Shown here: piece by piece, positions 1-64,000 of the stretch | Layout: the number at the start of each line of letters is the position of its first letter | Position numbering within the stretch: position 1 is the first letter of the stretch | Source: Georgenia subflava | GTDB lineage: Bacteria; Actinomycetota; Actinomycetes; Actinomycetales; Actinomycetaceae | Direction of reading: 5' to 3' | Assembly (NCBI RefSeq): GCF_009193155.1 | Contig: NZ_VUKD01000001.1 | Span: forward strand, 868,001-932,000 | DNA: 64,000 nt | Program-made: the position numbers and the translations under genes | The notes under the pieces: model-generated | What the model was told of the DNA's origin: nothing | Seen by the model: the letters and a program-made list of their open reading frames with translations, nothing else | Database searches by the model: none

Positions 1-1296
1 CCGGTTGCTGCACATGGCCAGGGCCATGCCCCAGCCCTCACCGCGGTAGACCATCCGGTCCATCGCCGGGAAGAACCAGGGCGTCGGGTCGTCGTCGACC
101 GGCGCCACCGACGAGGCCAGGAGCTCCTTGGCCAGCGCCAGCCGCCCGACGGAGGCGCCGTCGAGGATCGAGGTGTAGTCGTTGGACTCGAGCCAGTGCC
201 GGCACCGCCCCCGCCACCGCTCGGCGGTCTGCGCGTCCACGGCGCGGGCGAGCATGAGGATCGCCTCGACCGCCATGAAGCCGTTGTCGTAGCTGCGCTC
301 CTTCTCCCGGGAGACGGCACGGCCACGGACCGCGTCCATCATCTGCCCCTGGTAGACCAGCGGGGCGAACGACTCCTCGACGGAGTCGGTGAGGATGACC
401 CGCGACGGGTCGTCGACGTCGTGCGACGTGGCGGCCAGCAGCGCGAAGAGCCGCGCCAGCCCGCGCAGGAGGACAAGACCGTAGGTACCGGTGTACCCGA
501 TGGTCGAGTGCTGGACGAACGAGCCGTCGCGGTAGAAGCCGTTCCCGCTGCTCACGTACTGCCACGTCGCGCTGAGGCCGGCGACGGCGTGCGCCAGACG
601 CTCGGTGTCGCCCCCGACGATCGAGCGCACGATGACGGCCTGGCACAGGTCGACCCGGTTGGCGCCCTCGGAGAGCTGCTTGCCGCGGCTGTCCGGGAAC
701 TGGTACCAGGGGTCGGGCACGTAGAAGTCGATGGCGGCGCAGTACGAGTCGAGGTCGGCCTGGTCGATGTGGTCGCGGAGCAGCGCCATCGTGTCCGCCA
801 GGGAACGGGTCGCGCCGATCTCCCACGCCCACCAGTTGCCGAACTCCGGCTGGCCGGGGTTGTAGACGAGCCGGTTGGTCTCCCGCAGGGCCACGAGGCA
901 CTCGTCGAGGAGGGCCTCGGAGCCGTAGAAGGCGGACCCGGGTGTCGCCCACTGCGTCGCCATCGCCGCGATCCGCAGGTAGGTCGTGCGAATGTTGTTC
1001 TCGGCCGTGAAGGGCAGGTCGACGAACGTCAGGTCGCTGCCGACGGCGGCGAGCTGGGCGCGATGGCCCGCGACCTGGTCGTCGGCGGACGCGATCCGCG
1101 CCGCGAAGTCGGGGTCGCCCGGCACGAGGAGGTCTCGGCCGGTGAGCTGGTCGACCCAGCGCAGGCGCAGGGTCTGAAGCTCCTGGTCACCGAGCTGGGG
1201 AGCCGCGTGGGCGACCCCGGTCATCGCGTCGCCGACGAGCGCGGCGATTCCGACGGCGCCCATGCCCTGGAACATCTGACGTCGGGACAGCTGCAT
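1..1296 (-). CDS. Polysaccharide lyase family 8 (hyaluronate/chondroitin lyase type), C-terminus off the left edge
   Basis: 432 codons are visible; family members usually run 750-800 residues, so the beta-sandwich half is missing only because the window ends. The start follows a GGAG ribosome site. The N-terminus carries a twin-arginine signal (SRRQMFQ, residues 4-10) before a hydrophobic stretch ending AHAA, so export is by Tat. The alpha/alpha-toroid domain is clear: NWWAWEIG at 154-161 (aromatic patch W155/W156), N213, GNGFYRDGSF at 251-260, H263, Y272 and RGR at 324-326. The 50-residue N-to-H and 9-residue H-to-Y spacings match the catalytic Asn/His/Tyr of pneumococcal hyaluronate lyase. 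Family members cleave hyaluronan, chondroitin or xanthan by beta-elimination; the neighbouring sulfatases and amino-sugar genes favour chondroitin sulfate, by inference. Confidence 0.93.
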   Translation of the reverse strand, partial: MQLSRRQMFQGMGAVGIAALVGDAMTGVAHAAPQLGDQELQTLRLRWVDQLTGRDLLVPGDPDFAARIASADDQVAGHRAQLAAVGSDLTFVDLPFTAENNIRTTYLRIAAMATQWATPGSAFYGSEALLDECLVALRETNRLVYNPGQPEFGNWWAWEIGATRSLADTMALLRDHIDQADLDSYCAAIDFYVPDPWYQFPDSRGKQLSEGANRVDLCQAVIVRSIVGGDTERLAHAVAGLSATWQYVSSGNGFYRDGSFVQHSTIGYTGTYGLVLLRGLARLFALLAATSHDVDDPSRVILTDSVEESFAPLVYQGQMMDAVRGRAVSREKERSYDNGFMAVEAILMLARAVDAQTAERWRGRCRHWLESNDYTSILDGASVGRLALAKELLASSVAPVDDDPTPWFFPAMDRMVYRGEGWGMALAMCSNR

Positions 1297-1350
1297 CGCA
1301 CTTCTCCTTCGTTGGATGGGTGTTGCGCTTGCGGGTGCCGGACGGGGTGC

Positions 1351-1374
1351 GCGCAGCCACTGACGGTGCTGCGC
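1351..1374. other. Hairpin between sulfatase and lyase genes
   Basis: Arms GCGCAGC and GCTGCGC enclose a ten-base loop in the 114-bp gap between the sulfatase stop and the lyase start, both read on the minus strand. There is no following T run. It could weaken read-through into the lyase or protect the upstream mRNA end. No clear promoter was seen in this gap. Confidence 0.3.
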
Positions 1375-1410
1375 CGGTCGATCAGGTCTCGTCCGGCGGC
1401 CGTGGTGCCC

Positions 1411-2892
1411 CTACAGGCCCACGGAGTTCTCGACGGCGGTCTCCGGCCGCACGCGGTCGTCCTCGGGGATGTCTCCGCTCATCGCGAGCCACTGGGCGAA
1501 CCGGTCGCCCCGGTCGACGAGCTCGCGGTAGAGGCGGCGGCGCAGCGCCGTGTGCACGGCGCCGTAGACCGGCGCCGCGATGACGTTGCGCAGCTCGTGC
1601 GGGTCCTCGTGCAGGTCGTAGAGCTCGTCGGTGCCGCCGGGGTTGACGACGAGCTTGTACCGGCGGTCGCGCACCATCCGCTGGGAGTACTGGAAGTGGT
1701 GGCCGTGGAACTCGGCGACGACGACGTCGGACCCGGCGTGCTCCGCCGGCCGCAGCAGGCTCCGCCCGCGGCTGTGCGAGCGCGGCGAGCCGGCGACGTC
1801 GAGGACCGTGGCGTGCAGGTCGATGAGCGTCACGAGCTCGTCCGAGCGGGTCGGCTGCTGCCCGGGTGCGGCGAGGACCAGGGGGATGCGGTAGATGTCC
1901 TCGTACATCGCCGGGCCCTTGTCGTTGAGCCGGTGCGCGCCGGTGAACTCCCCGTGGTCGGCCGTGAAGGCGAGGACCGTCGAGTCGGTGAGCCCGCACT
2001 CCTCGAGTGCGGTGAGGACGCGGCCGATCTGGTGGTCGATCATCGCGACGTAGCCGCGGTAGGCGGCGTGCAGGACCCGCCAGGTCTGCTCGTCGAGACG
2101 ATCGGCGCCCCAGTAACGGGAGTAGGTGCGCTGGACGTCCGGCTTGCCGACGAAGGTCTCGGCCATCGACGCCGGCAGCGGCACGTCGGCCGGGTCGAAC
2201 AGGTCGAACCACTCCGACGGGAGGAGGTACGGCAGGTGCGGCCCGAAGAAGTTGCAGGTGAGGAAGAAGGGCCCGGCGTCGGCGTAGCTGCGGATCTTCT
2301 CGATCGCGAGGTCGGCGAGGTAGGCCTCGAAGGTGGCCTCGGTGGGCTGCGCGAGGCGGCCGGCGAGGAGGTGCCCCCGGCTGCCGTCGGGCAGCGTGGT
2401 GCGGATCTGGTCGTGCACGTCGACCGGCGGGTGGCCGTGCTCGTCGAGCCAGGCCAGGTAGCCGGGGTAGGTGTAGTCGTTGAGGGCGCCCGGGATGTGC
2501 TCGCCGTCGAATCCGTAGTGGTCGGGTCCCAGCCGGCGGCCGACGTGCCACTTGCCGACGTGCCCGGCGGTGTAGCCCTGCGCGGCCAGGTCGTCCGCCA
2601 GGGTGCGGGTGCCCGGCTCGAGCTCCTCCCGCAGGCCCGCGCTCCACTCGAAGTTGCCGATCATGCCGTGCTCGAACGGGTAGCGGCCGGTGAGGAGGCT
2701 GGCCCGGGCAGGTGTGCAGATGGCGCTGGGGGTGTAGGCGGCGTCGAAGACGGTGCCGCGGGCGGCGAGCCCGTCGAGCACCGGGGTGCGGGTGGGCCGG
2801 CCGCCGTAGCAGCCGAGGGTGTCGACCCGGTGCTGGTCGGTCATCAGGAGCAGGACGTTGCGGCGTCCGGCGTTGTCAGTAGGGGACGGCAT
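1411..2892 (-). CDS. Sulfatase, Cys-type (S1 family)
   Basis: 493 residues, a full-length arylsulfatase-type hydrolase. Near the N-terminus TDQH (18-21) supplies metal ligands. C59-T-P-A-R63 is the C-x-P/A-x-R signature whose cysteine is converted to formylglycine. GKWHVG and TADHGEF further on are the conserved Lys/His and Asp/His metal or sulfate-binding motifs. No signal peptide is visible, so it probably acts in the cytoplasm on imported sulfated oligosaccharides. The start has a good GGAGGAG ribosome site and lies 17 bp inside the end of the upstream sulfatase gene, suggesting translational coupling. The exact sulfate ester cannot be read from the sequence. Confidence 0.93.
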   Translation of the reverse strand: MPSPTDNAGRRNVLLLMTDQHRVDTLGCYGGRPTRTPVLDGLAARGTVFDAAYTPSAICTPARASLLTGRYPFEHGMIGNFEWSAGLREELEPGTRTLADDLAAQGYTAGHVGKWHVGRRLGPDHYGFDGEHIPGALNDYTYPGYLAWLDEHGHPPVDVHDQIRTTLPDGSRGHLLAGRLAQPTEATFEAYLADLAIEKIRSYADAGPFFLTCNFFGPHLPYLLPSEWFDLFDPADVPLPASMAETFVGKPDVQRTYSRYWGADRLDEQTWRVLHAAYRGYVAMIDHQIGRVLTALEECGLTDSTVLAFTADHGEFTGAHRLNDKGPAMYEDIYRIPLVLAAPGQQPTRSDELVTLIDLHATVLDVAGSPRSHSRGRSLLRPAEHAGSDVVVAEFHGHHFQYSQRMVRDRRYKLVVNPGGTDELYDLHEDPHELRNVIAAPVYGAVHTALRRRLYRELVDRGDRFAQWLAMSGDIPEDDRVRPETAVENSVGL

Positions 2893-4219
2893 AGATCTCC
2901 TCCACGACGTCCGGCGAGACGTCGGCGGGCAGGACGAGCCGCTTGAGCATGAGCCGGTCGCCGGTGGCCAGGCACCAGTCGAGCAGTCGGCGCCGGCAGT
3001 CCTCGAGAAGGCCCGCGTGCCGTGACTCCACGGCGAGGTTGACCATCTCCCCCGGGTCCTCGACCAGGTCGAACAGCTGCTCCCGGTACCGGCCCCAGCC
3101 GTAGACGACGTACTTGTACCGGCTGCCGACGAGAGCCCGGCCGTGGGTGCTCGGCCGGTCGCTGCCGACGAACGTCGTCTCGACGACGACGTGGTCCCCG
3201 CCGGCCCGGGCGCCGTCGGCGAGCGTGCCGAGCAGGGAGGAGCCGGCCAGCCCCGACGGCGGACCCACGCCGGCGGCGTCGCAGAGGGTGGGCAGGAGGT
3301 CGAGACCGACGCTCACCGGCGTCGGTGCGACGGTCCCGGCCGGCACCTGGCCGGGCCAGCGCACCAGGAGCGGGACCCGCACGACCTCCTCGTACAGGGC
3401 GGTCTTCTGGTTCCACGCGTGGGCCGCGTCGCCGTCGCCGTGGTCGCTGGTGAAGACCACGACGGTGCTCTCGGCCAGGCCGGTCCGGTCCAGCTCGGCC
3501 AGGAGCCGTCCGACGCGGTCGTCGGCCCGCTCGACGAGCCGGGCGTAGTGGTGGCGGTAGCGGCGCCAGTCCTCCGGGGTGTACGCGGCCGTGCCGTACA
3601 CGAACGGCGCGGCCGCCTGCTCGGTCCGCAGGGCCTCCGGCTCGAAGGGTTGCCTGCCGAAGCTCGCCGGCAGGTTCGGCGCGTCCGCCAGGTCGGCGGA
3701 CGGCACCGGGCCGTAGTACGAGGGCTGGTTCCGGGCGACCTCGCAGATGGTGTGCGGGTCGTCGAAGGAGACGACCAGGAAGAACGGGCGCTCGGCACCG
3801 ACCTGGTCGGCCAGGAACTCCCCGGCGGCCTCCACGAGCCCGGCGTCGCCGAACTCGCGCAGCCACTCGAACCCGTCGCCCGTGTCCGCGTCCGGCCGGG
3901 TGGCGTGCCACTTGCCGGCATGCCCGGTCCGGTATCCGGCGGCGCCGAGCAGGTGGGCCAGGGACTGCGGCCCGCGGACGCGCTCGGGCTCGCGCGCCGG
4001 GGAGTTGGAGTGCACGCCGAGCTCGTGCGGGTGCATGCCGGTGGCCATCGAGATCCGGGAGGGCACGCACAGCGGGAAGGTCACGTAGGCGCGGTCGAAC
4101 CGGGCCCCCTCGGCGGCGAGCCGGTCCAGGTTCGGGGTCGCGACGTGGGTCGCACCGGCGCAGGAGAGCATGTGGCCGGAGTGCTGGTCGGTCGTGACGA
4201 GCAGGATGTTCGGTCTCAT
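2876..4219 (-). CDS. Sulfatase, Cys-type (S1 family)
   Basis: 447 residues. The formylglycine site is C51-V-P-S-R55, the canonical CxPSR form; TTDQH (9-13) begins the metal site, and AGKWHA and TSDHGDG supply the remaining ligands. No export signal is visible, so a cytoplasmic location is likely. Its ATG overlaps the stop of the preceding sulfatase gene in an ATGA, and its own end overlaps the next sulfatase by 17 bp, so three sulfatases are translated as a coupled string. It is clearly divergent from its neighbours, so different sulfate positions or different sugars are likely substrates (inference). Confidence 0.93.
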   Translation of the reverse strand: MRPNILLVTTDQHSGHMLSCAGATHVATPNLDRLAAEGARFDRAYVTFPLCVPSRISMATGMHPHELGVHSNSPAREPERVRGPQSLAHLLGAAGYRTGHAGKWHATRPDADTGDGFEWLREFGDAGLVEAAGEFLADQVGAERPFFLVVSFDDPHTICEVARNQPSYYGPVPSADLADAPNLPASFGRQPFEPEALRTEQAAAPFVYGTAAYTPEDWRRYRHHYARLVERADDRVGRLLAELDRTGLAESTVVVFTSDHGDGDAAHAWNQKTALYEEVVRVPLLVRWPGQVPAGTVAPTPVSVGLDLLPTLCDAAGVGPPSGLAGSSLLGTLADGARAGGDHVVVETTFVGSDRPSTHGRALVGSRYKYVVYGWGRYREQLFDLVEDPGEMVNLAVESRHAGLLEDCRRRLLDWCLATGDRLMLKRLVLPADVSPDVVEEIYAVPY

Positions 4220-5592
4220 GCCGGCACCGCCCAGGGGTCTTGCACGCGCTCGAGCTCGGCGCGCAGCTCGGCCAGGAGCTCGCGGGCCTCGTCGGGGCGC
4301 CCGGCCAGCACGTCGGTGCGCTGGTACGGGTCCGCCTCGAGGTCGTACAGGTGGACGGGTCGGAGGTCAGTACCGTCCCGGGCGGCCACGAGGAGGCGCT
4401 CGGGCGTCCGCAGGCCTCGGATGTCCTCCGGTCCGGCGGTGCTCGGCATCCGCAGGTACAGGGCGGCGCCGGGACCCGGCGCCGTGGCGCTGCGTGCCGC
4501 GTCCGCGAGGTCGCGGCCCTGCATGGCGGCGGGCACCCGGTCGCCCAGCCCGAGGAGGGACAGCACGGTGACCGGCAGGTCCGGGGTGCTGACGAGCGCG
4601 TCGCGCCGACCGGGCTCGATGCGCCCGGGCAGGCGGAGGACGAGCGGGACCAGGAGGGACTCGTCGTACCAGACGTTCTTGGCGAGGAGGCCGTGGCTGC
4701 CGAGCTGCATCCCGTGGTCGGACGTGAAGACGACGAGCGTGTCGCCGGCGGCCCCGGTCTCCTCCAGGGTCCTCAGCAGCCGCCCGATCTGCTCGTCGAC
4801 GCCGGTGACGGCGGCGAAGTAGTCAGCCGCCACGGCGGCGGCCTGGCGACCCTCGGTGGTGGTGGTGTCGACGTTCGGCCGCGTGAGCAGCTCCGGGACG
4901 TCGCGGTAGCGCGCGACGTAGCGGTCGGGGACCTCGTCGAACGGCGGGTGCGGCGGGTTGTAGGACATGACGACGGCGAACGGGTCGCCTCCGGCGGCGG
5001 CGCGCCCGCCCAGCTCGCGCAGCAGCTCGCAGGCCACGTCCGTCTCGTGCTCGGCGGACCACTGGTGGATCCGGTGCGGAGCCTCGCGCGGCGCCTCGTC
5101 GACCCAGTAGTGGGGCGTGAGGTGGTTGTCGCTGCACCCGTGGGAGTACCACCGGCGAAAGCCGTGGCGCCGTGGGCCGGGCGGGGTGTAGGCGTCCCAC
5201 ACCCGCCCGTCGTCGCGCCGGCCCTCGCCGTGGTGCTCGTCCGCCGGGGCGGGCAGGTCCAGGTGCCACTTCCCGACGTAGGCGGTGTCGTAGCCGGCGG
5301 CGTCCAGCACGTCGGAGAGGCAGACCGCATCCGTAGGAAGGGGGGCCGTCAGGCCTGCCGCGCCGGAGCTGAGGTTCGAGGTGACCCCGTTGCGGTGCGG
5401 GTACTGCCCGGTCATGAGCATGGCCCGGTACGGGCTGCACACGGGGTAGTTGCTCACCGCGCGGGTGAACCACGCCCCCTCGGCCGCGAGACGGTCGAGG
5501 ACGGGGGTGTGGACGGGGTCCGCGCCGGCGACGCCGAGCGCACCGGCGCGCCACTGGTCGGCGAGGACGAAGAGCAGGTTCGTGCCCGCCAC
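4216..5592 (-). CDS. Sulfatase, Cys-type (S1 family)
   Basis: 458 residues with a GTG start four bases after the stop of the ABC permease gene. LADQW (10-14) begins the metal site, C52-S-P-Y-R56 is the formylglycine site, and VGKWHLD and TSDHGMQLG are the conserved catalytic-site motifs. There is no signal peptide. It is the first of three coupled sulfatase genes behind a sugar importer, which suggests that sulfated sugars are imported before desulfation. The Tyr in CxPYR is a less common variant at the fourth motif position but keeps the essential Cys, Pro and Arg. Confidence 0.93.
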   Translation of the reverse strand: MAGTNLLFVLADQWRAGALGVAGADPVHTPVLDRLAAEGAWFTRAVSNYPVCSPYRAMLMTGQYPHRNGVTSNLSSGAAGLTAPLPTDAVCLSDVLDAAGYDTAYVGKWHLDLPAPADEHHGEGRRDDGRVWDAYTPPGPRRHGFRRWYSHGCSDNHLTPHYWVDEAPREAPHRIHQWSAEHETDVACELLRELGGRAAAGGDPFAVVMSYNPPHPPFDEVPDRYVARYRDVPELLTRPNVDTTTTEGRQAAAVAADYFAAVTGVDEQIGRLLRTLEETGAAGDTLVVFTSDHGMQLGSHGLLAKNVWYDESLLVPLVLRLPGRIEPGRRDALVSTPDLPVTVLSLLGLGDRVPAAMQGRDLADAARSATAPGPGAALYLRMPSTAGPEDIRGLRTPERLLVAARDGTDLRPVHLYDLEADPYQRTDVLAGRPDEARELLAELRAELERVQDPWAVPA

Positions 5593-5596
5593 GCCC

Positions 5597-6526
5597 CTAC
5601 TTCCCCATGCCCAGGGTCAGGCCCTCCGTGAGCCTGCGCCCGAGCCACACGAACACGACGACCATCGGGAGGATGACGATGCAGAGCCCCGCGAAGAGCC
5701 CACCCCAGTCGGCGCCGCTGTACGTCTGCTGCTGGACGAACGAGATCAGCGCGACCGGCAGGGTGAACTTGTCCGTGGACTGCAGCAGCGTCAGCGCGAG
5801 CAGCGTCTCGTTCCAGTGCGAGATGACCTGCAGGACGAACGCGGTGAGCAGGCCGCCCTTGGCGAGCGGGAGCATGATCCGCCAGAACGTCTGGAACGGG
5901 CTGGTGCCGTCCAGGGCCGCCGCCTCCTCGAGCTCGCTCGGCAGCGAGCGGAAGAAGGCCGTGAGCAGGAAGACGGTGAACGGCATCGAGGTCCCGATGT
6001 AGACCAGGTTGAGCCCGATCAGGCTGTCCGTGAGGTAGAGCCGGCTCATCATCACGAACAGGGGCAGGAGGATGACCTGCACGGGCACGCCGAGGCCGAG
6101 GATGAAGTACATCGTCAGGACGTTGGTCAGGCGGCTCTCCTGCCGGCTGAGGTAGTACGCCGCCGGCGCGGCGATCGCCACGGTGAGCACCGAGGAGACG
6201 ATCGTGACGTTGAGGCTGTTCAGCGCGGCGGTGCCGAAGTTGCTCGCCGTCCAGGCGTCGACGAAGTTCTCGAACCTCAGGCTGGTCGGCAGCCCCCACG
6301 GGTTGTCGAAGATCTCCCGGGTCCCCCGCAGAGACTGCAGGACGACCCAGAGCAGGAGCAGCACGTTGAAGCCGACGAGCCCCCAGATCAGGGTGATCCC
6401 GATGCGGCGGACGGGGCCGTCCCCCGAGAGCTTCGGGCGGGTGTTCCGGCGGCGGTTGCGTGGCCGTGGCGCAGCAGGTGGGAGGGGCGCCGGGGTGGTC
6501 TCGGGCATGGCGGTGGATGTGGTCAC
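5597..6526 (-). CDS. Sugar ABC transporter permease, MalG type (CUT1)
   Basis: 309 residues; about 45 N-terminal residues are Pro/Arg-rich and cytoplasmic, then six membrane segments follow. The EAA loop that contacts the ATPase is recognisable (ELEEAAALDGTSPFQTFWRI), and the protein ends GLTLGMGK as many MalG-type permeases do. The GTG start lies 12 bp after the MalF-type gene; an ATG six codons later is an alternative. It pairs with the gene upstream to form the import channel. No ATPase gene is in this cluster, so a shared MsiK-type ATPase elsewhere is likely. Confidence 0.92.
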   Translation of the reverse strand: MTTSTAMPETTPAPLPPAAPRPRNRRRNTRPKLSGDGPVRRIGITLIWGLVGFNVLLLLWVVLQSLRGTREIFDNPWGLPTSLRFENFVDAWTASNFGTAALNSLNVTIVSSVLTVAIAAPAAYYLSRQESRLTNVLTMYFILGLGVPVQVILLPLFVMMSRLYLTDSLIGLNLVYIGTSMPFTVFLLTAFFRSLPSELEEAAALDGTSPFQTFWRIMLPLAKGGLLTAFVLQVISHWNETLLALTLLQSTDKFTLPVALISFVQQQTYSGADWGGLFAGLCIVILPMVVVFVWLGRRLTEGLTLGMGK

Positions 6527-6538
6527 TGGGCGGTCCGA

Positions 6539-7480
6539 TCAGAACTCGATGGCCTCGCGGCGCGTCACGCGGCGGAGGAGGACGACGAGGACGCTGACGA
6601 GCAGGAGGGAGAGGACGGCTGCTGCCGCGGCGGCCCCGAACGAGGGGATCGACTCGCCCCCGAACGCGGTCGCGTAGGTGTAGACGGCGGCGGTCCAGGT
6701 CTCGTGCGGCGGGGAGCCGACGGTCGTCCCGCCGCCGAAGATCCAGACGATCTCGAAGATCTTCACCGCCGAGATCGTCCACAGCACGGCGCAGACCGCG
6801 AAGACGTCCCAGGTGAGCGGCAGGATGACGTGGCGCAGCCGCTGGAAGGCGTTGGCGCCGGCCAGCGCGGCGTCCTCGAAGAAGTACGGCGGGATGCGGT
6901 CGACGCCGGACATGAGGATCGTCGTGTAGTAGCCGACCGTCATCCACAGCATCGTGATCATGATCAGCGGGAAGAGGTTCTCCCGCGCGAGCCAGGCCAG
7001 GGGCGCCTCGACCCCGATGAAGCCGAGGAGGGAGTTCAGGAGCCCGTCGGGGTTGAAGATGAAGCCCGCGAGCACCCCGAAGACCAGGGCGTTGATGAGG
7101 TGCGGGATGAAGATGACCGAGCGCGCGAACGACTTGCCGGCCATGTCCCGCAGGAAGAGGCTCATCGCGAAGGCGAGGACGAAGATGGCGCCGCCGACGA
7201 CGAAGAGCAGGAGCAGGGTGTTGCCGAACGACGTCAGGAACAGGTCGTCGGTGAGCAGCCGGGTGTAGTTGCCCAGCCCGCGGAACTCCATCGGCCCCGC
7301 GCCGGGCCACTTGTTGAGGCTGATCCAGATCGTCGCGCCGACCGGCACGACGAAGAGAGCGGTGTACAGGACGAGCGCGGGGCCGACGAAGGGCCAGAAC
7401 AGGCGGCGACGCTGACGTGCCAGCGGCGAGCCCGCCTGTCCCGGCGCCTTCGTGGCCGGCGAGCTGAGGAGCGCGGACAT
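6539..7480 (-). CDS. Sugar ABC transporter permease, MalF type (CUT1)
   Basis: 313 residues with six predicted membrane segments and an EAA-like loop near FFEDAALAGANAFQRLRHV. Its ATG shares one base with the stop of the binding-protein gene (TGATG), so the two are translationally coupled. Together with the MalG-type partner it forms the inner-membrane channel for the sugar bound by the lipoprotein. The position ahead of the sulfatases and near the lyase makes unsaturated, possibly sulfated, di- or oligosaccharides the likely cargo (inference). Confidence 0.92.
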   Translation of the reverse strand: MSALLSSPATKAPGQAGSPLARQRRRLFWPFVGPALVLYTALFVVPVGATIWISLNKWPGAGPMEFRGLGNYTRLLTDDLFLTSFGNTLLLLFVVGGAIFVLAFAMSLFLRDMAGKSFARSVIFIPHLINALVFGVLAGFIFNPDGLLNSLLGFIGVEAPLAWLARENLFPLIMITMLWMTVGYYTTILMSGVDRIPPYFFEDAALAGANAFQRLRHVILPLTWDVFAVCAVLWTISAVKIFEIVWIFGGGTTVGSPPHETWTAAVYTYATAFGGESIPSFGAAAAAAVLSLLLVSVLVVLLRRVTRREAIEF

Positions 7481-8790
7481 CAGCCCTGCTCTGCCCAGTA
7501 CTCGGCGGTCGCCGCTGCCATCTTGTCAACGAACTCCTGCGCGTCGATCTTGCCGAGCACGAGCTCGTCGTTGATGGCCCAGAAGACCTTGTCGTTGTAG
7601 CCGGGGAAGGCGACGCCGTCGTTCTGCTGGTGGAAGGAGTCGGCCTCCTGCAGGTGGGCCCACACGCCCGCCTGCTCGGCCGGCGGCTCGACGTCCTCGC
7701 GGACGGGCAGCTGGCCGCCCTCGGCGGCCAGGGCCTGGTACTTCTCCTGGAGGTAGAAGGCGGCGAACTTCTGGGCGGCGTCGGCGTTGTCCGCGTTGCG
7801 CGGCACGACGAAGCCGTTGAAGTCGGCGCGGGCGCTGTTGTGGTCCCCGGACGTCAGCGGGAACGGCATCGACGCGAAGTCGAAGCCCTCGCTCGCGTAG
7901 GTCTGGGTCTCCATCGGGGCCCACGTGCCCATGAAGAGCAGCGCGGCGTCCCCGGCGGCCCACTCCTGCTGGTGCGTGGGGAACTTGCTGGCGTCGTAGC
8001 CGTCGACGAAGTATCCGCCGTCGACGAGCTGCTGGACCTTCTCGGCGGCGTCGAGGACGGCCGGGTCCTTCCAGCTCTCGCCCGTCTCGTCCGCCGCGAT
8101 GGCGTGGAGCGAGCCCGGCCCGGAGTTGCGCAGCAGGAGCGTGGTGAACCAGTAGGCGTTGTACCCGGGGATGTCGCCGTCGAGCGCGATCGGGGTCTGC
8201 CCGTCGGCCTCGAGGCTGTCGAGCAGCCCGATGAAGTCGTCCCACGTCTGCGGGGGGCTCTCGACGAGGTCCGGGTGGCTGGCGGCGTCGAACCAGACCG
8301 CGTCGGAGGTGATCGTGTAGGGGACCATCCAGGGCTGGCCGTCCTCGAGCTCGATGTCGATGGTCTCGAGGTACCGCGCCGGGACGACCTCCTCGAGGGT
8401 CCCGCCCTCGGACTCCGCCGTCCAGGCCTCGTCGAGGCCGAGGGCCTGCCCGGAGGCGACGATGGCGGGGAAGAGCTTGACGTAGGAGCCGTCGACCAGG
8501 TCCGGGCCGGTGCGGGTGCTGAGGGTCGGCACGGTGCGCTGGACGTTGTCGCGCCCCTGCCACTGCGCGTCGACGGTGATGCCGGTCTCGGCCTCGAAGT
8601 CCTCGATCGCCTGGGCCATGACCACCTGCATGGGTTCACCCTCCTTCCACATGGACCAGTAGGTGAACTCCGTCGACTCCTCACCGCTGCCGGAGTCCGC
8701 ACCACTGTCGGAGCAGGCGGCAAGGACGAGGGAAGCGGCGCCGATCGCGGCGAGGGCGGCAGCTCGCCGCCCGGGTCGGATATGCATCAT
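7480..8790 (-). CDS. Sugar ABC transporter substrate-binding lipoprotein (CUT1)
   Basis: 436 residues from the first of two adjacent ATG codons (8790 or 8787), both correctly spaced after a GGAAGG site. The frame is open further upstream, but that extension crosses the promoter region. A short Arg-rich N-terminus, hydrophobic core and lipobox LAAC (followed by SDSGADSG) mark a lipoprotein anchored on the outer membrane face. The rest is a family 1 extracellular solute-binding protein (FTYWSMWKEG near the start; a Trp-rich C-terminal lobe). First gene of the importer-sulfatase operon, transcribed divergently from the GntR/LacI-type regulator. Confidence 0.93.
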   Translation of the reverse strand: MMHIRPGRRAAALAAIGAASLVLAACSDSGADSGSGEESTEFTYWSMWKEGEPMQVVMAQAIEDFEAETGITVDAQWQGRDNVQRTVPTLSTRTGPDLVDGSYVKLFPAIVASGQALGLDEAWTAESEGGTLEEVVPARYLETIDIELEDGQPWMVPYTITSDAVWFDAASHPDLVESPPQTWDDFIGLLDSLEADGQTPIALDGDIPGYNAYWFTTLLLRNSGPGSLHAIAADETGESWKDPAVLDAAEKVQQLVDGGYFVDGYDASKFPTHQQEWAAGDAALLFMGTWAPMETQTYASEGFDFASMPFPLTSGDHNSARADFNGFVVPRNADNADAAQKFAAFYLQEKYQALAAEGGQLPVREDVEPPAEQAGVWAHLQEADSFHQQNDGVAFPGYNDKVFWAINDELVLGKIDAQEFVDKMAAATAEYWAEQG

Positions 8791-8832
8791 TGCAACCTTC
8801 CGTGGTGGACAGCCCCGGTCGTCCGGGGCCCT

Positions 8833-8937
8833 GTGCACCGTCAGCATGACCCAAGTCACCCCCTCCGTCAAGGTGTACTTCGAGATGACTTTGGTGCAAT
8901 GCACCCCCCGATTGGCGATCAGTACTACCTAAGTCAT
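8833..8937. promoter_or_regulatory. Divergent promoter and candidate operators for the importer/sulfatase operon
   Basis: The gap between the binding-protein start and the regulator start holds several symmetric elements. GGTGCAATGCACC at 8893-8905 is a perfect 6+1+6 palindrome. TGAC-N4-GTCA lies at 8847-8858, and ATGACTT (8885-8891) and AAGTCAT (8931-8937) are inverted copies of the same half-site. On the minus strand, TTGACG with a 17-bp spacer to CATGCT is a plausible promoter, with the TGAC-N4-GTCA element inside its spacer. These are candidate binding sites for the adjacent regulator. Confidence 0.5.
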
Positions 8938-8988
8938 TCCCAAATGGGTTCGTCGGCTGCTACGTTGTCCCCGACGAAAGGAACCTGC

Positions 8989-10110
8989 ATGACAAGCATC
9001 GAAGCTGATGCCAGGCCGGAGGACGGGCGGGAGCTGAAGTTCCGTGCCCTCGCCAACGACCTGCGCGCACGGATCGTCAGGGGTGTCTGGGAGCCGGGGG
9101 CGAAGCTGCCCACGGAGAAGCAGCTCTCGGTCGACCACGACCTGTCCATGACCACGGTCCGGCGCGCGCTCGACGAGCTCGTCGAGCAACGCCTGGTGGT
9201 GCGCCGGCAGGGCTCCGGCACCTTCGTGGCCAAGACCCCGCCGCGCTCGCGCGACACCCTGTCCGTCGGCGTCCTCGTCCCGAGCACGACCCAGTACTAC
9301 CCGCAGGTCCTCGCCGGCATCGAGACCACGCTGTCCGGCGCCTCGGCGCGGATGATGCTGGCGTGCTACCACTACGACTCGAGCGAGGAGGACCGTGACA
9401 TCGCCTCGCTCGTCGACGGGGGCGTCGACGGCCTGCTCCTCGCACCCGACCTCACGACCCCCGCCGACCCGGCGGCACGCCTCGAGGAGCTCCTCCGGCT
9501 GCCCGTGCCCGTCGTCCTGCTCGAGCGGCGGCTGTTCGACGCCGGCCCGGCGGACCGGGCCGAGTACGTGCGCACCGATCACGAGGCCGGTGCCTTCGAC
9601 GCCGTCTCCCACCTGGCCACGCTCGGGCACGAGCGGGTCGCCCTCATCTGCCGTCACCCCAACCCGACCGGCAACTGGGTGGTGCGTGGCTACAACGCGG
9701 CCGTGACGGACCTCGACCTCGCCCGGATCGACCCCGTGCTGGCAGCCAGCGACGACTGGTCGCCCGGTCGGGCCGACGAGGCCCTCGCCGAGCTGCTCCG
9801 CAGCCGCGCGACCGCCGCGGTCGTCTTCGGCGACCGGGAGGCCGCCCTGCTCGAGGGCGCCGCACGCCGGGCGGGAGTGCGGGTCCCGGAGGACCTGGCG
9901 CTCGTCGCCTACGACGACGAGAGCGCCGACGTCGCGGAGATCCCGCTCACGGCGGTGTCACCGCCCAAGCACACGCTGGGTCGCCTCGGGGCCCAGGTCC
10001 TGCTGACCCGGCTCAGCGACGGCGACGCCGCCCCGGTGCACCAGATCAACCTGCGTCCCCGGGTCGTCATCCGCGACTCGTGCGGCGCCCGCCTGCGAGG
10101 AGCACGATGA
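8989..10110 (+). CDS. GntR-type HTH / LacI-type sensor transcriptional regulator (AraR-like architecture)
   Basis: 373 residues; the ATG has an AAAGGA ribosome site. Residues about 13-80 are a GntR winged helix (KLPTEKQLSVDHDLSMTTVRRAL, then RRQGSGTFV). From about residue 85 the protein is a periplasmic-binding-protein-like sensor of the LacI/GalR kind (LSVGVLVPSTTQYYPQVLAGI; later VPEDLALVAYDDE). This chimera is typical of AraR-type sugar repressors. It is divergent from the importer/sulfatase operon and overlaps the next gene by four bases, so it probably represses both until an oligosaccharide or amino sugar binds. The ligand is unknown. Confidence 0.9.
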   Translation: MTSIEADARPEDGRELKFRALANDLRARIVRGVWEPGAKLPTEKQLSVDHDLSMTTVRRALDELVEQRLVVRRQGSGTFVAKTPPRSRDTLSVGVLVPSTTQYYPQVLAGIETTLSGASARMMLACYHYDSSEEDRDIASLVDGGVDGLLLAPDLTTPADPAARLEELLRLPVPVVLLERRLFDAGPADRAEYVRTDHEAGAFDAVSHLATLGHERVALICRHPNPTGNWVVRGYNAAVTDLDLARIDPVLAASDDWSPGRADEALAELLRSRATAAVVFGDREAALLEGAARRAGVRVPEDLALVAYDDESADVAEIPLTAVSPPKHTLGRLGAQVLLTRLSDGDAAPVHQINLRPRVVIRDSCGARLRGAR

Positions 10111-11114
10111 GACTCGGACTGATCGGGGCAGGCGCCGTCGGCGTGCTGCACGCGCGCGCGGCCCAGGAGGTCGAGGGGGTCTCGGTCGTGGCGGTGTGCG
10201 CCCGCGAGCGCGCGGAGGCCGCCGAGCTCGCCGGGCCGCTCGGCGCGGGCGTGCACACCGACTACCGGGAGCTGCTCGCCGTCGCCGGCGTGGACGCCGT
10301 CGTCGTCAGCACCCCGCACGCCCTGCACACCCAGATGGTTCTCGACGCCGCCGCCGCGGGCGTGCACGTGCTCGTCGAGAAGCCGATGGCGACGACGGAG
10401 CAGGACTGCGACGCCATGGTGACGGCGTGCTCCGAGGCGGGCGTCCGGCTCGCGGTCGGCCACATCCAGCACTTTCTTCCCGACAAGGTGGCTGCCGCCG
10501 CCGCGATCGCCGCGGGGGAGATCGGCGACGTCCTCCTCGTCCACGACTACCGCAGCACCGACTACCGGGCCGGCAGCCGGCCGGGATGGTTCTTCGACCC
10601 CGCGGTCGCCGGGGGCGGGGCCGTGATGAACATCGGCGGGCACTGCATCGACCGGATGAGCTGGCTGGCCGGCTCGCTCCCGGACGAGGTCCGGGCGCAC
10701 ACCTGGTCGCGCTTCGGCGTCGGCGTGGAGACGGACGCCGTCGCCACGCTGACGATGGCTAACGGGGTGGTCGCGTCCCTGACCATCACCTCGACGACGC
10801 CGCGGCACCTCGACGAGATCGTGGTCGTCGGCGAGCACGGCACGGTGGTCGCCGACCCGCGGGTCGGGACGGTGCTGCGCCGGGACGGCGACGTGCGCGT
10901 CCTGCACGAGCCGTCGAGCGACGACATCCCCGTGGCGTTCCGCCACCAGCTCGAGGCGTTCGTCCGCCACGTCGACGACGGCGCCACCTTCCCGGTGAGC
11001 CTCGAGCTCGGCAGGTCCGTCGTGGCGACGGTCCGCGCGATCTACCGCAGTGCGTCCGCCGGCCACCAGGTGCGCGTCGAGTCGCCCGAGATGGACCCGG
11101 TCCCGGCTGCATGA
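10107..11114 (+). CDS. Gfo/Idh/MocA family NAD(P)-dependent oxidoreductase
   Basis: 335 residues from the ATG that overlaps the regulator stop (ATGA), preceded by GAGGAG. A Rossmann fold opens the protein (GAGAVG, residues 7-12), and VEKPMATT is the conserved EKP motif of the family. GGAVMNIGGHCID precedes the C-terminal beta-sheet dimerisation domain. Family members oxidise or epimerise sugars, sugar acids and inositols, and a few are NAD-dependent glycosidases. In this locus it may act on the uronic acid or amino-sugar part of the substrate. The reaction cannot be named from the sequence. Confidence 0.88.
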   Translation: MRLGLIGAGAVGVLHARAAQEVEGVSVVAVCARERAEAAELAGPLGAGVHTDYRELLAVAGVDAVVVSTPHALHTQMVLDAAAAGVHVLVEKPMATTEQDCDAMVTACSEAGVRLAVGHIQHFLPDKVAAAAAIAAGEIGDVLLVHDYRSTDYRAGSRPGWFFDPAVAGGGAVMNIGGHCIDRMSWLAGSLPDEVRAHTWSRFGVGVETDAVATLTMANGVVASLTITSTTPRHLDEIVVVGEHGTVVADPRVGTVLRRDGDVRVLHEPSSDDIPVAFRHQLEAFVRHVDDGATFPVSLELGRSVVATVRAIYRSASAGHQVRVESPEMDPVPAA

Positions 11115-11216
11115 GCCAAGTCGGCACGCCCTCGGAGGACGCCGCCCGGGACGCCGGAGCGGCGGGCGCGCGGCCCGCCTTGGGTGTGGTGCTCGCCCCG
11201 TCCGGAGGGCGCCGCG

Positions 11217-12644
11217 ATGGCGAGCCGTGACCCCGAGCGACCCAACGTCGTCCTCGTCCTCGCGGACGACCTGGGGCCCTGGGCGCTCGGCTGCGCCGGC
11301 AACCCGGAGATCAGGACGCCCCACATCGACGGCCTCGCCGCCGAGGGCACCCGGCTGAGCCGGTTCTTCTGCACGTCGCCGGTGTGCTCGCCCGCCCGGG
11401 CGAGCCTGCTCACCGGCGAGATGCCGTCCGTCCACGGCGTCCACGACTACCTCGACGCCCGCCACGTCGGCCCCGACGGCACCGACTTCCTCGCCGGCCG
11501 CCGCAGCTACACGGACGACCTCGCCGACGCCGGGTACCGTCTCGGCCTGGTCGGCAAGTGGCACCTCGGCGCGAACGACCGGCCGCGGCCGGGCTTCGTC
11601 CGGTGGCTCGCCCACGCAGGCGGTGGCGGGCCCTACCACGGCGCACCCCTGCACGACGAGCACGGGCCCGTGGACGCGCCCGGCTACGTCACGGACGTGC
11701 TGACGGACGCGGCGCGGCAGTTCGTCGCGGCGGAGGCGGACCGGCCCGAGCCCTTCTACCTCTCGCTGCACTACACGGCCCCGCACAGCCCGTGGAAGGG
11801 GCACCACCCGGCCGAGTACACCGACCTGTACGCGGACTGCGCGTTCGACTCGGTGCCGCAGGAACCGACGCACCCGTGGGTGCCGCTCGTCGACGGTCAC
11901 CCGATCGGGGGCGAGGCAGACACCCGGGCCGCGCTGGAGGGCTACTTCGCGGCGGTCAGCGCCATGGACGCCGGCGTGGGCGGCCTCCTCGCCGAGGTGG
12001 CGGCCCAGGAGCTCGAGGAGAGCACGCTGGTGATCTTCACGAGCGACAACGGCTTCAGCTGCGGCCAGCACGGGATCTGGGGGAAGGGCAACGCCACCTT
12101 CCCGCAGAACATGTATGACGAGTCGGTGCTCGTCCCGTTCGTCGCGCGCCTGCCCGGGCGGGTGCCGGCGGGACAGGTGAGCGACTCCCTGCTCTCCGCC
12201 TACGACCTCGCGCCGACCCTGCGCGAGCTGTGCGGGCTCGGCGCCGGGCCCGGCTCCGGCCCGGGGCGCTCCTTCGCGGGCCTGCTCCGCGGCGACGCCG
12301 ACGAGGGCCACGACCGCGTCGTCGTGTTCGACGAGTACGGACCGGTCCGGATGCTGCGCACCCGCAGCCACAAGTACGTCCACCGCTACCCGCTCGGGCC
12401 GCACGAGCTGTACGACCTCGTGGCCGACCCCGCCGAGCGCACCAACCTGGTCGACGACCCGGACCATGCGGGGCTGCGTGCCGAGCTCGCCGCCGAGCTG
12501 GACGCCTGGTTCCGGCGGCACACGAGCCGCGACGCCGACGGGCGCGTGCTGCCGGTCACCGGCGCAGGGCAGGTGGCACCGCTGAGCGAGGGCACGGGCG
12601 CGTTCCGCGAGGCGGCGCAGTTCCGGGCCGTGCCCCGCTACTGA
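11217..12644 (+). CDS. Sulfatase, Cys-type (S1 family), fourth of the locus
   Basis: 475 residues from the ATG after GGAGGGC; an open extension upstream lacks a good start. LADDLG (15-20) supplies metal ligands, C57-S-P-A-R61 is the formylglycine site, and VGKWHLG and TSDNGFSCGQHG follow. There is no signal peptide. It is on the opposite strand from the other three sulfatases and follows the oxidoreductase by about 100 bp, so it is probably co-transcribed with the regulator. TSDNG in place of TSDHG is normal in a subset of S1 sulfatases, including GAG and N-acetylgalactosamine sulfatases. Confidence 0.93.
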   Translation: MASRDPERPNVVLVLADDLGPWALGCAGNPEIRTPHIDGLAAEGTRLSRFFCTSPVCSPARASLLTGEMPSVHGVHDYLDARHVGPDGTDFLAGRRSYTDDLADAGYRLGLVGKWHLGANDRPRPGFVRWLAHAGGGGPYHGAPLHDEHGPVDAPGYVTDVLTDAARQFVAAEADRPEPFYLSLHYTAPHSPWKGHHPAEYTDLYADCAFDSVPQEPTHPWVPLVDGHPIGGEADTRAALEGYFAAVSAMDAGVGGLLAEVAAQELEESTLVIFTSDNGFSCGQHGIWGKGNATFPQNMYDESVLVPFVARLPGRVPAGQVSDSLLSAYDLAPTLRELCGLGAGPGSGPGRSFAGLLRGDADEGHDRVVVFDEYGPVRMLRTRSHKYVHRYPLGPHELYDLVADPAERTNLVDDPDHAGLRAELAAELDAWFRRHTSRDADGRVLPVTGAGQVAPLSEGTGAFREAAQFRAVPRY

Positions 12645-12668
12645 ACGGGCCTCGACCGCCGCCGGCGC

Positions 12669-13520
12669 TCACGCGGTGGCGTTCACCTCGCCGGCGTACC
12701 AGCGCAGCAGCCGCTCGACCTCGGGGCCGACGGCCTCGTTGCCGGCCCGGAACCACGCGCGGGTGTCCACGACGTCGGGCCGGTCGCTCAGGAGCTTGCG
12801 GACCGCGCCGGTGACGAGCTTGTTCAGGTGCGTCGAGACGTTGATCTTCGTCATGCCCGCGGTGATCGCGGCGCGCATGCCCGCGTCGCTGACCCCCGAG
12901 GAGCCGTGGAGGACGAGGGGCACGGGAAGGGCCGCCGCGAGGGCCGCGACGAGCTCGGTGTCGATGCTCGCGTCCCGCGTCGTCATGGCGTGCGAGGAGC
13001 CGACGGCGACAGCGAGGAGGTCCACGCCCGTCTCCTCGACGAACCGGGCGGCGTCGCCGGGGTCGGTGCGTGCGGACGGGTCGTGCACGCCGTTCTTCCC
13101 GCCGACCTCGCCGAGCTCCGCCTCGACGGTCGCGCCCGCGGCGTGCGCACGCGCCACGACCTGGGCCGTCGTCGCCCGGTTGGCGTCGTCGGGCAGCCGC
13201 GAGCCGTCGTACATCACCGAGGCGATGCCCAGCTCGAGGGCCTCGTCGATGAGGCCGACGTCCTCGGCGTGGTCGAGATGGACGACGACCGGCACCGCGG
13301 CCGACCGGGCGACCGCGAGGACGCCCGCGGCGAGCGGGGCGAGGCTGCCGTGGTAGGCGACCGCGTTCTGGCTGATCTGGAGGACCACCGGCCGGCCCGC
13401 ACGCTCGGCGGCGGCGGCGAAGACCTCGGCGTGCTCGAGGTGGACGACGTTGAAGGCACCGAGCCCGGTGCCGGCGGCGCGGCACTCCCGGGCGAGCTGG
13501 GCCAGGTCAGCGAGCGGCAT
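12669..13520 (-). CDS. Class II ketose-bisphosphate aldolase (tagatose/fructose-1,6-bisphosphate type)
   Basis: 283 residues. Zn/catalytic motifs of class II aldolases are present: VVHLDHAEDV (Asp and His), VEAELGEVGG (Glu), VGSSHAM (His), LVLHGSSGV (His) and MTKINVSTHLN (phosphate site). Length and motifs fit the GatY/KbaY/AgaY group, which splits tagatose-1,6-bisphosphate into glyceraldehyde-3-phosphate and DHAP. Its start lies 14 bp inside the PfkB kinase gene and has a GGAGGAG site. Last step of the inferred N-acetylgalactosamine route. A fructose-bisphosphate or other ketose substrate cannot be excluded. Confidence 0.87.
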   Translation of the reverse strand: MPLADLAQLARECRAAGTGLGAFNVVHLEHAEVFAAAAERAGRPVVLQISQNAVAYHGSLAPLAAGVLAVARSAAVPVVVHLDHAEDVGLIDEALELGIASVMYDGSRLPDDANRATTAQVVARAHAAGATVEAELGEVGGKNGVHDPSARTDPGDAARFVEETGVDLLAVAVGSSHAMTTRDASIDTELVAALAAALPVPLVLHGSSGVSDAGMRAAITAGMTKINVSTHLNKLVTGAVRKLLSDRPDVVDTRAWFRAGNEAVGPEVERLLRWYAGEVNATA

Positions 13521-14463
13521 GGAGCTCCTCCACGGTGACGGCAGCGCGCATGCGCTGGTAGGCGGGCAGGTCGACGTCGCCGGCGAGCGGCGCGAGCACG
13601 GCGGACCCCGAGAGCGCGACGACGTCGGGCAGCCGGTCCGGCAGCTGCTGCCGGAGCGGGGCGTCCGGCGTGCCCGCCGCGAGGGCGTCGGCGAGTGCGG
13701 CGACGGCGGCGTCGCCGGCCCCGGTCGGGTTGCCGGAGAGGACCTCGGCGGGCCGCGCGCGCCACACCCGTGCCCCGGCCGGGTCCGGCAGGACCAGGAG
13801 CATCCCCTCCTCACCGCTGGAGACGGCGACGCCGCCGGCCCCGTGCCCCAGGAGGAGCTCGGCGCCGGTGCGCACGTCGGTCGCCCCGGTGGCCTCCAGG
13901 AGCTCGTGGTGGTTGGGCTTGAGCAGGTGCGCCCCCGCGGCGGCGGCGGCGAGGAGGCCCGGCCCGGACGTGTCGACGACCGTGCGCGCTCCGCTCTCGT
14001 GGAGCCGGCGCAGGAGCCGCGGAAGCTCGTCCGCGCCGGTGCCGGGCGGCGTCGAGCCCGCGACGACGACGACGTCCCCGGCCCGGACCAGGCTGGCGAG
14101 GTGGTCGGCGAGGGCGACCCACGCGTCCTCCGCGAGGCGGGGACCGGGCTCGTTGAGGACCGTCGCACCGTGGGTGTCGACGACGGTCGTGGTCCGGCGG
14201 GTCTCGGCCGCGACCTCGAGCCACTCCTGCGCGACTCCGTCGGTGGTGGCGAGCAGGGCGGAGAGGCGCTCGCCGGTCGCGCCGCCGAGGAAGCCGGTGA
14301 CGGTGACGGGCCGGCCGAGCTTGGCGAGCACGCGGGCCACGTTGACGCCCTTGCCGCCGGCCGCCTCGGCCACCTCACGGACGCGGTTGACCTCGCCCAG
14401 GCGGACGCTGGGCAGCGTGTAGGTGACGTCGACCGCCGGGTTGGGAGTGACGGTGCGGATCAC
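13507..14463 (-). CDS. PfkB-family hexose-phosphate kinase (1-phosphofructokinase / tagatose-6-phosphate kinase type)
   Basis: 318 residues from a GTG with a strong GGAGG site; the GTG overlaps the stop of the ROK gene by four bases. TPNPAVDVTY at the N-terminus and GGKGVNVARVLAKLG near residue 40 are hallmarks of the FruK/LacC branch, and GNPTGAGDAAVA near the C-terminus holds the catalytic Asp of the PfkB anion hole. Next to an AgaS-like isomerase and a class II aldolase, tagatose-6-phosphate is the likely substrate, giving tagatose-1,6-bisphosphate. FruK-like activity on fructose-1-phosphate is the alternative. Confidence 0.88.
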   Translation of the reverse strand: MIRTVTPNPAVDVTYTLPSVRLGEVNRVREVAEAAGGKGVNVARVLAKLGRPVTVTGFLGGATGERLSALLATTDGVAQEWLEVAAETRRTTTVVDTHGATVLNEPGPRLAEDAWVALADHLASLVRAGDVVVVAGSTPPGTGADELPRLLRRLHESGARTVVDTSGPGLLAAAAAGAHLLKPNHHELLEATGATDVRTGAELLLGHGAGGVAVSSGEEGMLLVLPDPAGARVWRARPAEVLSGNPTGAGDAAVAALADALAAGTPDAPLRQQLPDRLPDVVALSGSAVLAPLAGDVDLPAYQRMRAAVTVEELHAAR

Positions 14464-15347
14464 TGGACACCTCCGTCGGGGTGGGGCAGGGCGAGTGCGG
14501 CCGCGCCCATGCAGCCGGCCCACGGGCCCAGCGCGGCGGGCACGACCTCCGGGACGTTCCCCAGGACCAGCCGCTCGGCGAGCCGCTCGCGCAGCGGTCC
14601 GAGCAGGTCCTCACCGGCCCCGGCGAGCCCGCCGCCGATGACGATCCGGACGGGCCCGAGGAGACAGACGGCGCCCGCCAGGACGTCGGCGAGGCGGTCC
14701 AGCGCGTCGGCGACCACGGTTCGGGCCCGCGGGTCACGGTCGGCGAGACGACGGAACACCTCCCGGGCGCCGTCGGTCACCTCGCCGCCGGCCGCACAGC
14801 GCCGTGCCAGCGCAGCGGCCGACGCGACGCGCTCGAGCGGGAGGTCCGGCCCGCCGTCCGGGTCCGTGACGAGGACGTGGCCGATCTCCCCGGCGAACCC
14901 GGTGCCCCAGGGCCGTCCGTCCAGGACGAGGGCCGCCGCGATGCCGGTGCCGATGGGGACGAAGAGCATGGCGTCCGCCCCGGCGCCCCAGCGGGACTCG
15001 GCCAGGGCCCCGGCGCGGACGTCGTGGCCGACCGCGACCGGCTCCGCGAGGGCGGCGGCGAGCAGGTCGCGCACCGGGACGTCGCGCCAGCCCAGGTTGG
15101 CCGAGAGCGCGACGGTCCCGGCGTCGTCGTCGACGATGCCCGGCACGGCCACGCCGACGGGCAGGTCCGCGCCGGCCGCGCGACGCAGGTCGCGCACCAG
15201 GGTGGCGACGGCGGCCACGAGGGCGTCGGGCTCGCGCGGCGTCGGCAGGTCCCGGCGCTCGGTCAGGGTGCCGCCGGCGTCGACGACCCCGGCCTTGACC
15301 GCCGTGCCACCGACGTCGACGCCGATCGCCCGTGGTGCGGAAGTCAT
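14460..15347 (-). CDS. ROK-family sugar kinase
   Basis: 295 residues from the ATG overlapping the SIS gene stop (ATGA). The ATP-site motif DVGGT starts at residue 11. GHDVRAGALAE holds the catalytic Asp, and GEIGHVLV the conserved ExGH. The Cys-rich zinc motif (CxCGxxGCxE) that normally follows ExGH is replaced by a Pro/Asp/Gly-rich stretch without cysteine, so this is a zinc-less ROK variant. In this operon it is a good candidate for phosphorylating imported galactosamine or N-acetylgalactosamine, since there is no PTS, but glucose or N-acetylglucosamine are possible. Confidence 0.85.
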   Translation of the reverse strand: MTSAPRAIGVDVGGTAVKAGVVDAGGTLTERRDLPTPREPDALVAAVATLVRDLRRAAGADLPVGVAVPGIVDDDAGTVALSANLGWRDVPVRDLLAAALAEPVAVGHDVRAGALAESRWGAGADAMLFVPIGTGIAAALVLDGRPWGTGFAGEIGHVLVTDPDGGPDLPLERVASAAALARRCAAGGEVTDGAREVFRRLADRDPRARTVVADALDRLADVLAGAVCLLGPVRIVIGGGLAGAGEDLLGPLRERLAERLVLGNVPEVVPAALGPWAGCMGAAALALPHPDGGVQ

Positions 15348-16222
15348 CCGTCCGTGGCGGAGAGGATGACCGAGCGGGACAGGGAGCGCGGCCGGTCCGG
15401 GTCGAGCCCGCGGGCCTCGGCCCGGGCCACCGCGAGCCGGTGCAGCAGGACGAGGTGCGCCATCGGGTCGAGGTCGGAGGTCACGAGCTCGGCGCCCGTC
15501 GCGGCGACGTCGTCCGCCAGCCCCGAGGGGACCTCGCCGAAGACCCACACCACGCGGCCCGGCTGCGCGATCGCGACGGGACCGTGCCGGTACTCCATCG
15601 CCGGGTAGGACTCGGTCCAGGACTGGGAGGACTCGCGCAGCTTCAGCGCGGCCTCGTGCGCGAGCCCGATGGTCCAGCCGGTACCGAGGAAGGTGATCTG
15701 GTCGGCCGCCACCCACGAGTCCTTCACCGGCGCGGTCAGCGCGGCCTCGGCGTCGGCGACGACGGCGCCGAGGTCACCCTCGATGCTGGCGCGGAGCACG
15801 AGCAGGGCGGTGGTGGCGAACCGGGTCTGGACCACCGACTCCTCGTCGGCGAAGTCGAGGACGATCTCCGCGTCGGCGTGCGCGGCGGCGGGGCCGCCGC
15901 CGACGGCGGTGATCAGCAGCGAGGGCGTGGTCGTGGCGGCGAGGAGGTCGATGATCTCGGTCGTCGTCCCGGACCGCGAGATCGTGACGATGCGGTCGTA
16001 GTCGCGGCCGGCGGGGAACTCCGTCGCGGTGAACGCGTCGGTCAGGCCGTGCCCGGCCCGCTCGCGCAGGACCGCGTAGCTCTGGGCCATGAACCACGAG
16101 GTGCCGCACCCGACGACGGCGACACGCTCACCGGGAGCGGGGAGGCCGGCGACCTCCAGGTCCAGCGCGCGACGCCACACCTCAGGCTGGCTGGCGATCT
16201 CACGGGTGGTGTTCTGAGTCAC
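15344..16222 (-). CDS. SIS-domain amino-sugar-phosphate deaminase/isomerase (AgaS-like)
   Basis: 292 residues, GTG start with GGAGAT six bases upstream. It has two SIS domains: the first has GCGTSWFMAQ and ISRSGTTTEI (sugar-phosphate-binding Ser/Thr); the second has GTGWTIGLAHEAALKLRESS and the EYRHGP motif shared with AgaS and the isomerase half of GlmS. AgaS converts galactosamine-6-phosphate to tagatose-6-phosphate and ammonia, which fits the kinase and aldolase downstream. First gene of a four-gene coupled operon, divergent from a DeoR regulator. A fructoselysine-type or GlmS-like role is the main alternative. Confidence 0.85.
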   Translation of the reverse strand: MTQNTTREIASQPEVWRRALDLEVAGLPAPGERVAVVGCGTSWFMAQSYAVLRERAGHGLTDAFTATEFPAGRDYDRIVTISRSGTTTEIIDLLAATTTPSLLITAVGGGPAAAHADAEIVLDFADEESVVQTRFATTALLVLRASIEGDLGAVVADAEAALTAPVKDSWVAADQITFLGTGWTIGLAHEAALKLRESSQSWTESYPAMEYRHGPVAIAQPGRVVWVFGEVPSGLADDVAATGAELVTSDLDPMAHLVLLHRLAVARAEARGLDPDRPRSLSRSVILSATDG

Positions 16223-16249
16223 GTCATCTCCATGGTGTGTGCGTTTTTC

Positions 16250-16286
16250 TGATTAGAATCATCACAGATCGATCATCTTCAGTCAA
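16250..16286. promoter_or_regulatory. Promoter and candidate operator for the amino-sugar operon
   Basis: On the minus strand TTGACT (16281-16286) and GATGAT (16258-16263) are separated by 17 bp, a near-consensus promoter for the SIS gene. A perfect palindrome, TGATT-AG-AATCA, at 16250-16261 overlaps the -10 box, and GATCGATC lies in the spacer. Binding of the divergent DeoR regulator here would block transcription of the operon. Confidence 0.6.
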
Positions 16287-16331
16287 CGAGATGTCCGGCA
16301 GGTGATCGTCGGGACATAAGAGAGGGGACGG

Positions 16332-17117
16332 ATGGACCGGCACGACCGGCTCAACGCGATCCTCGCGCTCCTCCTCGAGCGCGAGGCGGTCCGGGTCGAC
16401 GAGATCGTCAGCGAGCTCGGTGTCTCCGCGGCGACCGCCCGCCGCGACCTCGACGCCCTGGCCGACCAGCAGCTCCTCACCCGCACGCGCGGCGGGGCGG
16501 CCACCCACCCGGGTTCCTCGGACCTGCCGCTGCGCTACCGGGGCGGGCGCAAGGCGTCGGAGAAGGCGCGGATCGCTCGCGCCGCGGCCGCGACCGTGGG
16601 CCTCGGCGAGGTGGTCGCCCTCAACGGCGGCACGACGACGACCGAGGTGGCTCGCGAGATCGCCACCCGACCCGACCTCCAGCCCGGTCGCGGCGGCAAC
16701 GGCATCACCGTCGTGACCAACGCGGTCAACATCGCCGGCGAGCTCACCGTTCGCCCGCACGTCCGCGTGGTCGTCACCGGTGGCGTGGCGCGCCCGCAGA
16801 GCTACGAGCTCACCGGCCCGCTGGCCGGCCTCATCCTCGACCAGATCACCGTCGACACCCTGTTCCTCGGGGTCGACGGCCTCGACCTCGACCGAGGTGC
16901 CACCGCCACGGACGAGAGCGAGGCGGCGGTGAACGCCGCGCTCGTCCGCGCCGCCCGACGGACGGTGATCGTCGCCGACTCCGGCAAGCTCGGCAAGAGC
17001 TCCTTCGCACGGATCTGCCCGCTCGAGAACGTCGACGCGCTCATCACCGACTCCGGGGCAGAGGGCGCCCAGGTCGAGGCGTTCCGAGCCGCCGGGCTCG
17101 AGGTCACCCTCGTATGA
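16332..17117 (+). CDS. DeoR-family transcriptional regulator (AgaR-like)
   Basis: 261 residues; the ATG follows GAGGGG. The N-terminal HTH is typical (HDRLNAILALL, then VSAATARRDLDAL), followed by TRTRGGA. The C-terminal DeoR sensor, related to ribose-5-phosphate isomerase, has ALNGGTTTTEVA, TNAVNIAGEL, VTGGVARPQSYELTG and VADSGKLGKSSF. Such regulators sense phosphorylated sugars; AgaR of enterobacteria controls N-acetylgalactosamine use. It is divergent from the SIS/ROK/PfkB/aldolase operon and is probably its repressor. Confidence 0.9.
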   Translation: MDRHDRLNAILALLLEREAVRVDEIVSELGVSAATARRDLDALADQQLLTRTRGGAATHPGSSDLPLRYRGGRKASEKARIARAAAATVGLGEVVALNGGTTTTEVAREIATRPDLQPGRGGNGITVVTNAVNIAGELTVRPHVRVVVTGGVARPQSYELTGPLAGLILDQITVDTLFLGVDGLDLDRGATATDESEAAVNAALVRAARRTVIVADSGKLGKSSFARICPLENVDALITDSGAEGAQVEAFRAAGLEVTLV

Positions 17118-17146
17118 GCGGGCGGGTCCACCCGGACGGGCACGCG

Positions 17147-17190
17147 CTCGTACGAGCACCCGCGGTCCACTCGTACGAGCACCCGCGGTC
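17147..17190. repeat. Two 21-bp direct repeats with palindromic cores, upstream of the FGE gene
   Basis: Copies at 17147-17167 and 17170-17190 are identical and begin CTCGTACGAG, itself a perfect 10-bp palindrome, then continue into a CACCCGCGG stretch. Period is 23 bp, close to two helical turns. They lie just after the DeoR gene and about 150 bp before the FGE start. Either tandem operators or part of a DeoR transcript end. Confidence 0.6.
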
Positions 17191-17338
17191 ATGGCACAGT
17201 GAAGTCTCCGCCTCGCAGTGGTCCCCAGCCTCACCCGTTCCGGGGCCGAGAGGTGAGGAGGTCCCGGTGCGAGATCCCACGACGGTCGCAGCCGGGACCT
17301 CGACGGAGGTTCCGGCCCCACGCCCCGGAGGTCACGAG

Positions 17339-18364
17339 ATGAGCTGCTGCGCGGGTACTGGCCGCTCCGACATCGCCCTCGGTGCTACCCCGGCGATCCC
17401 GGCGATCCCGGCGATCCAGGCGATCCAGGCCCCCGCCTCCCGACCGGTCGGGCGAGCCGAGGCCTCGGACGGTCACCGGCACGTCGTCGACCTGCCGGGC
17501 GGCGCGTTCCTCATGGGCGGGGACGACCCGGACGCCAACCCCATGGACGGCGAGGGTCCGCCCCGTCGGGTCGAGGTCTCCCCGTTCGGCATCGAGGCGC
17601 ACGCGGTGACGAACGATGCTTTCGGTGAGTTCGTGGCGGCCACGGGCTACCGCACCGAGTCCGAGGACTTCGGCTGGAGCTTCGTCTTCGCTCGCTTCCT
17701 GAGCCGGGAGGCGCGGGCCACCGCGCGGCGGGTGCCGGACGCTCCGTGGTGGTGCGCGGTCGCGGGCGCGACGTGGTTCGCCCCCGAGGGCCCCGGGTCG
17801 GGCGTGGCGGGCCGGGGCGACCACCCCGTCGTCCACGTCAGCTGGCGCGACGCCGAGGCCTATGCCGCGTGGCGCGGCGGACGCCTGCCGACCGAGGCGG
17901 AGTGGGAGTACGCGGCCCGCGGCGGGCTCGAGCAGGCGCGCTACCCGTGGGGCGACGAGCTCACGCCCGGTGGCGAGCACCGCTGCAACATCTGGCAGGG
18001 CAGGTTCCCAGTGCGCAACACCGGCGAGGACGGCCACCTCGGGACGGCCCCGGTGGAGACGTTCGCACCGAACGGGTTCGGCCTCTTCCAGATGTCCGGC
18101 AACGTGTGGGAGATGTGTGCCGACGGCTGGACGGCGACCCGCTGGGCGGGTGCCGACGACCGCCCGGTGCTCGACCCGGTCGGCCCGGCAGGCGGGTCCG
18201 AGCGGGTGATGCGCGGCGGTTCCTACCTGTGCCACGCCTCGTACTGCAACCGCTACCGGGTTGCCGCTCGGACGAAGAACGCACCGGACAGCGCCGCGGG
18301 GAACCAGGGTTTCCGGATCGCGTTCGACCCCGCTCCGCGCCCCGAGGCGGCACTGCGGCCGTGA
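17339..18364 (+). CDS. Formylglycine-generating enzyme (sulfatase-modifying factor)
   Basis: 341 residues from the ATG after GGAGGT; an upstream open extension has no domain. The N-terminus (MSCCAG) resembles other actinobacterial FGEs. VDLPGGAFLMGGDD begins the FGE-sulfatase fold, WEYAARGG and GNVWEMCADGW follow, and the active-site block has C298 and C303 in GGSYLCHASYCNRYR, with the five-residue spacing of the copper-binding pair in Streptomyces and human FGE. The enzyme oxidises the sulfatase CxPxR cysteine to formylglycine. Co-location with four Cys-type sulfatases is strong functional context. Confidence 0.94.
   Translation: MSCCAGTGRSDIALGATPAIPAIPAIQAIQAPASRPVGRAEASDGHRHVVDLPGGAFLMGGDDPDANPMDGEGPPRRVEVSPFGIEAHAVTNDAFGEFVAATGYRTESEDFGWSFVFARFLSREARATARRVPDAPWWCAVAGATWFAPEGPGSGVAGRGDHPVVHVSWRDAEAYAAWRGGRLPTEAEWEYAARGGLEQARYPWGDELTPGGEHRCNIWQGRFPVRNTGEDGHLGTAPVETFAPNGFGLFQMSGNVWEMCADGWTATRWAGADDRPVLDPVGPAGGSERVMRGGSYLCHASYCNRYRVAARTKNAPDSAAGNQGFRIAFDPAPRPEAALRP
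17391..17426 (+). repeat. Four 9-bp repeats inside the FGE gene
   Basis: Units of CGGCGATCC (two later ones with AGGCGATCC) encode the Pro-Ala-Ile / Gln-Ala-Ile run in the N-terminal linker of FGE. Repeat number could vary by slippage without breaking the frame. Confidence 0.8.
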
Positions 18365-18400
18365 CCGGCGGACCCTCGCAGCATATGTACCTCCGTTCGC

Positions 18401-18414
18401 ACTACTGAAGTAGT
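18401..18414. promoter_or_regulatory. TetR autoregulatory palindrome overlapping a leaderless promoter
   Basis: ACTACT-GA-AGTAGT is a perfect 14-bp palindrome. Its right arm overlaps TAGTCT (18411-18416), a TAnnnT -10 box placed six bases before the GTG of the TetR gene. There is no Shine-Dalgarno, so the mRNA probably starts at or next to the GTG. A bound repressor would sit directly on the -10 region. Confidence 0.6.
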
Positions 18415-18422
18415 CTGCCGAG

Positions 18423-18968
18423 GTGACGAAACGCAGGGACCGCGCCCTCGACGCGGCGGTCGAGCTGGTCGGGACCGAGGGGATCCGGGCCCTGACCCAC
18501 GCCCGGGTCGACGAGCGGGCCGGACTCCCGAAGGGATCGACCTCCAACTACTTCCGCACGCGGCAGGCCCTGGTCGCGGGCGTCGTCGACCGTGTCCTCG
18601 AACGTGAGCGGCCGCAGATCGGTGCCACCTTCTCCCCGCCGGCGACGGCGGACGAGTTCGTCGAGCGGCTCGCCGGCATCTTGGACTTCATCTCCCGAGA
18701 CCGGCGTACGGAGACGACCGCCCGTCTGGTGCTGTTCATGGAGGCCAGCCACGACGCCGAGCTGCGCGAGGTGCTGTCCCGCGGACGGGCGACCCTGGAG
18801 GCGACCCTCGTGCTGGCGCTCGCCAACCTCGGCGCCCGCGATCCGGCAGCTGCGACCGCTGCGCTCGCCGCCTGCCTCGAGGGCCTGCTCCTGCACCGCA
18901 TCGGGCGCCACGACTACTCCGACCCGCGCCCCGTCCTCGATCTGGTGGTCAGAGGCGCGCTCCGGTGA
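18423..18968 (+). CDS. TetR-family transcriptional regulator
   Basis: 181 residues, GTG start. The N-terminal HTH (ALDAAVELVGTEGIRALTHARVDERAG, then KGSTSNYFRTRQALV) is standard TetR; the all-helical ligand domain that follows has no recognisable specificity. A palindrome over its own -10 box suggests autorepression, and a second, longer palindrome lies between it and the downstream membrane protein gene, the likeliest target. Confidence 0.9.
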   Translation: MTKRRDRALDAAVELVGTEGIRALTHARVDERAGLPKGSTSNYFRTRQALVAGVVDRVLERERPQIGATFSPPATADEFVERLAGILDFISRDRRTETTARLVLFMEASHDAELREVLSRGRATLEATLVLALANLGARDPAAATAALAACLEGLLLHRIGRHDYSDPRPVLDLVVRGALR

Positions 18969-19005
18969 CCGGTGGGACACGACTCACTACGTCGACCTTG
19001 ATGCC

Positions 19006-19025
19006 ACCACTATCGACATAGTGGT
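19006..19025. promoter_or_regulatory. 20-bp palindrome between TetR and the membrane protein gene
   Basis: ACCACTAT and ATAGTGGT are perfect 8-bp arms around CGAC. No T run follows, so an operator is more likely than a terminator. Sequence differs from the palindrome at 18401, so whether one TetR binds both is open. Confidence 0.45.
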
Positions 19026-19081
19026 CCGTCCCGGTCTGCCGGACCGTGGACGGCCGGGCGGCGCAGGGGCACACTCTCTGC

Positions 19082-19765
19082 ATGGCGCAGACCTTCGTCC
19101 ACGCCGTCGCGCTCCGCCGTCGCCGGGCCGCGTCGTGCGGTGACACGGCGACGGTCGTCGGCGTGGCCTCCGGAGCCGCCCTGGTCGTGATGTTCGCGGT
19201 CGAGGTGCCCCGCGGCGGCCCGTACGTCTTCGGCACGACCAACGACGTCCTCGGTGCCGCGTACCAGCTCCTCACCGTGCCGGTGCTCCTCGAGCTCGGC
19301 CGGGAGCTGCCGGACACCAAGGTCCGTCAGGTGCTGCATCCGGTCACCGTCGGCTCGGCCGTCGTGGCAGCGACGTCGGGAGTGCTGCTCGTCGCGCAGG
19401 TGCTGCCGTTCGGCCCGTCGACGGCTGTCTCGATCGGCGCCGTCGTCGTGCAGGCCGGCTGGATGCTCACCGCCGGCAACCAGCTGCTGCGCCGTCGCGG
19501 GTTCCCCGAGCGCACGGCGCGGTGGGCCCGGCGCATCGGCGGCCTCGTGCTCGGCAGCCTGGTCGCCGTCGGCGTGGGCCTCACGCTGCCGGAGGGCTCT
19601 GCCCGCACGGCCGCACTGACCGTCGCGGCGGTCCCGGGCGGCATCGTGTGGCTGGCCTGGCCCATCTGGTTCCACCTCGCCGCGCGGCACCTGCGCAACG
19701 TCGCGGACGACGTCGAGGCGCGCGCCGTCGCGGACGACGTGGAGGCGCGCGCCGTCGCAGTCTGA
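19082..19765 (+). CDS. Multi-pass membrane protein of unknown function
   Basis: 227 residues from an ATG; a GTG 36 bases earlier is an alternative. About six hydrophobic segments are visible (for example VVGVASGAALVVMFAVEV and VGSAVVAATSGVLLVAQV). I do not recognise the family. The C-terminus ends in two identical nine-residue units, ADDVEARAV, encoded by a 27-bp tandem duplication. It sits downstream of a TetR regulator and may be its target. Confidence 0.7.
   Translation: MAQTFVHAVALRRRRAASCGDTATVVGVASGAALVVMFAVEVPRGGPYVFGTTNDVLGAAYQLLTVPVLLELGRELPDTKVRQVLHPVTVGSAVVAATSGVLLVAQVLPFGPSTAVSIGAVVVQAGWMLTAGNQLLRRRGFPERTARWARRIGGLVLGSLVAVGVGLTLPEGSARTAALTVAAVPGGIVWLAWPIWFHLAARHLRNVADDVEARAVADDVEARAVAV
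19703..19756 (+). repeat. 27-bp tandem duplication at the 3' end of the membrane protein gene
   Basis: Copies at 19703-19729 and 19730-19756 differ by one base and keep the frame. It is probably a recent in-frame duplication. Confidence 0.9.
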
Positions 19766-19818
19766 CGTGGCGGGCGTACGAGGAGAGAACCGAGGCCGCG
19801 GCTGGCGCCCAGCTCTCG

Positions 19819-19857
19819 CCGAAGGGTTCGTACCGACTATCGGTACGAACCCTTCGG
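19819..19857. terminator. Hairpin family copy 1 (17-bp arms), between convergent genes
   Basis: Arms CCGAAGGGTTCGTACCG and its exact reverse complement flank the loop ACTAT. It lies 54 bp after the membrane protein stop and 110 bp from the stop of the convergent cytochrome gene. The same sequence recurs at 60384-60422 and 60478-60516. There is no U tract. Position and symmetry fit a bidirectional terminator or mRNA-end element. Confidence 0.7.
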
Positions 19858-19966
19858 TCTGTCGGCCTGTGAGGTCAGCATCTCGCGCGTGGCTGCAGTC
19901 CCGTCTGCCGACGCACGGGCTGACGCGAGCCACCCAGCCCCCGGGATACCGCTCGAACCCCGCCGG

Positions 19967-20887
19967 TCAGCGCCGGGTGACCTTGCCGGTCAGCGACGCG
20001 ACGGGCTGGAGGAACGCCGGCCGGGCGAGCACCCACGCGGCGACGACGACCACGAGGGACCCGGCGAAGATCCAGAAGCCGACCCAGCTGCCGTCGTCGC
20101 GCGCGGCGTAGATGTGGTTGAGGTTGCGCAGCGCGCCGGTGGCGAGGACGAGGGTGACGTGGACGACGACGAAGAGGACGAAGTAGATCATCACCGGGAA
20201 GTGGATCTTGCGGGCGACCTCCATCGGGAAGGCGCTGCTCGCCCGCTTCCAGCGCTTCGACCACGCCCCCGACATGCGGAACCCCGAGACGGCGGCGAGC
20301 GGCGCCGCGACGAAGACCGTCACGAAGTACGTCAGCAGCTGCAGCGCGTTGTAGTGCACCCAGCCGTTCTCCGTCGGCCAGTCCAGCGACAGGTACTGCA
20401 GTGCTACCGACACGGCGTTGGGAAAGACGTCCCAGCTCGTCGGGACGAGCCGCACCCAGTGGCCGGTGGCGAAGACGAGGACGGCGAACACGAGGCCGTT
20501 GAGCAGCCAGAGGACGTCGAGCGACAGGTGCAGCCACGCGTCGAGGCTGATCTTCGTCGGCTTGCCCCTCGTGCGGACGAACCGCCGGTTGTCCCTCGTC
20601 CAGTAGGCGGCCGGGCGCCGCGTCGTCCTGATCTGCCAGCCGGTGCGGACGATCAGGACGAGGAAGAAGAAGTTGAGGAAGTGCTGCCACCCGAGCCAGG
20701 CGGGCAGGCCGACGGGCGTCGTCTCCGGTGCCGTCGCGACGCCCGGGTAGCGATCGACGAACGCCTCGACCGCGGGGACGCCAAGGAGCCAGCGCGCGGC
20801 GAGCACGAGCACGGCGAGCGCGACCAGCGCTGCGGGGACGAGCACCGCCAGCTGGACCGCCCGGCTGTCCGCACGCACCTTCGACAT
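19967..20887 (-). CDS. Cytochrome b561/Ni-Fe hydrogenase b-type membrane protein
   Basis: 306 residues; ATG with GAGGT upstream. Four to five membrane helices carry His residues placed as in di-haem b subunits: WQHFLNFFFLVLI, WLHLSLDVLWLLNGLVF, HYNALQLLTYF and KIHFPVMIYFVLFVVVHVTL. Such proteins transfer quinol electrons to or from a partner oxidoreductase, often molybdopterin-dependent. No partner is adjacent, so the electron acceptor is unknown. It converges on the preceding membrane gene, with a hairpin between them. Confidence 0.8.
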   Translation of the reverse strand: MSKVRADSRAVQLAVLVPAALVALAVLVLAARWLLGVPAVEAFVDRYPGVATAPETTPVGLPAWLGWQHFLNFFFLVLIVRTGWQIRTTRRPAAYWTRDNRRFVRTRGKPTKISLDAWLHLSLDVLWLLNGLVFAVLVFATGHWVRLVPTSWDVFPNAVSVALQYLSLDWPTENGWVHYNALQLLTYFVTVFVAAPLAAVSGFRMSGAWSKRWKRASSAFPMEVARKIHFPVMIYFVLFVVVHVTLVLATGALRNLNHIYAARDDGSWVGFWIFAGSLVVVVAAWVLARPAFLQPVASLTGKVTRR

Positions 20888-21122
20888 CGCTCTCGCACCT
20901 CGTCGCATCCTTCGGTCCCGGCTGTCGCGCGGGTGCGCACGCCGTCCTGCGGGAAGACTCTCCCACGACGGCGGATCGAGGGGCGGCGCGGCGACGTGGT
21001 CCCGCCGCGGTGTCTGACCTGTGAGACCGCCGGGAAAGCGGCACTGCCACGGTGACGCCGGACCTACTCTGGTGCAATTCCGTGCTGTGCCCCGACCGGG
21101 GCCGACCCTGAGGTGATCCGAC

Positions 21123-24755
<3,633 letters not shown>

Positions 24756-24844
24756 GCGACGGTCCTGTACGCCGGCACGCCGGCCTGCGATCCTGGGAGC
24801 ACCGGGAAGCACCCGGCCACGCCTTTCGTGAAGTGGTGACCGAC

Positions 24845-25630
24845 ATGACGACCAACCCCGACGAGCCGGCGCCGAGCCCGGGAACCTCCCCCGACCAGGC
24901 CGGTGGCGCGGGTCCCGCGACGCCGGGCCCTGCGCAGCCCGGGTACACCCAGACGGGCGCGGGTACGCCTGGATCGAGCGCACACCCGCCGCCCGCCGCG
25001 CCGTACGGGTCGAGCTACGGACCACCGCCGGGGCAGGCCGGGCAGAACGCACCGTGGGACCACGACCCCCACGGCCAGGCCGGTCCGGCACCTCAGTGGG
25101 GCCAGCCGGGCCAGGCAGGTCCGGCACCTCAGTGGGGCCAGCAGTGCCAGGCGGGTCCAGGTCCTCAGTGGGGCCAGCAGGGCCAGGGGGGCCAGGACGC
25201 GCCCTGGGGCCAGCCGCCGCACGGCGGTCCGGGTGCCCAGTACGGTCCGCCACCGGCCGGCGGGCCGGGCTACCAGGGCGGCTACCAGTACCGCCCGCCG
25301 GTCATGAACGAGGCGGACCAGCGGCTCTGGGCGACGCTGGCGCACCTGAGCGGTCTGATCTTCCCCCTCTTCGGTCCGCTGGTGATCTGGCTGGTGCTCA
25401 AGGAGCGTGGCGCCTTCGTCGACGACCAGGGCAAGGAGGCGACGAACTTCCACATCACGCTGGTGATCCTGGGATTCGTCTTCACCGTCGTCACGGTTCT
25501 CACCCTGGGTCTCGGCTCGATCCTGTACCTGTTCTACATCGCTGCGGTGGTGTTCGCGATCCTCGCCGCGATCGCGGCGAACCGCGGCGAGCGGTACCGC
25601 TACCCGCTGACGATCCGCCTGATCAGGTGA
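24845..25630 (+). CDS. DUF4870 membrane protein with Pro/Gly/Gln-rich N-terminus
   Basis: 261 residues. The first 150 are low complexity (Pro, Gly, Gln, Trp), including repeats encoded by 36-bp DNA units. From about residue 152 the DUF4870 domain starts (MNEADQRLWATLAHLSGLIFPLFGPLVIWLVLKE), with three hydrophobic helices and the conserved DDQGKEATNFHIT. Function is unknown; such N-termini occur on many actinobacterial envelope proteins. The ribosome site is weak. Confidence 0.82.
   Translation: MTTNPDEPAPSPGTSPDQAGGAGPATPGPAQPGYTQTGAGTPGSSAHPPPAAPYGSSYGPPPGQAGQNAPWDHDPHGQAGPAPQWGQPGQAGPAPQWGQQCQAGPGPQWGQQGQGGQDAPWGQPPHGGPGAQYGPPPAGGPGYQGGYQYRPPVMNEADQRLWATLAHLSGLIFPLFGPLVIWLVLKERGAFVDDQGKEATNFHITLVILGFVFTVVTVLTLGLGSILYLFYIAAVVFAILAAIAANRGERYRYPLTIRLIR
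25073..25190 (+). repeat. 36-bp coding repeats in the DUF4870 gene
   Basis: Three close copies with period 36 bp (GGTCC cores at 25082, 25118 and 25154) plus a degenerate fourth encode 12-residue units like GQAGPAPQWGQP. One unit has Cys in place of the first Gly. Confidence 0.85.
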
Positions 25631-25676
25631 GCCGCCCGTCCACGCGGTGAGTGCCGGCGACCAGCGGGCACCCGCA

Positions 25677-25782
25677 CCGTCCGGGTCGCTGATCAGCGAG
25701 CGCCTCCGCCGTCCGGGTCGCTGATAAGCGACCCGCGCCGTCCGGGCCGCCGATCAGCGAGCGTCCGCACCGTCCGGGTCGG
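25677..25782. repeat. Minisatellite between convergent genes, running into the OCD-family stop
   Basis: CCGTCCGGG-type units start at 25677, 25709, 25738 and 25770 (spacings 32, 29, 32). Units carry a palindromic core, perfect in the first (TCGCTGATCAGCGA, 25686-25699). The stop codon of the minus-strand gene at 25754 lies inside the third unit. No gene is in the gap. Confidence 0.8.
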
Positions 25783-26746
25783 CCGCGCGGTAGACCTCGG
25801 CCGCGACGACCAGGTCCTCCCACGGCATGCCGGTGGTCTTGAAGAACCGGGGACGAGCGGGGTCGACGGCGTGGCGCCCGGTCACGACGTCGGCCAGCGT
25901 GACGACGTCCTCCTCGCGCAGCACCCCGGACCCGAGCGGGATCACGACGTCGCCGCCCTCGCGCAGGGTGGTGGCGCGTGACTCGACGACGACGGTGGCC
26001 CGGCCGACGAGCGTGTCGTCGGTCTCGCGGGTGTCGGTGAAGTGCGAGCCGATCGCGACGACGACGGCCGAGTCCTTCACGAGGGCGCCGTCGAACAGTG
26101 CGGTGCGGGCTCCCGTGCACAGGCAGATGATGTCGGCCTCGCGCACCGCCGCCGCGCAGTCCTCGACCGGGTGGGTGCTGACCTCGACGCCGGCGGCGCC
26201 GAGCTCGTCGGCCAGCTCCCGCACCGCGTCCGGCTTGCGGCCCACGACGTCGATCGAGGCGACGTCGCGCTCCTCCAGCAGCGCCAGGGCGTGGGCGCGG
26301 GCCTGCGGGCCGGTGCCGAAGATGGCGACGCGCTCCTGCCGGGCGGCGGGCGGCGCCAGGTGGCGCACCGCCAGCGCCGAGACCGCCGGGGTGCGCAGGT
26401 TGGTGAGCGCGATGCCGTCGATCAGCGCTGCCGGCCGCTGCCCGGGTCCCTCGAACAGCAGGTACGCGCCCTGGATGGCGGGCTGGTCGCGCACGGCGTT
26501 GTCGGGGGTGGACGAGAGCAGCTTGACGCCGGAGAGGCCCGCGAGGGTCGAGGGCATGATGAGCAGCTCACCGGTCTGCGTCGTCACCCGTGAGCGTGGG
26601 ACGTCGTGCTCGGGGTCGAGCCCGCTGCGCAGCGCAGCCTCGAGCGCGTCGACGGCGTCGGTCGTCGACGTCCGGGCGGCGACGTCCGCGGCGGAGATCA
26701 GGCGCATGCCGCCGAACTCGGTCGGGGTGATGGTCTCGAGGGTCAT
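25754..26746 (-). CDS. Ornithine cyclodeaminase / mu-crystallin family protein
   Basis: 330 residues, ATG with GGAAGG. The family fold is clear: MPSTLAGLSGVKLLS near residue 64, DGIALTNLRTPAVSALA (conserved Arg/Thr) and the NAD-binding GTGPQARAHALAL. Members deaminate ornithine to proline or reduce imines such as 1-pyrroline-2-carboxylate to proline. Being behind putA and a GntR regulator on the same strand (gaps 34 and 57 bp), it probably feeds proline to PutA. Ornithine or a hydroxyproline-derived imine are both plausible substrates. Its last codons lie in a minisatellite. Confidence 0.87.
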   Translation of the reverse strand: MTLETITPTEFGGMRLISAADVAARTSTTDAVDALEAALRSGLDPEHDVPRSRVTTQTGELLIMPSTLAGLSGVKLLSSTPDNAVRDQPAIQGAYLLFEGPGQRPAALIDGIALTNLRTPAVSALAVRHLAPPAARQERVAIFGTGPQARAHALALLEERDVASIDVVGRKPDAVRELADELGAAGVEVSTHPVEDCAAAVREADIICLCTGARTALFDGALVKDSAVVVAIGSHFTDTRETDDTLVGRATVVVESRATTLREGGDVVIPLGSGVLREEDVVTLADVVTGRHAVDPARPRFFKTTGMPWEDLVVAAEVYRAADPDGADAR

Positions 26747-26803
26747 GGCGCCTTCCGGTAGGTGCGCGCGATCGCGCGGACAGTGGGTTCTCCTGGACGG
26801 TAC

Positions 26804-27457
26804 CTACCGGGCGGCGTGCGCGGGAGCAGGCTGGGCCCAGTTGCCGCGGACGTGCCCGAGGTGCAGCGCCATCACCCGCTCCGCGGCCTCCGCGTCCCCG
26901 GCGACGATGGCGTCGAGGAGCTCGACGAGCTCGCCGGCAGAGGCGTGGAGCCGGTCCACGGTGACCGAGTGCAGGCCGGACAGGCGGGTCTGGTCACGCA
27001 GCTGCCCGACGATGCGGAGCAGGCGCGTGTTCCCCAGCGCCTGCAGCAGGGACAGGTGGAAGTCACGGTCGGCGGCGAGGAACTCGGTCAGGTCCAGCCG
27101 CCGGGCCGCGGCGTCGCACCGCCGGGCGTGCTCGCGCACCAGGTCGGCCGCGTCCCCGAGGCCGACGCGGGCCAGCCGGCCCATCGCCGGGACCTCGAGC
27201 ATGACGCGCAGCTCGACGACCTCCCTGAGGTCCTCCTCGCTGAACGGGACCACCCGGAAGCCGCGGTTCGGGACGACCTCCATGATCCCCTGCTCGACCA
27301 GGGTGAGCATCGCCTCGCGGACGGGGCCGTTGGACGTGCCGAGCCGGGCAGCCATGGAGGCGGCCGACTGGATCTCCCCGGGCCTGATCTCGCCCGACAC
27401 CATGCGCTGACGGATCACCGCGAGCGCCTGGTCCTTGAGGCTGGACCTGTTCAGCAT
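26804..27457 (-). CDS. GntR-family regulator, FadR subfamily (FCD domain)
   Basis: 217 residues. N-terminal winged helix (LKDQALAVIRQRMVSGEI, SNGPVREAMLTLVEQGIM, then NRGFRVV) and a C-terminal FCD domain with the metal-binding Asp/His pattern (ADRDFHLSLLQALGN, MALHLGHV). It sits between putA and the ornithine cyclodeaminase-family gene and is probably a local regulator responding to proline or a related amino acid. Confidence 0.9.
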   Translation of the reverse strand: MLNRSSLKDQALAVIRQRMVSGEIRPGEIQSAASMAARLGTSNGPVREAMLTLVEQGIMEVVPNRGFRVVPFSEEDLREVVELRVMLEVPAMGRLARVGLGDAADLVREHARRCDAAARRLDLTEFLAADRDFHLSLLQALGNTRLLRIVGQLRDQTRLSGLHSVTVDRLHASAGELVELLDAIVAGDAEAAERVMALHLGHVRGNWAQPAPAHAAR

Positions 27458-27491
27458 CGTGATCGCCTCCCTCGTCCCTGGCGCGCCGCGC

Positions 27492-30400
27492 TCATCGCCC
27501 GGCGGGCAGGTGCCCGAAGCGGTGCAGGGTGCGGGAGACGGCCTGCTCGCGCAGGACGGTGAGCAGCTCCCGGCGTCCGGTGGCGAGCACCGGTCCGGCC
27601 AGGACGGTGACGGCCGGCGAGGAGAGCTCGTCGACGATGCGGTCGGCCTCCGCGCCGGTCCCGACCACGCGGATGCGCTCGACGGGCTCGGCGCGGACCT
27701 GACCCAGGAACTGCTCGAGAGTCTCGCCGCGGCTGACGATCTGCGACAGGCGCCGCAGACCGGCGCGGGCCGCGTCGCCGGCGGCGTCCAGCGCCTTGAG
27801 CGCGGCGCTGGTGCTCGGGTCGAGGCTGACGCGCACCTCGGCGCCGGCCAGCTCGGCGGCCAGCAGCACGCGGACGAGCTCGACGACGGAGACGCCCGGG
27901 ACGGTGCGCAGCGTCAGCGGGGCGGGCCGGTAGCGGAAGACGTTCGCCTCGACGTCGAGCCCGGACTCGTCGTGCTCGAGCCCGAGCTCGGTGGCCCAGG
28001 CGTGGGCGTCGGAGGCGACGGCGGAGCGCAGCCAGGACCGGTCGGCCTGCGAGGAGACCAGGCCGGTGTAGTCGTCCTGGGCGGTGCGCACCCGGGCCGG
28101 CACCGCGGCCTGCTGCGCCGGGGTGCCGTCCGGCGCCCACGTCCCGAGCTGAGCGACGTAGTTGGGACCGCCGGCCTTGGCGCCCGGTCCGACGGAGGAG
28201 GACTTCCAGCCGCCGAAGGACTGGCGGCGCACGATCGCACCGGTGATGTGCCGGTTGACATAGCCGTTGCCGACCTCGACGTGGCTGAGCCAGTGGTCGA
28301 TCTCGGCCTCGTCCAGGGAGTGCAGGCCGCCGGTGAGACCGAACGCGGTCGCGTTCTGCAGGGCGATGGCCTCGTCCAGGTTCTTGGCGTACATGATGCC
28401 GAGCACCGGTCCGAAGGCCTCGGTCTGGTGGAAGAAGGAGCCGGGGGCGACGCCGTCCTTGAGCCCGGGAGACCACAGCCGGTCGGTGTCGTCGAGCCGG
28501 CGGGGCTCGACGAGCCACTCCTCGCCCGGCTCGAGCGTGGTCAGGGCACGGCGCAGCTTGCCGGCCGGCGGCTCGATGACCGGCCCCATGGTGGTGGACA
28601 GGTCGTCGGGCCGGCCCACGCGGACGGATCCGACGGCGTCGACCAGCTGGCGGCGCAGCCGCTCGGAACGCCCGGCGGAGCCGACGAGGATCACCAGGGA
28701 GGCGGCGGAGCACTTCTGGCCGGCGTGGCCGAACGCGCTCTTGACGAGGTCGGCGACGGCGAGATCGTAGTCCGCGGCCGGGGTGATGATCAAGGAGTTC
28801 TTGCCGGAGGTCTCGCCGAGCACGCGGGCGCCGCCGGGGCGCCCGGCCCGCCAGGAGGTGAACAGCTCGGCGGTCTCCGCGGCGCCGGTGAGGATGACGG
28901 TGTCGACGCCCTCGTGGGCCACGAGAGCCTTGCCGGTCTCGTCCTCGTCGGTGCGCACCACCTGCAGCACGTCGCCGGGGATCCCCGCGGCGTGGAGGGC
29001 GGCCACGGCGATCTCGGTGCAGCCGGGGACCGGGGGTGCCGGCTTGATGACGACGGCGGAGCCGGCGGCGAGGGCGGCGAGTACTCCCCCGATCGGGATG
29101 GCGACCGGGAAGTTCCACGGCGGCGTGACGAGCGTCAGGACGTCCGGGGTGAAGGCGGCGCCGTCGGTGTGCAGCGACGCTCCGGGCTCGAGCTCGAGGG
29201 CGCGGTCGGCGTAGTAGCGGGCGAAGTCGATGGCCTCGGAGACCTCGGGGTCGGCCTGGTCGATCGTCTTGCCGCCCTCGTGGACCATCTGGGTCACGAG
29301 CTCGCCGCGGCGGGCCTCGAGCTCGTCGGCGGCACGGCGCAGCAGCGCGGCGCGCTCCGCGGCCGGGCGGGCGGCCCAGCCGGGCTGCGCGCCGCGGCCG
29401 GTGGCGACGACGTCGTCCACCTCGGCGGGCGACCCGAGCACCGGGGAGGTCAGCGGGGCGGGCTCGGCGGTGACCACGTCGCGGGCCCACTCGCGGACCG
29501 ACGGCAGGGCCGCGTCGGAGTCGGTGGCGTTGGTGAAGGTCTGTCCGGCGGGCTCGCGGTCGGGCGAGCGGCGCGGGGCGGTCGAGGTGGTCGCGATGTC
29601 GTCCACGGAGGCCCGGAAGCGCGACTCCTGGTCGGCCATCGCGCTCTCACCGCCGGCGAAGAGGCCGTGGAGGAAGTTCTGCGACTGGGCGTTCTCCTCC
29701 AGGCGGCGGATCAGGTACGACACCGCCACGTCGAAGTCCTCCGGCGCGACGACCGGGGTGTAGAGGATGACCGTGCCGACGGTGTCGCGCACGGCGCGGG
29801 CCTGCGACGGCGCCATCCCCTGCAGCATCTCGACGTCGAGCGCGGCGGAGACGCCACGCCTCTCCGCGAGCAGGTGGGCGAGGGCGACGTCGTAGAGGTT
29901 GTGCGAGGCCACGCCGAGGCGCACGGCGCCGGCGAGCTCGGGACGCAGCGCACGCTCGACCAGCCGCAGGTAGTTGGCGTCCACGCCGGCCTTGGTGCCG
30001 TAGGGCGCCTGCTCCCAGCCGTGGAGCTCGGCCTCGACCCGCTCCATGGACAGGTTCGCACCCTTGACCAGGCGGATCTTGATCGGCGCCCGGCCGGCCG
30101 CCACCCGCTCGGTGGCGAAGGCGACGAGCTTCTCCATCGCGGCGTGGGAGTCGGGCAGGTAGGCCTGGAGCACGATGCCGGCCTCGAGGTCGTGGAACTC
30201 CGGCTCGGAGAGCAGCGCGGTGAAGACCTCGATCGTGAGGTCGAGGTCGCGGTACTCCTCCATGTCCATGTTCACGAACGCGTGCGGCGAGCGCGCCTTC
30301 GCGGCCCGGTAGACAGGCCGCAGCCGCTCGATGACCCGCTCCACCGTGCCGGCGGTGTCCCAGGTGGAGATCTGCGAGACGAGGGAGGAGACCTTGATCG

Positions 30401-30983
30401 AGACGTAGTCGACGTCGTCGCGCTCGAGCAGCGCCTGGGTGCGCGCCGCGCGCGAGGCCGCCTCGGCCTCGCCGAGGACCGCCTCGCCGAGGAGGTTGAT
30501 GTTCAGCCGGAACCCCTCGGCCCGCGCACGCGCCAGGTGCTCGGCCAGCGCGGGGTCGTGGGCGTCGACCACGAGGTGGCCGACGAGCTGGCGCAGCCGC
30601 TTGCGGGCGAGCGGCACCACGACGCCGGGGGCGAGAGGGGCGACCTTGGCCCCCACCGCCAGCAGCGCCCGGTCGGTGGCGGAGAGGAACCCGGCCGCCC
30701 CGGCCGACAGGCCGGCCAGCTCGTGCGCGGCGACGCGTGAGTCCTCGGGCCGCGCGACGCGGTCCACGAAGCGGACCGCGAGGTCCAGCCCCTTCGGGTC
30801 CCCGACCAGACCGGCGAGCTGCTGCGACGTCGCCCGCTCCTTGTCCGACTGCCCGGCCTCGGTGGCCGCCAACCACGAGTCCGCGAGGACGACGGCGTCC
30901 TCCACCAGGGCGCTCAGGTCCGCGGGCACCGGTGTGCCCTGCGGCGCCTGCTCATCGGCGTGCTGCGTGGTGCGAACGGCCAT
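27492..30983 (-). CDS. putA: Bifunctional proline dehydrogenase / glutamate-5-semialdehyde dehydrogenase
   Basis: 1163 residues from the ATG behind a perfect AGGAGGT; a longer upstream open frame crosses the promoter and is not coding. The FAD-dependent proline dehydrogenase barrel spans about 80-480 (NMDMEEYRDLDLT, IKIRLVKGAN, SHNLYDVALA). The aldehyde dehydrogenase spans about 520-980 with VLGETSGKN and the nucleophile C758 in FGHAGQKCSAA. About 170 further residues form a C-terminal extension. There is no N-terminal DNA-binding domain, so it is not an autorepressor. It converts proline to glutamate. Confidence 0.96.
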   Translation of the reverse strand: MAVRTTQHADEQAPQGTPVPADLSALVEDAVVLADSWLAATEAGQSDKERATSQQLAGLVGDPKGLDLAVRFVDRVARPEDSRVAAHELAGLSAGAAGFLSATDRALLAVGAKVAPLAPGVVVPLARKRLRQLVGHLVVDAHDPALAEHLARARAEGFRLNINLLGEAVLGEAEAASRAARTQALLERDDVDYVSIKVSSLVSQISTWDTAGTVERVIERLRPVYRAAKARSPHAFVNMDMEEYRDLDLTIEVFTALLSEPEFHDLEAGIVLQAYLPDSHAAMEKLVAFATERVAAGRAPIKIRLVKGANLSMERVEAELHGWEQAPYGTKAGVDANYLRLVERALRPELAGAVRLGVASHNLYDVALAHLLAERRGVSAALDVEMLQGMAPSQARAVRDTVGTVILYTPVVAPEDFDVAVSYLIRRLEENAQSQNFLHGLFAGGESAMADQESRFRASVDDIATTSTAPRRSPDREPAGQTFTNATDSDAALPSVREWARDVVTAEPAPLTSPVLGSPAEVDDVVATGRGAQPGWAARPAAERAALLRRAADELEARRGELVTQMVHEGGKTIDQADPEVSEAIDFARYYADRALELEPGASLHTDGAAFTPDVLTLVTPPWNFPVAIPIGGVLAALAAGSAVVIKPAPPVPGCTEIAVAALHAAGIPGDVLQVVRTDEDETGKALVAHEGVDTVILTGAAETAELFTSWRAGRPGGARVLGETSGKNSLIITPAADYDLAVADLVKSAFGHAGQKCSAASLVILVGSAGRSERLRRQLVDAVGSVRVGRPDDLSTTMGPVIEPPAGKLRRALTTLEPGEEWLVEPRRLDDTDRLWSPGLKDGVAPGSFFHQTEAFGPVLGIMYAKNLDEAIALQNATAFGLTGGLHSLDEAEIDHWLSHVEVGNGYVNRHITGAIVRRQSFGGWKSSSVGPGAKAGGPNYVAQLGTWAPDGTPAQQAAVPARVRTAQDDYTGLVSSQADRSWLRSAVASDAHAWATELGLEHDESGLDVEANVFRYRPAPLTLRTVPGVSVVELVRVLLAAELAGAEVRVSLDPSTSAALKALDAAGDAARAGLRRLSQIVSRGETLEQFLGQVRAEPVERIRVVGTGAEADRIVDELSSPAVTVLAGPVLATGRRELLTVLREQAVSRTLHRFGHLPAGR

Positions 30984-31056
30984 CGAAGACCTCCTGAACG
31001 AGGACTGGCTACGGCGCCAGGTGGTGAGTGATTGATTACCGGCTACTACTACTCGG

Positions 31057-31085
31057 ACCGTATGGGCGGCGTCGCGCTCAGTCAA
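31057..31085 (-). promoter_or_regulatory. Promoter of the putA operon
   Basis: On the minus strand TTGACT (31080-31085), a 17-bp spacer, then TACGGT (31057-31062): near-consensus housekeeping sigma promoter, 74 bp before the putA start. The rest of the 294-bp gap (31086-31277) shows no gene or clear element. Confidence 0.7.
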
Positions 31086-31277
31086 GGCGGGCGGACGCAC
31101 CGGGCGACGGTGCCGAGCCGCCCGACGCGATGGCGCGCCGGCACGCCACTCGCCGCGCTCGGTGACGACGACGTCGGCAGCCCCGGCGTCGCGCCGGGGC
31201 TCGTCGCCTCGACGGACGACCGACGACCGCTCCGTCAGCACCGACGGCGGAGCGGACGCGGCCTGAGCGACGCGGCT

Positions 31278-32240
31278 CTACAGGCCACCGACCGCCTTGA
31301 AGCTGGCGTCGAGCGCACGCCGCGTCGCCGCGAAGTCACGGGCCGCGACGCCGACGAACACACAGTCCACGAGGGTGAGCTGGGCGATCCGGCTGGCCAT
31401 CGCGCCGGAGCGGAAGGTCGTCTCGTGGGACGCCGTCGTCAGCACGAGGTCGGTCGCCCGGGCCAGCGGCGAGCCGGGATGGTTGGTCACGGCGACCGTG
31501 CGCGCCCCCACCTCGCGCGCCAGCCGCACCGGCTCGAGCACGTCCGAGGTCGCACCCGAGTGCGAGATCGCGACGACGACGTCCCCGGGCCCCCGCAGCG
31601 ACAGCGCCGTCATCGCGGAGTGCCGCTCGACGAAGACCCCGACCGGCAGACCCAGCCGGACGAGCTTCTGGTACAGGTCGGTCGCCGAGACCCCGGAGGC
31701 GCCGATCCCGACGAGGTCGATGCGCCGGGCGCCGACGAGCGCGTCGACCACCTGCTCCAGCACGTCGACGTCGACGCCCGCGACGGTGTCCTCCACGGCG
31801 CGGGCGTCGGCGTAGCCGATCTTCGCCACGATGTCCGCGAGGGTGTCGGAGGGGTCCAGCGTGCCCGAGAGCGGCGTCCGGGAGCTGCGGCCCTCCTCGA
31901 TGCCGGCCGCGGTCGCCAGCGCGAGCTTGAGCTCGGGGAAGCCCGAGAACCCCGCTCTCTTGGCGAAGCGCACCACCGTGGGCGCCGACGTCCGGCACCG
32001 CTCGGCGAGCGCGGTGACCGACTCGCGCGCCACCAGGTGCGGGTCCGCCACGACGGCCTCGCCGACCCGCCGCTCGGCCGGCCGTAGCTCCGGCAGCAGC
32101 GCCCGGACCCGGCTGACCAGGCTCGCGCCGTCCTGCCGCGGCCGGCCGTCCCGGCGGGATCCGTCGCCCGTCGCCGTCTCGTCGGTGCCGGGGTGCGCCG
32201 TGGTGGCGGTCGTCCGCGGTGATGCCATCCGCTCGTCCAT
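31278..32240 (-). CDS. RpiR/MurR-family transcriptional regulator with SIS domain
   Basis: 320 residues from the ATG after GGGTGG. The N-terminal HTH_6 (ERRVGEAVVADP, ESVTALAERCRTSAPTVVRFAKRAGFSGFPELK) is followed by a SIS domain (GIGASGVSATDLYQKL, ISHSGATSDVLEP) that binds a sugar phosphate. Divergent from a sugar ABC operon and so probably its regulator. About 40 N-terminal residues are Thr/Arg-rich and disordered. Confidence 0.9.
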   Translation of the reverse strand: MDERMASPRTTATTAHPGTDETATGDGSRRDGRPRQDGASLVSRVRALLPELRPAERRVGEAVVADPHLVARESVTALAERCRTSAPTVVRFAKRAGFSGFPELKLALATAAGIEEGRSSRTPLSGTLDPSDTLADIVAKIGYADARAVEDTVAGVDVDVLEQVVDALVGARRIDLVGIGASGVSATDLYQKLVRLGLPVGVFVERHSAMTALSLRGPGDVVVAISHSGATSDVLEPVRLAREVGARTVAVTNHPGSPLARATDLVLTTASHETTFRSGAMASRIAQLTLVDCVFVGVAARDFAATRRALDASFKAVGGL

Positions 32241-32294
32241 GTCGCCACCCTTTCGTCCCGCCGCGGGGCACGAGCGCATATCGCGCGGAGAATT

Positions 32295-32341
32295 GTGAAA
32301 CAACACTATCGCCGTGGCGACAAACTTGGAAACTCTTGACA
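32295..32341. promoter_or_regulatory. Divergent control region of rpiR-type regulator and sugar ABC operon
   Basis: The A/T-rich centre of the 284-bp gap holds GTGAAAC (32295-32301) and TTGGAAAC (32326-32333), two GAAAC boxes. On the minus strand TTTCCA (32327-32332), 16 bp, then GATAGT (32305-32310) could serve the regulator; on the plus strand TTGACA (32336-32341) is a good -35 with only a poor -10. The overlap suggests mutual repression. No gene is in the gap. Confidence 0.45.
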
Positions 32342-32524
32342 CACCGGTGGGGACACGCGACCCTCCTCCTGGAAGTCAGGGCCGACGTCCGGTCGGCGCC
32401 ACGGCCGAGAGCATCCACGGTCCGACGACGACGCGGGCAAGGCAGCCCGTGGGGTCTCGGGCCGCACCCGGCGGCGCGTCCGCGGCGTGGCGCACATGAT
32501 CAGCACCGACGAGAGGAACCCGCG

Positions 32525-33841
32525 ATGCACCGCAGGAGAGTCCTGACCGCGACGGCCGTGGCCGCCGTCCTCGCCCTGGCGGCGTGCGCGCCGGGCGAGG
32601 ACGCCCCGGAGACCGGGGACGCCGGCACCAGCGCCGGCGGGGGCGGCGAGGAGTGCGCCGACCGGACCACGCTCGACGTGTGGTCGTGGCGCACCGAGGA
32701 CGCCGACGCCTACGAGCAGATCTTCGACGTGTTCGAGGAGGCGAACCCCTGCATCACCGTGGCCTTCCAGGCGTTCAAGAACACCGAGTACAACCAGATC
32801 CTGCAGACCGGACTGACCGGCTCGGACGGCCCGGACGTGGCGCAGGTGCGCTCCTACGGCCTGCTCCAGCCGCTCGTCGACGGCGGGAACCTGGTGGCGC
32901 TGGACGACGTCGTGCCGGCGCTGGCCGAGTTCGACGACGCCATCCTCGACGGTGCCCGCGGCCAGGAGGACGGCGCGATCTACGGCGTCCCGTTCGCCAG
33001 CCAGACCATCCAGGTCTACTACAACACCGCGATCTTCTCCGAGCACGGGCTCTCCGAGCCGGAGACGTGGGAGGAGTTCATCCAGCTCAACGACACGCTC
33101 GAGGCCGCCGGCGTCACACCGCTCGCCGTCGGTGCCAAGGACGCCTGGTTCGTGCCGACCGTGCACGACGCGCTGACCGCGGCGCAGTACGGCGGCGCCG
33201 AGTTCCAGCAGGCGCTGCGCGAGGGTGCGACGGACTTCACCGACCCGGCCTACGTCGCCTCCATCGAGACCTTCAAGGACCTCGAGCAGTACATGCCCGA
33301 GGACGTCGTCGCGGTCGGCTACACCGACGCGCAGGTGCTGTTCACCGCTGAGCAGGCGGCCATGTTCGCCGGCGGCTCCTACGAGCTGGCGTTCTTCCAG
33401 TCCACCAACCCCGACCTCGAGCTCGGCGTCTTCCAGGTACCGCCGCCGCCGAACTCCGCGCTGGACCACCCGGTCAGCGCCGGCTACGCCGACGGGAACT
33501 GGGGCCTGTCCGCCGCCTCGGACTCCACCGAGGAGGCCGAGACCCTGCTGAGCTGGCTGGCCGGGAGCGAGTTCGGGCAGATGGTCGCCAACGACCTCAA
33601 GCAGTTCTCCCCGGTGCCCGGCGTCAGTTTCGACGAGCCGCTGATGCAGGAGATGTGGAACCTGTACCAGGAGAACCCGGCCCCTTACCTGCTGCTGGTG
33701 GACTACCGCTACGGCGACCCGGTAGGCACCGACCTCATGGGTGAGGGCGGGCAGCAGCTCTTCCTCGACGAGCTCGACGCCGCCGGGGTGGCGGCCAGGA
33801 TCCAGGACGGGCTCTCGGCCTGGTGGACGCCGGGTCAGTGA
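32525..33841 (+). CDS. Sugar ABC transporter substrate-binding lipoprotein (CUT1)
   Basis: 438 residues; ATG with GAGAGGA. Short Arg-rich N-terminus, hydrophobic core and lipobox LAAC with Cys20. Mature part is a family 1 solute-binding protein (TTLDVWSWRTED, TEYNQILQTGLTGSDGPDVAQVRSYG, YYNTAIFSEHGL, AMFAGGSYELAFFQ). First gene of a three-gene importer operon behind an RpiR regulator. Sugar unknown; RpiR control favours an amino sugar or one sensed as a phosphate. Confidence 0.93.
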   Translation: MHRRRVLTATAVAAVLALAACAPGEDAPETGDAGTSAGGGGEECADRTTLDVWSWRTEDADAYEQIFDVFEEANPCITVAFQAFKNTEYNQILQTGLTGSDGPDVAQVRSYGLLQPLVDGGNLVALDDVVPALAEFDDAILDGARGQEDGAIYGVPFASQTIQVYYNTAIFSEHGLSEPETWEEFIQLNDTLEAAGVTPLAVGAKDAWFVPTVHDALTAAQYGGAEFQQALREGATDFTDPAYVASIETFKDLEQYMPEDVVAVGYTDAQVLFTAEQAAMFAGGSYELAFFQSTNPDLELGVFQVPPPPNSALDHPVSAGYADGNWGLSAASDSTEEAETLLSWLAGSEFGQMVANDLKQFSPVPGVSFDEPLMQEMWNLYQENPAPYLLLVDYRYGDPVGTDLMGEGGQQLFLDELDAAGVAARIQDGLSAWWTPGQ

Positions 33842-34788
33842 GCACCTCGGCGTCCGCACGGACGAGGCGGCAGGGCCGGGTGCGCTCGGCCCTGCCCACC
33901 TCGACCGCGCTGGTCTTCCTCGCCCCGGCAGCGATCCTGTTCGCGGTCTTCGTGCTGTACCCGATGGTCACGGCCTTCACCTACTCGCTGTTCTCCTGGC
34001 GCGGGACCTCCCAGGACGAGTTCGTGGGGCTCGGCAACTTCGTCGCCCTGTTCACCGCCGAGCCCTACGCCTCCCAGGTGCCGCGGGCGTTCGGTCACAA
34101 CCTGCTGCTGTTCGCCGGGGCGATGGTGGTGCAGAACTCCCTCGGCCTGTTCCTCGCCGTCGTGCTGCAGCGGCGGGAACGCTTCCGGCGGCTCTTCCAG
34201 GTGCTGTACACGATGCCGTACCTGGTCTCGCCGCTGGTGATCGGCTACCTCTGGTCCCTGCTGCTGTCGCCGCTGTTCGGTCCGGTGAACGCGGCCCTGG
34301 AGGCCGTGGGGCTCGACGCGCTGGCGCTGCCGTGGCTCGGCGACCCGTCGACCGCCCTGTGGGTGGTGGTCATGGTGACCGCGTGGCAGTGGGTCGGCTT
34401 CCCGCTGCTCCTCTACGGCGCGGCCCTCGGCGGTCTCGACCCGAGCCTGGACGAGGCGGCCGAGCTCGACGGCGCCACCGTGCGCCAACGCTTCTTCCGC
34501 ATCACCCTCCCGCTGCTGACGCCGGTCATCGGCACGGTCAGCGTGCTGACGTTCATCGGCGCGATGGAGTCCTTCCCGATCCCCTACGCCCTCGGCGGCT
34601 CGACCGGCAGCCCGGCGGGCGCGACCGACGTGATGTCCCTGCTCTTCTACCGGACGGCGTTCCAGTCCGGCTCCTCCAACGCCATCGGCACCTCCTCGGC
34701 GATCGCGATCCTGCTGTTCGTCGTGATCTTCGGGCTGTCGGTCCTCTTCACCAGGTGGTTCCGGCGGACCGAGCGGAGGCTGTTCTGA
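33838..34788 (+). CDS. Sugar ABC transporter permease, MalF type
   Basis: 316 residues from the GTG overlapping the binding-protein stop by four bases; a GTG five codons earlier is in frame but less likely. Six membrane segments; EAA loop DEAAELDGATVRQRFFRITLPLL. Forms the import channel with the next gene. Confidence 0.92.
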   Translation: MSTSASARTRRQGRVRSALPTSTALVFLAPAAILFAVFVLYPMVTAFTYSLFSWRGTSQDEFVGLGNFVALFTAEPYASQVPRAFGHNLLLFAGAMVVQNSLGLFLAVVLQRRERFRRLFQVLYTMPYLVSPLVIGYLWSLLLSPLFGPVNAALEAVGLDALALPWLGDPSTALWVVVMVTAWQWVGFPLLLYGAALGGLDPSLDEAAELDGATVRQRFFRITLPLLTPVIGTVSVLTFIGAMESFPIPYALGGSTGSPAGATDVMSLLFYRTAFQSGSSNAIGTSSAIAILLFVVIFGLSVLFTRWFRRTERRLF

Positions 34789-35696
34789 TGGCGGCCGACG
34801 CCCCTACCGTCCCCGTGGTCCGCACCCGGGCCGCCACGCCCGGCGCCGTCCCCGACGGCGGCTCCTCCCGCCGTCGTCCCCGCGGCGTCGCCGCGCTGCT
34901 CACCTCCGGGCTGCTGTGGCTCTACGCCGCGGTGGCGGTCGTGCCGCTGGCGATGATGGTGCTGAACTCGTTCCGCACCGACCAGGAGCTGGCGGCCGAG
35001 CCGCTCGGGCTGCCCGCCGAGCTCAACCTCGCCGCCTACCAGGAGGCGTGGATCGAGGCGTCGTTCTCCACGTACTTCGTCAACTCGATCGTGGTCACGG
35101 TGACCTCGGTGGTGCTCTCGACGGCGGTCTCGCTGCTGGCCGCGTACGCGCTGGCACGCAGCAGGTCCCGGCTCATGACGGCGATCGAGCAGGTCTTCGT
35201 CTCCGGCCTGATGATGCCGGTGTTCCTCATGATCGTGCCGATCTTCTACCTGCTGGACACGATGTCGCTCACCTCGACGAGGACCGGGCTGATCCTGGTC
35301 TACGCGGCGGTGTCGATCCCGTTCTCGGTGTTCGTGCTGACCACGTTCTTCCGCCAGCTGCCCGGCGAGCTCGAGGAGGCCGCGCGGATCGACGGGGCCG
35401 GACCGCTCCGGATGTTCTGGTCGGTGATGCTGCCGCTGGTGCGCCCGGCGGTGGCGACGGTGGTGGTCTTCCGCTTCGTGCCAGTGTGGAACGACTTCTT
35501 CTACCCCCTCATCCTCATCCGCGACCGCACCCGATACACCCTGCCGGTGGGTCTGACGACATTCTTCGGGGAGTACCAGACGAGCTGGTCGACCCTGTTC
35601 GCCGGCCTCGTCATCGCGACGATCCCGCTGGTGCTGCTCTTCCTGGTGGCGACGCGGCAGATCATCTCCGGCCTGACGTCGGGCATGGGCAAGTAG
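34788..35696 (+). CDS. Sugar ABC transporter permease, MalG type
   Basis: 302 residues; ATG shares one base with the MalF-type stop (TGATG), with GGAGG upstream. Six membrane segments, EAA loop ELEEAARIDGAGPLRMFWSV, ends GLTSGMGK like the MalG protein at 5597. No ATPase gene follows, so a shared MsiK-type ATPase is expected. Confidence 0.92.
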   Translation: MAADAPTVPVVRTRAATPGAVPDGGSSRRRPRGVAALLTSGLLWLYAAVAVVPLAMMVLNSFRTDQELAAEPLGLPAELNLAAYQEAWIEASFSTYFVNSIVVTVTSVVLSTAVSLLAAYALARSRSRLMTAIEQVFVSGLMMPVFLMIVPIFYLLDTMSLTSTRTGLILVYAAVSIPFSVFVLTTFFRQLPGELEEAARIDGAGPLRMFWSVMLPLVRPAVATVVVFRFVPVWNDFFYPLILIRDRTRYTLPVGLTTFFGEYQTSWSTLFAGLVIATIPLVLLFLVATRQIISGLTSGMGK

Positions 35697-35802
35697 CCCT
35701 ACCCATCCGCTCCTCCTCCGGCTCCGAACCTCTCAGGAGAACCGGTGCGCACCGAGGTCCCCGAGACCACGTCGCCGCACCGCCGACACGGGGAGGAAGA
35801 CG

Positions 35803-36597
35803 ATGGCCTTCGACATCGACAGGTTCGCACGCGACTCCGAGGGGGTGACCTGGGACGACCTGGACCTCGACGTGTTCCGTGACGACCCGCTGCCCCCGCG
35901 GACTCTGCGCACGCTGCGGTACATGTGCGACGTCGAGTACCACACGGTGTGCTACCTGCGGGACATGCTCGTGACGCCGTCACGGGCCGACCCGGAGGTC
36001 GGCACCTTCATGACCATGTGGAACCGCGAGGAGTTCTGGCACGGCGAGGCGCTGGCGCACGTGCTCGAGCTGCACGGGATCACCGTCACCTACGACGACC
36101 TCAAGGCCCGGCGGGTGAAGCTCGGCTGGCGGGACCGGATCGCGCCGGTGCGGCAGTCGGTGCTGTCGAACATCGTCGGCAAGGACTTCGTCGCCGTGCA
36201 CATGCTCTGGGGCGCCGTGAACGAGTGGTCCGCGTCCGCGGCCTACAAGCGACTCGGCGTGCTGGAGCCGCACCCGGCGCTCGGTGGGCTCCTGCGCCGG
36301 ATCGTCGCCCAGGAGGCCCGGCACGTCGCGTTCTACACCACCCAGGCCCGCGCCCGGCTGGCGGACAACCCCAAGGCGCAGCGCCTCGCCCGACTCGCTC
36401 TGCGCACCGCGTGGCAGCCGGTCGGGTCCGGGATCTCCAGCGAGTCCGAGGTCACGCACGTCATGAACCACCTCTTCTCCGGGCGTGAGGGGCGCAAGGA
36501 GATCGACGCGATCGACCGCCACATCGCCAGGCTGCCGGGGATGAGCGGTCTGCGTGTGGTCGCCGACGCCATGGACGCCCGCGGGGTGGCGGCGTGA
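35803..36597 (+). CDS. Ferritin-like di-iron protein, unknown function
   Basis: 264 residues. Four-helix-bundle ligands are all present: E45 (DVEYHT), E77-x-x-H80 (REEFWH), E141 (AVNEWS) and E171-x-x-H174 (QEARH), the carboxylate-bridged di-iron set of ferritin-like oxygenases. Whether it is an oxygenase, an oxidase or a metal store cannot be told. No signal peptide, so cytoplasmic. The next gene is a co-translated paralogue lacking most of these ligands. Confidence 0.78.
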   Translation: MAFDIDRFARDSEGVTWDDLDLDVFRDDPLPPRTLRTLRYMCDVEYHTVCYLRDMLVTPSRADPEVGTFMTMWNREEFWHGEALAHVLELHGITVTYDDLKARRVKLGWRDRIAPVRQSVLSNIVGKDFVAVHMLWGAVNEWSASAAYKRLGVLEPHPALGGLLRRIVAQEARHVAFYTTQARARLADNPKAQRLARLALRTAWQPVGSGISSESEVTHVMNHLFSGREGRKEIDAIDRHIARLPGMSGLRVVADAMDARGVAA

Positions 36598-37466
36598 GCC
36601 CCGCGTTCGACGTGCGCGCATACGCACGAGCGCCCGACGAGCTCCGACCCACCGACCTCGACCTGGACACCCTGCGCAACCTCGGCGGCCCGTCCCTCGC
36701 GGTGCTGACGTACCTGTGGCGCACGGAGGGCGGCGACCTCGACGGCCTGCGGGACGTGCTCGTGACCCCCACCCACGCCGACCCGCGGGTGACGGCCTTC
36801 CTGATCACGCGGTCGTACGAGCAGCACTGGCTCGCCGAGTCGCTCCGGAGCATCCTCGCGGCGAACGGCCACGCCCCGGTGGGTGCCCGGGACACCGCCC
36901 TGGGACGGGCGCGGCGCACCTGGGACGAGCGGGGCAGACCCGTGGTCGCCGCGGTCGGCACGAACCTCCTGGGAGCCGACGTCACCGCGGCGCAGATGGT
37001 GACCGGCTGGCTCGACACCGCCGCGCTCGCCCTGGCCTACCGTCGTCTGGCCGACCTCGAACCCTCCCTCGCCGCGGTGGCGGCCGCCGTCGACCGGATC
37101 AAGGGACGGCACCTGGCGTTCTACGCCGACGAGGCAGTCACGCGGCTGGCGCGCAGCTCGTCGGCCCGTCGCATCGCCGGTGCCGCAGTGGCACGGTGGC
37201 GCTGGCCCGGGGCGCGGCGCGCCGGCACCGGCGCCGTCCGGCCCGTGGTCACGGACCTCCTCGCCGGTCCGCGCAGCCGCCCGGCGGACGACACGATCGA
37301 CACGATCGACGCGATCGACGCGATCGACGACAGCGTCGCCACGTTCCCCGGTCTGGCCGGCGCGCGCCCGGTGCACGCCGCGCTCGACCGGCTCGCCGGC
37401 AGGTGCTCGGTCTTCGCCCCGCGCACCGACCCATCCGGCCGGCCCACGGCTCCGAACCCTTGGTGA
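36594..37466 (+). CDS. Paralogue of the preceding ferritin-like protein with degenerate metal site
   Basis: 290 residues, GTG overlapping the previous stop by four bases. It aligns with its neighbour throughout (both share LRDxLVTPxxADPxVxxF). Only E45 and the last His (H173) are kept; E77 is Gln, H80 is Leu, E141 is Thr (T142) and E171 is Lys (K170). A di-iron centre is therefore unlikely. It may be a structural or regulatory partner forming a heterodimer. A run of Asp-Ala/Thr-Ile repeats lies near residue 235. Confidence 0.72.
   Translation: MSPAFDVRAYARAPDELRPTDLDLDTLRNLGGPSLAVLTYLWRTEGGDLDGLRDVLVTPTHADPRVTAFLITRSYEQHWLAESLRSILAANGHAPVGARDTALGRARRTWDERGRPVVAAVGTNLLGADVTAAQMVTGWLDTAALALAYRRLADLEPSLAAVAAAVDRIKGRHLAFYADEAVTRLARSSSARRIAGAAVARWRWPGARRAGTGAVRPVVTDLLAGPRSRPADDTIDTIDAIDAIDDSVATFPGLAGARPVHAALDRLAGRCSVFAPRTDPSGRPTAPNPW
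37290..37325 (+). repeat. Four 9-bp coding repeats in the degenerate paralogue
   Basis: Two GACACGATC units then two GACGCGATC units encode DTI-DTI-DAI-DAI, a slippage-prone in-frame tract. Confidence 0.85.
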
Positions 37467-37496
37467 CAGAGCAGGACGCCCACCGAGGAGCCCATC

Positions 37497-38813
37497 ATGA
37501 GCACCATCCGTCCGATCCGTCCCACCGCGACGCTGGCCGCGGCCCTCGCACTGACCCTGGGGCTCGCTGCCTGCAGCGGCTCCGCCGAGGAGGCGACGAC
37601 CACGTCGCCGCAGGGCGAGGCGACCACCTCCGAGAGCGCGGCGCCCACCCAGGAGGGCATGGACATGGCGGAGCACTCCGCCGTCGAGCCGGTCAGCACC
37701 GGCGACCCGTTCGCAGATGCCCGCACGGCCGCCCAGCACATGCCCGAGACGGCGGCGACCCTGGCCACCGGATTCGTCACCGCCCTGGAGATCCCCGGTT
37801 CGGTCGACTCCGACGCCGCGGTCCTGCGCGCGAACCTGACAGCGCTGCTGCAGGAGCACGTCTACCTGGCCGGGATCGCCGTCGCGACGGCGTACGCGGC
37901 CGGTCCCGACTCCGCCGAGTTCGAGGCGGCCGCGGCGACTCTCGACGAGAACTCGGTGGCGCTGTCCGAGGCGGTCGGCTCGCTCGCCGGCGAGGAGCAG
38001 GGCGCCGCCTTCCTCGAGCTGTGGCGCGAGCACATCGGCTACTTCGTCGACTACGCCGTCGCGGTCCAGGGTGGGGACACCGCTGCCCGGGACGAGGCGC
38101 TGGCCGACCTCGACGGCTACACCGGCGAGGCGGGCGCCTTCTTCGAGCAGGTCAGCGGTGGCGAGCTGCCGGCCGCCGACATCGCCTCGTCCCTGCAGAT
38201 GCACGTGACCACCCTGACCGCGGCGATCGACGGCCTCGCGGCCGGCAGCCCGGAGGCCTACGACGCGCTGCGGGCTGCCGCGGGCCACGTGGTCGAGGCC
38301 GCCGGTGTCCTCGCCACGGGCCTGGCCACCGCGACCGGGACGGAGGGCGACCCGAACGACGAGGCCGCCACCCTGCGTGCCGAGCTGACGGCCGCGCTGC
38401 AGGAGCACGTCTACCTCGCGAGCGTCGCCGTCTTCACCGCCTACACCGCCGAGGGGGGCACCGACTCCGAGGCGTTCCAGGCCGCGGCGGCCACTCTCGA
38501 CGCCAACACGGTGGCCCTGTCCGAGGCCGTCGGCGCCCTGGCCGGCGAGGAGCAGGGCGATGCGTTCATGGCGCTGTGGCGCGAGCACATCGGCTACTTC
38601 GTCGACTACGCGGGCGCCGCGGGAGACGACGAGGCGGCGCAGACCGCGCTGACCGAGCTCGACGGGTATCGCGGCGAGGCCGGGGCGTTCTTCGAGGAGA
38701 TCTCCGCCGGCGAGCTTCCTGCCGACGCCGTCGCCGAGGGCCTGGCCATGCACGTCCAGACGCTGGCCGGTGCGATCGACTCGCTCGGCGCGGCGCTGGT
38801 CCAGGCCGGCTGA
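37497..38813 (+). CDS. Lipoprotein made of two copies of one helical domain, unknown function
   Basis: 438 residues; lipobox LAAC near residue 26, then a Thr/Ser/Glu-rich linker containing MDMAEHS. Residues about 108-248 and 288-433 are copies of one domain; both contain LQEHVYLA, TLDxNxVALSEAVG, LAGEEQG, LWREHIGYFVDYA, GEAGAFFE and a late MHV. Repeated His and Met positions suggest a metal or haem site, but this is a guess. No family recognised. It lies between the di-iron pair and the SigK/RskA genes. Confidence 0.75.
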   Translation: MSTIRPIRPTATLAAALALTLGLAACSGSAEEATTTSPQGEATTSESAAPTQEGMDMAEHSAVEPVSTGDPFADARTAAQHMPETAATLATGFVTALEIPGSVDSDAAVLRANLTALLQEHVYLAGIAVATAYAAGPDSAEFEAAAATLDENSVALSEAVGSLAGEEQGAAFLELWREHIGYFVDYAVAVQGGDTAARDEALADLDGYTGEAGAFFEQVSGGELPAADIASSLQMHVTTLTAAIDGLAAGSPEAYDALRAAAGHVVEAAGVLATGLATATGTEGDPNDEAATLRAELTAALQEHVYLASVAVFTAYTAEGGTDSEAFQAAAATLDANTVALSEAVGALAGEEQGDAFMALWREHIGYFVDYAGAAGDDEAAQTALTELDGYRGEAGAFFEEISAGELPADAVAEGLAMHVQTLAGAIDSLGAALVQAG

Positions 38814-38930
38814 GTCCCCGAACCGGCGACGGGCCGCGGCCCCCTGCCACGGCGGCCCGTCGCCTCCGGCTCACGCCCCGACGTCTCGGCCCTGCCGGTG
38901 CGCACGTCGGGCGGGAGGTCGAGATCACGG

Positions 38931-38943
38931 CACAATGGCACGG
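38931..38943 (+). promoter_or_regulatory. Leaderless -10 box of the sigma factor gene
   Basis: CACAAT at 38931-38936 is followed by six bases and then the GTG start, with no Shine-Dalgarno. This supports the GTG over upstream in-frame codons. Confidence 0.45.
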
Positions 38944-39542
38944 TGACATCTCCCGGACGCGCGCCGAGCGAGGGGTCGACCGACCACGGCGGCCGCGCGG
39001 ACCTGGTGAGCCGCCTCCTCGTGGAGGTGGCCGACGGCGACCGCCACGCCTTCGAGCTGCTGTACGACGAGACGGCACCCATGGTCCACGGTGCCGCGCT
39101 GCGCGTGCTGCGGGACCGGGAGCTGGCCGCCGAGGTCACCCAGGAGGTCATGGTCGAGGTGTGGCGCGGTGCGGCACGGTTCGACCCGGCCCGGGGCAGT
39201 GCCCTGTCCTGGATCGTCACCGTGGCCCGGCGTCGGGCCGTCGACCGGGTCCGCTCGGTCCAGGCGCAGCGTGACCGGGACGAGCTCGCCTCGGTGCGCG
39301 ACTACGACCGCCCGTTCGACGACGTCGCCGAGACGGTGACCAGGTCGGAGGAGCGCGACCGGGTCCGGAACTGCCTGGGCACGCTCACCGACCTCCAGCG
39401 CGAGGCGGTCGTGCGCGCCTACTTCGGTGGACGGACCTACCGTGAGGTGGCCGAGGACGTGGCGGCCACGCTGCCGACAGTGAAGTCCCGCATCCGGGAC
39501 GGCCTGCACCGCCTTCGCACCTGTCTGGGGGTGGACCGATGA
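38943..39542 (+). CDS. sigK: ECF RNA polymerase sigma factor, SigK type
   Basis: 199 residues. Sigma-2 region: FELLYDETAPMVHGAALRVL and EVTQEVMVEVWRGAARFDPARGSALSWIVTVARRRAVDRVRS; sigma-4 region: LTDLQREAVVRAYFGGRTYREVAEDVAATLPTVKSRIRDGLHRL. Overlap by four bases with an RskA-type anti-sigma gene identifies the SigK branch. The target regulon is unknown; the lipoprotein and di-iron genes upstream are the first places to look. Confidence 0.92.
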   Translation: MTSPGRAPSEGSTDHGGRADLVSRLLVEVADGDRHAFELLYDETAPMVHGAALRVLRDRELAAEVTQEVMVEVWRGAARFDPARGSALSWIVTVARRRAVDRVRSVQAQRDRDELASVRDYDRPFDDVAETVTRSEERDRVRNCLGTLTDLQREAVVRAYFGGRTYREVAEDVAATLPTVKSRIRDGLHRLRTCLGVDR

Positions 39543-40336
39543 CCGACCACCGCGCCGAGCGAGAGCTCCTGGGCGCCTGGGCGCTCGATGCCGTCGACGA
39601 CGTGGAGCGCGCCGCCGTCGAGCGGGCGATCCGCGAGGACCCCGAGGTCGCCGCGGAGGCGCGGGCGCTGCGCGAGACGGTCGCCCGGATCGCCGAGGCC
39701 GACGCCGTCGCCCCGCCGCCGTCGCTCCGCGGCGAGGTGCTGACCACAGTGACGACGACTCCGCAGGACGGTGGCGCCGTCGCGACGCCGTCACCGGGCA
39801 GCGGCGACGACGCCCGCGAGGACCCGGGTCACCTGTCCGGCGACGAGGGCGTCCGCGTCGTCGGCCGTGGCGCCGGGCGCGGTCGGCGCGTCCGCCACCC
39901 GCAGCGCTGGCTCGCCGCCGCTGCGGTCGTGCTGGCCGCCGCCGTCCCCGGCACGCTCGCCGTCCAGCAGCACCAGCGGGCGGAGCAGGCCGAGGAGCAG
40001 CTCGCCACCGTCGCGGAGGCGCTCGCCGAGCCGGACGCCCGGCTCCTCGGCGCGGACGTCGCCGGGGGCGGACGCGCGGTGGCGGTCGTCACTGGGGCCG
40101 GCGCCCTCTTCACCGCTCGGGACCTGCCCGACCCCGGCGGCCGGCAGGTCTACCAGCTGTGGGTGATTGCCGACGGCCGGCCGGAGTCGGCCGGCGTCCT
40201 GCGGCTCGAGGACGGGCTGGTGACCGCCCGGGTGCCCGACCTGCCCGACGAGGCCGTCCTGGCGATGACGGTCGAGCCCGACGGCGGGTCGACCCAGCCC
40301 ACGTCCGAGCCGGTGGTCGCGCTGCCCACGGCATGA
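39539..40336 (+). CDS. rskA: Anti-sigma-K factor
   Basis: 265 residues; ATGA overlap with the sigma gene. Residues 1-70 are the cytoplasmic sigma-binding helices (ELLGAWALDAVDDVERAAVE), one membrane helix lies near 124-141 (WLAAAAVVLAAAVPGTLA), then a short coiled coil and the extracytoplasmic RskA domain (GGRQVYQLWVIADGRPESAG). It would hold the sigma factor inactive until regulated proteolysis releases it. Confidence 0.92.
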   Translation: MTDHRAERELLGAWALDAVDDVERAAVERAIREDPEVAAEARALRETVARIAEADAVAPPPSLRGEVLTTVTTTPQDGGAVATPSPGSGDDAREDPGHLSGDEGVRVVGRGAGRGRRVRHPQRWLAAAAVVLAAAVPGTLAVQQHQRAEQAEEQLATVAEALAEPDARLLGADVAGGGRAVAVVTGAGALFTARDLPDPGGRQVYQLWVIADGRPESAGVLRLEDGLVTARVPDLPDEAVLAMTVEPDGGSTQPTSEPVVALPTA

Positions 40337-40402
40337 CGCCTCGCACCGCCGCACTGCCCCGCCGAGCCCGCTCGGGGTCACCGGCGTGCGCCAACCTCAG
40401 TC

Positions 40403-43400
40403 CTACGGCGCCAGCAGCTCCTTGATGTCCGCCGCGCTGAGCGGTGCGGCGAGGCTGCCGCCGTCGTCGACCACCTTGTCGAAGAGGTCGCGCTTGCGCT
40501 GCTGGAGCTCGACGACCTTCTCCTCGATGGTCTCCTCCGCGACCATCCGGTAGACCATGACCGTCTTGTCCTGGCCGATCCGGTGGGTGCGGTCGACGGC
40601 CTGCGCCTCGGCCGCGGGGTTCCACCACGGGTCCAGGATGAAGCAGTAGTCGGCCTCGGTGAGGTTCAGCCCGAAGCCGCCGGCCTTGAGGCTGATGAGG
40701 AAAACCGGTGCGTCGCCCGTCTTGAACTCCTCGATCCGCCGGGCCCGGTTGCGGGTGCGGCCGTCGAGGTAGCAGTAGTCGGTCCCGTCGGCGTCGAGCC
40801 GGTCGCGCACCGTGGCGAGAAAGCCGGTGAACTGGCTGAACACGAGCGCGCGGTGCCCGCCGGCGACGACCTCCTCGAGCTGTTCGAAGAGGACGTCGAC
40901 CTTGCTCGAGCGCACGCCGGCGTACTTCTCGTCGACCAGGGCGGCGTCGAGGCTGAGCTGGCGGAGCAGTGTCAGCGACCGCAGGATCGTGAAGCGGTTC
41001 TTCTCGACGTCGTCGAGGAGGCTGAGGATCTTGCGTCGCTCGCGCTGGAGGTGGGTGTCGTAGATCTTGCGGTGCCGCGGGTTGAGCTGGACGTGGAGCA
41101 CCTGCTCCTGCTTCGGCGGCAGGTCCGTGGCCACCTGCTCCTTCGTGCGACGTCGGATGAACGGGCGGATCCGGCGTCGCAGCGTCTCGAGCTGGCCCGG
41201 CCGGGTCCCGCGCTCGATGGGCTTGCGGTAGAGCTCGGTGAAGACCTTCGGGTCGGGGTACATGCCCGGCGCGACGATGGAGAGCAGCGACCACAGGTCC
41301 ATCAGGCTGTTCTCCAGCGGGGTGCCGGTGATGGCCAGCTTGAACGGGGCACGGAGCCGACGCGCGACCTGGTAGGTCTTGGCCTGGTGGTTCTTGACGA
41401 ACTGCGCCTCGTCGAGGATCAGCCCGCTCCACGTCAGCTCGCGGTAGGCCGCCTCGTCGATGCGGAACAGCGCGTAGGAGGTGACCACGAGGTCGGCACC
41501 GGCGACGTCGTCGGCCAGGGCCCGTCCGGACTTCTTCTGGGTCTCGCCGACGGCGACGACCTCCAGGTCCGGGGCGAAGCGCCGCGCCTCCTCCGCCCAG
41601 CCGGCGACCACCGAGGTGGGCGCGACCACGAGGGCCGGTGCGGTCAGCGTCCCGGTGGCCTTCGCCCGCAGCAGGGTCGCCAGGGTCTGCACGGTCTTGC
41701 CGAGCCCCATGTCGTCGGCGAGGATCCCGCCGAGGCCGGCCTCCCACAGGTAGCTGAGCCACCGGAAGCCCTCGAGCTGGTAGGGCCGCAGGGTCGCGGT
41801 CAGCCCTGCCGGGGCGGCGGGCGGGTCGGCCCCCTCGCCGGCGAGGAGCCGGCGCACCGACCCGGTCCACCGTGCGCTCTCCTCCTCCACCACGCCGAGG
41901 GCGGCGAGCTCTTCCCACAGCCCTGCCTGGTAGCTCGTCAGCCGCAGGCTGTTCGCCGGGCGGTCCTGCAGGTGGCTCGCCTCCTCGATCAGGTGGCGCA
42001 GCTGGTCGAGCTCGGGCCGGTCGAGGCCGAAGTACGTGCCCGAGAGCAGGACGAGGTGGCTGTCCCCGCGCGCGAGCGCGACGAACAGGCTCTCGAAGGG
42101 GATCCGCTCGCCGTCGATCTCGACGAGAACACCGAGGTCGAACCAGTCGCCCTCCTCGGCGTCGGTCGCCGAGACCTTGATGACCGGTGCGGAGTCCGAG
42201 CGGCGGTACTCCACCGGGGTGCCGACCTCCTCGACCACGACCCCCTGCTCCCGCAGCCCCGGCAGCGTCTCCTCGACGAAGACGGCGGCATCCAGCCCGC
42301 GCAGCTGCAGGGTCGGCGCGGGGCCGGACCGACCAGGGCCGTCCTGCAGCGCGGCCGGCAGGTCCAGCTCCCGGAGCAGACGCTGCTCGGTGGTGCTGTC
42401 GCGGCCCGGTCCGCGGGTGGCGTCGAGCGGCACCCGGCGGGCGGTGCCGGCGACGTCGTAGCAGAACGCCCACTCCAGGGTGAGGTGGTGGTCCGGCTCG
42501 TAGGTCAGCGTCAGGCCGAGCCGCGGCGGGACGATCGTCGGCAGCTCGACCGAGCCGTCGGAGGAGCGCACGGTCACCAGCTGGCGCAGCGTCGGGTAGT
42601 ACTCGGCGAGGAAGCGGTCGACGTCCTCGGCGGGCACGTCGAGCTCGCCCGCCGCGACGAGGCTCGTGGCCCGGGCGGTGAGGGGCCGCTCGAGCGGGGC
42701 CAGGACGAGGCCGACGTCCGAGCGCCCGCTCGCTGCGCCGGGTCGTCGCGGACCGTTGGTGCCCTGGTGCCCGCTCCTGCCGACGCGGGCGTCCGCACCG
42801 GGCCCCGCGACCTCGGCACGGGCACGCCAGGTCGACCTGCCGGCACTGCTCGGCCCCAGCGCGGCGGCGCCGACCAGATCGAGGACGACCCCGTGGGACG
42901 GCCGGCCGACCAGCATGACGCCGCCGGGGCGGCCGTCGTCGTCGGTCTCGGGGAGCTCGAAGCCGGGGACGTCGACCACGGGGACGGCCAGCAGCCCGTC
43001 GTCGTCCCGGCTCAGCTCGAGGGAGACGGTGGCGGGGCCGTCTGCCAGCACCACCGCGCCGGCGGCGGCGCGGCTGTGGACGAACGGCACGCCCGCGTCC
43101 GCGACGGCCCGCAGCAGCGGCCAGAGCGCCGGCCCGAACTCGTCGAGGAAGACGGCCGGGTCCGAGTAGGTGTACGCGCTCGGCTGGTGCGCCTGGTGGA
43201 GCGCGTGCAGCGCCTCGCGGTGCGCGTCGACCCGGCCGTACGCGCCCCAGCGGAAGGACAGGTCGCGCCACCCGATCCCGCTGCGCACCCAGGGACTCTT
43301 CTTTCCGGGCACCACCGGCCGCAGCCGCACGCGCACCCGGTCCGGGGCGCCGCGCCAGCCCGGCTCGACCACCGGCTCGAGCTGGAGGCCGATGGGCACC

Positions 43401-43798
43401 TGCTCGGACTCGGTCTCCTCCTCGACGACGTCGGCGAGCTGGCGCTCCCAGGACCTGGCCGTCCGGCTCAGCGGCGTCAGGTCGTCGCGCGCAGCCAGGA
43501 GGACGGCGGCCACGTGCTTGCAGTCCACCGCCACCGGGCAGGTGCAGCGGCCCTCGCTGAGCCGGTCACCGCGGGCGTCACCGACCTGGACGATGGTCTG
43601 GTACGGCCGGCTGTCGGTGCCCTCGACGGCGGCGAAGAGGACCCGGCGGTCCGGGTCCGACGTCAACCAGCTGACCCGGCCGGACTTGGCGTAGGCCATG
43701 CCGCGCGCGAAGGTCGGGGCCCCGACGACGGCGAGGATCTGGTCCTCGCCCGGCAGGTCCGACCACGGGCGCAGGTCCTCGCGGCGGGTGACGGTCAC
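40403..43798 (-). CDS. SNF2-family helicase with SWIM zinc finger
   Basis: 1131 residues from the GTG that follows a TACGCT -10 box by six bases; a GTG 13 codons earlier is the alternative. The SWIM finger (CTCPVAVDCKH) lies near residue 85. The SNF2 ATPase starts near 680: ADDMGLGKT (Walker A K701), DEAQ box, TGTPLENS, then helicase-C motifs SQFTGFLATVRD, LKAGGFGLNLTEAD and DRTHRIGQDKTVMVYR. Probably remodels nucleoprotein or acts in DNA repair. Residues 130-560 show no motif I recognise. Confidence 0.92.
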   Translation of the reverse strand: MTVTRREDLRPWSDLPGEDQILAVVGAPTFARGMAYAKSGRVSWLTSDPDRRVLFAAVEGTDSRPYQTIVQVGDARGDRLSEGRCTCPVAVDCKHVAAVLLAARDDLTPLSRTARSWERQLADVVEEETESEQVPIGLQLEPVVEPGWRGAPDRVRVRLRPVVPGKKSPWVRSGIGWRDLSFRWGAYGRVDAHREALHALHQAHQPSAYTYSDPAVFLDEFGPALWPLLRAVADAGVPFVHSRAAAGAVVLADGPATVSLELSRDDDGLLAVPVVDVPGFELPETDDDGRPGGVMLVGRPSHGVVLDLVGAAALGPSSAGRSTWRARAEVAGPGADARVGRSGHQGTNGPRRPGAASGRSDVGLVLAPLERPLTARATSLVAAGELDVPAEDVDRFLAEYYPTLRQLVTVRSSDGSVELPTIVPPRLGLTLTYEPDHHLTLEWAFCYDVAGTARRVPLDATRGPGRDSTTEQRLLRELDLPAALQDGPGRSGPAPTLQLRGLDAAVFVEETLPGLREQGVVVEEVGTPVEYRRSDSAPVIKVSATDAEEGDWFDLGVLVEIDGERIPFESLFVALARGDSHLVLLSGTYFGLDRPELDQLRHLIEEASHLQDRPANSLRLTSYQAGLWEELAALGVVEEESARWTGSVRRLLAGEGADPPAAPAGLTATLRPYQLEGFRWLSYLWEAGLGGILADDMGLGKTVQTLATLLRAKATGTLTAPALVVAPTSVVAGWAEEARRFAPDLEVVAVGETQKKSGRALADDVAGADLVVTSYALFRIDEAAYRELTWSGLILDEAQFVKNHQAKTYQVARRLRAPFKLAITGTPLENSLMDLWSLLSIVAPGMYPDPKVFTELYRKPIERGTRPGQLETLRRRIRPFIRRRTKEQVATDLPPKQEQVLHVQLNPRHRKIYDTHLQRERRKILSLLDDVEKNRFTILRSLTLLRQLSLDAALVDEKYAGVRSSKVDVLFEQLEEVVAGGHRALVFSQFTGFLATVRDRLDADGTDYCYLDGRTRNRARRIEEFKTGDAPVFLISLKAGGFGLNLTEADYCFILDPWWNPAAEAQAVDRTHRIGQDKTVMVYRMVAEETIEEKVVELQQRKRDLFDKVVDDGGSLAAPLSAADIKELLAP

Positions 43799-43810
43799 CG
43801 GTCCAGCGTA
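43799..43810 (-). promoter_or_regulatory. Leaderless -10 box of the SNF2 helicase gene
   Basis: On the minus strand TACGCT (43805-43810) and six bases precede the GTG at 43798, with no ribosome site. This decides the start chosen. Confidence 0.45.
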
Positions 43811-43840
43811 AGTCGCGCCGCCCACATCCCCCCGCACCGC

Positions 43841-44533
43841 TCACCGTGGCGGTTCGATGCCCTGCCGTCGCTTGAGCTGCTCGAGCCGGGCGTCCGCGGC
43901 GGTGCCGGTCTCCAGCTGCTCGAACGCCTCGCGGACCTGCACCGAGTCCGGGTCGGTGCCCGCCAGCTCGTCGTAGGCGGCGGCACGCGCCTCGAGACGC
44001 CGCACCTCCCGCTCGGCCGCGAGCGCCGCGGCCTCCGCACCGACCGCCTCGCGGCCCGCGGCGGTGGCGGCCTCGCGCATCTCGAGGCTCGCCCGGGCGG
44101 CACCGTGGGCGGCGCGCAGCGACTGCAGGTGCAGGCGCGAGTCCTCGACCCGGCGCTCGAGCCGGCCGAGGCTGTCCTCGAGCTGGCGCACCTGGGAGTC
44201 GAGCGTGCGGTGCTGGGCGGTGAGCGTCTCCGCCCGCCGGCCCGCCTCGATGGCGCGCCGCAGGTACTCCCGGGCGCCGTCGTCGTGCCTCATGGCCACG
44301 GCCGCCTCGGCCTGCCGGTTCCAGGACTGCTCGTCCGCGCGGGCCCGGTGCGTCAGCACCTCCACGCGCCTGCGCTGGGCGGCGAGGTCAGCGACGCTGC
44401 GGCGGGCCCGGTCGAGGTGCTCGACCTGCTGGGCGTGGGCGGCCTCGACGGTCTGGACGGGGTCGGCGGGCGCGCTCTTCCGGGCGGCCCGGTTCGCGCG
44501 GACGATACGGCTCAGACGTGCTCTGATCGACAT
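43841..44533 (-). CDS. PspA/IM30-family coiled-coil protein
   Basis: 230 residues, almost wholly helical and charged, rich in Ala, Glu, Arg and Leu heptads (QVRQLEDSLGRLERRVEDSRLHLQSL), no membrane segment. Length and composition fit PspA, which assembles on stressed membranes. The gene 12 bp upstream encodes a membrane-anchored protein, matching the actinobacterial pairing of PspA with a membrane partner. Confidence 0.75.
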   Translation of the reverse strand: MSIRARLSRIVRANRAARKSAPADPVQTVEAAHAQQVEHLDRARRSVADLAAQRRRVEVLTHRARADEQSWNRQAEAAVAMRHDDGAREYLRRAIEAGRRAETLTAQHRTLDSQVRQLEDSLGRLERRVEDSRLHLQSLRAAHGAARASLEMREAATAAGREAVGAEAAALAAEREVRRLEARAAAYDELAGTDPDSVQVREAFEQLETGTAADARLEQLKRRQGIEPPR

Positions 44534-44545
44534 GGCCTGCGACGC

Positions 44546-45151
44546 TCAGGCGGTGCGACGCGAGCGGTAGGAGGTGCCCCAGGCCTGCATGGCCTCGACC
44601 TCGAGCGCCAGATGGTCGCTCACCCGGGCCAGGTGGTTCGGGGCGGCGGCCATCTCGATGCTCAGCACGGAGCGGCGCAGGTCGGCGGCGAGGCGGGCGT
44701 GCTCGTGGACCTGGTCGGCGAGCCAGGTGGTCCACACGCGCCGGAGCTCGGCGTCGGGCTCGGTCTCGGCGAGGGCGAGCTCGGCGTCGAGCTGCTCGCC
44801 GGCGCGCACGAGGTTCGCCGCGATCGAGGACAGCTCACCGACCGGTGCCCCCTGCGCGCGGGCGCCGCCGACGGAACGTTCGGTGGCCTGGATCGACCGG
44901 CGCAGGTCGAGCCGCATCCGGGCGAGCCGGCGGCCGGGGTCGTCGTTGGCGACCGCGCGCACCGTCAGGCGGCCACGCTCGATGCCGCGGCGCACCCGTC
45001 GGGAGCGTCGCACCCGGCGCACCAGGAGCCACGTGCCCAGCACGGTCGCGAGCCCGAGGCCGAGCAGGACGGCGCCGCCGACGAGCACGACCTGGGCCAC
45101 CGCGTCGACGACGTCGGCAGCCGCACTGGCCTCGGCGGCAACGGGAGCCAT
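44546..45151 (-). CDS. Single-pass membrane protein, candidate PspA partner (PspM-like)
   Basis: 201 residues; ATG with GAGGTGAGG upstream. One hydrophobic helix spans about 15-35 (AVAQVVLVGGAVLLGLGLA), followed by a basic stretch and a helical cytoplasmic domain. Its place before a PspA-type gene suggests it anchors or regulates PspA, as PspM does in mycobacteria. Similarity to PspM is by position and layout only. Confidence 0.6.
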   Translation of the reverse strand: MAPVAAEASAAADVVDAVAQVVLVGGAVLLGLGLATVLGTWLLVRRVRRSRRVRRGIERGRLTVRAVANDDPGRRLARMRLDLRRSIQATERSVGGARAQGAPVGELSSIAANLVRAGEQLDAELALAETEPDAELRRVWTTWLADQVHEHARLAADLRRSVLSIEMAAAPNHLARVSDHLALEVEAMQAWGTSYRSRRTA

Positions 45152-45257
45152 GTCTACCTCACCTCTCGAACGGCGGTGGGCGCCATGGGCCCACCCCCTC
45201 ACCCTACGTCTGACGAACGGCGGCCTGCCAGGGTTCCAGCCGCCGTCACCGTCGCCG

Positions 45258-46982
45258 TCACCGCGCCGCCCGCACCCGGCGCAGGTAGCTGTGCACGAGC
45301 CCGACGGCGAGCGCACCCTCCCCCACCGCGGAGGCGACGCGCTTGACCGACCCGCGGCGCACGTCGCCGACGGCGAAGACCCCGGGGACCGAGGTCTCGA
45401 GCATCGCCGGGCCCTGCCCCAGGGCGTCGGCGTGTGCGCTGCCGCCGGCGACGTCGTTGCCCGTGAGGACGTAGCCGCGCCTGTCCTTCGCGACCGCCTC
45501 CCCCAGCCACTGCGAGTGCGGCTCGGCACCGATGAGGAGGAACAGCACCCCGTGGACGGTCTCCTCGGTGCCGGTGTCGAGGTCGCGCAGCCGGAGGGAC
45601 TCGAGGAACTCGGTGCCGGTGGCACCGACGATCTCGGTGCGGTAGCGCACCTCGATGTTCGGCGCGGAGCCGATCGCGCGGATGAGGTACTCCGACATGG
45701 TCTCGGCCAGGGTCGCGCGCCGCACGAGCAGCGTCACCCGGGCGGCGTAGCGGGCCAGGTGCGCGGCGGCCTGCCCGGCGGAGTTGGCGCCGCCGGCGAC
45801 GAAGACCTCCTGGTCGTGCATCGCCGCGCCCTCGGAGACGGTGGCGCCGTAGAACACGCCGCGGCCCTGGAGCGCGTCGATCTCCGGCACGCCGAGGCGC
45901 CGGTAGGCGGCCCCCGTGGCGACGATGACGGCAGCTGTCCGCACCGCCGTCCCGTCGCTGAGGTGGACGGCGTGGCGACCGCCCTCGGAGCTGAGCCCGG
46001 TGGCGGCGCGGCTGAAGTGGAAGCGTGCTCCGAAGGTCCAGGCCTGCTGGTAGGCCGAGGCCGCCAGCCGGCTGCCCGAGATCCCCGCCGGGAAGCCCAG
46101 GTAGTTGCGGATCAGCGACGACGTCCCGGCCTGCCCGCCCATCGCCTCGGTCTCCAGCACGATGGTGCGCAGCCCCTCGCTCGCCGCGTACACCGCCGCA
46201 CCGAGCCCGGCCGGGCCGGCACCGACGATCGCGACGTCGAACTCCTCGTCGTCGGCCACCGGCTCGAAGAGCCCGAAGGCGTCGGCGATCTGGATCGCTG
46301 TGGGGTTCTGCAGGACGGGGTGCCCGGGCCGGAAGGGCAGGATGACCACCGGCAGCGCCGGGTCCGTCAGGCCGGCCCCGTCGAGGACCGCGCGCCCGGC
46401 CTCGGAGTCGGCGTCGTAGAAGCCGGTCGGGACACGGTTGCGGTCGAAGATGTCGCGCAGCTGCTGGGCGCGCGGGTCCCAGCGCTGGCCGACCAGCCGT
46501 ACCGCCTCGAACGCGGTGCCGCGCCGGGCCGCCGCCTCGTGGAGGAACTCGGTCATGGCGAGGTGGAACTCCTCGTCGGTGGGGAGCTCGGGACAGGTGA
46601 CCCACCGGTCGACCCGGCCCATCCCGATGGCGTCGAAGATGGGCCGGGCGGTGCCCCAGTCGCCCCAGCGCACGACGGCGACCCGCAGCGCGGTCCGCGC
46701 CACCGGGAGGTCCGTCAGGACCTCCAGCCCGTCGGCCTCCGCCTCGCCGAAGCCGGCCAGCACCACGGCCGGCGGCACGCCGTCGCGCGCGAGCGCGGCC
46801 AGCGCCTCCGTCGCGTCCGCGACGGTCTCGCAGGTCAGCACCTGGTAGTCGGCGGCGTAGCGGCGCCGCAGCGCGCGGTCGACGAGCCGGCGCATGCCGG
46901 GGTTGCGGCTCAGCAGGACGATCGCCGGCGGCCGGGGCTCCCCGTCCGCCCCCGCTCGCGACGCGCTGTCGGTACCGGTCAT
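45258..46982 (-). CDS. Fused receiver-like / thioredoxin-fold / TrxR-like FAD oxidoreductase
   Basis: 574 residues; ATG after AGGAAGG. Residues 20-140 resemble a response-regulator receiver, but the phosphoacceptor Asp position is Gly/Phe (VVLAGFGEA, near 77). Residues 155-245 look like a glutaredoxin-type fold without Cys. From 255 a thioredoxin-reductase-like core has GAGPAGLG (FAD), GGANSAGQAA (NADPH) and GVFAVGDVRRG. The CxxC of true TrxR is replaced by GATVSEGA, as in related fused proteins, so it does not reduce thioredoxin by the usual mechanism. Confidence 0.85.
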   Translation of the reverse strand: MTGTDSASRAGADGEPRPPAIVLLSRNPGMRRLVDRALRRRYAADYQVLTCETVADATEALAALARDGVPPAVVLAGFGEAEADGLEVLTDLPVARTALRVAVVRWGDWGTARPIFDAIGMGRVDRWVTCPELPTDEEFHLAMTEFLHEAAARRGTAFEAVRLVGQRWDPRAQQLRDIFDRNRVPTGFYDADSEAGRAVLDGAGLTDPALPVVILPFRPGHPVLQNPTAIQIADAFGLFEPVADDEEFDVAIVGAGPAGLGAAVYAASEGLRTIVLETEAMGGQAGTSSLIRNYLGFPAGISGSRLAASAYQQAWTFGARFHFSRAATGLSSEGGRHAVHLSDGTAVRTAAVIVATGAAYRRLGVPEIDALQGRGVFYGATVSEGAAMHDQEVFVAGGANSAGQAAAHLARYAARVTLLVRRATLAETMSEYLIRAIGSAPNIEVRYRTEIVGATGTEFLESLRLRDLDTGTEETVHGVLFLLIGAEPHSQWLGEAVAKDRRGYVLTGNDVAGGSAHADALGQGPAMLETSVPGVFAVGDVRRGSVKRVASAVGEGALAVGLVHSYLRRVRAAR

Positions 46983-47099
46983 GTCGGCCGTCCTTCCTGC
47001 CGGTCCCACGCTTGCGGGAGGTGGCCGGCTGACCCACGCTGGTACGTACAGGGTCCACGGCCGGGCGCCCGGGGACCGTGGCGGTGCGGGAGGTGGCCC

Positions 47100-47564
47100 A
47101 TGCGGTACCGGCTCGTCTCGGTCTGGCACCTTCCGGCGCCCTCCGACGAGGTGTGGCCGCTCCTGTGGGACGTCGACGACTGGCCGCGGTGGTGGCCACA
47201 GATGTCCGCGGCGCAGGTGGTGCGGCCCGCCGGCCCAGACGGCACCGGGCTGCGGACCGTGCTGGCCCTGCGCAGCCCGGTGGGGTACCGGCTCACCTTC
47301 GGCATCGAGACGACCCAGGTCGAGCCGCCGCGCCTGGCGCGCGCCCGGGTGGTCGGGCAGCTGACGGGCACCGGCACCTGGGTGCTCCACGACGTGCCCG
47401 ACGGCACGCGTATGGAGATCACCTGGGACGTGACGGTGCGCCGCTCCTGGATCCGTGCGATCGCTCCGGTCGCGGCCCCGGTGTTCCGGTGGGCGCACGC
47501 GGCGGCGATGCGCGCGGGCGAGCGCGGGCTCGTCGCGCTCATGACCTCAGCGCCCCGCGGGTGA
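47100..47564 (+). CDS. SRPBCC / polyketide-cyclase-like protein
   Basis: 154 residues; ATG after GGGAGGTGG. Typical START-like fold signals: PAPSDEVWPLLWDVDDWPRWWP at the N-terminus, GYRLTFGIETTQVEPPRLARARV in the middle, and a long C-terminal helix. Binds a hydrophobic ligand in related proteins; none can be named here. Its last 26 bp overlap the convergent membrane protein gene. Confidence 0.85.
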   Translation: MRYRLVSVWHLPAPSDEVWPLLWDVDDWPRWWPQMSAAQVVRPAGPDGTGLRTVLALRSPVGYRLTFGIETTQVEPPRLARARVVGQLTGTGTWVLHDVPDGTRMEITWDVTVRRSWIRAIAPVAAPVFRWAHAAAMRAGERGLVALMTSAPRG

Positions 47565-48408
47565 ACGGCACCCGGGCATCGGCGGTGACGAAGGCGGCGA
47601 TCCCGGTCGCGGCCACCGCCGTCGCCATGCCCATGACGACCAGGGCCGACGGCGCGTCCCAGCTGACGTCGGGGGCGAACCTGCCGAGGACCACCAGCTG
47701 CAGCGTCCCGAAGACGGTGTACGCCACGGCCGGCGTGCGCAGGAGGGCGAGGTCGTCCGCGCGCACGAGCATCCCGGCGGCCACGCCGTACGCCACCAGC
47801 CACGCCCCGACCGAGCGGGCTGTCAGGGGCGTCAGCGTCCAGGGCCAGAGCACCTCCGCCGTCGTCGGCGCCAGGTAGATCGCGGTGCCGACGACGAGCA
47901 GCACCGCCCCCTCGACCAGGAGCAGAGCCTTCAGCCACATCGGCACGGCGGCGCGCAGGGCGGACCGGCGCACCGGTGAGACGCGTCGCTGGAGGATCAG
48001 CACGACGGCCAGGCCGACCGGCACGATGACGTAGACGGCGAGCCAGAACCAGGCGGCGAGGCGGGGCAGCGGGTCGGCGGCCCGGAGATGGAACTTGTCG
48101 AGGTGGACGACCGTCGCCACCAGCGTCAGGGCCGTGAAGGCCAGGATCGTCACGAGCGGGACCCGGGTGCGCGTCCAGCTCCGGCCGGCCAGCGACAGCA
48201 CCACGAGCACCGTCCCGGAGGCGTAGCCGGCGCCCATGAACCCCGCGGTGGCGGGCGGCTCGATCGTCCACGCGAAGGTGGTGGCGGTCTCCTCGGCCCG
48301 CACGAGCAGCACGGCGACGGCGAGCAGCGTGAGCGCGGCGAAGAGGACGAGCAGCGCTCGTGTGGCCGGCAGCAGCCGGTCGCCGCTGCCCCTGCGGGAC
48401 CTGTCCAT
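47539..48408 (-). CDS. Multi-pass membrane protein of unknown function
   Basis: 289 residues; ATG after GGAGAA. About eight hydrophobic segments, with short Arg-rich connecting loops and no catalytic motif. Family not recognised. It converges on and overlaps the end of the SRPBCC gene. The 249 bp between it and the GH15 gene hold no gene. Confidence 0.75.
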   Translation of the reverse strand: MDRSRRGSGDRLLPATRALLVLFAALTLLAVAVLLVRAEETATTFAWTIEPPATAGFMGAGYASGTVLVVLSLAGRSWTRTRVPLVTILAFTALTLVATVVHLDKFHLRAADPLPRLAAWFWLAVYVIVPVGLAVVLILQRRVSPVRRSALRAAVPMWLKALLLVEGAVLLVVGTAIYLAPTTAEVLWPWTLTPLTARSVGAWLVAYGVAAGMLVRADDLALLRTPAVAYTVFGTLQLVVLGRFAPDVSWDAPSALVVMGMATAVAATGIAAFVTADARVPFTRGALRS

Positions 48409-48645
48409 CTGCGTTCTCCGCCGTGGCGGTCTGCGTGTGGTGCGCCGAGGTGGCGTGTCATCCCCCGCGGCGGCCTCGTCACCGCCGTCACGCACGAGCG
48501 TACGCCCGCTGTCCATCCCCGCTTCGCGTCCCCACTCCGACCTGTAGGCGGACTCCCTCGTCTGTGACGGCACGGCACCCGGGATGCCGGCGTCCCCGAC
48601 GTGCGCGCCGTCGTCTGCCGACCTGCGACTCGTGGGGCGACGACG

Positions 48646-48658
48646 TATAAGGGTCAGA
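48646..48658 (+). promoter_or_regulatory. Leaderless -10 box of the GH15 gene
   Basis: TATAAG at 48646-48651, then six bases, then ATG; no Shine-Dalgarno precedes it. A -35 is not evident. Confidence 0.4.
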
Positions 48659-50541
48659 TGAGCACCCCGCTGGAGGACTACGCCCTGCTGTCCGACCTGC
48701 ACACCGGACCGCTGGTCTCCCGGGAGGGGAGCATCGACTGGCTGTGCCTGCCCCGGTTCGACTCCCCGGCGGTCTTCTCCGCCATCCTCGGTGACCCCGA
48801 CGACGGCCGCTGGCGGCTCGCCGCCGTCGACGGCGAGGTCGTCGAGCGCCGCTACCTCCCTCAGACCTTCGTCCTGGAGACCACGTGGCAGACACCGACG
48901 GGGAAGGTGCGGCTCACCGACTTCCTGCCACCCGGCTCCTCGCGGGCTGACCTCGTGCGCCGGGTCGTGTGCCTGGAGGGCAGGGTGGAGATCGAGCACG
49001 ACCTGCGGCTCCGGTTCGACTACGCCCGCGCCACGCCCTGGATCCGGATCATCGACGACCACGACGAGCCCGCACTGCTGTCCCTCGCCGGACCGGACGG
49101 TGTGCTGATCTCCGGTCCGCTGCTCCAGTGGTCGCACACCGACTCCGACGGCACCGACTCCCCCACCGGCGCGGCGGCCCAGCCGGGCGCCTACCGGCCC
49201 GCCCGGCAGGACGAGGCCGGAGCACGCGCCCCGCGGCTCGCCGGCACCTTTTCCCTCGACGCCGGGGAGAGCCTCGACTGGGACCTCACCTGGTTCCCGT
49301 CCTACGAGGAGAAGCCGACACGGGCTGACCCGGACCAGGCGCTCGCCGAGGCCGTGCACTTCTGGACCGAGTGGTCCTCCGATCTCACCGTCCACACCGA
49401 CCACGACCCGGTGGTGCTCCGCTCGCTGCTCGTGCTGCGAGCCCTGACCCACACCGAGACCGGCGGCATCGTGGCCGCCCCGACCGCCTCCCTGCCGGAG
49501 TACTTCGGCGGTGGCCGCAACTGGGACTACCGCTACGTCTGGCTCCGCGACGCCGCCCTGACGATCGAGGTCATGATCACCCACGGCCTCACCAACGGCG
49601 CCGAGCTCTGGCGCGACTGGTTGCTGCGCGCGGTCGCGGGTGACGCCCACGACATCAGGATCATGTACGGCGTCGCCGGCGAGCGAGACCTCACCGAGCT
49701 CGAGCTCGGTCATCTCGCCGGCTACGAGGCCTCCCGACCCGTACGCGTCGGCAACGGCGCCGCGGACCAGTACCAGGCCGACGTCGTCGGCGAGGTGATG
49801 ATCGCCCTGGGCCAGCTCCGCGACGCGGGAGTCGCGGAGGACGAGTACTCGTGGGGCCTGCAGAAGAGCCTGCTGGACTACTGCGAGACCAACTTCGACC
49901 GCAAGGACCACGGCATCTGGGAGATGCGTGGCGACCTGCACTACTTCACCCACGGTCGGGCCATGATGTGGGCGGCCTACGACCAGGGCATCCGCGCCGT
50001 GGAGCGGCACGGACTGGACGGACCGGTCGGGCGCTGGCGCGAGCTGCGCGACAGGCTCCGCGAGGAGATCGACACCCACGGGTTCAGCACCGACCTGGGC
50101 TCCTTCACCCAGACCTACGACAGCACCGAGGTCGACGCCTCCCTCCTGCAGCTTCCGCACACCGGCTACCTCCCCTACGACGACCCCCGGATGCTCGGTA
50201 CCGTCGAGCGCATCGAGGGCGACCTTCGCGACGAGCACGGCCTGCTCCACCGCTACCGCACCGCCGCCGCCATGGACGGGCTGGAGGGGGCGGAGCACCC
50301 GTTCCTCATCTGCAACTTCTGGCTCGTCGAGCAGTACGCCTGCAGCGACCGGCTGGAGGACGCCAAGAACCTCATGGAGCAGCTCGTCGGCTACGCAAAC
50401 GACCTCGGCCTCCTCAGCGAGGAGTACGACCCCGCAACCGATCGCCTCGTCGGCAACTTTCCTCAGGCCTTCAGCCATCTCGGGCTCATCCGCGCCGCCG
50501 ACGCCATCATGGGCGCCCGGCGCGCCACCGCCGAGACGTAA
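48658..50541 (+). CDS. Glycoside hydrolase family 15 (trehalase/glucoamylase type)
   Basis: 627 residues. The N-terminal beta domain starts at once (LEDYALLSDLHTGPLVSREGSIDWLCLPRFDSPAVF). The (alpha/alpha)6 catalytic domain starts near 265 with ASLPEYFGGGRNWDYRYVWLRDAALTI, a GH15 hallmark, then KDHGIWEMRG, and ends with HPFLICNFWLVEQYA. No signal peptide. Actinobacterial members of this type hydrolyse alpha,alpha-trehalose; glucoamylase or isomaltose activity is possible. Confidence 0.92.
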   Translation: MSTPLEDYALLSDLHTGPLVSREGSIDWLCLPRFDSPAVFSAILGDPDDGRWRLAAVDGEVVERRYLPQTFVLETTWQTPTGKVRLTDFLPPGSSRADLVRRVVCLEGRVEIEHDLRLRFDYARATPWIRIIDDHDEPALLSLAGPDGVLISGPLLQWSHTDSDGTDSPTGAAAQPGAYRPARQDEAGARAPRLAGTFSLDAGESLDWDLTWFPSYEEKPTRADPDQALAEAVHFWTEWSSDLTVHTDHDPVVLRSLLVLRALTHTETGGIVAAPTASLPEYFGGGRNWDYRYVWLRDAALTIEVMITHGLTNGAELWRDWLLRAVAGDAHDIRIMYGVAGERDLTELELGHLAGYEASRPVRVGNGAADQYQADVVGEVMIALGQLRDAGVAEDEYSWGLQKSLLDYCETNFDRKDHGIWEMRGDLHYFTHGRAMMWAAYDQGIRAVERHGLDGPVGRWRELRDRLREEIDTHGFSTDLGSFTQTYDSTEVDASLLQLPHTGYLPYDDPRMLGTVERIEGDLRDEHGLLHRYRTAAAMDGLEGAEHPFLICNFWLVEQYACSDRLEDAKNLMEQLVGYANDLGLLSEEYDPATDRLVGNFPQAFSHLGLIRAADAIMGARRATAET

Positions 50542-50753
50542 CCGCCGGACGGCGACGCGGGCCACGATGCCTGGCCAGGAGCGGCCATGGCAGGTCCTGC
50601 GCGACGCTGCCGCTTCTCCGCGACGTCTCGCAGCGCTACCTTCGCTCTTGCCGGGGGCGACGGACGCCCCCTGCACCGACCGGGACGCGGAGGCATCGCG
50701 CCCCGAGCGTGGCACGTCGGCAGGCGTGCCCGGCCATCGACCGAGGGAGCGAG

Positions 50754-53588
50754 ATGACCACGACGTCCCGGCGCCTGCCCGTCAGCCGCCTGACCACCCG
50801 CCTGGGCGCCTGCGTCGGTGCCGCCGCACTCGTCGGGGCGGTGGCCGCCCTGCCCGCGTCCGCCGCGGGAGCTGATCCCGAGCACCTCGGCAGCGCCGCC
50901 GACCTGGGGGTCGCCGCACCCACCGAGACCGAGCCACGACCGGCGATCTCGGGGCGGTGGTTCGTCGAGGTCGAGGGCGACCCGGCCGCGCAGGGCGGCA
51001 GCGTCGCGACGGCAGCCACGACGCAGGACGCCGTGGTGGCCGAGGCGGCGGACGCCGGGGTCGAGCTCGAGGTGCGCGAGTCGTTCACCACCACCTGGAA
51101 CGGGCTGTCCGTGGAGGTCGCCGACGAGGACGTCGACACGCTGCGCGAGCTGCCCGGCGTCGTCGAGGTCCATCCCGTCTTCGCCGTGCCCATGCCGGAC
51201 GAGCCGGTCGCCGCCCCCGAGCTGTCCTCGGCGCTGGCGATGACCGGTGCGGACGTCGCCCAGAGCGAGCTGGGCTTCACCGGCGCGGGCGTCAAGGTCG
51301 GTGTCATCGACTCCGGCATCGACTACAACCACGTCGACCTCGGCGGCGGCGGGACCGACGACGACGGCGAGTTCCCCACCGCCAGGGTCGGCTACGGGTA
51401 CGACTTCGTCGGCGACGACTACGACGCCGGCGCCACCGGCCCGGCCGCGACCCCGCAGCCCGACCCGCTCCCGGACGACTGCGGCGGGCACGGCACGCAC
51501 GTGGCCGGCATCGTGGGCGCCGCCGGGAACCCCGCCGAGAACGGCGTGGTGGGCGTGGCGCCCGAGGCCACGCTCGGCGCGTACCGGGTGTTCGGGTGCG
51601 ACGGCTCCTCCGACACCGAGGTCATCCTGGCCGCGATGGAGATGGCCGCCGACGACGGCATGGACGTGGTCAACATGTCCCTCGGTGCCGCGTTCATGAC
51701 CTGGCCCACCTACCCGACGGCGCTCGCCGCGGACGCGATGGTCGACGACGGCGTCGTCGTGGTCGTCTCCCAGGGCAACGAGGGCGAGGCCGGTACCTTC
51801 TCCGGCGGTGCCCCGGCGGTGGGCAGCAAGACGATCTCGGTCGCGTCGTTCGAGAACACCACGATCACGGCGCCGGCCTTCGTCCTCGACTCCGGCGAGC
51901 GCATCGGCTACGCGAACGCCACCGGCGCACCGCTGGCGCCGACCGAGGGCACCCTGCCGGTGACGGCTGCCGGCCCGCACCCGGAGGAGTCGCCGATCCC
52001 GGAAGGCTCGCCGGTGCTCGGGTGCACGCCGACGGAGGGTGCCGAGGGCTCCGCGCTGCTCGTCAGCCGAGGCGTCTGCTCCTTCCACGAGAAGGCCGTC
52101 GCCGCCCAGGAGTCCGGCGCGGCGGCGCTGATCATCTACAACAACGTGCCCGGTGCGATCAGCGCCACCGTCGAGGGCGCGGTCGAGATCACCATCCCGG
52201 TGGTCACCGTCTCCCTGGAGGACGGGCTCGTGCTCCAGGGCGCGCTGGCCGACGGCTCGGCGACGATGACGTGGACCCCGGAGACCGTGCAGACCGTGAA
52301 CCCGAACGGCGGGCTTGTCTCGGGGTTCAGCTCCTACGGCCTGGCCGCGGACCTGACCCTCAAGCCCGACCTGGGCGCACCCGGGGGCCAGATCTACTCG
52401 ACGTACCCGATCGAGGAGGGCGGGCACCGGTCCGTCTCCGGCACGTCCATGGCCGCCCCGCACGTCGCCGGCGCCGTCGCGCTCCTGCTCGAGGCGCGTC
52501 CGGACCTGGAGCCGCTCGAGGTGCGGGACCTGCTGCAGAACTCGGCGGACCCGCAGACCTGGTCCGGGATCCCGGACGCCGGTCTCCTGGAGCCGGTCCA
52601 CCGCCAGGGTGCCGGGCTGCTGGACATCGACGACGCGATCCTCGCGCGGACCACCGTGACGCCGGGGAAGATCTCCCTCGGCGAGAGCGAGGAGGAGCGG
52701 CGGCGCGACCGGGACGACCGGGACAACGACCGCGACCGCGGCCGGGACCGCGACGACCGGGGTCGCGGGTGGGAGCGCGACCGGGACGACCGGGACCGGG
52801 ACGGGCGCGACGGACGGACGACGCTGCGCGTCACGAACCACTCCGACGCCGACGTGACGTACGAGATCTCCGCCTCGCACGGCGTCGCGACGGCCGGCTC
52901 CACCCTGGTGCCGGAGTTCTTCGGCGCCGAGGCCACCGTCGAGGCGCCCGGGTCGGTGACCGTGCGCGCCGGTCGCACGGCACGCGTAGAGGTCGAGATC
53001 ACCGCGCCCGAGCCGGAGAGCCTGGTCGGCCTCGTCTACGGCGGCTGGATCACGCTCACCGCCGAGGACGACCGGCTGGTGGTGCCGTTCGCCGGGCTGG
53101 CCGGGGACTACCAGGACGTGCCGGTGTTCACCGACTATGTCGGGACAGCGCTGCCGAGCCTCGGCCGGGCGGTCGACGGCGCCCTCGTCCTGGCGGGGCC
53201 GGGGGCGACCTACACGATGGCGGGCGATGACGTCCCGTACTTCGTCTACCGCCTGGAGTACCCGGTGAGCGACCTGCGCCTCAGCGTCTTCCACGCCCGC
53301 GCGGACGGGTCCAAGGGCCGCGCCGTGCACAGGTACAACACGTTCCTCACCACCGGTGAGCTCGGGCGCAGCGCCATGCTCGACTTCGTCTCCTGGGACG
53401 GCACCCTGACGCAGGAACGCCGTGGCCACGACAAGGTCCGCACGGTGCGCGACGGCAGCTACGTCGTCGAGATCACGGCCCTCAAGGCCCTCGGCGACCC
53501 GCGCAACCGTGACCACCTCGAGACGTGGACGTCACCGGCGTTCACGATCGACCGGGCCGACGAAGGACCGGGTCACGGGCGCAGCTGA
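50754..53588 (+). CDS. Secreted subtilisin-like serine protease (S8) with PA domain
   Basis: 944 residues; ATG after GGGAGC. Sec signal peptide ending near ASAAGA, then an I9-type prodomain. Catalytic residues are D186 (VIDSGID), H246 (HGTHVAG) and S565 (GTSMAAPHVAG), with oxyanion N342. A PA domain is inserted at about 400-480. Residues 646-688 are an extreme Arg/Asp run of 43 residues, followed by a beta-sandwich C-terminal region. The substrate is probably extracellular protein. It ends inside a minisatellite. Confidence 0.93.
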   Translation: MTTTSRRLPVSRLTTRLGACVGAAALVGAVAALPASAAGADPEHLGSAADLGVAAPTETEPRPAISGRWFVEVEGDPAAQGGSVATAATTQDAVVAEAADAGVELEVRESFTTTWNGLSVEVADEDVDTLRELPGVVEVHPVFAVPMPDEPVAAPELSSALAMTGADVAQSELGFTGAGVKVGVIDSGIDYNHVDLGGGGTDDDGEFPTARVGYGYDFVGDDYDAGATGPAATPQPDPLPDDCGGHGTHVAGIVGAAGNPAENGVVGVAPEATLGAYRVFGCDGSSDTEVILAAMEMAADDGMDVVNMSLGAAFMTWPTYPTALAADAMVDDGVVVVVSQGNEGEAGTFSGGAPAVGSKTISVASFENTTITAPAFVLDSGERIGYANATGAPLAPTEGTLPVTAAGPHPEESPIPEGSPVLGCTPTEGAEGSALLVSRGVCSFHEKAVAAQESGAAALIIYNNVPGAISATVEGAVEITIPVVTVSLEDGLVLQGALADGSATMTWTPETVQTVNPNGGLVSGFSSYGLAADLTLKPDLGAPGGQIYSTYPIEEGGHRSVSGTSMAAPHVAGAVALLLEARPDLEPLEVRDLLQNSADPQTWSGIPDAGLLEPVHRQGAGLLDIDDAILARTTVTPGKISLGESEEERRRDRDDRDNDRDRGRDRDDRGRGWERDRDDRDRDGRDGRTTLRVTNHSDADVTYEISASHGVATAGSTLVPEFFGAEATVEAPGSVTVRAGRTARVEVEITAPEPESLVGLVYGGWITLTAEDDRLVVPFAGLAGDYQDVPVFTDYVGTALPSLGRAVDGALVLAGPGATYTMAGDDVPYFVYRLEYPVSDLRLSVFHARADGSKGRAVHRYNTFLTTGELGRSAMLDFVSWDGTLTQERRGHDKVRTVRDGSYVVEITALKALGDPRNRDHLETWTSPAFTIDRADEGPGHGRS

Positions 53589-53729
53589 CCCAGCACGGCC
53601 GGCGGTACGGGCGCAGCTGACCCAGCACGGCCGGCGGTACGGGCGGAGCTGCCCCGGCACGGCCGGCGGTACGTGCGCAGCTGACCCAGCACGGCCGGGT
53701 CACGGGTGCAGCCAGCACGGCCGGCGGTC
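53577..53729. repeat. 32-bp minisatellite filling the gap between convergent genes
   Basis: Units start at 53577, 53609, 53641, 53673 and a partial at 53704; the first two are identical. The subtilase stop lies in the first unit and the stop of the opposing dehydrogenase gene (53728) at the end of the last, so the array is the whole intergenic region. Units share the core CAGCACGGCCGG. Confidence 0.9.
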
Positions 53730-54639
53730 AGGACCTGGCGGACCGGTCGGCGACGTACTGCTGGACGACCGAGACGTCCTGGTCGCCGAGCCCCCGCTCG
53801 GTGAGGGTCGCGAAGATGTGCTGGAGGACGGGGAGCTGCTCCACCGCCACGCCGGTCCGCTCCGCCTCGGCGGCGGCGAAGGAGAGGTCCTTGATCATGA
53901 ACTTCGCCGGGCCGGCCGGGCTGTGGTCGTGGGAGACGAGCCGGGACTTCTTGACGTCGAGGACCCGCGAGCCGGCGTAGCCGCCGCCGAGCAGGTCGAG
54001 CAGCCCGGCCAGGTCGAGGCCGGCGCGCTCGGCGATGACGGTGGCCTCGCCCAGCGCCACGGTCGTGGCGGCGACGATCAGCTGGTTGCAGGCCTTGGCG
54101 ACCTGGCCGGCGCCGATCGGACCCAGGTGTACGGCGGTGCCCATGGCGCCCAGCCACGGCATCACGCGGTCCACGTCGGCCGGCGCACCGCCGACCATGA
54201 TCGACAGCGTGCCCTCGCCCGCGCCCTCGACGCCGCCGGAGACCGGCGCGTCGACGACTGCGAGGAGCCCGTCGGTGCGCACGGCGAGGTCCTCGGCCAG
54301 CTCACGCACACCGTCGGGCGAGCTCGTGGAGGAGATCACCAGCACGGTGGGACCGGTGAGGCCGGCGAGCAGGCCGTCGTCGCCCTCGAGGAGGTCGGCC
54401 ACCTGCGGCAGGTCCTGGACCATCGAGATCACGACGGCGCAGCGTGCGGCCAGCTCGCGCGGCGTCGTGGCCCAGGTGGCGCCGGCGCCGACCAGGTCCG
54501 CGGCGCTGATCTCGCGGCGGCTGTGGAGGATCAGGTCCCGCCCCCGCCCGCGCGCGGCCCGCAGCAGGTGGGACGCCATCGGCCGGCCCATCGCCCCGAG
54601 CCCGACCAGCCCGACGTCGCCGCGTCGCTCCTCCACCAT
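53728..54639 (-). CDS. 3-hydroxyisobutyrate dehydrogenase-family NAD(P)-dependent oxidoreductase
   Basis: 303 residues from the ATG after GGAGGG; 19 codons of open frame upstream cross the promoter. Rossmann motif GLGAMGRPMASHL, family motif DAPVSGGVEGAGEGTLSIMVGG and catalytic Lys in GAGQVAKACNQL. Acts on a beta-hydroxyacid such as 3-hydroxyisobutyrate or tartronate semialdehyde. A TATGCT -10 box (54676-54681, minus strand) lies 37 bp upstream of the start. Confidence 0.9.
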   Translation of the reverse strand: MVEERRGDVGLVGLGAMGRPMASHLLRAARGRGRDLILHSRREISAADLVGAGATWATTPRELAARCAVVISMVQDLPQVADLLEGDDGLLAGLTGPTVLVISSTSSPDGVRELAEDLAVRTDGLLAVVDAPVSGGVEGAGEGTLSIMVGGAPADVDRVMPWLGAMGTAVHLGPIGAGQVAKACNQLIVAATTVALGEATVIAERAGLDLAGLLDLLGGGYAGSRVLDVKKSRLVSHDHSPAGPAKFMIKDLSFAAAEAERTGVAVEQLPVLQHIFATLTERGLGDQDVSVVQQYVADRSARS

Positions 54640-54725
54640 TCCGCCCTCCGTGCCCCTCGCCCTGTCTGTGAGGCCAGCATAGCGAACGGGGTTCACTGGA
54701 CTGATCGTGGGTTATCGTGGTCGCA

Positions 54726-54788
54726 GACCGCCCCACGACACCGGGCAGACGCCCCACGACACCGGGCAGACCGCCCCGCGACACCGGA
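54726..54788 (+). repeat. Three 20-22-bp repeats in the leader of the hydroxyacid dehydrogenase gene
   Basis: Copies at 54726-54747, 54748-54768 and 54769-54788 share the core CGACACCGG. The last runs into the ribosome site of the GTG start at 54799, so copy number would change the leader length. Confidence 0.8.
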
Positions 54789-54798
54789 GGACCCACCC

Positions 54799-55857
54799 GT
54801 GAGCACGAGCCCCGACCGCCTGCGCGTGGTCGTCGCCACCCCGCTGCCCGACGAGCTCTGCGAGTACATCACCCGCGCGGAGCCGCGCATCGACCTCGTC
54901 GTGGACCAGGACCTCCTCCCTCCCATGCGCTTCCCCGGCGACCACGACGGCGACCCGGCCTTCACCCGTTCCCCGGAGCAGCAGGCACGTTTCGAGGAGC
55001 TCGTGGACTCCGCCGACGTCCTCTACGGCATCCCGGACACCAACCCGGCAGACCTCACCCGGACCGTTCGCGCCAACCCGCGGCTGCGCTGGGTGCACAC
55101 GATGGCCGCCGGCGGCGGCGGGCAGGTCAAGGCCGCCGGGCTCACGTCGGCGGAGCTCGACCGGGTCGTCTTCTCCACCTCGGCCGGCGCGCACGCCGCG
55201 ACGCTGGCGGAGTTCGCGCTGTTCGGGGTCCTCGCCGGCGCCAAGGACCTGCCGAAGCTGCAGGCCCACCAGGCGCGCAAGGAGTGGGCCCCCCGGTGGG
55301 CGATGCGCCAGCTCTCGGAGATGACGGTGCTCGTGGTCGGGCTGGGCAGCATCGGTCGCGCCACCGTGGCGAAGCTCAGCGCGCTCGGTGCCAAGGTGGT
55401 CGGCACGTCCCGCCGCGACGTCGACGTCCCCGGCCTGTCCGCCGTCGTGCATCCCGACGACCTCGCCGCGGCCGCCGCGGAGGCCGACGCCATCGTCTCC
55501 ACCCTGCCGGGCACGGACGCCACGCACCAGATGATCAGCGCCGACGTCCTCGCCGCCGTGCGGCCGGGGACGATCTTCGTCAGCGTCGGCCGCGGCACCG
55601 TGGTGGACGAGCAGGCCCTGGTGTCCGCGCTCGAGGACGGGCGCATCGGGTTCGCCGCGCTGGACGTCTTCTACACCGAGCCGCTGCCCTCCGACAGCCC
55701 GCTCTGGCAGCTGCCGAACGTCGTCGTCGCCCCGCACACGGCAGCGCTGAACGACGCCGAGGACCGACTCATCGCCGAGCTGTTCGTCGAGAACGCGGGC
55801 CGCCTCCTCGACGGCCGGCCGCTGCTCAACGTCGTGGACACCGTCGAGTTCTACTGA
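54799..55857 (+). CDS. D-isomer-specific 2-hydroxyacid dehydrogenase
   Basis: 352 residues, GTG start with GGAGG. NAD-binding VVGLGSIGRATVAKL near residue 177; catalytic Arg in VGRGTVVDE, Glu in FYTEPLP and His in APHTAA. Reduces a 2-oxoacid such as glyoxylate or hydroxypyruvate. Followed 52 bp later by an IclR regulator gene on the same strand. Confidence 0.92.
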   Translation: MSTSPDRLRVVVATPLPDELCEYITRAEPRIDLVVDQDLLPPMRFPGDHDGDPAFTRSPEQQARFEELVDSADVLYGIPDTNPADLTRTVRANPRLRWVHTMAAGGGGQVKAAGLTSAELDRVVFSTSAGAHAATLAEFALFGVLAGAKDLPKLQAHQARKEWAPRWAMRQLSEMTVLVVGLGSIGRATVAKLSALGAKVVGTSRRDVDVPGLSAVVHPDDLAAAAAEADAIVSTLPGTDATHQMISADVLAAVRPGTIFVSVGRGTVVDEQALVSALEDGRIGFAALDVFYTEPLPSDSPLWQLPNVVVAPHTAALNDAEDRLIAELFVENAGRLLDGRPLLNVVDTVEFY

Positions 55858-55909
55858 TCCCCGCCGCGGCGGCGCGCGTCCGCCGGGAGACGTCACGAGA
55901 GGCGGCGCA

Positions 55910-56695
55910 GTGACCGAGATCGGGCACCTGGTCGAGAAGAGCCCCGCGCCCGCCGTCACCCGGGCGGCCGCGCTGCTGGACCTGCTCGCGCAGGCGCACG
56001 GCGGCCTCGGCCTGACCGAGATCGCGCGTGCGCTGGGCCTGGCGAAGTCCTCGACGTCGAACATCTGCGTCGCCCTGGAGCAGGCGGGCCTGATCGCCCG
56101 CCGGGAGACCGGGTACGTGCTGGGCCGCCAGGTGGCCCGCCTGGGCGGGGCGTACCTGCGCGGCTTCGACCTCGTCCGCGAGTTCTACCGGGTGTGCGAG
56201 GCCTCGCAGGTCCTCTCCCGGGAGCTGCTGCAGCTCGCCCTGCTCGACGGCACGCAGGTCCTGTACCTGGCGCGGCACGAGGGCCGGGCGCCGCTGCGCC
56301 TGTCCGCCACGGTCGGCGACCGCTTCCCGGCGCCGATCACCGCCGTCGGCACCGCGCTGCTCAGCCGGCTCGACCCCGCCGAGGTGCGCGAGCGCTTCGC
56401 CGACCCGGTGACGCTCCCGGTGTGGACCGACAGCTCGGTCCGGACGGTGGAGGACCTGCTGGCCAAGCTCGCGGCCACCGCCGAACGGGGCTTCGCCGTC
56501 GACGACGGCGAGACGCACCCTGGGGTGTACGGCGTTGCCGTCCTGCTGCCCGCGGCCACGGCGGGGGGTGAACCGGTCGCGCTGGGGTGCTCGATGATGA
56601 AGGCGTCGATGACCGCCGAGCACCGCGACACGGTCGTCGACGCGCTGCGGTCGGCACGCGAGGAGCTGGCCGACCCGATGCGTGCGGCGGACTGA
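55910..56695 (+). CDS. IclR-family transcriptional regulator
   Basis: 261 residues, GTG start. N-terminal winged helix (AVTRAAALLDLLAQAHGGLGLTEIARALGLAKSSTSNI, then GYVLGRQVARLG) and the IclR sensor domain (SATVGDRFPAPITAVGTALLS, RGFAVDDGETHPGVYGVAVLL). Probably regulates the flanking dehydrogenases or the M20 hydrolase. Ends 15 bp from the convergent M20 gene. Confidence 0.92.
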   Translation: MTEIGHLVEKSPAPAVTRAAALLDLLAQAHGGLGLTEIARALGLAKSSTSNICVALEQAGLIARRETGYVLGRQVARLGGAYLRGFDLVREFYRVCEASQVLSRELLQLALLDGTQVLYLARHEGRAPLRLSATVGDRFPAPITAVGTALLSRLDPAEVRERFADPVTLPVWTDSSVRTVEDLLAKLAATAERGFAVDDGETHPGVYGVAVLLPAATAGGEPVALGCSMMKASMTAEHRDTVVDALRSAREELADPMRAAD

Positions 56696-56710
56696 CGGGG
56701 CGGTGCGGTG

Positions 56711-57991
56711 CTAGCCCGCCAGCCAGGCCAGCGCGGCGACGACGACGGCCGCGGTGCCGGTCCGCAGGGTCGGCTGGACGACGGGCGCGAACCCGGGCGA
56801 GTGGTTGCCCGGGACGTCCTGCGTGACGGTGCCCCGCTCGGCCGCGGACCGGTACAGCTCCGGGTCGATGCCGCCGATGCCCCAGTAGGTGTAGGGCACG
56901 CCGAGCGCGTCCGGGACGGTCGAGAAGTCCTCGCTGGCGGTCTGCCGCCCGAAGTCCGTGGCCGAGTCGCCGAAGTAGGACGCGAACGCCTTCCCCACCC
57001 GGGCGGTGACGGCGGGGTCGTTGGAGGTCAGCGGGTAGCGGTCGTAGCTCTCGAGCTCGGGCTCGCGGGGTGACCCGGACGCCGCGCACTCGGCCCGCAC
57101 GATCCGCTCCACGGCGCTGAGCATCTGGTCGCGCACCTCTTCGCTGTAGGCGCGCAGGTTCAGCTCGAGCACCGCGTGGTCGTCGATGATGTTGCTCTTG
57201 GCGCCCACCACCATCCGCCCCACCGTCAGCACCGCGAACTCCCCCGGCGCGATCTCGCGGGAGACCACCGACTGCAGCCGGACCACGATCATCGCCGCCA
57301 GGACCGCCGGGTCAACCGCCAGGTGCGGCATGGAGCCGTGGCTGCCCCGGCCGAAGACGGTGACCCGCACGCTCTCCGCCAGCGACAGGAACGGCCCCTC
57401 GTGCGTCCCGACGGTCCCGGCCGGGTAGGCGAGGACGTGCTGGGCGAAGGCGACGTCGGGCGTGGGCAGGAGCGTGTCGAGCCCGGCGTCGACCATGCGG
57501 CTCGCGCCGTTCGCGAGCTCCTCGGCGGGCTGGAGCAGCGCGACGAAGGTGCCCGACCACGCCTCCTGCGCCCCGGCGAGGAGCCGCACCGCCCCTAGCA
57601 GGCTGGCCACGTGCACGTCGTGGCCGCACGCATGCATCAGCGGCACCTCCTTGCCCGCGGCGTCGGTGGTCGTGGCCTCGGACGCGTACGGCAGCCCGGT
57701 CGCCTCCTTGACGGGGAGCCCGTCCATGTCGGCACGCATCAGCACCACCCGCCCGGGCCCGTTGCTCAGGACGCCGACGACGCCGGTCCCGCCGACGCCC
57801 TCGTGCACCGTGAGGCCGTGCCGCCTCAGCTCCTCGGCGGCCACCCCTGCCGTCCTGGTCTCCTGGTGCCCGAGCTCGGGGTGGGCGTGCAGATCCCGGT
57901 AGAGGTCTTCCTGCCACGCGCGCATCTCGGGCTCGCCGGCGAGCACGGCCTCGACCGCGGAGCGTCCGTCCATCTTCCTCGACCCGTCCAT
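56711..57991 (-). CDS. M20D-family amidohydrolase / carboxypeptidase
   Basis: 426 residues from ATG 57991; another ATG six codons on has a GAGGAAG too close to it. Metal and catalytic motifs: ADMDGLPV, HACGHDVH, QPAEELANGASRM and GSHGSMPH, with a dimerisation domain between. Hydrolyses an N-acyl amino acid or hippurate/indole-conjugate type amide. The substrate is unknown. Confidence 0.9.
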   Translation of the reverse strand: MDGSRKMDGRSAVEAVLAGEPEMRAWQEDLYRDLHAHPELGHQETRTAGVAAEELRRHGLTVHEGVGGTGVVGVLSNGPGRVVLMRADMDGLPVKEATGLPYASEATTTDAAGKEVPLMHACGHDVHVASLLGAVRLLAGAQEAWSGTFVALLQPAEELANGASRMVDAGLDTLLPTPDVAFAQHVLAYPAGTVGTHEGPFLSLAESVRVTVFGRGSHGSMPHLAVDPAVLAAMIVVRLQSVVSREIAPGEFAVLTVGRMVVGAKSNIIDDHAVLELNLRAYSEEVRDQMLSAVERIVRAECAASGSPREPELESYDRYPLTSNDPAVTARVGKAFASYFGDSATDFGRQTASEDFSTVPDALGVPYTYWGIGGIDPELYRSAAERGTVTQDVPGNHSPGFAPVVQPTLRTGTAAVVVAALAWLAG

Positions 57992-58316
57992 CCCGGAGAT
58001 TCCCCTCGATCCGTGGTCCGCACCATCGGCGTGGCCGGCTGCGGGCGTTCGTCGCTCACCATCCTCCACAGCCACGGGATGCGCACACCGGGGTACTCGT
58101 CGCAGTGGCCAGGTCGGCGCCGTCGAGCCGGCAGTCCACGAACGTGGTGTGCCGCCAGCTGCCGTGCGGAGAGACCGTGCCGTCTGACGTGCCGGGCGAC
58201 CGACGCGCGGGCCACCGCGCTGCAGCTGCACGGGTGCGACACGGTGCTCGTCACCCGCCTGCGCGCGGCAGGTCGTCCCGCGGAGGACCACTCACGCCGT
58301 GTCGGACGGTTGGTGC
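57992..58316. other. 325-bp gap without a recognised gene
   Basis: Lies between the M20 gene start and the end of the TRIC-type gene, both on the minus strand. Open frames exist on both strands but lack starts with ribosome sites and recognisable domains. I see no repeat or strong hairpin. Confidence 0.5.
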
Positions 58317-59090
58317 TCAGCGAGGCTCGCCGGGCATCCGGCGCCGCCGTCGTCGCCCCTCGCCGCGGCGCGGACGCAGGGAGTGCACGTCGTCGCCCCG
58401 TTCCCGTCGATGCCTGGTCAGGGCGCGCAGCTGGGTCGGGCTCAGCCTCAGGCTCCAGTCGCCGTGCTCGGGCAGGCGCCAGTTGCGCCAGCGGGCGAGC
58501 ACGCTCAGCCCGGCACCCACCACGATGGCGGCGAGCATGCCCAGCTCGGGCTCGCCGGCGGCGTCCACGGCGATCAGCGCCCCGGACGCGAAGATGGCGC
58601 TCGTCGCGTACAGCGTGTTCCCGCCGAAGACGGCCGGGACCTGGCCGACGGCGACGTCCCGGATCATGCCGCCGCCGACGGCGGTGGTGACCCCGAGCAG
58701 GACCGCCGGCAGCACCCCGAGCCCGAGCGAGAGCGTCTTGGCCGCGCCGGTGGCCGCCCAGCAGCCGAGCACCATGCCGTCGGCGAGGATGAAGAAGCGG
58801 TTCCACCACGTGCCGTCGAGCCGGATCACGAACGCGACGGCGGCTCCGGCGAGCGCGGTGCCGAGGTAGTACGGGTCGGTCAGGGCGACCGGCGTGCCGG
58901 CCTGCAGCAGGGTGTCGCGCAGCATGCCGCCGCCGAGGGCGGAGACGATCGCCAGCAGCGCGAAGCCGACGGCGTCGAACCGCCGCCGCCGGGCGATGAT
59001 CCCGCCGAGGACGCCGTTGAGGAACACCCCGGCGAGGTCGATGCCGCGGAAGAGCTCGGGCAGGACCGACTCGATCTCCGCTGCAGCCAC
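58317..59090 (-). CDS. TRIC-type cation channel / UPF0126 membrane protein
   Basis: 257 residues, GTG start nine bases after the VIT gene stop. Two halves of the UPF0126 repeat each contain GGGMxRD (SALGGGMLRD and TAVGGGMIRD) with about seven membrane helices. Bacterial TRIC proteins conduct cations. The last 40 residues are basic and probably cytoplasmic. Likely co-transcribed with the VIT gene upstream. Confidence 0.88.
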   Translation of the reverse strand: MAAAEIESVLPELFRGIDLAGVFLNGVLGGIIARRRRFDAVGFALLAIVSALGGGMLRDTLLQAGTPVALTDPYYLGTALAGAAVAFVIRLDGTWWNRFFILADGMVLGCWAATGAAKTLSLGLGVLPAVLLGVTTAVGGGMIRDVAVGQVPAVFGGNTLYATSAIFASGALIAVDAAGEPELGMLAAIVVGAGLSVLARWRNWRLPEHGDWSLRLSPTQLRALTRHRRERGDDVHSLRPRRGEGRRRRRRMPGEPR

Positions 59091-59099
59091 AGCGCCTGC

Positions 59100-60194
59100 C
59101 TACACCACGGTCGTCCCGAAGGCGAGACCGAGGACGTAGGTGACGGCCGCGGCGCCGATGCCGATACCGAGCTGGCGCAGCGCCCGGCGCAGCGGCGGCG
59201 CCCCGGAGAGCACGCCGACGACGGCGCCGGTGCCGAGCAGCACGACGCCGACCAGGCCGGCGGCCAGGAGGATGGCCGGGAGGCCGGACATGCCGAACAG
59301 GTAGGGCAGGATCGGCACGAGCGCACCGGAGGCGAAGAAGCAGAAGCTGGAGATCGCGGCCGCCCACCCGTTGCCGATCTCCTCGAAGCTCTGCACCTCA
59401 CGGTCGGGCACGCCCTGCCCGGCGGTGACGCGGGCGATGACCCCGGCGGCGTGCTCCTGGGCCTCGGCCGCCTCCATGCCCCGGGCGCGGTAGACGAGGG
59501 CGAGCTCGTTGGCGCCGACGTCGAGGTCCGGGATGATCTCGTCGGCGCGCGCGTCCGGCGTCGACGCCTCGAGCAGCTCGCGCTGGGAACGCACCGAGAC
59601 GTACTCCCCCGCCCCCATGGACAGGGCGCCGGCCAGCAGGCCGGCGATGCCGGTGACGAGCACGGCACCCGCCGAGATACCGGTTGCCCCCACGCCGAGG
59701 ACGAGCGCGAGGTTGGAGACGAGGCCGTCGTTGGCGCCGAAGACGGCGGCACGGAAGGTGCCGGACATGCGGGCACGGCCCCGCGTGGCCAGGGCGCGGA
59801 CCACCTCGCCGTGCACGCGCTCGTCGGCGGCCATCGCGTCGGTGGCATCGGCGTCGTGGGCGTAGGCGGAGCGGGCCTCGGCGTTCTGGGCGAGGGCGAG
59901 GACGAAGACGCCGCCGAACGTGCGGGCGAGCCGGCCGAGGACGCGGGTGCGCAGGTCGCCGCGTCGCGGCTTGCCCACCTGGTCCCCGAGCAGGGTGCGC
60001 CAGTGCTGCTCGTGACGGGACTCGGCGTCGGCCAGACCGAGGAGGATCTCGCGCTCCTCGCCGGTGCGGCGCGAGGCGAGCTGCCGGTAGACGGCGCCCT
60101 CGGCCCGCTCGTCGGCCAGGTACTGGCGCCAGCGGCGCACCTGGGCGGGACTCGGGCGGCTCTCGGGGCCGGAGGAAGCGGACATACGTGCCAT
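59100..60194 (-). CDS. VIT1/CCC1-family transporter with N-terminal ferritin-like domain
   Basis: 364 residues; ATG at 60194 or 60185, neither with a clear ribosome site. Residues 20-140 are rubrerythrin-like (WRQYLADERAEGAVYRQLA, ADAESRHEQHW). The VIT membrane domain starts near 150 (FGANDGLVSNLALVLGVGATG) with about five helices and SMGAGEYVSVRSQ. Family members move Fe2+ or Mn2+. A metal-handling role fits the attached ferritin-like domain. Confidence 0.88.
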   Translation of the reverse strand: MARMSASSGPESRPSPAQVRRWRQYLADERAEGAVYRQLASRRTGEEREILLGLADAESRHEQHWRTLLGDQVGKPRRGDLRTRVLGRLARTFGGVFVLALAQNAEARSAYAHDADATDAMAADERVHGEVVRALATRGRARMSGTFRAAVFGANDGLVSNLALVLGVGATGISAGAVLVTGIAGLLAGALSMGAGEYVSVRSQRELLEASTPDARADEIIPDLDVGANELALVYRARGMEAAEAQEHAAGVIARVTAGQGVPDREVQSFEEIGNGWAAAISSFCFFASGALVPILPYLFGMSGLPAILLAAGLVGVVLLGTGAVVGVLSGAPPLRRALRQLGIGIGAAAVTYVLGLAFGTTVV

Positions 60195-60369
60195 CGTGGC
60201 AGCCGCACGGACCGCGGCCCAGTGCCTCGCGAGTGGGATCACCCACTGTTCGCCGCACCGAAGAAACGGCACCAGGACGCCAGAAACTCGGTGTCCCGGG
60301 TGACCCGTCGCCGCCCCGTCGACAACCCCGGGACGGTGCTGGCGGGAAGCACGAAGCACCTGGGAGGTC

Positions 60370-60516
60370 GGGTCGTGTCCACGCCGAAGGATCTGTACCG
60401 ACTATCGGTACGAACCCTTCGGTCAGCCCCTGGGGCGTCGGGTCGCGCCCACGCCGGGAGCTCGGGTCGTGTCCACGCCGAAGGGTTCGTACCGACTGTC
60501 GGTACGAACCCTTCGG
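60370..60516. repeat. Compound repeat: 17-bp direct repeats with hairpin family copies 2 and 3
   Basis: GGGTCGTGTCCACGCCG occurs at 60370 and 60464, with a two-mismatch copy at 60440. Hairpin copy 2 (60384-60422) has three mismatches in its left arm; copy 3 (60478-60516) has perfect 17-bp arms and loop ACTGT. Copy 3 directly abuts the stop codon of the minus-strand acetyltransferase gene, so it is the likely end of that transcript. Confidence 0.75.
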
Positions 60517-61134
60517 TCAGATCCCACCCTCGGGCGTTCCGAGACGTGCCTGGAGCCCGGCTCGGACGGCCGGCCACTCCTCGGCGAGGATCGAGAAGAT
60601 CACCGAGTCCCGCCACGCTCCGTCGGCGCGCCGGCGATGGTGCCGGGCCACGCCCTCACGCACCGCGCCGAGCTTGGCGATGGCGGCCTGGGAGCGCGCG
60701 TTGACGGCGTCGGTCTGGAGCTTGACCCGCCCCAGGCCGCAGTCCTCGAAGGCGTGGCCGAGCAGCGCCAGCTTGGCAGCCGGGTTCACGGACGTGCCCC
60801 ACACGCGCGGGGCGTAGGCCGTCCAACCAAGATGGGCGCCCTCGTTGACGAGGTCGACGTCGCCGAGGGTCGTGGTCCCCACGAGCTCACCCGTGCCGGT
60901 CATCGTGACGGCGTAGGCGACACCGCCCGTGCCGGCGCGCATGTTGCCCGCCACGAACGCCCGGGCACCGGCCAGGTCCCGCGGCCGCGCGGACGGGCCC
61001 GCGCCGTATCCCGAGGCCCAGACGCGCTCGTCGTCGAGGACGGCGAACAGTTCGGCGGCGTCGTCGAGCACCAGCGGGCGCAGTGTGACGACATCGTTGG
61101 TGAGGACTCGGCCGTCCGGAGCAATCGCGGGCAC
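60517..61134 (-). CDS. GNAT-family N-acetyltransferase
   Basis: 205 residues from GTG 61134, which follows a TACTGT -10 box by seven bases; a GTG at 61143 overlaps that box and is less likely. RimJ-type GNAT: VTLRPLVLDDAAELFAVLDD, GAHLGWTAYAPRVWGTSVNPAAKLALLGHAFE and NARSQAAIAKLGAVREG. Acetyl-CoA binding is expected; the acceptor is unknown. Ends against hairpin copy 3. Confidence 0.88.
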   Translation of the reverse strand: MPAIAPDGRVLTNDVVTLRPLVLDDAAELFAVLDDERVWASGYGAGPSARPRDLAGARAFVAGNMRAGTGGVAYAVTMTGTGELVGTTTLGDVDLVNEGAHLGWTAYAPRVWGTSVNPAAKLALLGHAFEDCGLGRVKLQTDAVNARSQAAIAKLGAVREGVARHHRRRADGAWRDSVIFSILAEEWPAVRAGLQARLGTPEGGI

Positions 61135-61147
61135 GATCCGCACAGTA
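61135..61147 (-). promoter_or_regulatory. Leaderless -10 box of the acetyltransferase gene
   Basis: TACTGT on the minus strand (61142-61147), then seven bases, then GTG 61134, with no Shine-Dalgarno. No good -35 was found. Confidence 0.4.
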
Positions 61148-61233
61148 GCTCGCGTCGCGCGCCGGCCGATGCTGCGGTGCGGCGAACGACAGGCGCTGCG
61201 GCGGCCCTCAGATGCAGGCGGCGCGTGGAAACT

Positions 61234-61254
61234 CCGTACGGATTATCCGTACGG
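61234..61254. terminator. Divergent hairpin of the same design, after the YtxH gene
   Basis: Arms CCGTACGG (each self-palindromic) flank the loop ATTAT; GGAA and TTCC extend the pairing outward. It lies 154 bp past the YtxH stop and before the acetyltransferase promoter, fitting transcript termination between them. Confidence 0.45.
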
Positions 61255-61407
61255 ACCTTCCAGGCGCTCCGCGAGCCGACGGCCGTGTGCCGGTCGGCGT
61301 CCGAGGGACGCCGCCGCGGTGGGTGCAGCGAACCCTCGGCGCCGTTGCAGGTGTGCTTAACGCGCTCGCGACCGACAGGTGACCGCGAGCAACCCGTGGT
61401 GTGCCGG

Positions 61408-61734
61408 TCAGACCTGTGGCTGCGGCGGGGTCGGCTCCAGCGGGCCGTCCGTGCCGCGGCCGGTGTTGCCGGCCGGGATGTCGCTGGAGTGCGCGCCGCC
61501 CGAGCCGGACAGCTTCTCCTTGACCGTCGCGGCGACCTTGTCGGTCACCGCAGAGCCGCGCTCCTTGGCTACGTCGGTCACCTTGGTCTCGACCTTCTGG
61601 ACGTTCGCCTGGACGCGCGGGTTCTCCCAGACCTTCGAGCTCGCCTTCTTGATCTTCTCGTACTGGCCGCGGCCGGCGCGGGCGCCGAGCACGTAGCCGA
61701 GACCGGCGCCGAGTACGAACGAGAGCTTGCCCAT
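61408..61734 (-). CDS. YtxH-domain small membrane-associated protein
   Basis: 108 residues; ATG after GGAGGTC. Residues 3-22 (LSFVLGAGLGYVLGARAGRG) form the glycine-rich hydrophobic YtxH helix; a charged helix and a Pro/Gly-rich tail follow. Envelope-associated stress proteins often have this layout; function unknown. Confidence 0.75.
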   Translation of the reverse strand: MGKLSFVLGAGLGYVLGARAGRGQYEKIKKASSKVWENPRVQANVQKVETKVTDVAKERGSAVTDKVAATVKEKLSGSGGAHSSDIPAGNTGRGTDGPLEPTPPQPQV

Positions 61735-61810
61735 GGATGACCTCCGTGCGGTGAGTGGTGCGGTGCTGGTCCACGAGCCTAGGGCGCATCTGTCGGTCGT
61801 GCGCGCGCTC

Positions 61811-61900
61811 GGCACCGTCGTTGACGGCCCGGCACCGCCGTTGGCGGCCCGGCGCCGTCGCTGGCTGCCCGGCACCGTCGCTGGCGGTTCGGCACCACCC
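61811..61900. repeat. 20-bp minisatellite upstream of the MFS gene
   Basis: Four 20-bp units (61811, 61831, 61851, 61871) and a half unit, starting GGCACCGTCG or close variants. It occupies much of the gap between the divergent YtxH and MFS genes, so it may carry or separate promoters. Confidence 0.8.
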
Positions 61901-61952
61901 GGCGTACAACCGGGGATGTGCCGACGACCATCGCCCAGACCCGGCCCAGCCG

Positions 61953-63242
61953 GTGAGGGCGCAGGAGCTCTACGCCCGCCTCGTCCGTCCCCAGGGCGAC
62001 GCCACCGACGACCTGGCGTCCGAGGCGGCCCGAGACCTGCCCCGCAACGGGCTGCGCCAGGTGGCGGCGAACGGGCTGCAGAGCATCGGCGACGAGATCG
62101 TCAACGCCAAGACGGTCCTGCCCTGGCTCCTCAGCGCGCTCGGCGCACCCGGTGCCCTCGTGGGGCTGCTGGTTCCCGTCCGGGAGTCCGGGTCGATGCT
62201 GCCCCAGGCGGCGCTCCTGCCATGGGTGCAGGGCCGCCGGGTGCGCAAGTGGGCTTGGGTGGCCGGTGCGGCGGGGCAGGCCGCGGCGACGGCGGTGATG
62301 GCCGGTGCGGCGGCGACCGCGAGCGGGACCGCCGCCGGCGCCGTCGTGCTGGTGGCCCTCGCCGTCTTCGCGCTCGCCCGGGCGCTGACCTCCCTGGCCG
62401 GCAAGGACGTCCTGGGCCGCACGGTGCCGAAGGGTCAGCGCGGCCAGATCACGGGGCTCGCCACGGTGCTGTCCGGCGTCGTCGCCATCACCGCGGGCCT
62501 GGGCATCCGCCTGCTCGGAGGCGACGACGTCACACCCCTGGCCGTCCTGCTCGGTGCCGCCGCGCTGGCCTGGGTGGCGGCCACGGCTGTCTACGCGGGC
62601 ATCCGTGAGCCGGCCGACGAACCGGTCGACCCCGGGCCCGACGACGTCGGCTGGCTGGGGAGATCGTGGGCGCTGCTGCGCTCGGACGTGACGTTCCGGC
62701 GCTTCGTCGTGGTTCGCACCCTGCTGCTCGTCTCGGCGCTGAGCCCGCCGTTCATCGTGGCACTCGCGGCGCGGGGCGGGGGCGGGCTCGCCGGCCTCGG
62801 CCCGTTCGTCATCGCCTCCGGCGTCGCGAGCCTCGTCGGCGGCCGCCTGTTCGGCCGCCTCGCCGACCGCTCGAGCCGCCGCGTGATGATCTGGGGCGCT
62901 GCCACCGCGTCCGTCGTCGTCCTCGCCCTGCTGGCGCTGTACACGATCGGCGACGGCGCAGGTGCGGCCTGGATCTTCCCCCTCGGCTACCTGCTGCTGG
63001 CGCTGACGCACACCGGAGTGCGGGTGGCCCGAAAGACCTACGTCGTCGACATGGCGGAGGGTGACCGGCGCACGGAGTACGTGGCGGTCGCCAACACCGC
63101 CATGGGAGTGCTGCTGCTGGTGGCCGGGGCCGTCTCGAGCGGGCTCGCGCTCCTCGGCACCGAGGTGGCGCTCCTCTTCCTGGCGGCGCTGGGTCTGGCC
63201 GGGGTCGTCGCCGCACGGTCACTCCCCGAGGTGAGCAGCTGA
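61953..63242 (+). CDS. Major facilitator superfamily transporter
   Basis: 429 residues from GTG 61953, the only credible in-frame start before the conserved region; no ribosome site is visible. After a soluble N-terminus of about 60 residues there are about ten to twelve hydrophobic helices and the motif GRLFGRLADRSSRRVMIWGA typical of MFS loop 2-3 or 8-9. Substrate unknown. Confidence 0.8.
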   Translation: MRAQELYARLVRPQGDATDDLASEAARDLPRNGLRQVAANGLQSIGDEIVNAKTVLPWLLSALGAPGALVGLLVPVRESGSMLPQAALLPWVQGRRVRKWAWVAGAAGQAAATAVMAGAAATASGTAAGAVVLVALAVFALARALTSLAGKDVLGRTVPKGQRGQITGLATVLSGVVAITAGLGIRLLGGDDVTPLAVLLGAAALAWVAATAVYAGIREPADEPVDPGPDDVGWLGRSWALLRSDVTFRRFVVVRTLLLVSALSPPFIVALAARGGGGLAGLGPFVIASGVASLVGGRLFGRLADRSSRRVMIWGAATASVVVLALLALYTIGDGAGAAWIFPLGYLLLALTHTGVRVARKTYVVDMAEGDRRTEYVAVANTAMGVLLLVAGAVSSGLALLGTEVALLFLAALGLAGVVAARSLPEVSS

Positions 63243-63317
63243 CCGCGGCGCCGCCGATGCGCTCGGACCGGCCAGCCCGTCGCCGAGTTCTGACGATCAG
63301 CGAAACAGGGGGGACAA

Positions 63318-63508
63318 CCGTCGAGAGGGCGACCGGGAGGGATCGCCGTCGGGAGGGCGACCCGGAGGATTACCGTCGGGACGGCGCCCGGGGAGAATCC
63401 CCGTCGGGAGCGCGACCGGGAGGATCGCCGTCGGGAGGGCGAAGCGAAAGGTCACCGTCGGGAGGGCGACGGGGAGGATCACCGTCGAGGGGGCGACTCG
63501 ATCCGCCT
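63318..63508. repeat. 27/28-bp minisatellite running into the permease gene end
   Basis: Seven units beginning CCGTCG at 63318, 63346, 63373, 63401, 63428, 63455 and 63482; spacing 27 or 28 bp. The last unit lies inside the 3' end of the minus-strand permease gene (stop at 63479). Open frames through the array are not credible genes. Confidence 0.85.
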
Positions 63509-64000
63509 CGGTGAGAACCGTCGGGTGAGCAGATGGACGACCGCACCGGCCGCGAGGAGCAGGCCGCCGTAGACCCAGACCTGCACGGACTGCTGGCTGA
63601 GCAGCACCCCGCACGACACCAGCGCAAGCACGGGCAGGACCACGGGCGTGCGGAAGTGGTCGTGCTCGACCCGGTCGCGACGCAGGACCAGCACCGCGAG
63701 GTTGGTACTGACGAACACCACGAGCAGCAGCAGCACCACGGTCTCGGCCAGCACCGCGAGATCACCGACCAGCGTGAGGGCCACGGCCACGGCGGTCGTC
63801 ACCACGATCGCCACCCACGGCGTCCGGCGGCTGGGCAGCACCCGGGCGAGCGGGGCGGGCAGAAGTCCTTCCTCGGCCATGCCGTAGGCGAGGCGGCTGG
63901 CCATGATCATGGTCAGCAGCGCACCGTTGGCGACGGCGACCAGGGCGATCGCGCTGAACGCCCACCCCGGCACGGCGACGCCGCTGGCCTCGACGACGTC
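63479..64000 (-). CDS. Amino acid permease (APC superfamily), C-terminal part
   Basis: 174 codons are visible; the N-terminal two thirds lie beyond the right edge. Typical APC signals: FSAIALVAVANGALLTMIMASRLAYGMAEEGLLP followed by LARVLPSRRTPWVAIVVTT, then four further helices. The last residues (RRIESPPRR) come from repeat DNA. Substrate unknown. Confidence 0.88.
   Translation of the reverse strand, partial: DVVEASGVAVPGWAFSAIALVAVANGALLTMIMASRLAYGMAEEGLLPAPLARVLPSRRTPWVAIVVTTAVAVALTLVGDLAVLAETVVLLLLVVFVSTNLAVLVLRRDRVEHDHFRTPVVLPVLALVSCGVLLSQQSVQVWVYGGLLLAAGAVVHLLTRRFSPRRIESPPRR

Follow-up and report, generated by a model that had tools for sequence, protein, structure and literature searches.

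A probable chondroitin-sulfate locus of Georgenia subflava and a candidate oxidoreductase for disaccharide cleavage without GH88

Genes of the locus

The gene cluster described here lies at the left end of the window, the whole stretch of 64,000 nucleotides of Georgenia subflava DNA that was analysed, and its first gene runs past the window's left edge. Its features are as follows.

1..1296, minus strand: PL8 lyase, 5' part; the gene extends past the left window edge to -1046
1411..2892, minus strand: sulfatase P0001, of ambiguous specificity; best solved relative an exo-2S-iota-carrageenan sulfatase (183.5 bits)
2876..4219, minus strand: sulfatase P0002, ambiguous between 2-O GAG sulfatase (160.6 bits), GlcNAc-6-sulfatase (147) and GalNAc-6-sulfatase (146.6)
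4216..5592, minus strand: sulfatase P0003, closest to a CS/DS 4-O-endosulfatase (6j66, 332.4 bits)
5597..6526, minus strand: ABC importer permease (BPD_transp_1)
6539..7480, minus strand: ABC importer permease (BPD_transp_1)
7480..8790, minus strand: sugar-binding lipoprotein (SBP_bac_1); the reading frame is open to 8904 and the start at 8790 was chosen
8989..10110, plus strand: GntR-LacI hybrid regulator
10107..11114, plus strand: Gfo/Idh/MocA oxidoreductase (P0007), candidate for the uronate step
11217..12644, plus strand: sulfatase P0008, predicted SulA1-type GalNAc-4-O-sulfatase with the SulA1 residues
12669..13520, minus strand: class II ketose-bisphosphate aldolase
13507..14463, minus strand: PfkB-family kinase
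14460..15347, minus strand: ROK-family kinase
15344..16222, minus strand: SIS-domain protein, closer to GlmD than to AgaS
16332..17117, plus strand: DeoR-family regulator (AgaR model 169.5 of 260; GlpR_Halo 179.1 of 300)
17114..18364, plus strand: formylglycine-generating enzyme (FGE), from the first start codon of the reading frame; translation may in fact begin further inside it

An initial annotation had recorded a PL8 lyase with its catalytic spacing, four Cys-type sulfatases, an FGE with both active-site cysteines, an ABC importer, a set of SIS, ROK, PfkB and aldolase genes and a DeoR regulator, and all of these were found again. Two genes, the GntR-LacI regulator and the Gfo/Idh/MocA oxidoreductase, were absent from it. 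The complete lyase has 780 amino acids and is encoded on the minus strand at -1046..1296, 1046 bases of which lie beyond the edge. GH88 and NagA-type genes, which the same annotation had suggested looking for to the left of position 1, are not there; the left neighbours of the lyase are recC and a recD-type helicase gene instead. The lyase has a Tat-like N-terminus (SRRQMF) and the domains Lyase_8_N, Lyase_8 and Lyase_8_C (300.8, 187.5 and 55 bits, respectively), and its catalytic residues N213, H263 and Y272 are spaced by 50 and 9.

Each of the four sulfatases scores above the PF00884 cut-off and contains C-x-P-x-R, while the FGE matches PF03781 with 255.9 bits and has the cysteines C373 and C378. 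As judged by eye, a signal peptide is visible in none of the four sulfatases, which are therefore probably cytoplasmic; SulA1, which P0008 resembles, is reported to be signal-less (PMC10972148), and the desulfation in the cytoplasm that had been suggested is thus supported as probable. The binding protein, which has a lipobox-like LAAC, and the two permeases are consistent with ABC-type import. Between the importer and the GntR-LacI regulator there is a 13-base palindrome, GGTGCAATGCACC, at 8893-8905. A TGCA-N-TGCA core is absent from the region that separates the binding-protein gene from the regulator gene in the other 23 loci described below, and the three loose matches within the window are near chance; a shared operator for the cluster was dropped on these grounds.

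The SIS, ROK, PfkB and aldolase genes overlap end to end. The same block adjoins the same importer in two other genomes (G926 and G914), and it therefore belongs with the glycosaminoglycan (GAG) locus, as had been proposed. The identification of the SIS protein as AgaS was ruled out by its model score (27.3 bits against a cut-off of 529.2), the best NCBIfam model being GlmD (83.3 of 580). For the PfkB kinase, only the general 1-PFK subfamily model passes (245 of 216.4). The tagatose-specific models remain below their cut-offs, with lacC at 130.7 of 409.55 and the tagatose-aldolase models at 145.9-196.3 against 383-542. Two NagA matches were found elsewhere in the genome, both below the cut-off.

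Assignment to chondroitin sulfate

The closest solved relative of the lyase is the chondroitin AC lyase 1rwa, with 744.5 bits, and the best hyaluronate lyase, 8fnx, reaches 523.1. Among the NCBIfam models, hyaluronate lyase (HylB) scores highest, with 349 of 1350, and chondroitinase AC (chondaseAC) reaches 113 of 1000; since neither exceeds its cut-off, the curated models do not settle the type of the enzyme. A lyase of the chondroitin AC type, acting on chondroitin sulfate, is the best-supported prediction. In P0008, all six of the published SulA1 residues (D17, D18, C57, H190, D277 and N278, numbered as in PMC10972148) are present at identical numbers, and this sulfatase is predicted to be a GalNAc-4-O-sulfatase of the SulA1 type.

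The true substrate could instead be another polymer of uronic acids, such as hyaluronan, dermatan sulfate or a sulfated polysaccharide of plant, algal or microbial origin. PL8 enzymes can be broad, as illustrated by HCLaseM of Microbacterium, which is reported to act on hyaluronan and several types of chondroitin sulfate (PMC6950261); the highest-scoring NCBIfam model for the lyase is that of HylB, and the relatives of P0001 and P0002 are ambiguous, P0001 being closest to a carrageenan sulfatase. Hyaluronan, however, would not need four sulfatases, the closest solved lyase, P0003 and P0008 all point to chondroitin sulfate, and nine of the 24 loci also hold PL8 genes of the chondroitin-ABC type. 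We therefore consider a different substrate improbable, and the cluster very probably a chondroitin-sulfate utilisation locus.

The core of the locus was found again in 23 other genomes, which gives 24 cluster genomes with that of G. subflava and indicates a gene set beyond chance. The gene order is also seen in Nonomuraea gerenzanensis. Arthrobacter chondroitinases are widely used reagents. The initial annotation knew of no closely similar system from this group of bacteria in earlier descriptions, a claim that fails in view of the SulA1 cluster: the marine Arthrobacter MAT3885 is reported to have a choA1-sulA1-sulA2 cluster whose SulA1 is a signal-less GalNAc-4-sulfatase (PMC10972148), and a chondroitinase AC II is described from Arthrobacter sp. 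CS01 (PMC6471956). In both the MAT3885 cluster and that of G. subflava, a chondroitin AC lyase gene adjoins genes of signal-less sulfatases, the likeness of P0008 being judged by the published residues. The published account describes a lyase and two sulfatases, whereas here there are also an importer, an oxidoreductase and GalNAc genes. Thus, of the earlier interpretation, the chondroitin-sulfate locus, the ABC import, the signal-less sulfatases and the linked sugar block stand, while AgaS and the claim of novelty do not.

Absence of GH88 and distribution of the oxidoreductase

The classical pathway for GAG disaccharides has an unsaturated glucuronyl hydrolase of GH88/GH105. A whole-genome search of G. 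subflava gave no match to the corresponding model, PF07470, and the candidates of a first look were scored and failed. The same model found matches in three of 14 control genomes. Among the 23 other cluster genomes, it exceeded its cut-off in one and in none of the remaining 22; G914 has a partial GH88 match of 35.5 bits. The lack of GH88 across most of the cluster genomes is new here. Because no such gene was found, we propose that the unsaturated uronate is separated from GalNAc by something other than a GH88/GH105 enzyme. PUL25 of Bacteroides caccae likewise breaks down chondroitin with a GH154-type glucuronate dehydratase in addition to a lyase and a sulfatase, but is described as using GH88 (PMC12269599), for which no match over the cut-off occurs in 23 of the 24 genomes studied here. 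The haloarchaeal GAG loci resemble the present one in PL8, sulfatase and ABC transporter and, unlike it, are reported to have GH88 and GH154 (PMC13260240).

The Gfo/Idh/MocA oxidoreductase is encoded in all 24 loci and, apart from the lyase, is the only enzyme common to all of them; among the 70 families listed by unsupervised clustering, no other enzyme family occurs in at least 20 loci. Within one bacterial family (f5), it is present in 22 of 22 genomes with the lyase versus 5 of 373 others. Four of these five retain the importer, the regulator and sulfatases around it, and in the fifth the locus is broken by a contig end. In the stretches taken from three genomes with a near lyase and no GH88 (G387, G528 and G501), no orthologue was seen, and the locus of a more distant lyase in family f5 (G291) has none. 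Sugar dehydrogenases acting at the 3-position are among the matches of the oxidoreductase. The NCBIfam models are all far below their cut-offs (UDP-GlcNAc 3-dehydrogenase 130.7, inositol 2-dehydrogenase 125.3), the best solved relative scores 103.7 bits, with a dihydroxyphthalate dehydrogenase tying at 103.5, and a single-sequence structure prediction, with a mean pLDDT of 41.5, was set aside.

Possible routes of disaccharide cleavage

NAD+-dependent sulfoquinovosidases and Gfo-type oxidoreductases are related in fold. These sulfoquinovosidases, described in a work that mentions Arthrobacter, cleave glycosides in an NAD+-dependent manner and act on another substrate (PMC10755693). In the levoglucosan pathway, which is present in Paenarthrobacter, the Gfo enzyme LgdA is reported to oxidise C3, and elimination by the PF01261 enzyme LgdB1 follows (PMC7676230, PMC10066097). 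The present loci likewise pair a Gfo/Idh/MocA oxidoreductase with a PF01261 protein, but the substrate differs, and P0007 reaches only 79 of 650 on the levoglucosan dehydrogenase model. A PF01261 protein is encoded in 19 of the 24 loci, a count that leaves out a PF01261 gene beside the G387 lyase (L032:1040-1954) that matched no others at E 1e-3. It is missing from five, including the locus in the window, and a homologue lies elsewhere in the G. subflava genome (G000:C6:230509). AsbF, a 3-dehydroshikimate dehydratase, is the one solved structure to which the PF01261 protein of G281 is significantly related (29 bits, E 7e-6).

In the route that we propose from homology, the exported PL8 lyase would convert chondroitin sulfate to unsaturated sulfated disaccharides, which would enter through the ABC importer and from which the FGE-activated cytoplasmic sulfatases would strip the 4-sulfate and probably other sulfates too. 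The oxidoreductase may, by analogy, take the role of GH88 by initiating a redox cleavage of the unsaturated disaccharide. It would oxidise the uronate, most likely at its allylic C3 hydroxyl, and an elimination would then release GalNAc, either within that active site or with the aid of the PF01261 TIM-barrel protein. The ROK kinase, a deacetylase whose gene lies outside the locus, the SIS protein, PfkB and the aldolase would then process GalNAc in turn, a tagatose-type route suggested by the gene set. In a more speculative extension of this route, the uronate could leave as a 4-pyrone acid, since its 3-keto unsaturated form would correspond to 3-dehydroshikimate with an oxygen in the ring and the PF01261 protein of G281 is related to AsbF. 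A hydrolase-free actinobacterial GAG pathway with all of these parts (NAD-dependent allylic C3 oxidation, a 1,2-elimination of GalNAc helped in most species by the PF01261 protein, a uronate possibly released as an aromatic 4-pyrone acid similar to comenic acid, and GH154-type dehydratases of the same operons feeding in saturated ends) is speculative and, in this complete form, rather unlikely. A literature search for comenic acid breakdown gave, among the matches listed, none that combined it with Arthrobacter.

Alternatively, a hydrolase encoded elsewhere and not recognised as such could split the disaccharide at a chondroitin-sulfate locus, with the oxidoreductase acting downstream on the released uronate, in a KduD-like manner, or on GalNAc. 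Many free sugars and inositols are substrates of Gfo/Idh/MocA enzymes, and a GH88-like enzyme could be too divergent for the HMM or lie in the unassembled 1-2% of the genome, so that this explanation is a possibility of some weight. Against it stand the failed PF07470 candidates of G. subflava, the repeated absence in 22 of the other 23 cluster genomes and the lack of a further widespread enzyme family among the clusters listed. It could also be that a DUF2264/GH154-type protein cleaves the unsaturated uronide and is served by the oxidoreductase. Eleven loci contain a GH154-type gene, and in 10 of them it overlaps the oxidoreductase gene or follows it within 10 bases. Such a gene is, however, absent from the remaining loci, that of the window included, the solved relatives of the protein are labelled glucuronate dehydratase or beta-galactosidase, and the GH154 enzyme of B. 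caccae is reported to have freed no glucuronate and to have produced an unsaturated end for GH88 (PMC12269599). DUF2264/GH154 was set aside as the missing hydrolase on this evidence, and we regard its involvement in this role as very improbable. Redox cleavage by the Gfo/Idh/MocA oxidoreductase in place of GH88, taken together with the chondroitin-sulfate locus and a tagatose-type GalNAc route, is put forward tentatively, as a reading that is plausible and somewhat short of probable.

The splitting of the disaccharide is not addressed in the available text of the paper on the MAT3885 cluster (PMC10972148). The absence of GH88 from most lyase-bearing relatives narrows this puzzle to one main suspect gene. 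If the proposal is true, the redox breaking of glycosidic bonds would reach glycosaminoglycans, and uronates that are already unsaturated.

Gene content and substrate of the locus

The window (G000:C3:868001-932000) belongs to a genome of 4.32 Mb in 11 contigs that is rated 98.74% complete, and its G+C content, measured in 2-kb steps, is 69-77%. This composition, together with the nearest relatives, indicates an actinobacterium. All the genes named in the initial annotation are present; the regulator and the oxidoreductase below were absent from its gene list.

PL8 lyase gene, 780 aa: cut by the window edge, end at window -1046
8989-10110: GntR-LacI hybrid regulator
10107-11114: Gfo/Idh/MocA oxidoreductase, overlapping the end of the regulator gene
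11217-12644 (+): sulfatase P0008

The SIS, ROK, PfkB and aldolase genes overlap by a few bases each. A perfect 13-base palindrome, GGTGCAATGCACC, is located at window 8893-8905, between the binding-protein and regulator genes, and is a candidate operator; none was found at the equivalent place in the other 23 cluster loci.

With chondroitin AC lyase 1rwa, presumably from Arthrobacter aurescens, the lyase gives 744.5 bits, compared with 523.1 bits for the best hyaluronate lyase, 8fnx. Among the four sulfatases, P0003 matches a chondroitin/dermatan sulfate 4-O-endosulfatase with 332.4 bits, while the nearest relatives of P0001 and P0002 leave their specificity ambiguous. Counted from the ATG at 11217, residues D17, D18, C57, H190, D277 and N278 of P0008 are identical in number to the six residues published for SulA1. 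SulA1 is reported to be a GalNAc-4-O-sulfatase without a signal peptide, whose gene adjoins the chondroitin lyase gene of marine Arthrobacter MAT3885 (PMC10972148); it has 484 aa, as do three relatives of P0008, whereas P0008 has 475 aa. The NCBIfam lyase models, of which HylB is the best, are all far below cut-off for this lyase and count against chondroitin. Despite these scores, sequence comparison makes chondroitin sulfate the best reading of the substrate; the 1rwa score, the P0003 match and the six SulA1 residues back the initial annotation, which had named it as probable.

Because the model score did not bear out the SIS protein as AgaS, and neither the PfkB kinase nor the class II aldolase passes a tagatose-specific model, the proposed tagatose route for GalNAc is suggested by its gene set. 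In G926 and G914, the SIS-ROK-PfkB-aldolase block is likewise beside the importer, and the SIS protein is 55% identical. NagA has two sub-cut-off matches elsewhere in the own genome (196.4 and 168.5 of 225.65 bits).

Distribution and conserved core

The lyase was found in 3 of 213 genomes of the own family at E 1e-50, own counted; at this threshold no match came from the 8 genomes listed for the same genus. It was found in 12 of 396 genomes of the order (1e-120), 22 of 395 of family f5 (1e-150) and 1 of 221 of family f8. Lyase-centred stretches of 25 to 40 kb were taken from 33 relatives. The cluster occurs in 24 loci, comprising 22 of f5, G281 and our own, and is absent at ten others, three with a near lyase (G387, G528, G501) and seven with a more distant one (G310, G241, G475, G049, G398, G291, G323). 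Streptomyces justiciae and Sphaerisporangium corydalis have a distant lyase with none of the other core genes within 10 kb. PL8 lyases of 26-37% identity are also seen in 20 plasmid records, from haloarchaea, Yersinia enterocolitica, E. coli, Citrobacter, Enterococcus and Arthrobacter.

Table. Families in the 24 cluster loci; counts depend on the score thresholds set for this comparison.
Lyase, GntR-LacI regulator, oxidoreductase, binding protein, two permeases: 24/24
P0008-type sulfatase: 23/24
P0003-type sulfatase: 21/24
PF01261: 19/24
P0002-type sulfatase: 16/24
DUF2264: 11/24
ABC-type PL8: 9/24
FGE: 4/24
P0001-type sulfatase: 3/24
SIS, ROK, PfkB, aldolase: 3/24 each (G926, G914, own)
DeoR: 1/24

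Unguided clustering of all ORFs of at least 80 aa in 27 loci, independent of the chosen gene list, gave, by eye among the 70 clusters listed, no extra family in at least 20 loci, antisense and overlapping frames aside. The locus is real and well conserved, and mostly belongs to a known locus type.

GH88 and the oxidoreductase

The unsaturated disaccharides left by the lyase are normally split by GH88/GH105 enzymes (PF07470). A GH88 gene had been hoped for left of position 1; the neighbours there are recC and a recD-type helicase gene, and PF07470 has no match in the own genome. Relatives were then searched to see whether this absence was a quirk. Among the 24 cluster genomes, PF07470 is over cut-off in G914 (a 35.5-bit match some 190 kb away from the lyase gene), under the 26.6 cut-off in G281 (22.6 bits) and without a match in the remaining 22. 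In the ten cluster-less lyase genomes, it is over cut-off in G310 and G241, below it in G475 and not found in seven; G387, G528 and G501, with no GH88, also have no oxidoreductase in the stretches taken. A PF07470 search of G119 found none.

The oxidoreductase is the proposed candidate for the missing step. At E 1e-45 it is matched in 27 of 395 f5 genomes, namely in 22/22 with the lyase and 5/373 others, the weakest match found being 1.8e-95; the association has a Fisher value of 1e-31, which overstates independence because the genomes are related. In G658, G698, G608 and G722, the importer, regulator, sulfatases and PF01261 surround the oxidoreductase and there is no intact near lyase. The lyase similarity of G722 consists of two short matches (G722:C1, around 364.6-365.5 kb, L172) in an otherwise complete cluster. 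In G612, whose stretch begins at a contig end, the oxidoreductase and PF01261 genes are 11 bases apart. Nonomuraea gerenzanensis has the order of the window (permease, permease, binding protein, regulator, oxidoreductase, SulA1-like sulfatase) next to an ORF of 1186 aa that weakly matches heparinase II/III and alginate lyase, and its PL8 and PF01261 genes are elsewhere in the genome. From these lyase-negative genomes and this gene order, it follows that the oxidoreductase tracks uptake and desulfation more than the lyase.

Possible chemistry

The window's oxidoreductase was aligned with 23 others. Four of these came from the lyase-negative genomes, and those of G281 and G646 were not included. 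E91-K92-P93 and H179, which we take to be catalytic residues of the fold, are invariant in this alignment. Among the best 60 of 90 matches to solved structures are 3q2k (103.7 bits; labelled oxidoreductase, presumably a UDP-GlcNAc-uronate 3-dehydrogenase), 4,5-dihydroxyphthalate dehydrogenase (103.5), inositol dehydrogenase (84.5), DgpA (83) and glucuronide-3-dehydrogenase (52.5). The nearest NCBIfam models are UDP-GlcNAc 3-dehydrogenase (130.7 of 450) and inositol 2-dehydrogenase (125.3 of 355). None of these relatives and models decides which reaction the oxidoreductase catalyses. In its proposed partner, the TIM-barrel protein PF01261, E160, H162, D204, H207 and E279, presumably with a metal role, are invariant in 21/21 rows, the own-genome homologue among them. 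Levoglucosan breakdown is a precedent for the proposed chemistry (PMC7676230, PMC10066097).

Related genes are seen in other settings. Next to the own-genome PF01261 homologue (L164:6845-11303, G000:C6) are genes for an epimerase, a LacI regulator and a further Gfo/Idh/MocA protein. A cluster of three PF01261 genes with one transporter-like and one Gfo/Idh/MocA gene lies some 30 kb to the left of the window (-37361..-30558, L003:639-7442). Sister PL8 clusters of G310 (L041/L042), G475 (L048) and Arthrobacter sp. ERGS1:01 (L175) carry a 2-hydroxyacid dehydrogenase by the importer and lyase, in the place where chondroitin clusters have the Gfo gene; next to the lyase of G310 there is also a PF01261 gene. 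In Arthrobacter sp. MN05-02 and StoSoilB3, plasmid-borne PF01261 homologues (L176, L177) neighbour genes for a 2-hydroxyacid dehydrogenase and an ABC-type sugar importer, and a CBM protein or a melibiase-like one is encoded there too; these loci are perhaps other redox sugar-cleaving modules.

The DUF2264 gene overlaps the oxidoreductase gene or starts at most 10 bases after it at 10 of 11 loci, G646 being the one not counted. Its GH154-type product resembles 8oi4, 9o4u and 9nwf, the latter two labelled glucuronate dehydratases. A dehydratase of this type in B. caccae is reported to create the unsaturated end for GH88 (PMC12269599).

The variant is called undescribed solely because no description of a GH88-less locus with a conserved oxidoreductase was found among the titles and abstract openings listed by the literature searches. 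What is new here is the absence of GH88 combined with a conserved oxidoreductase.
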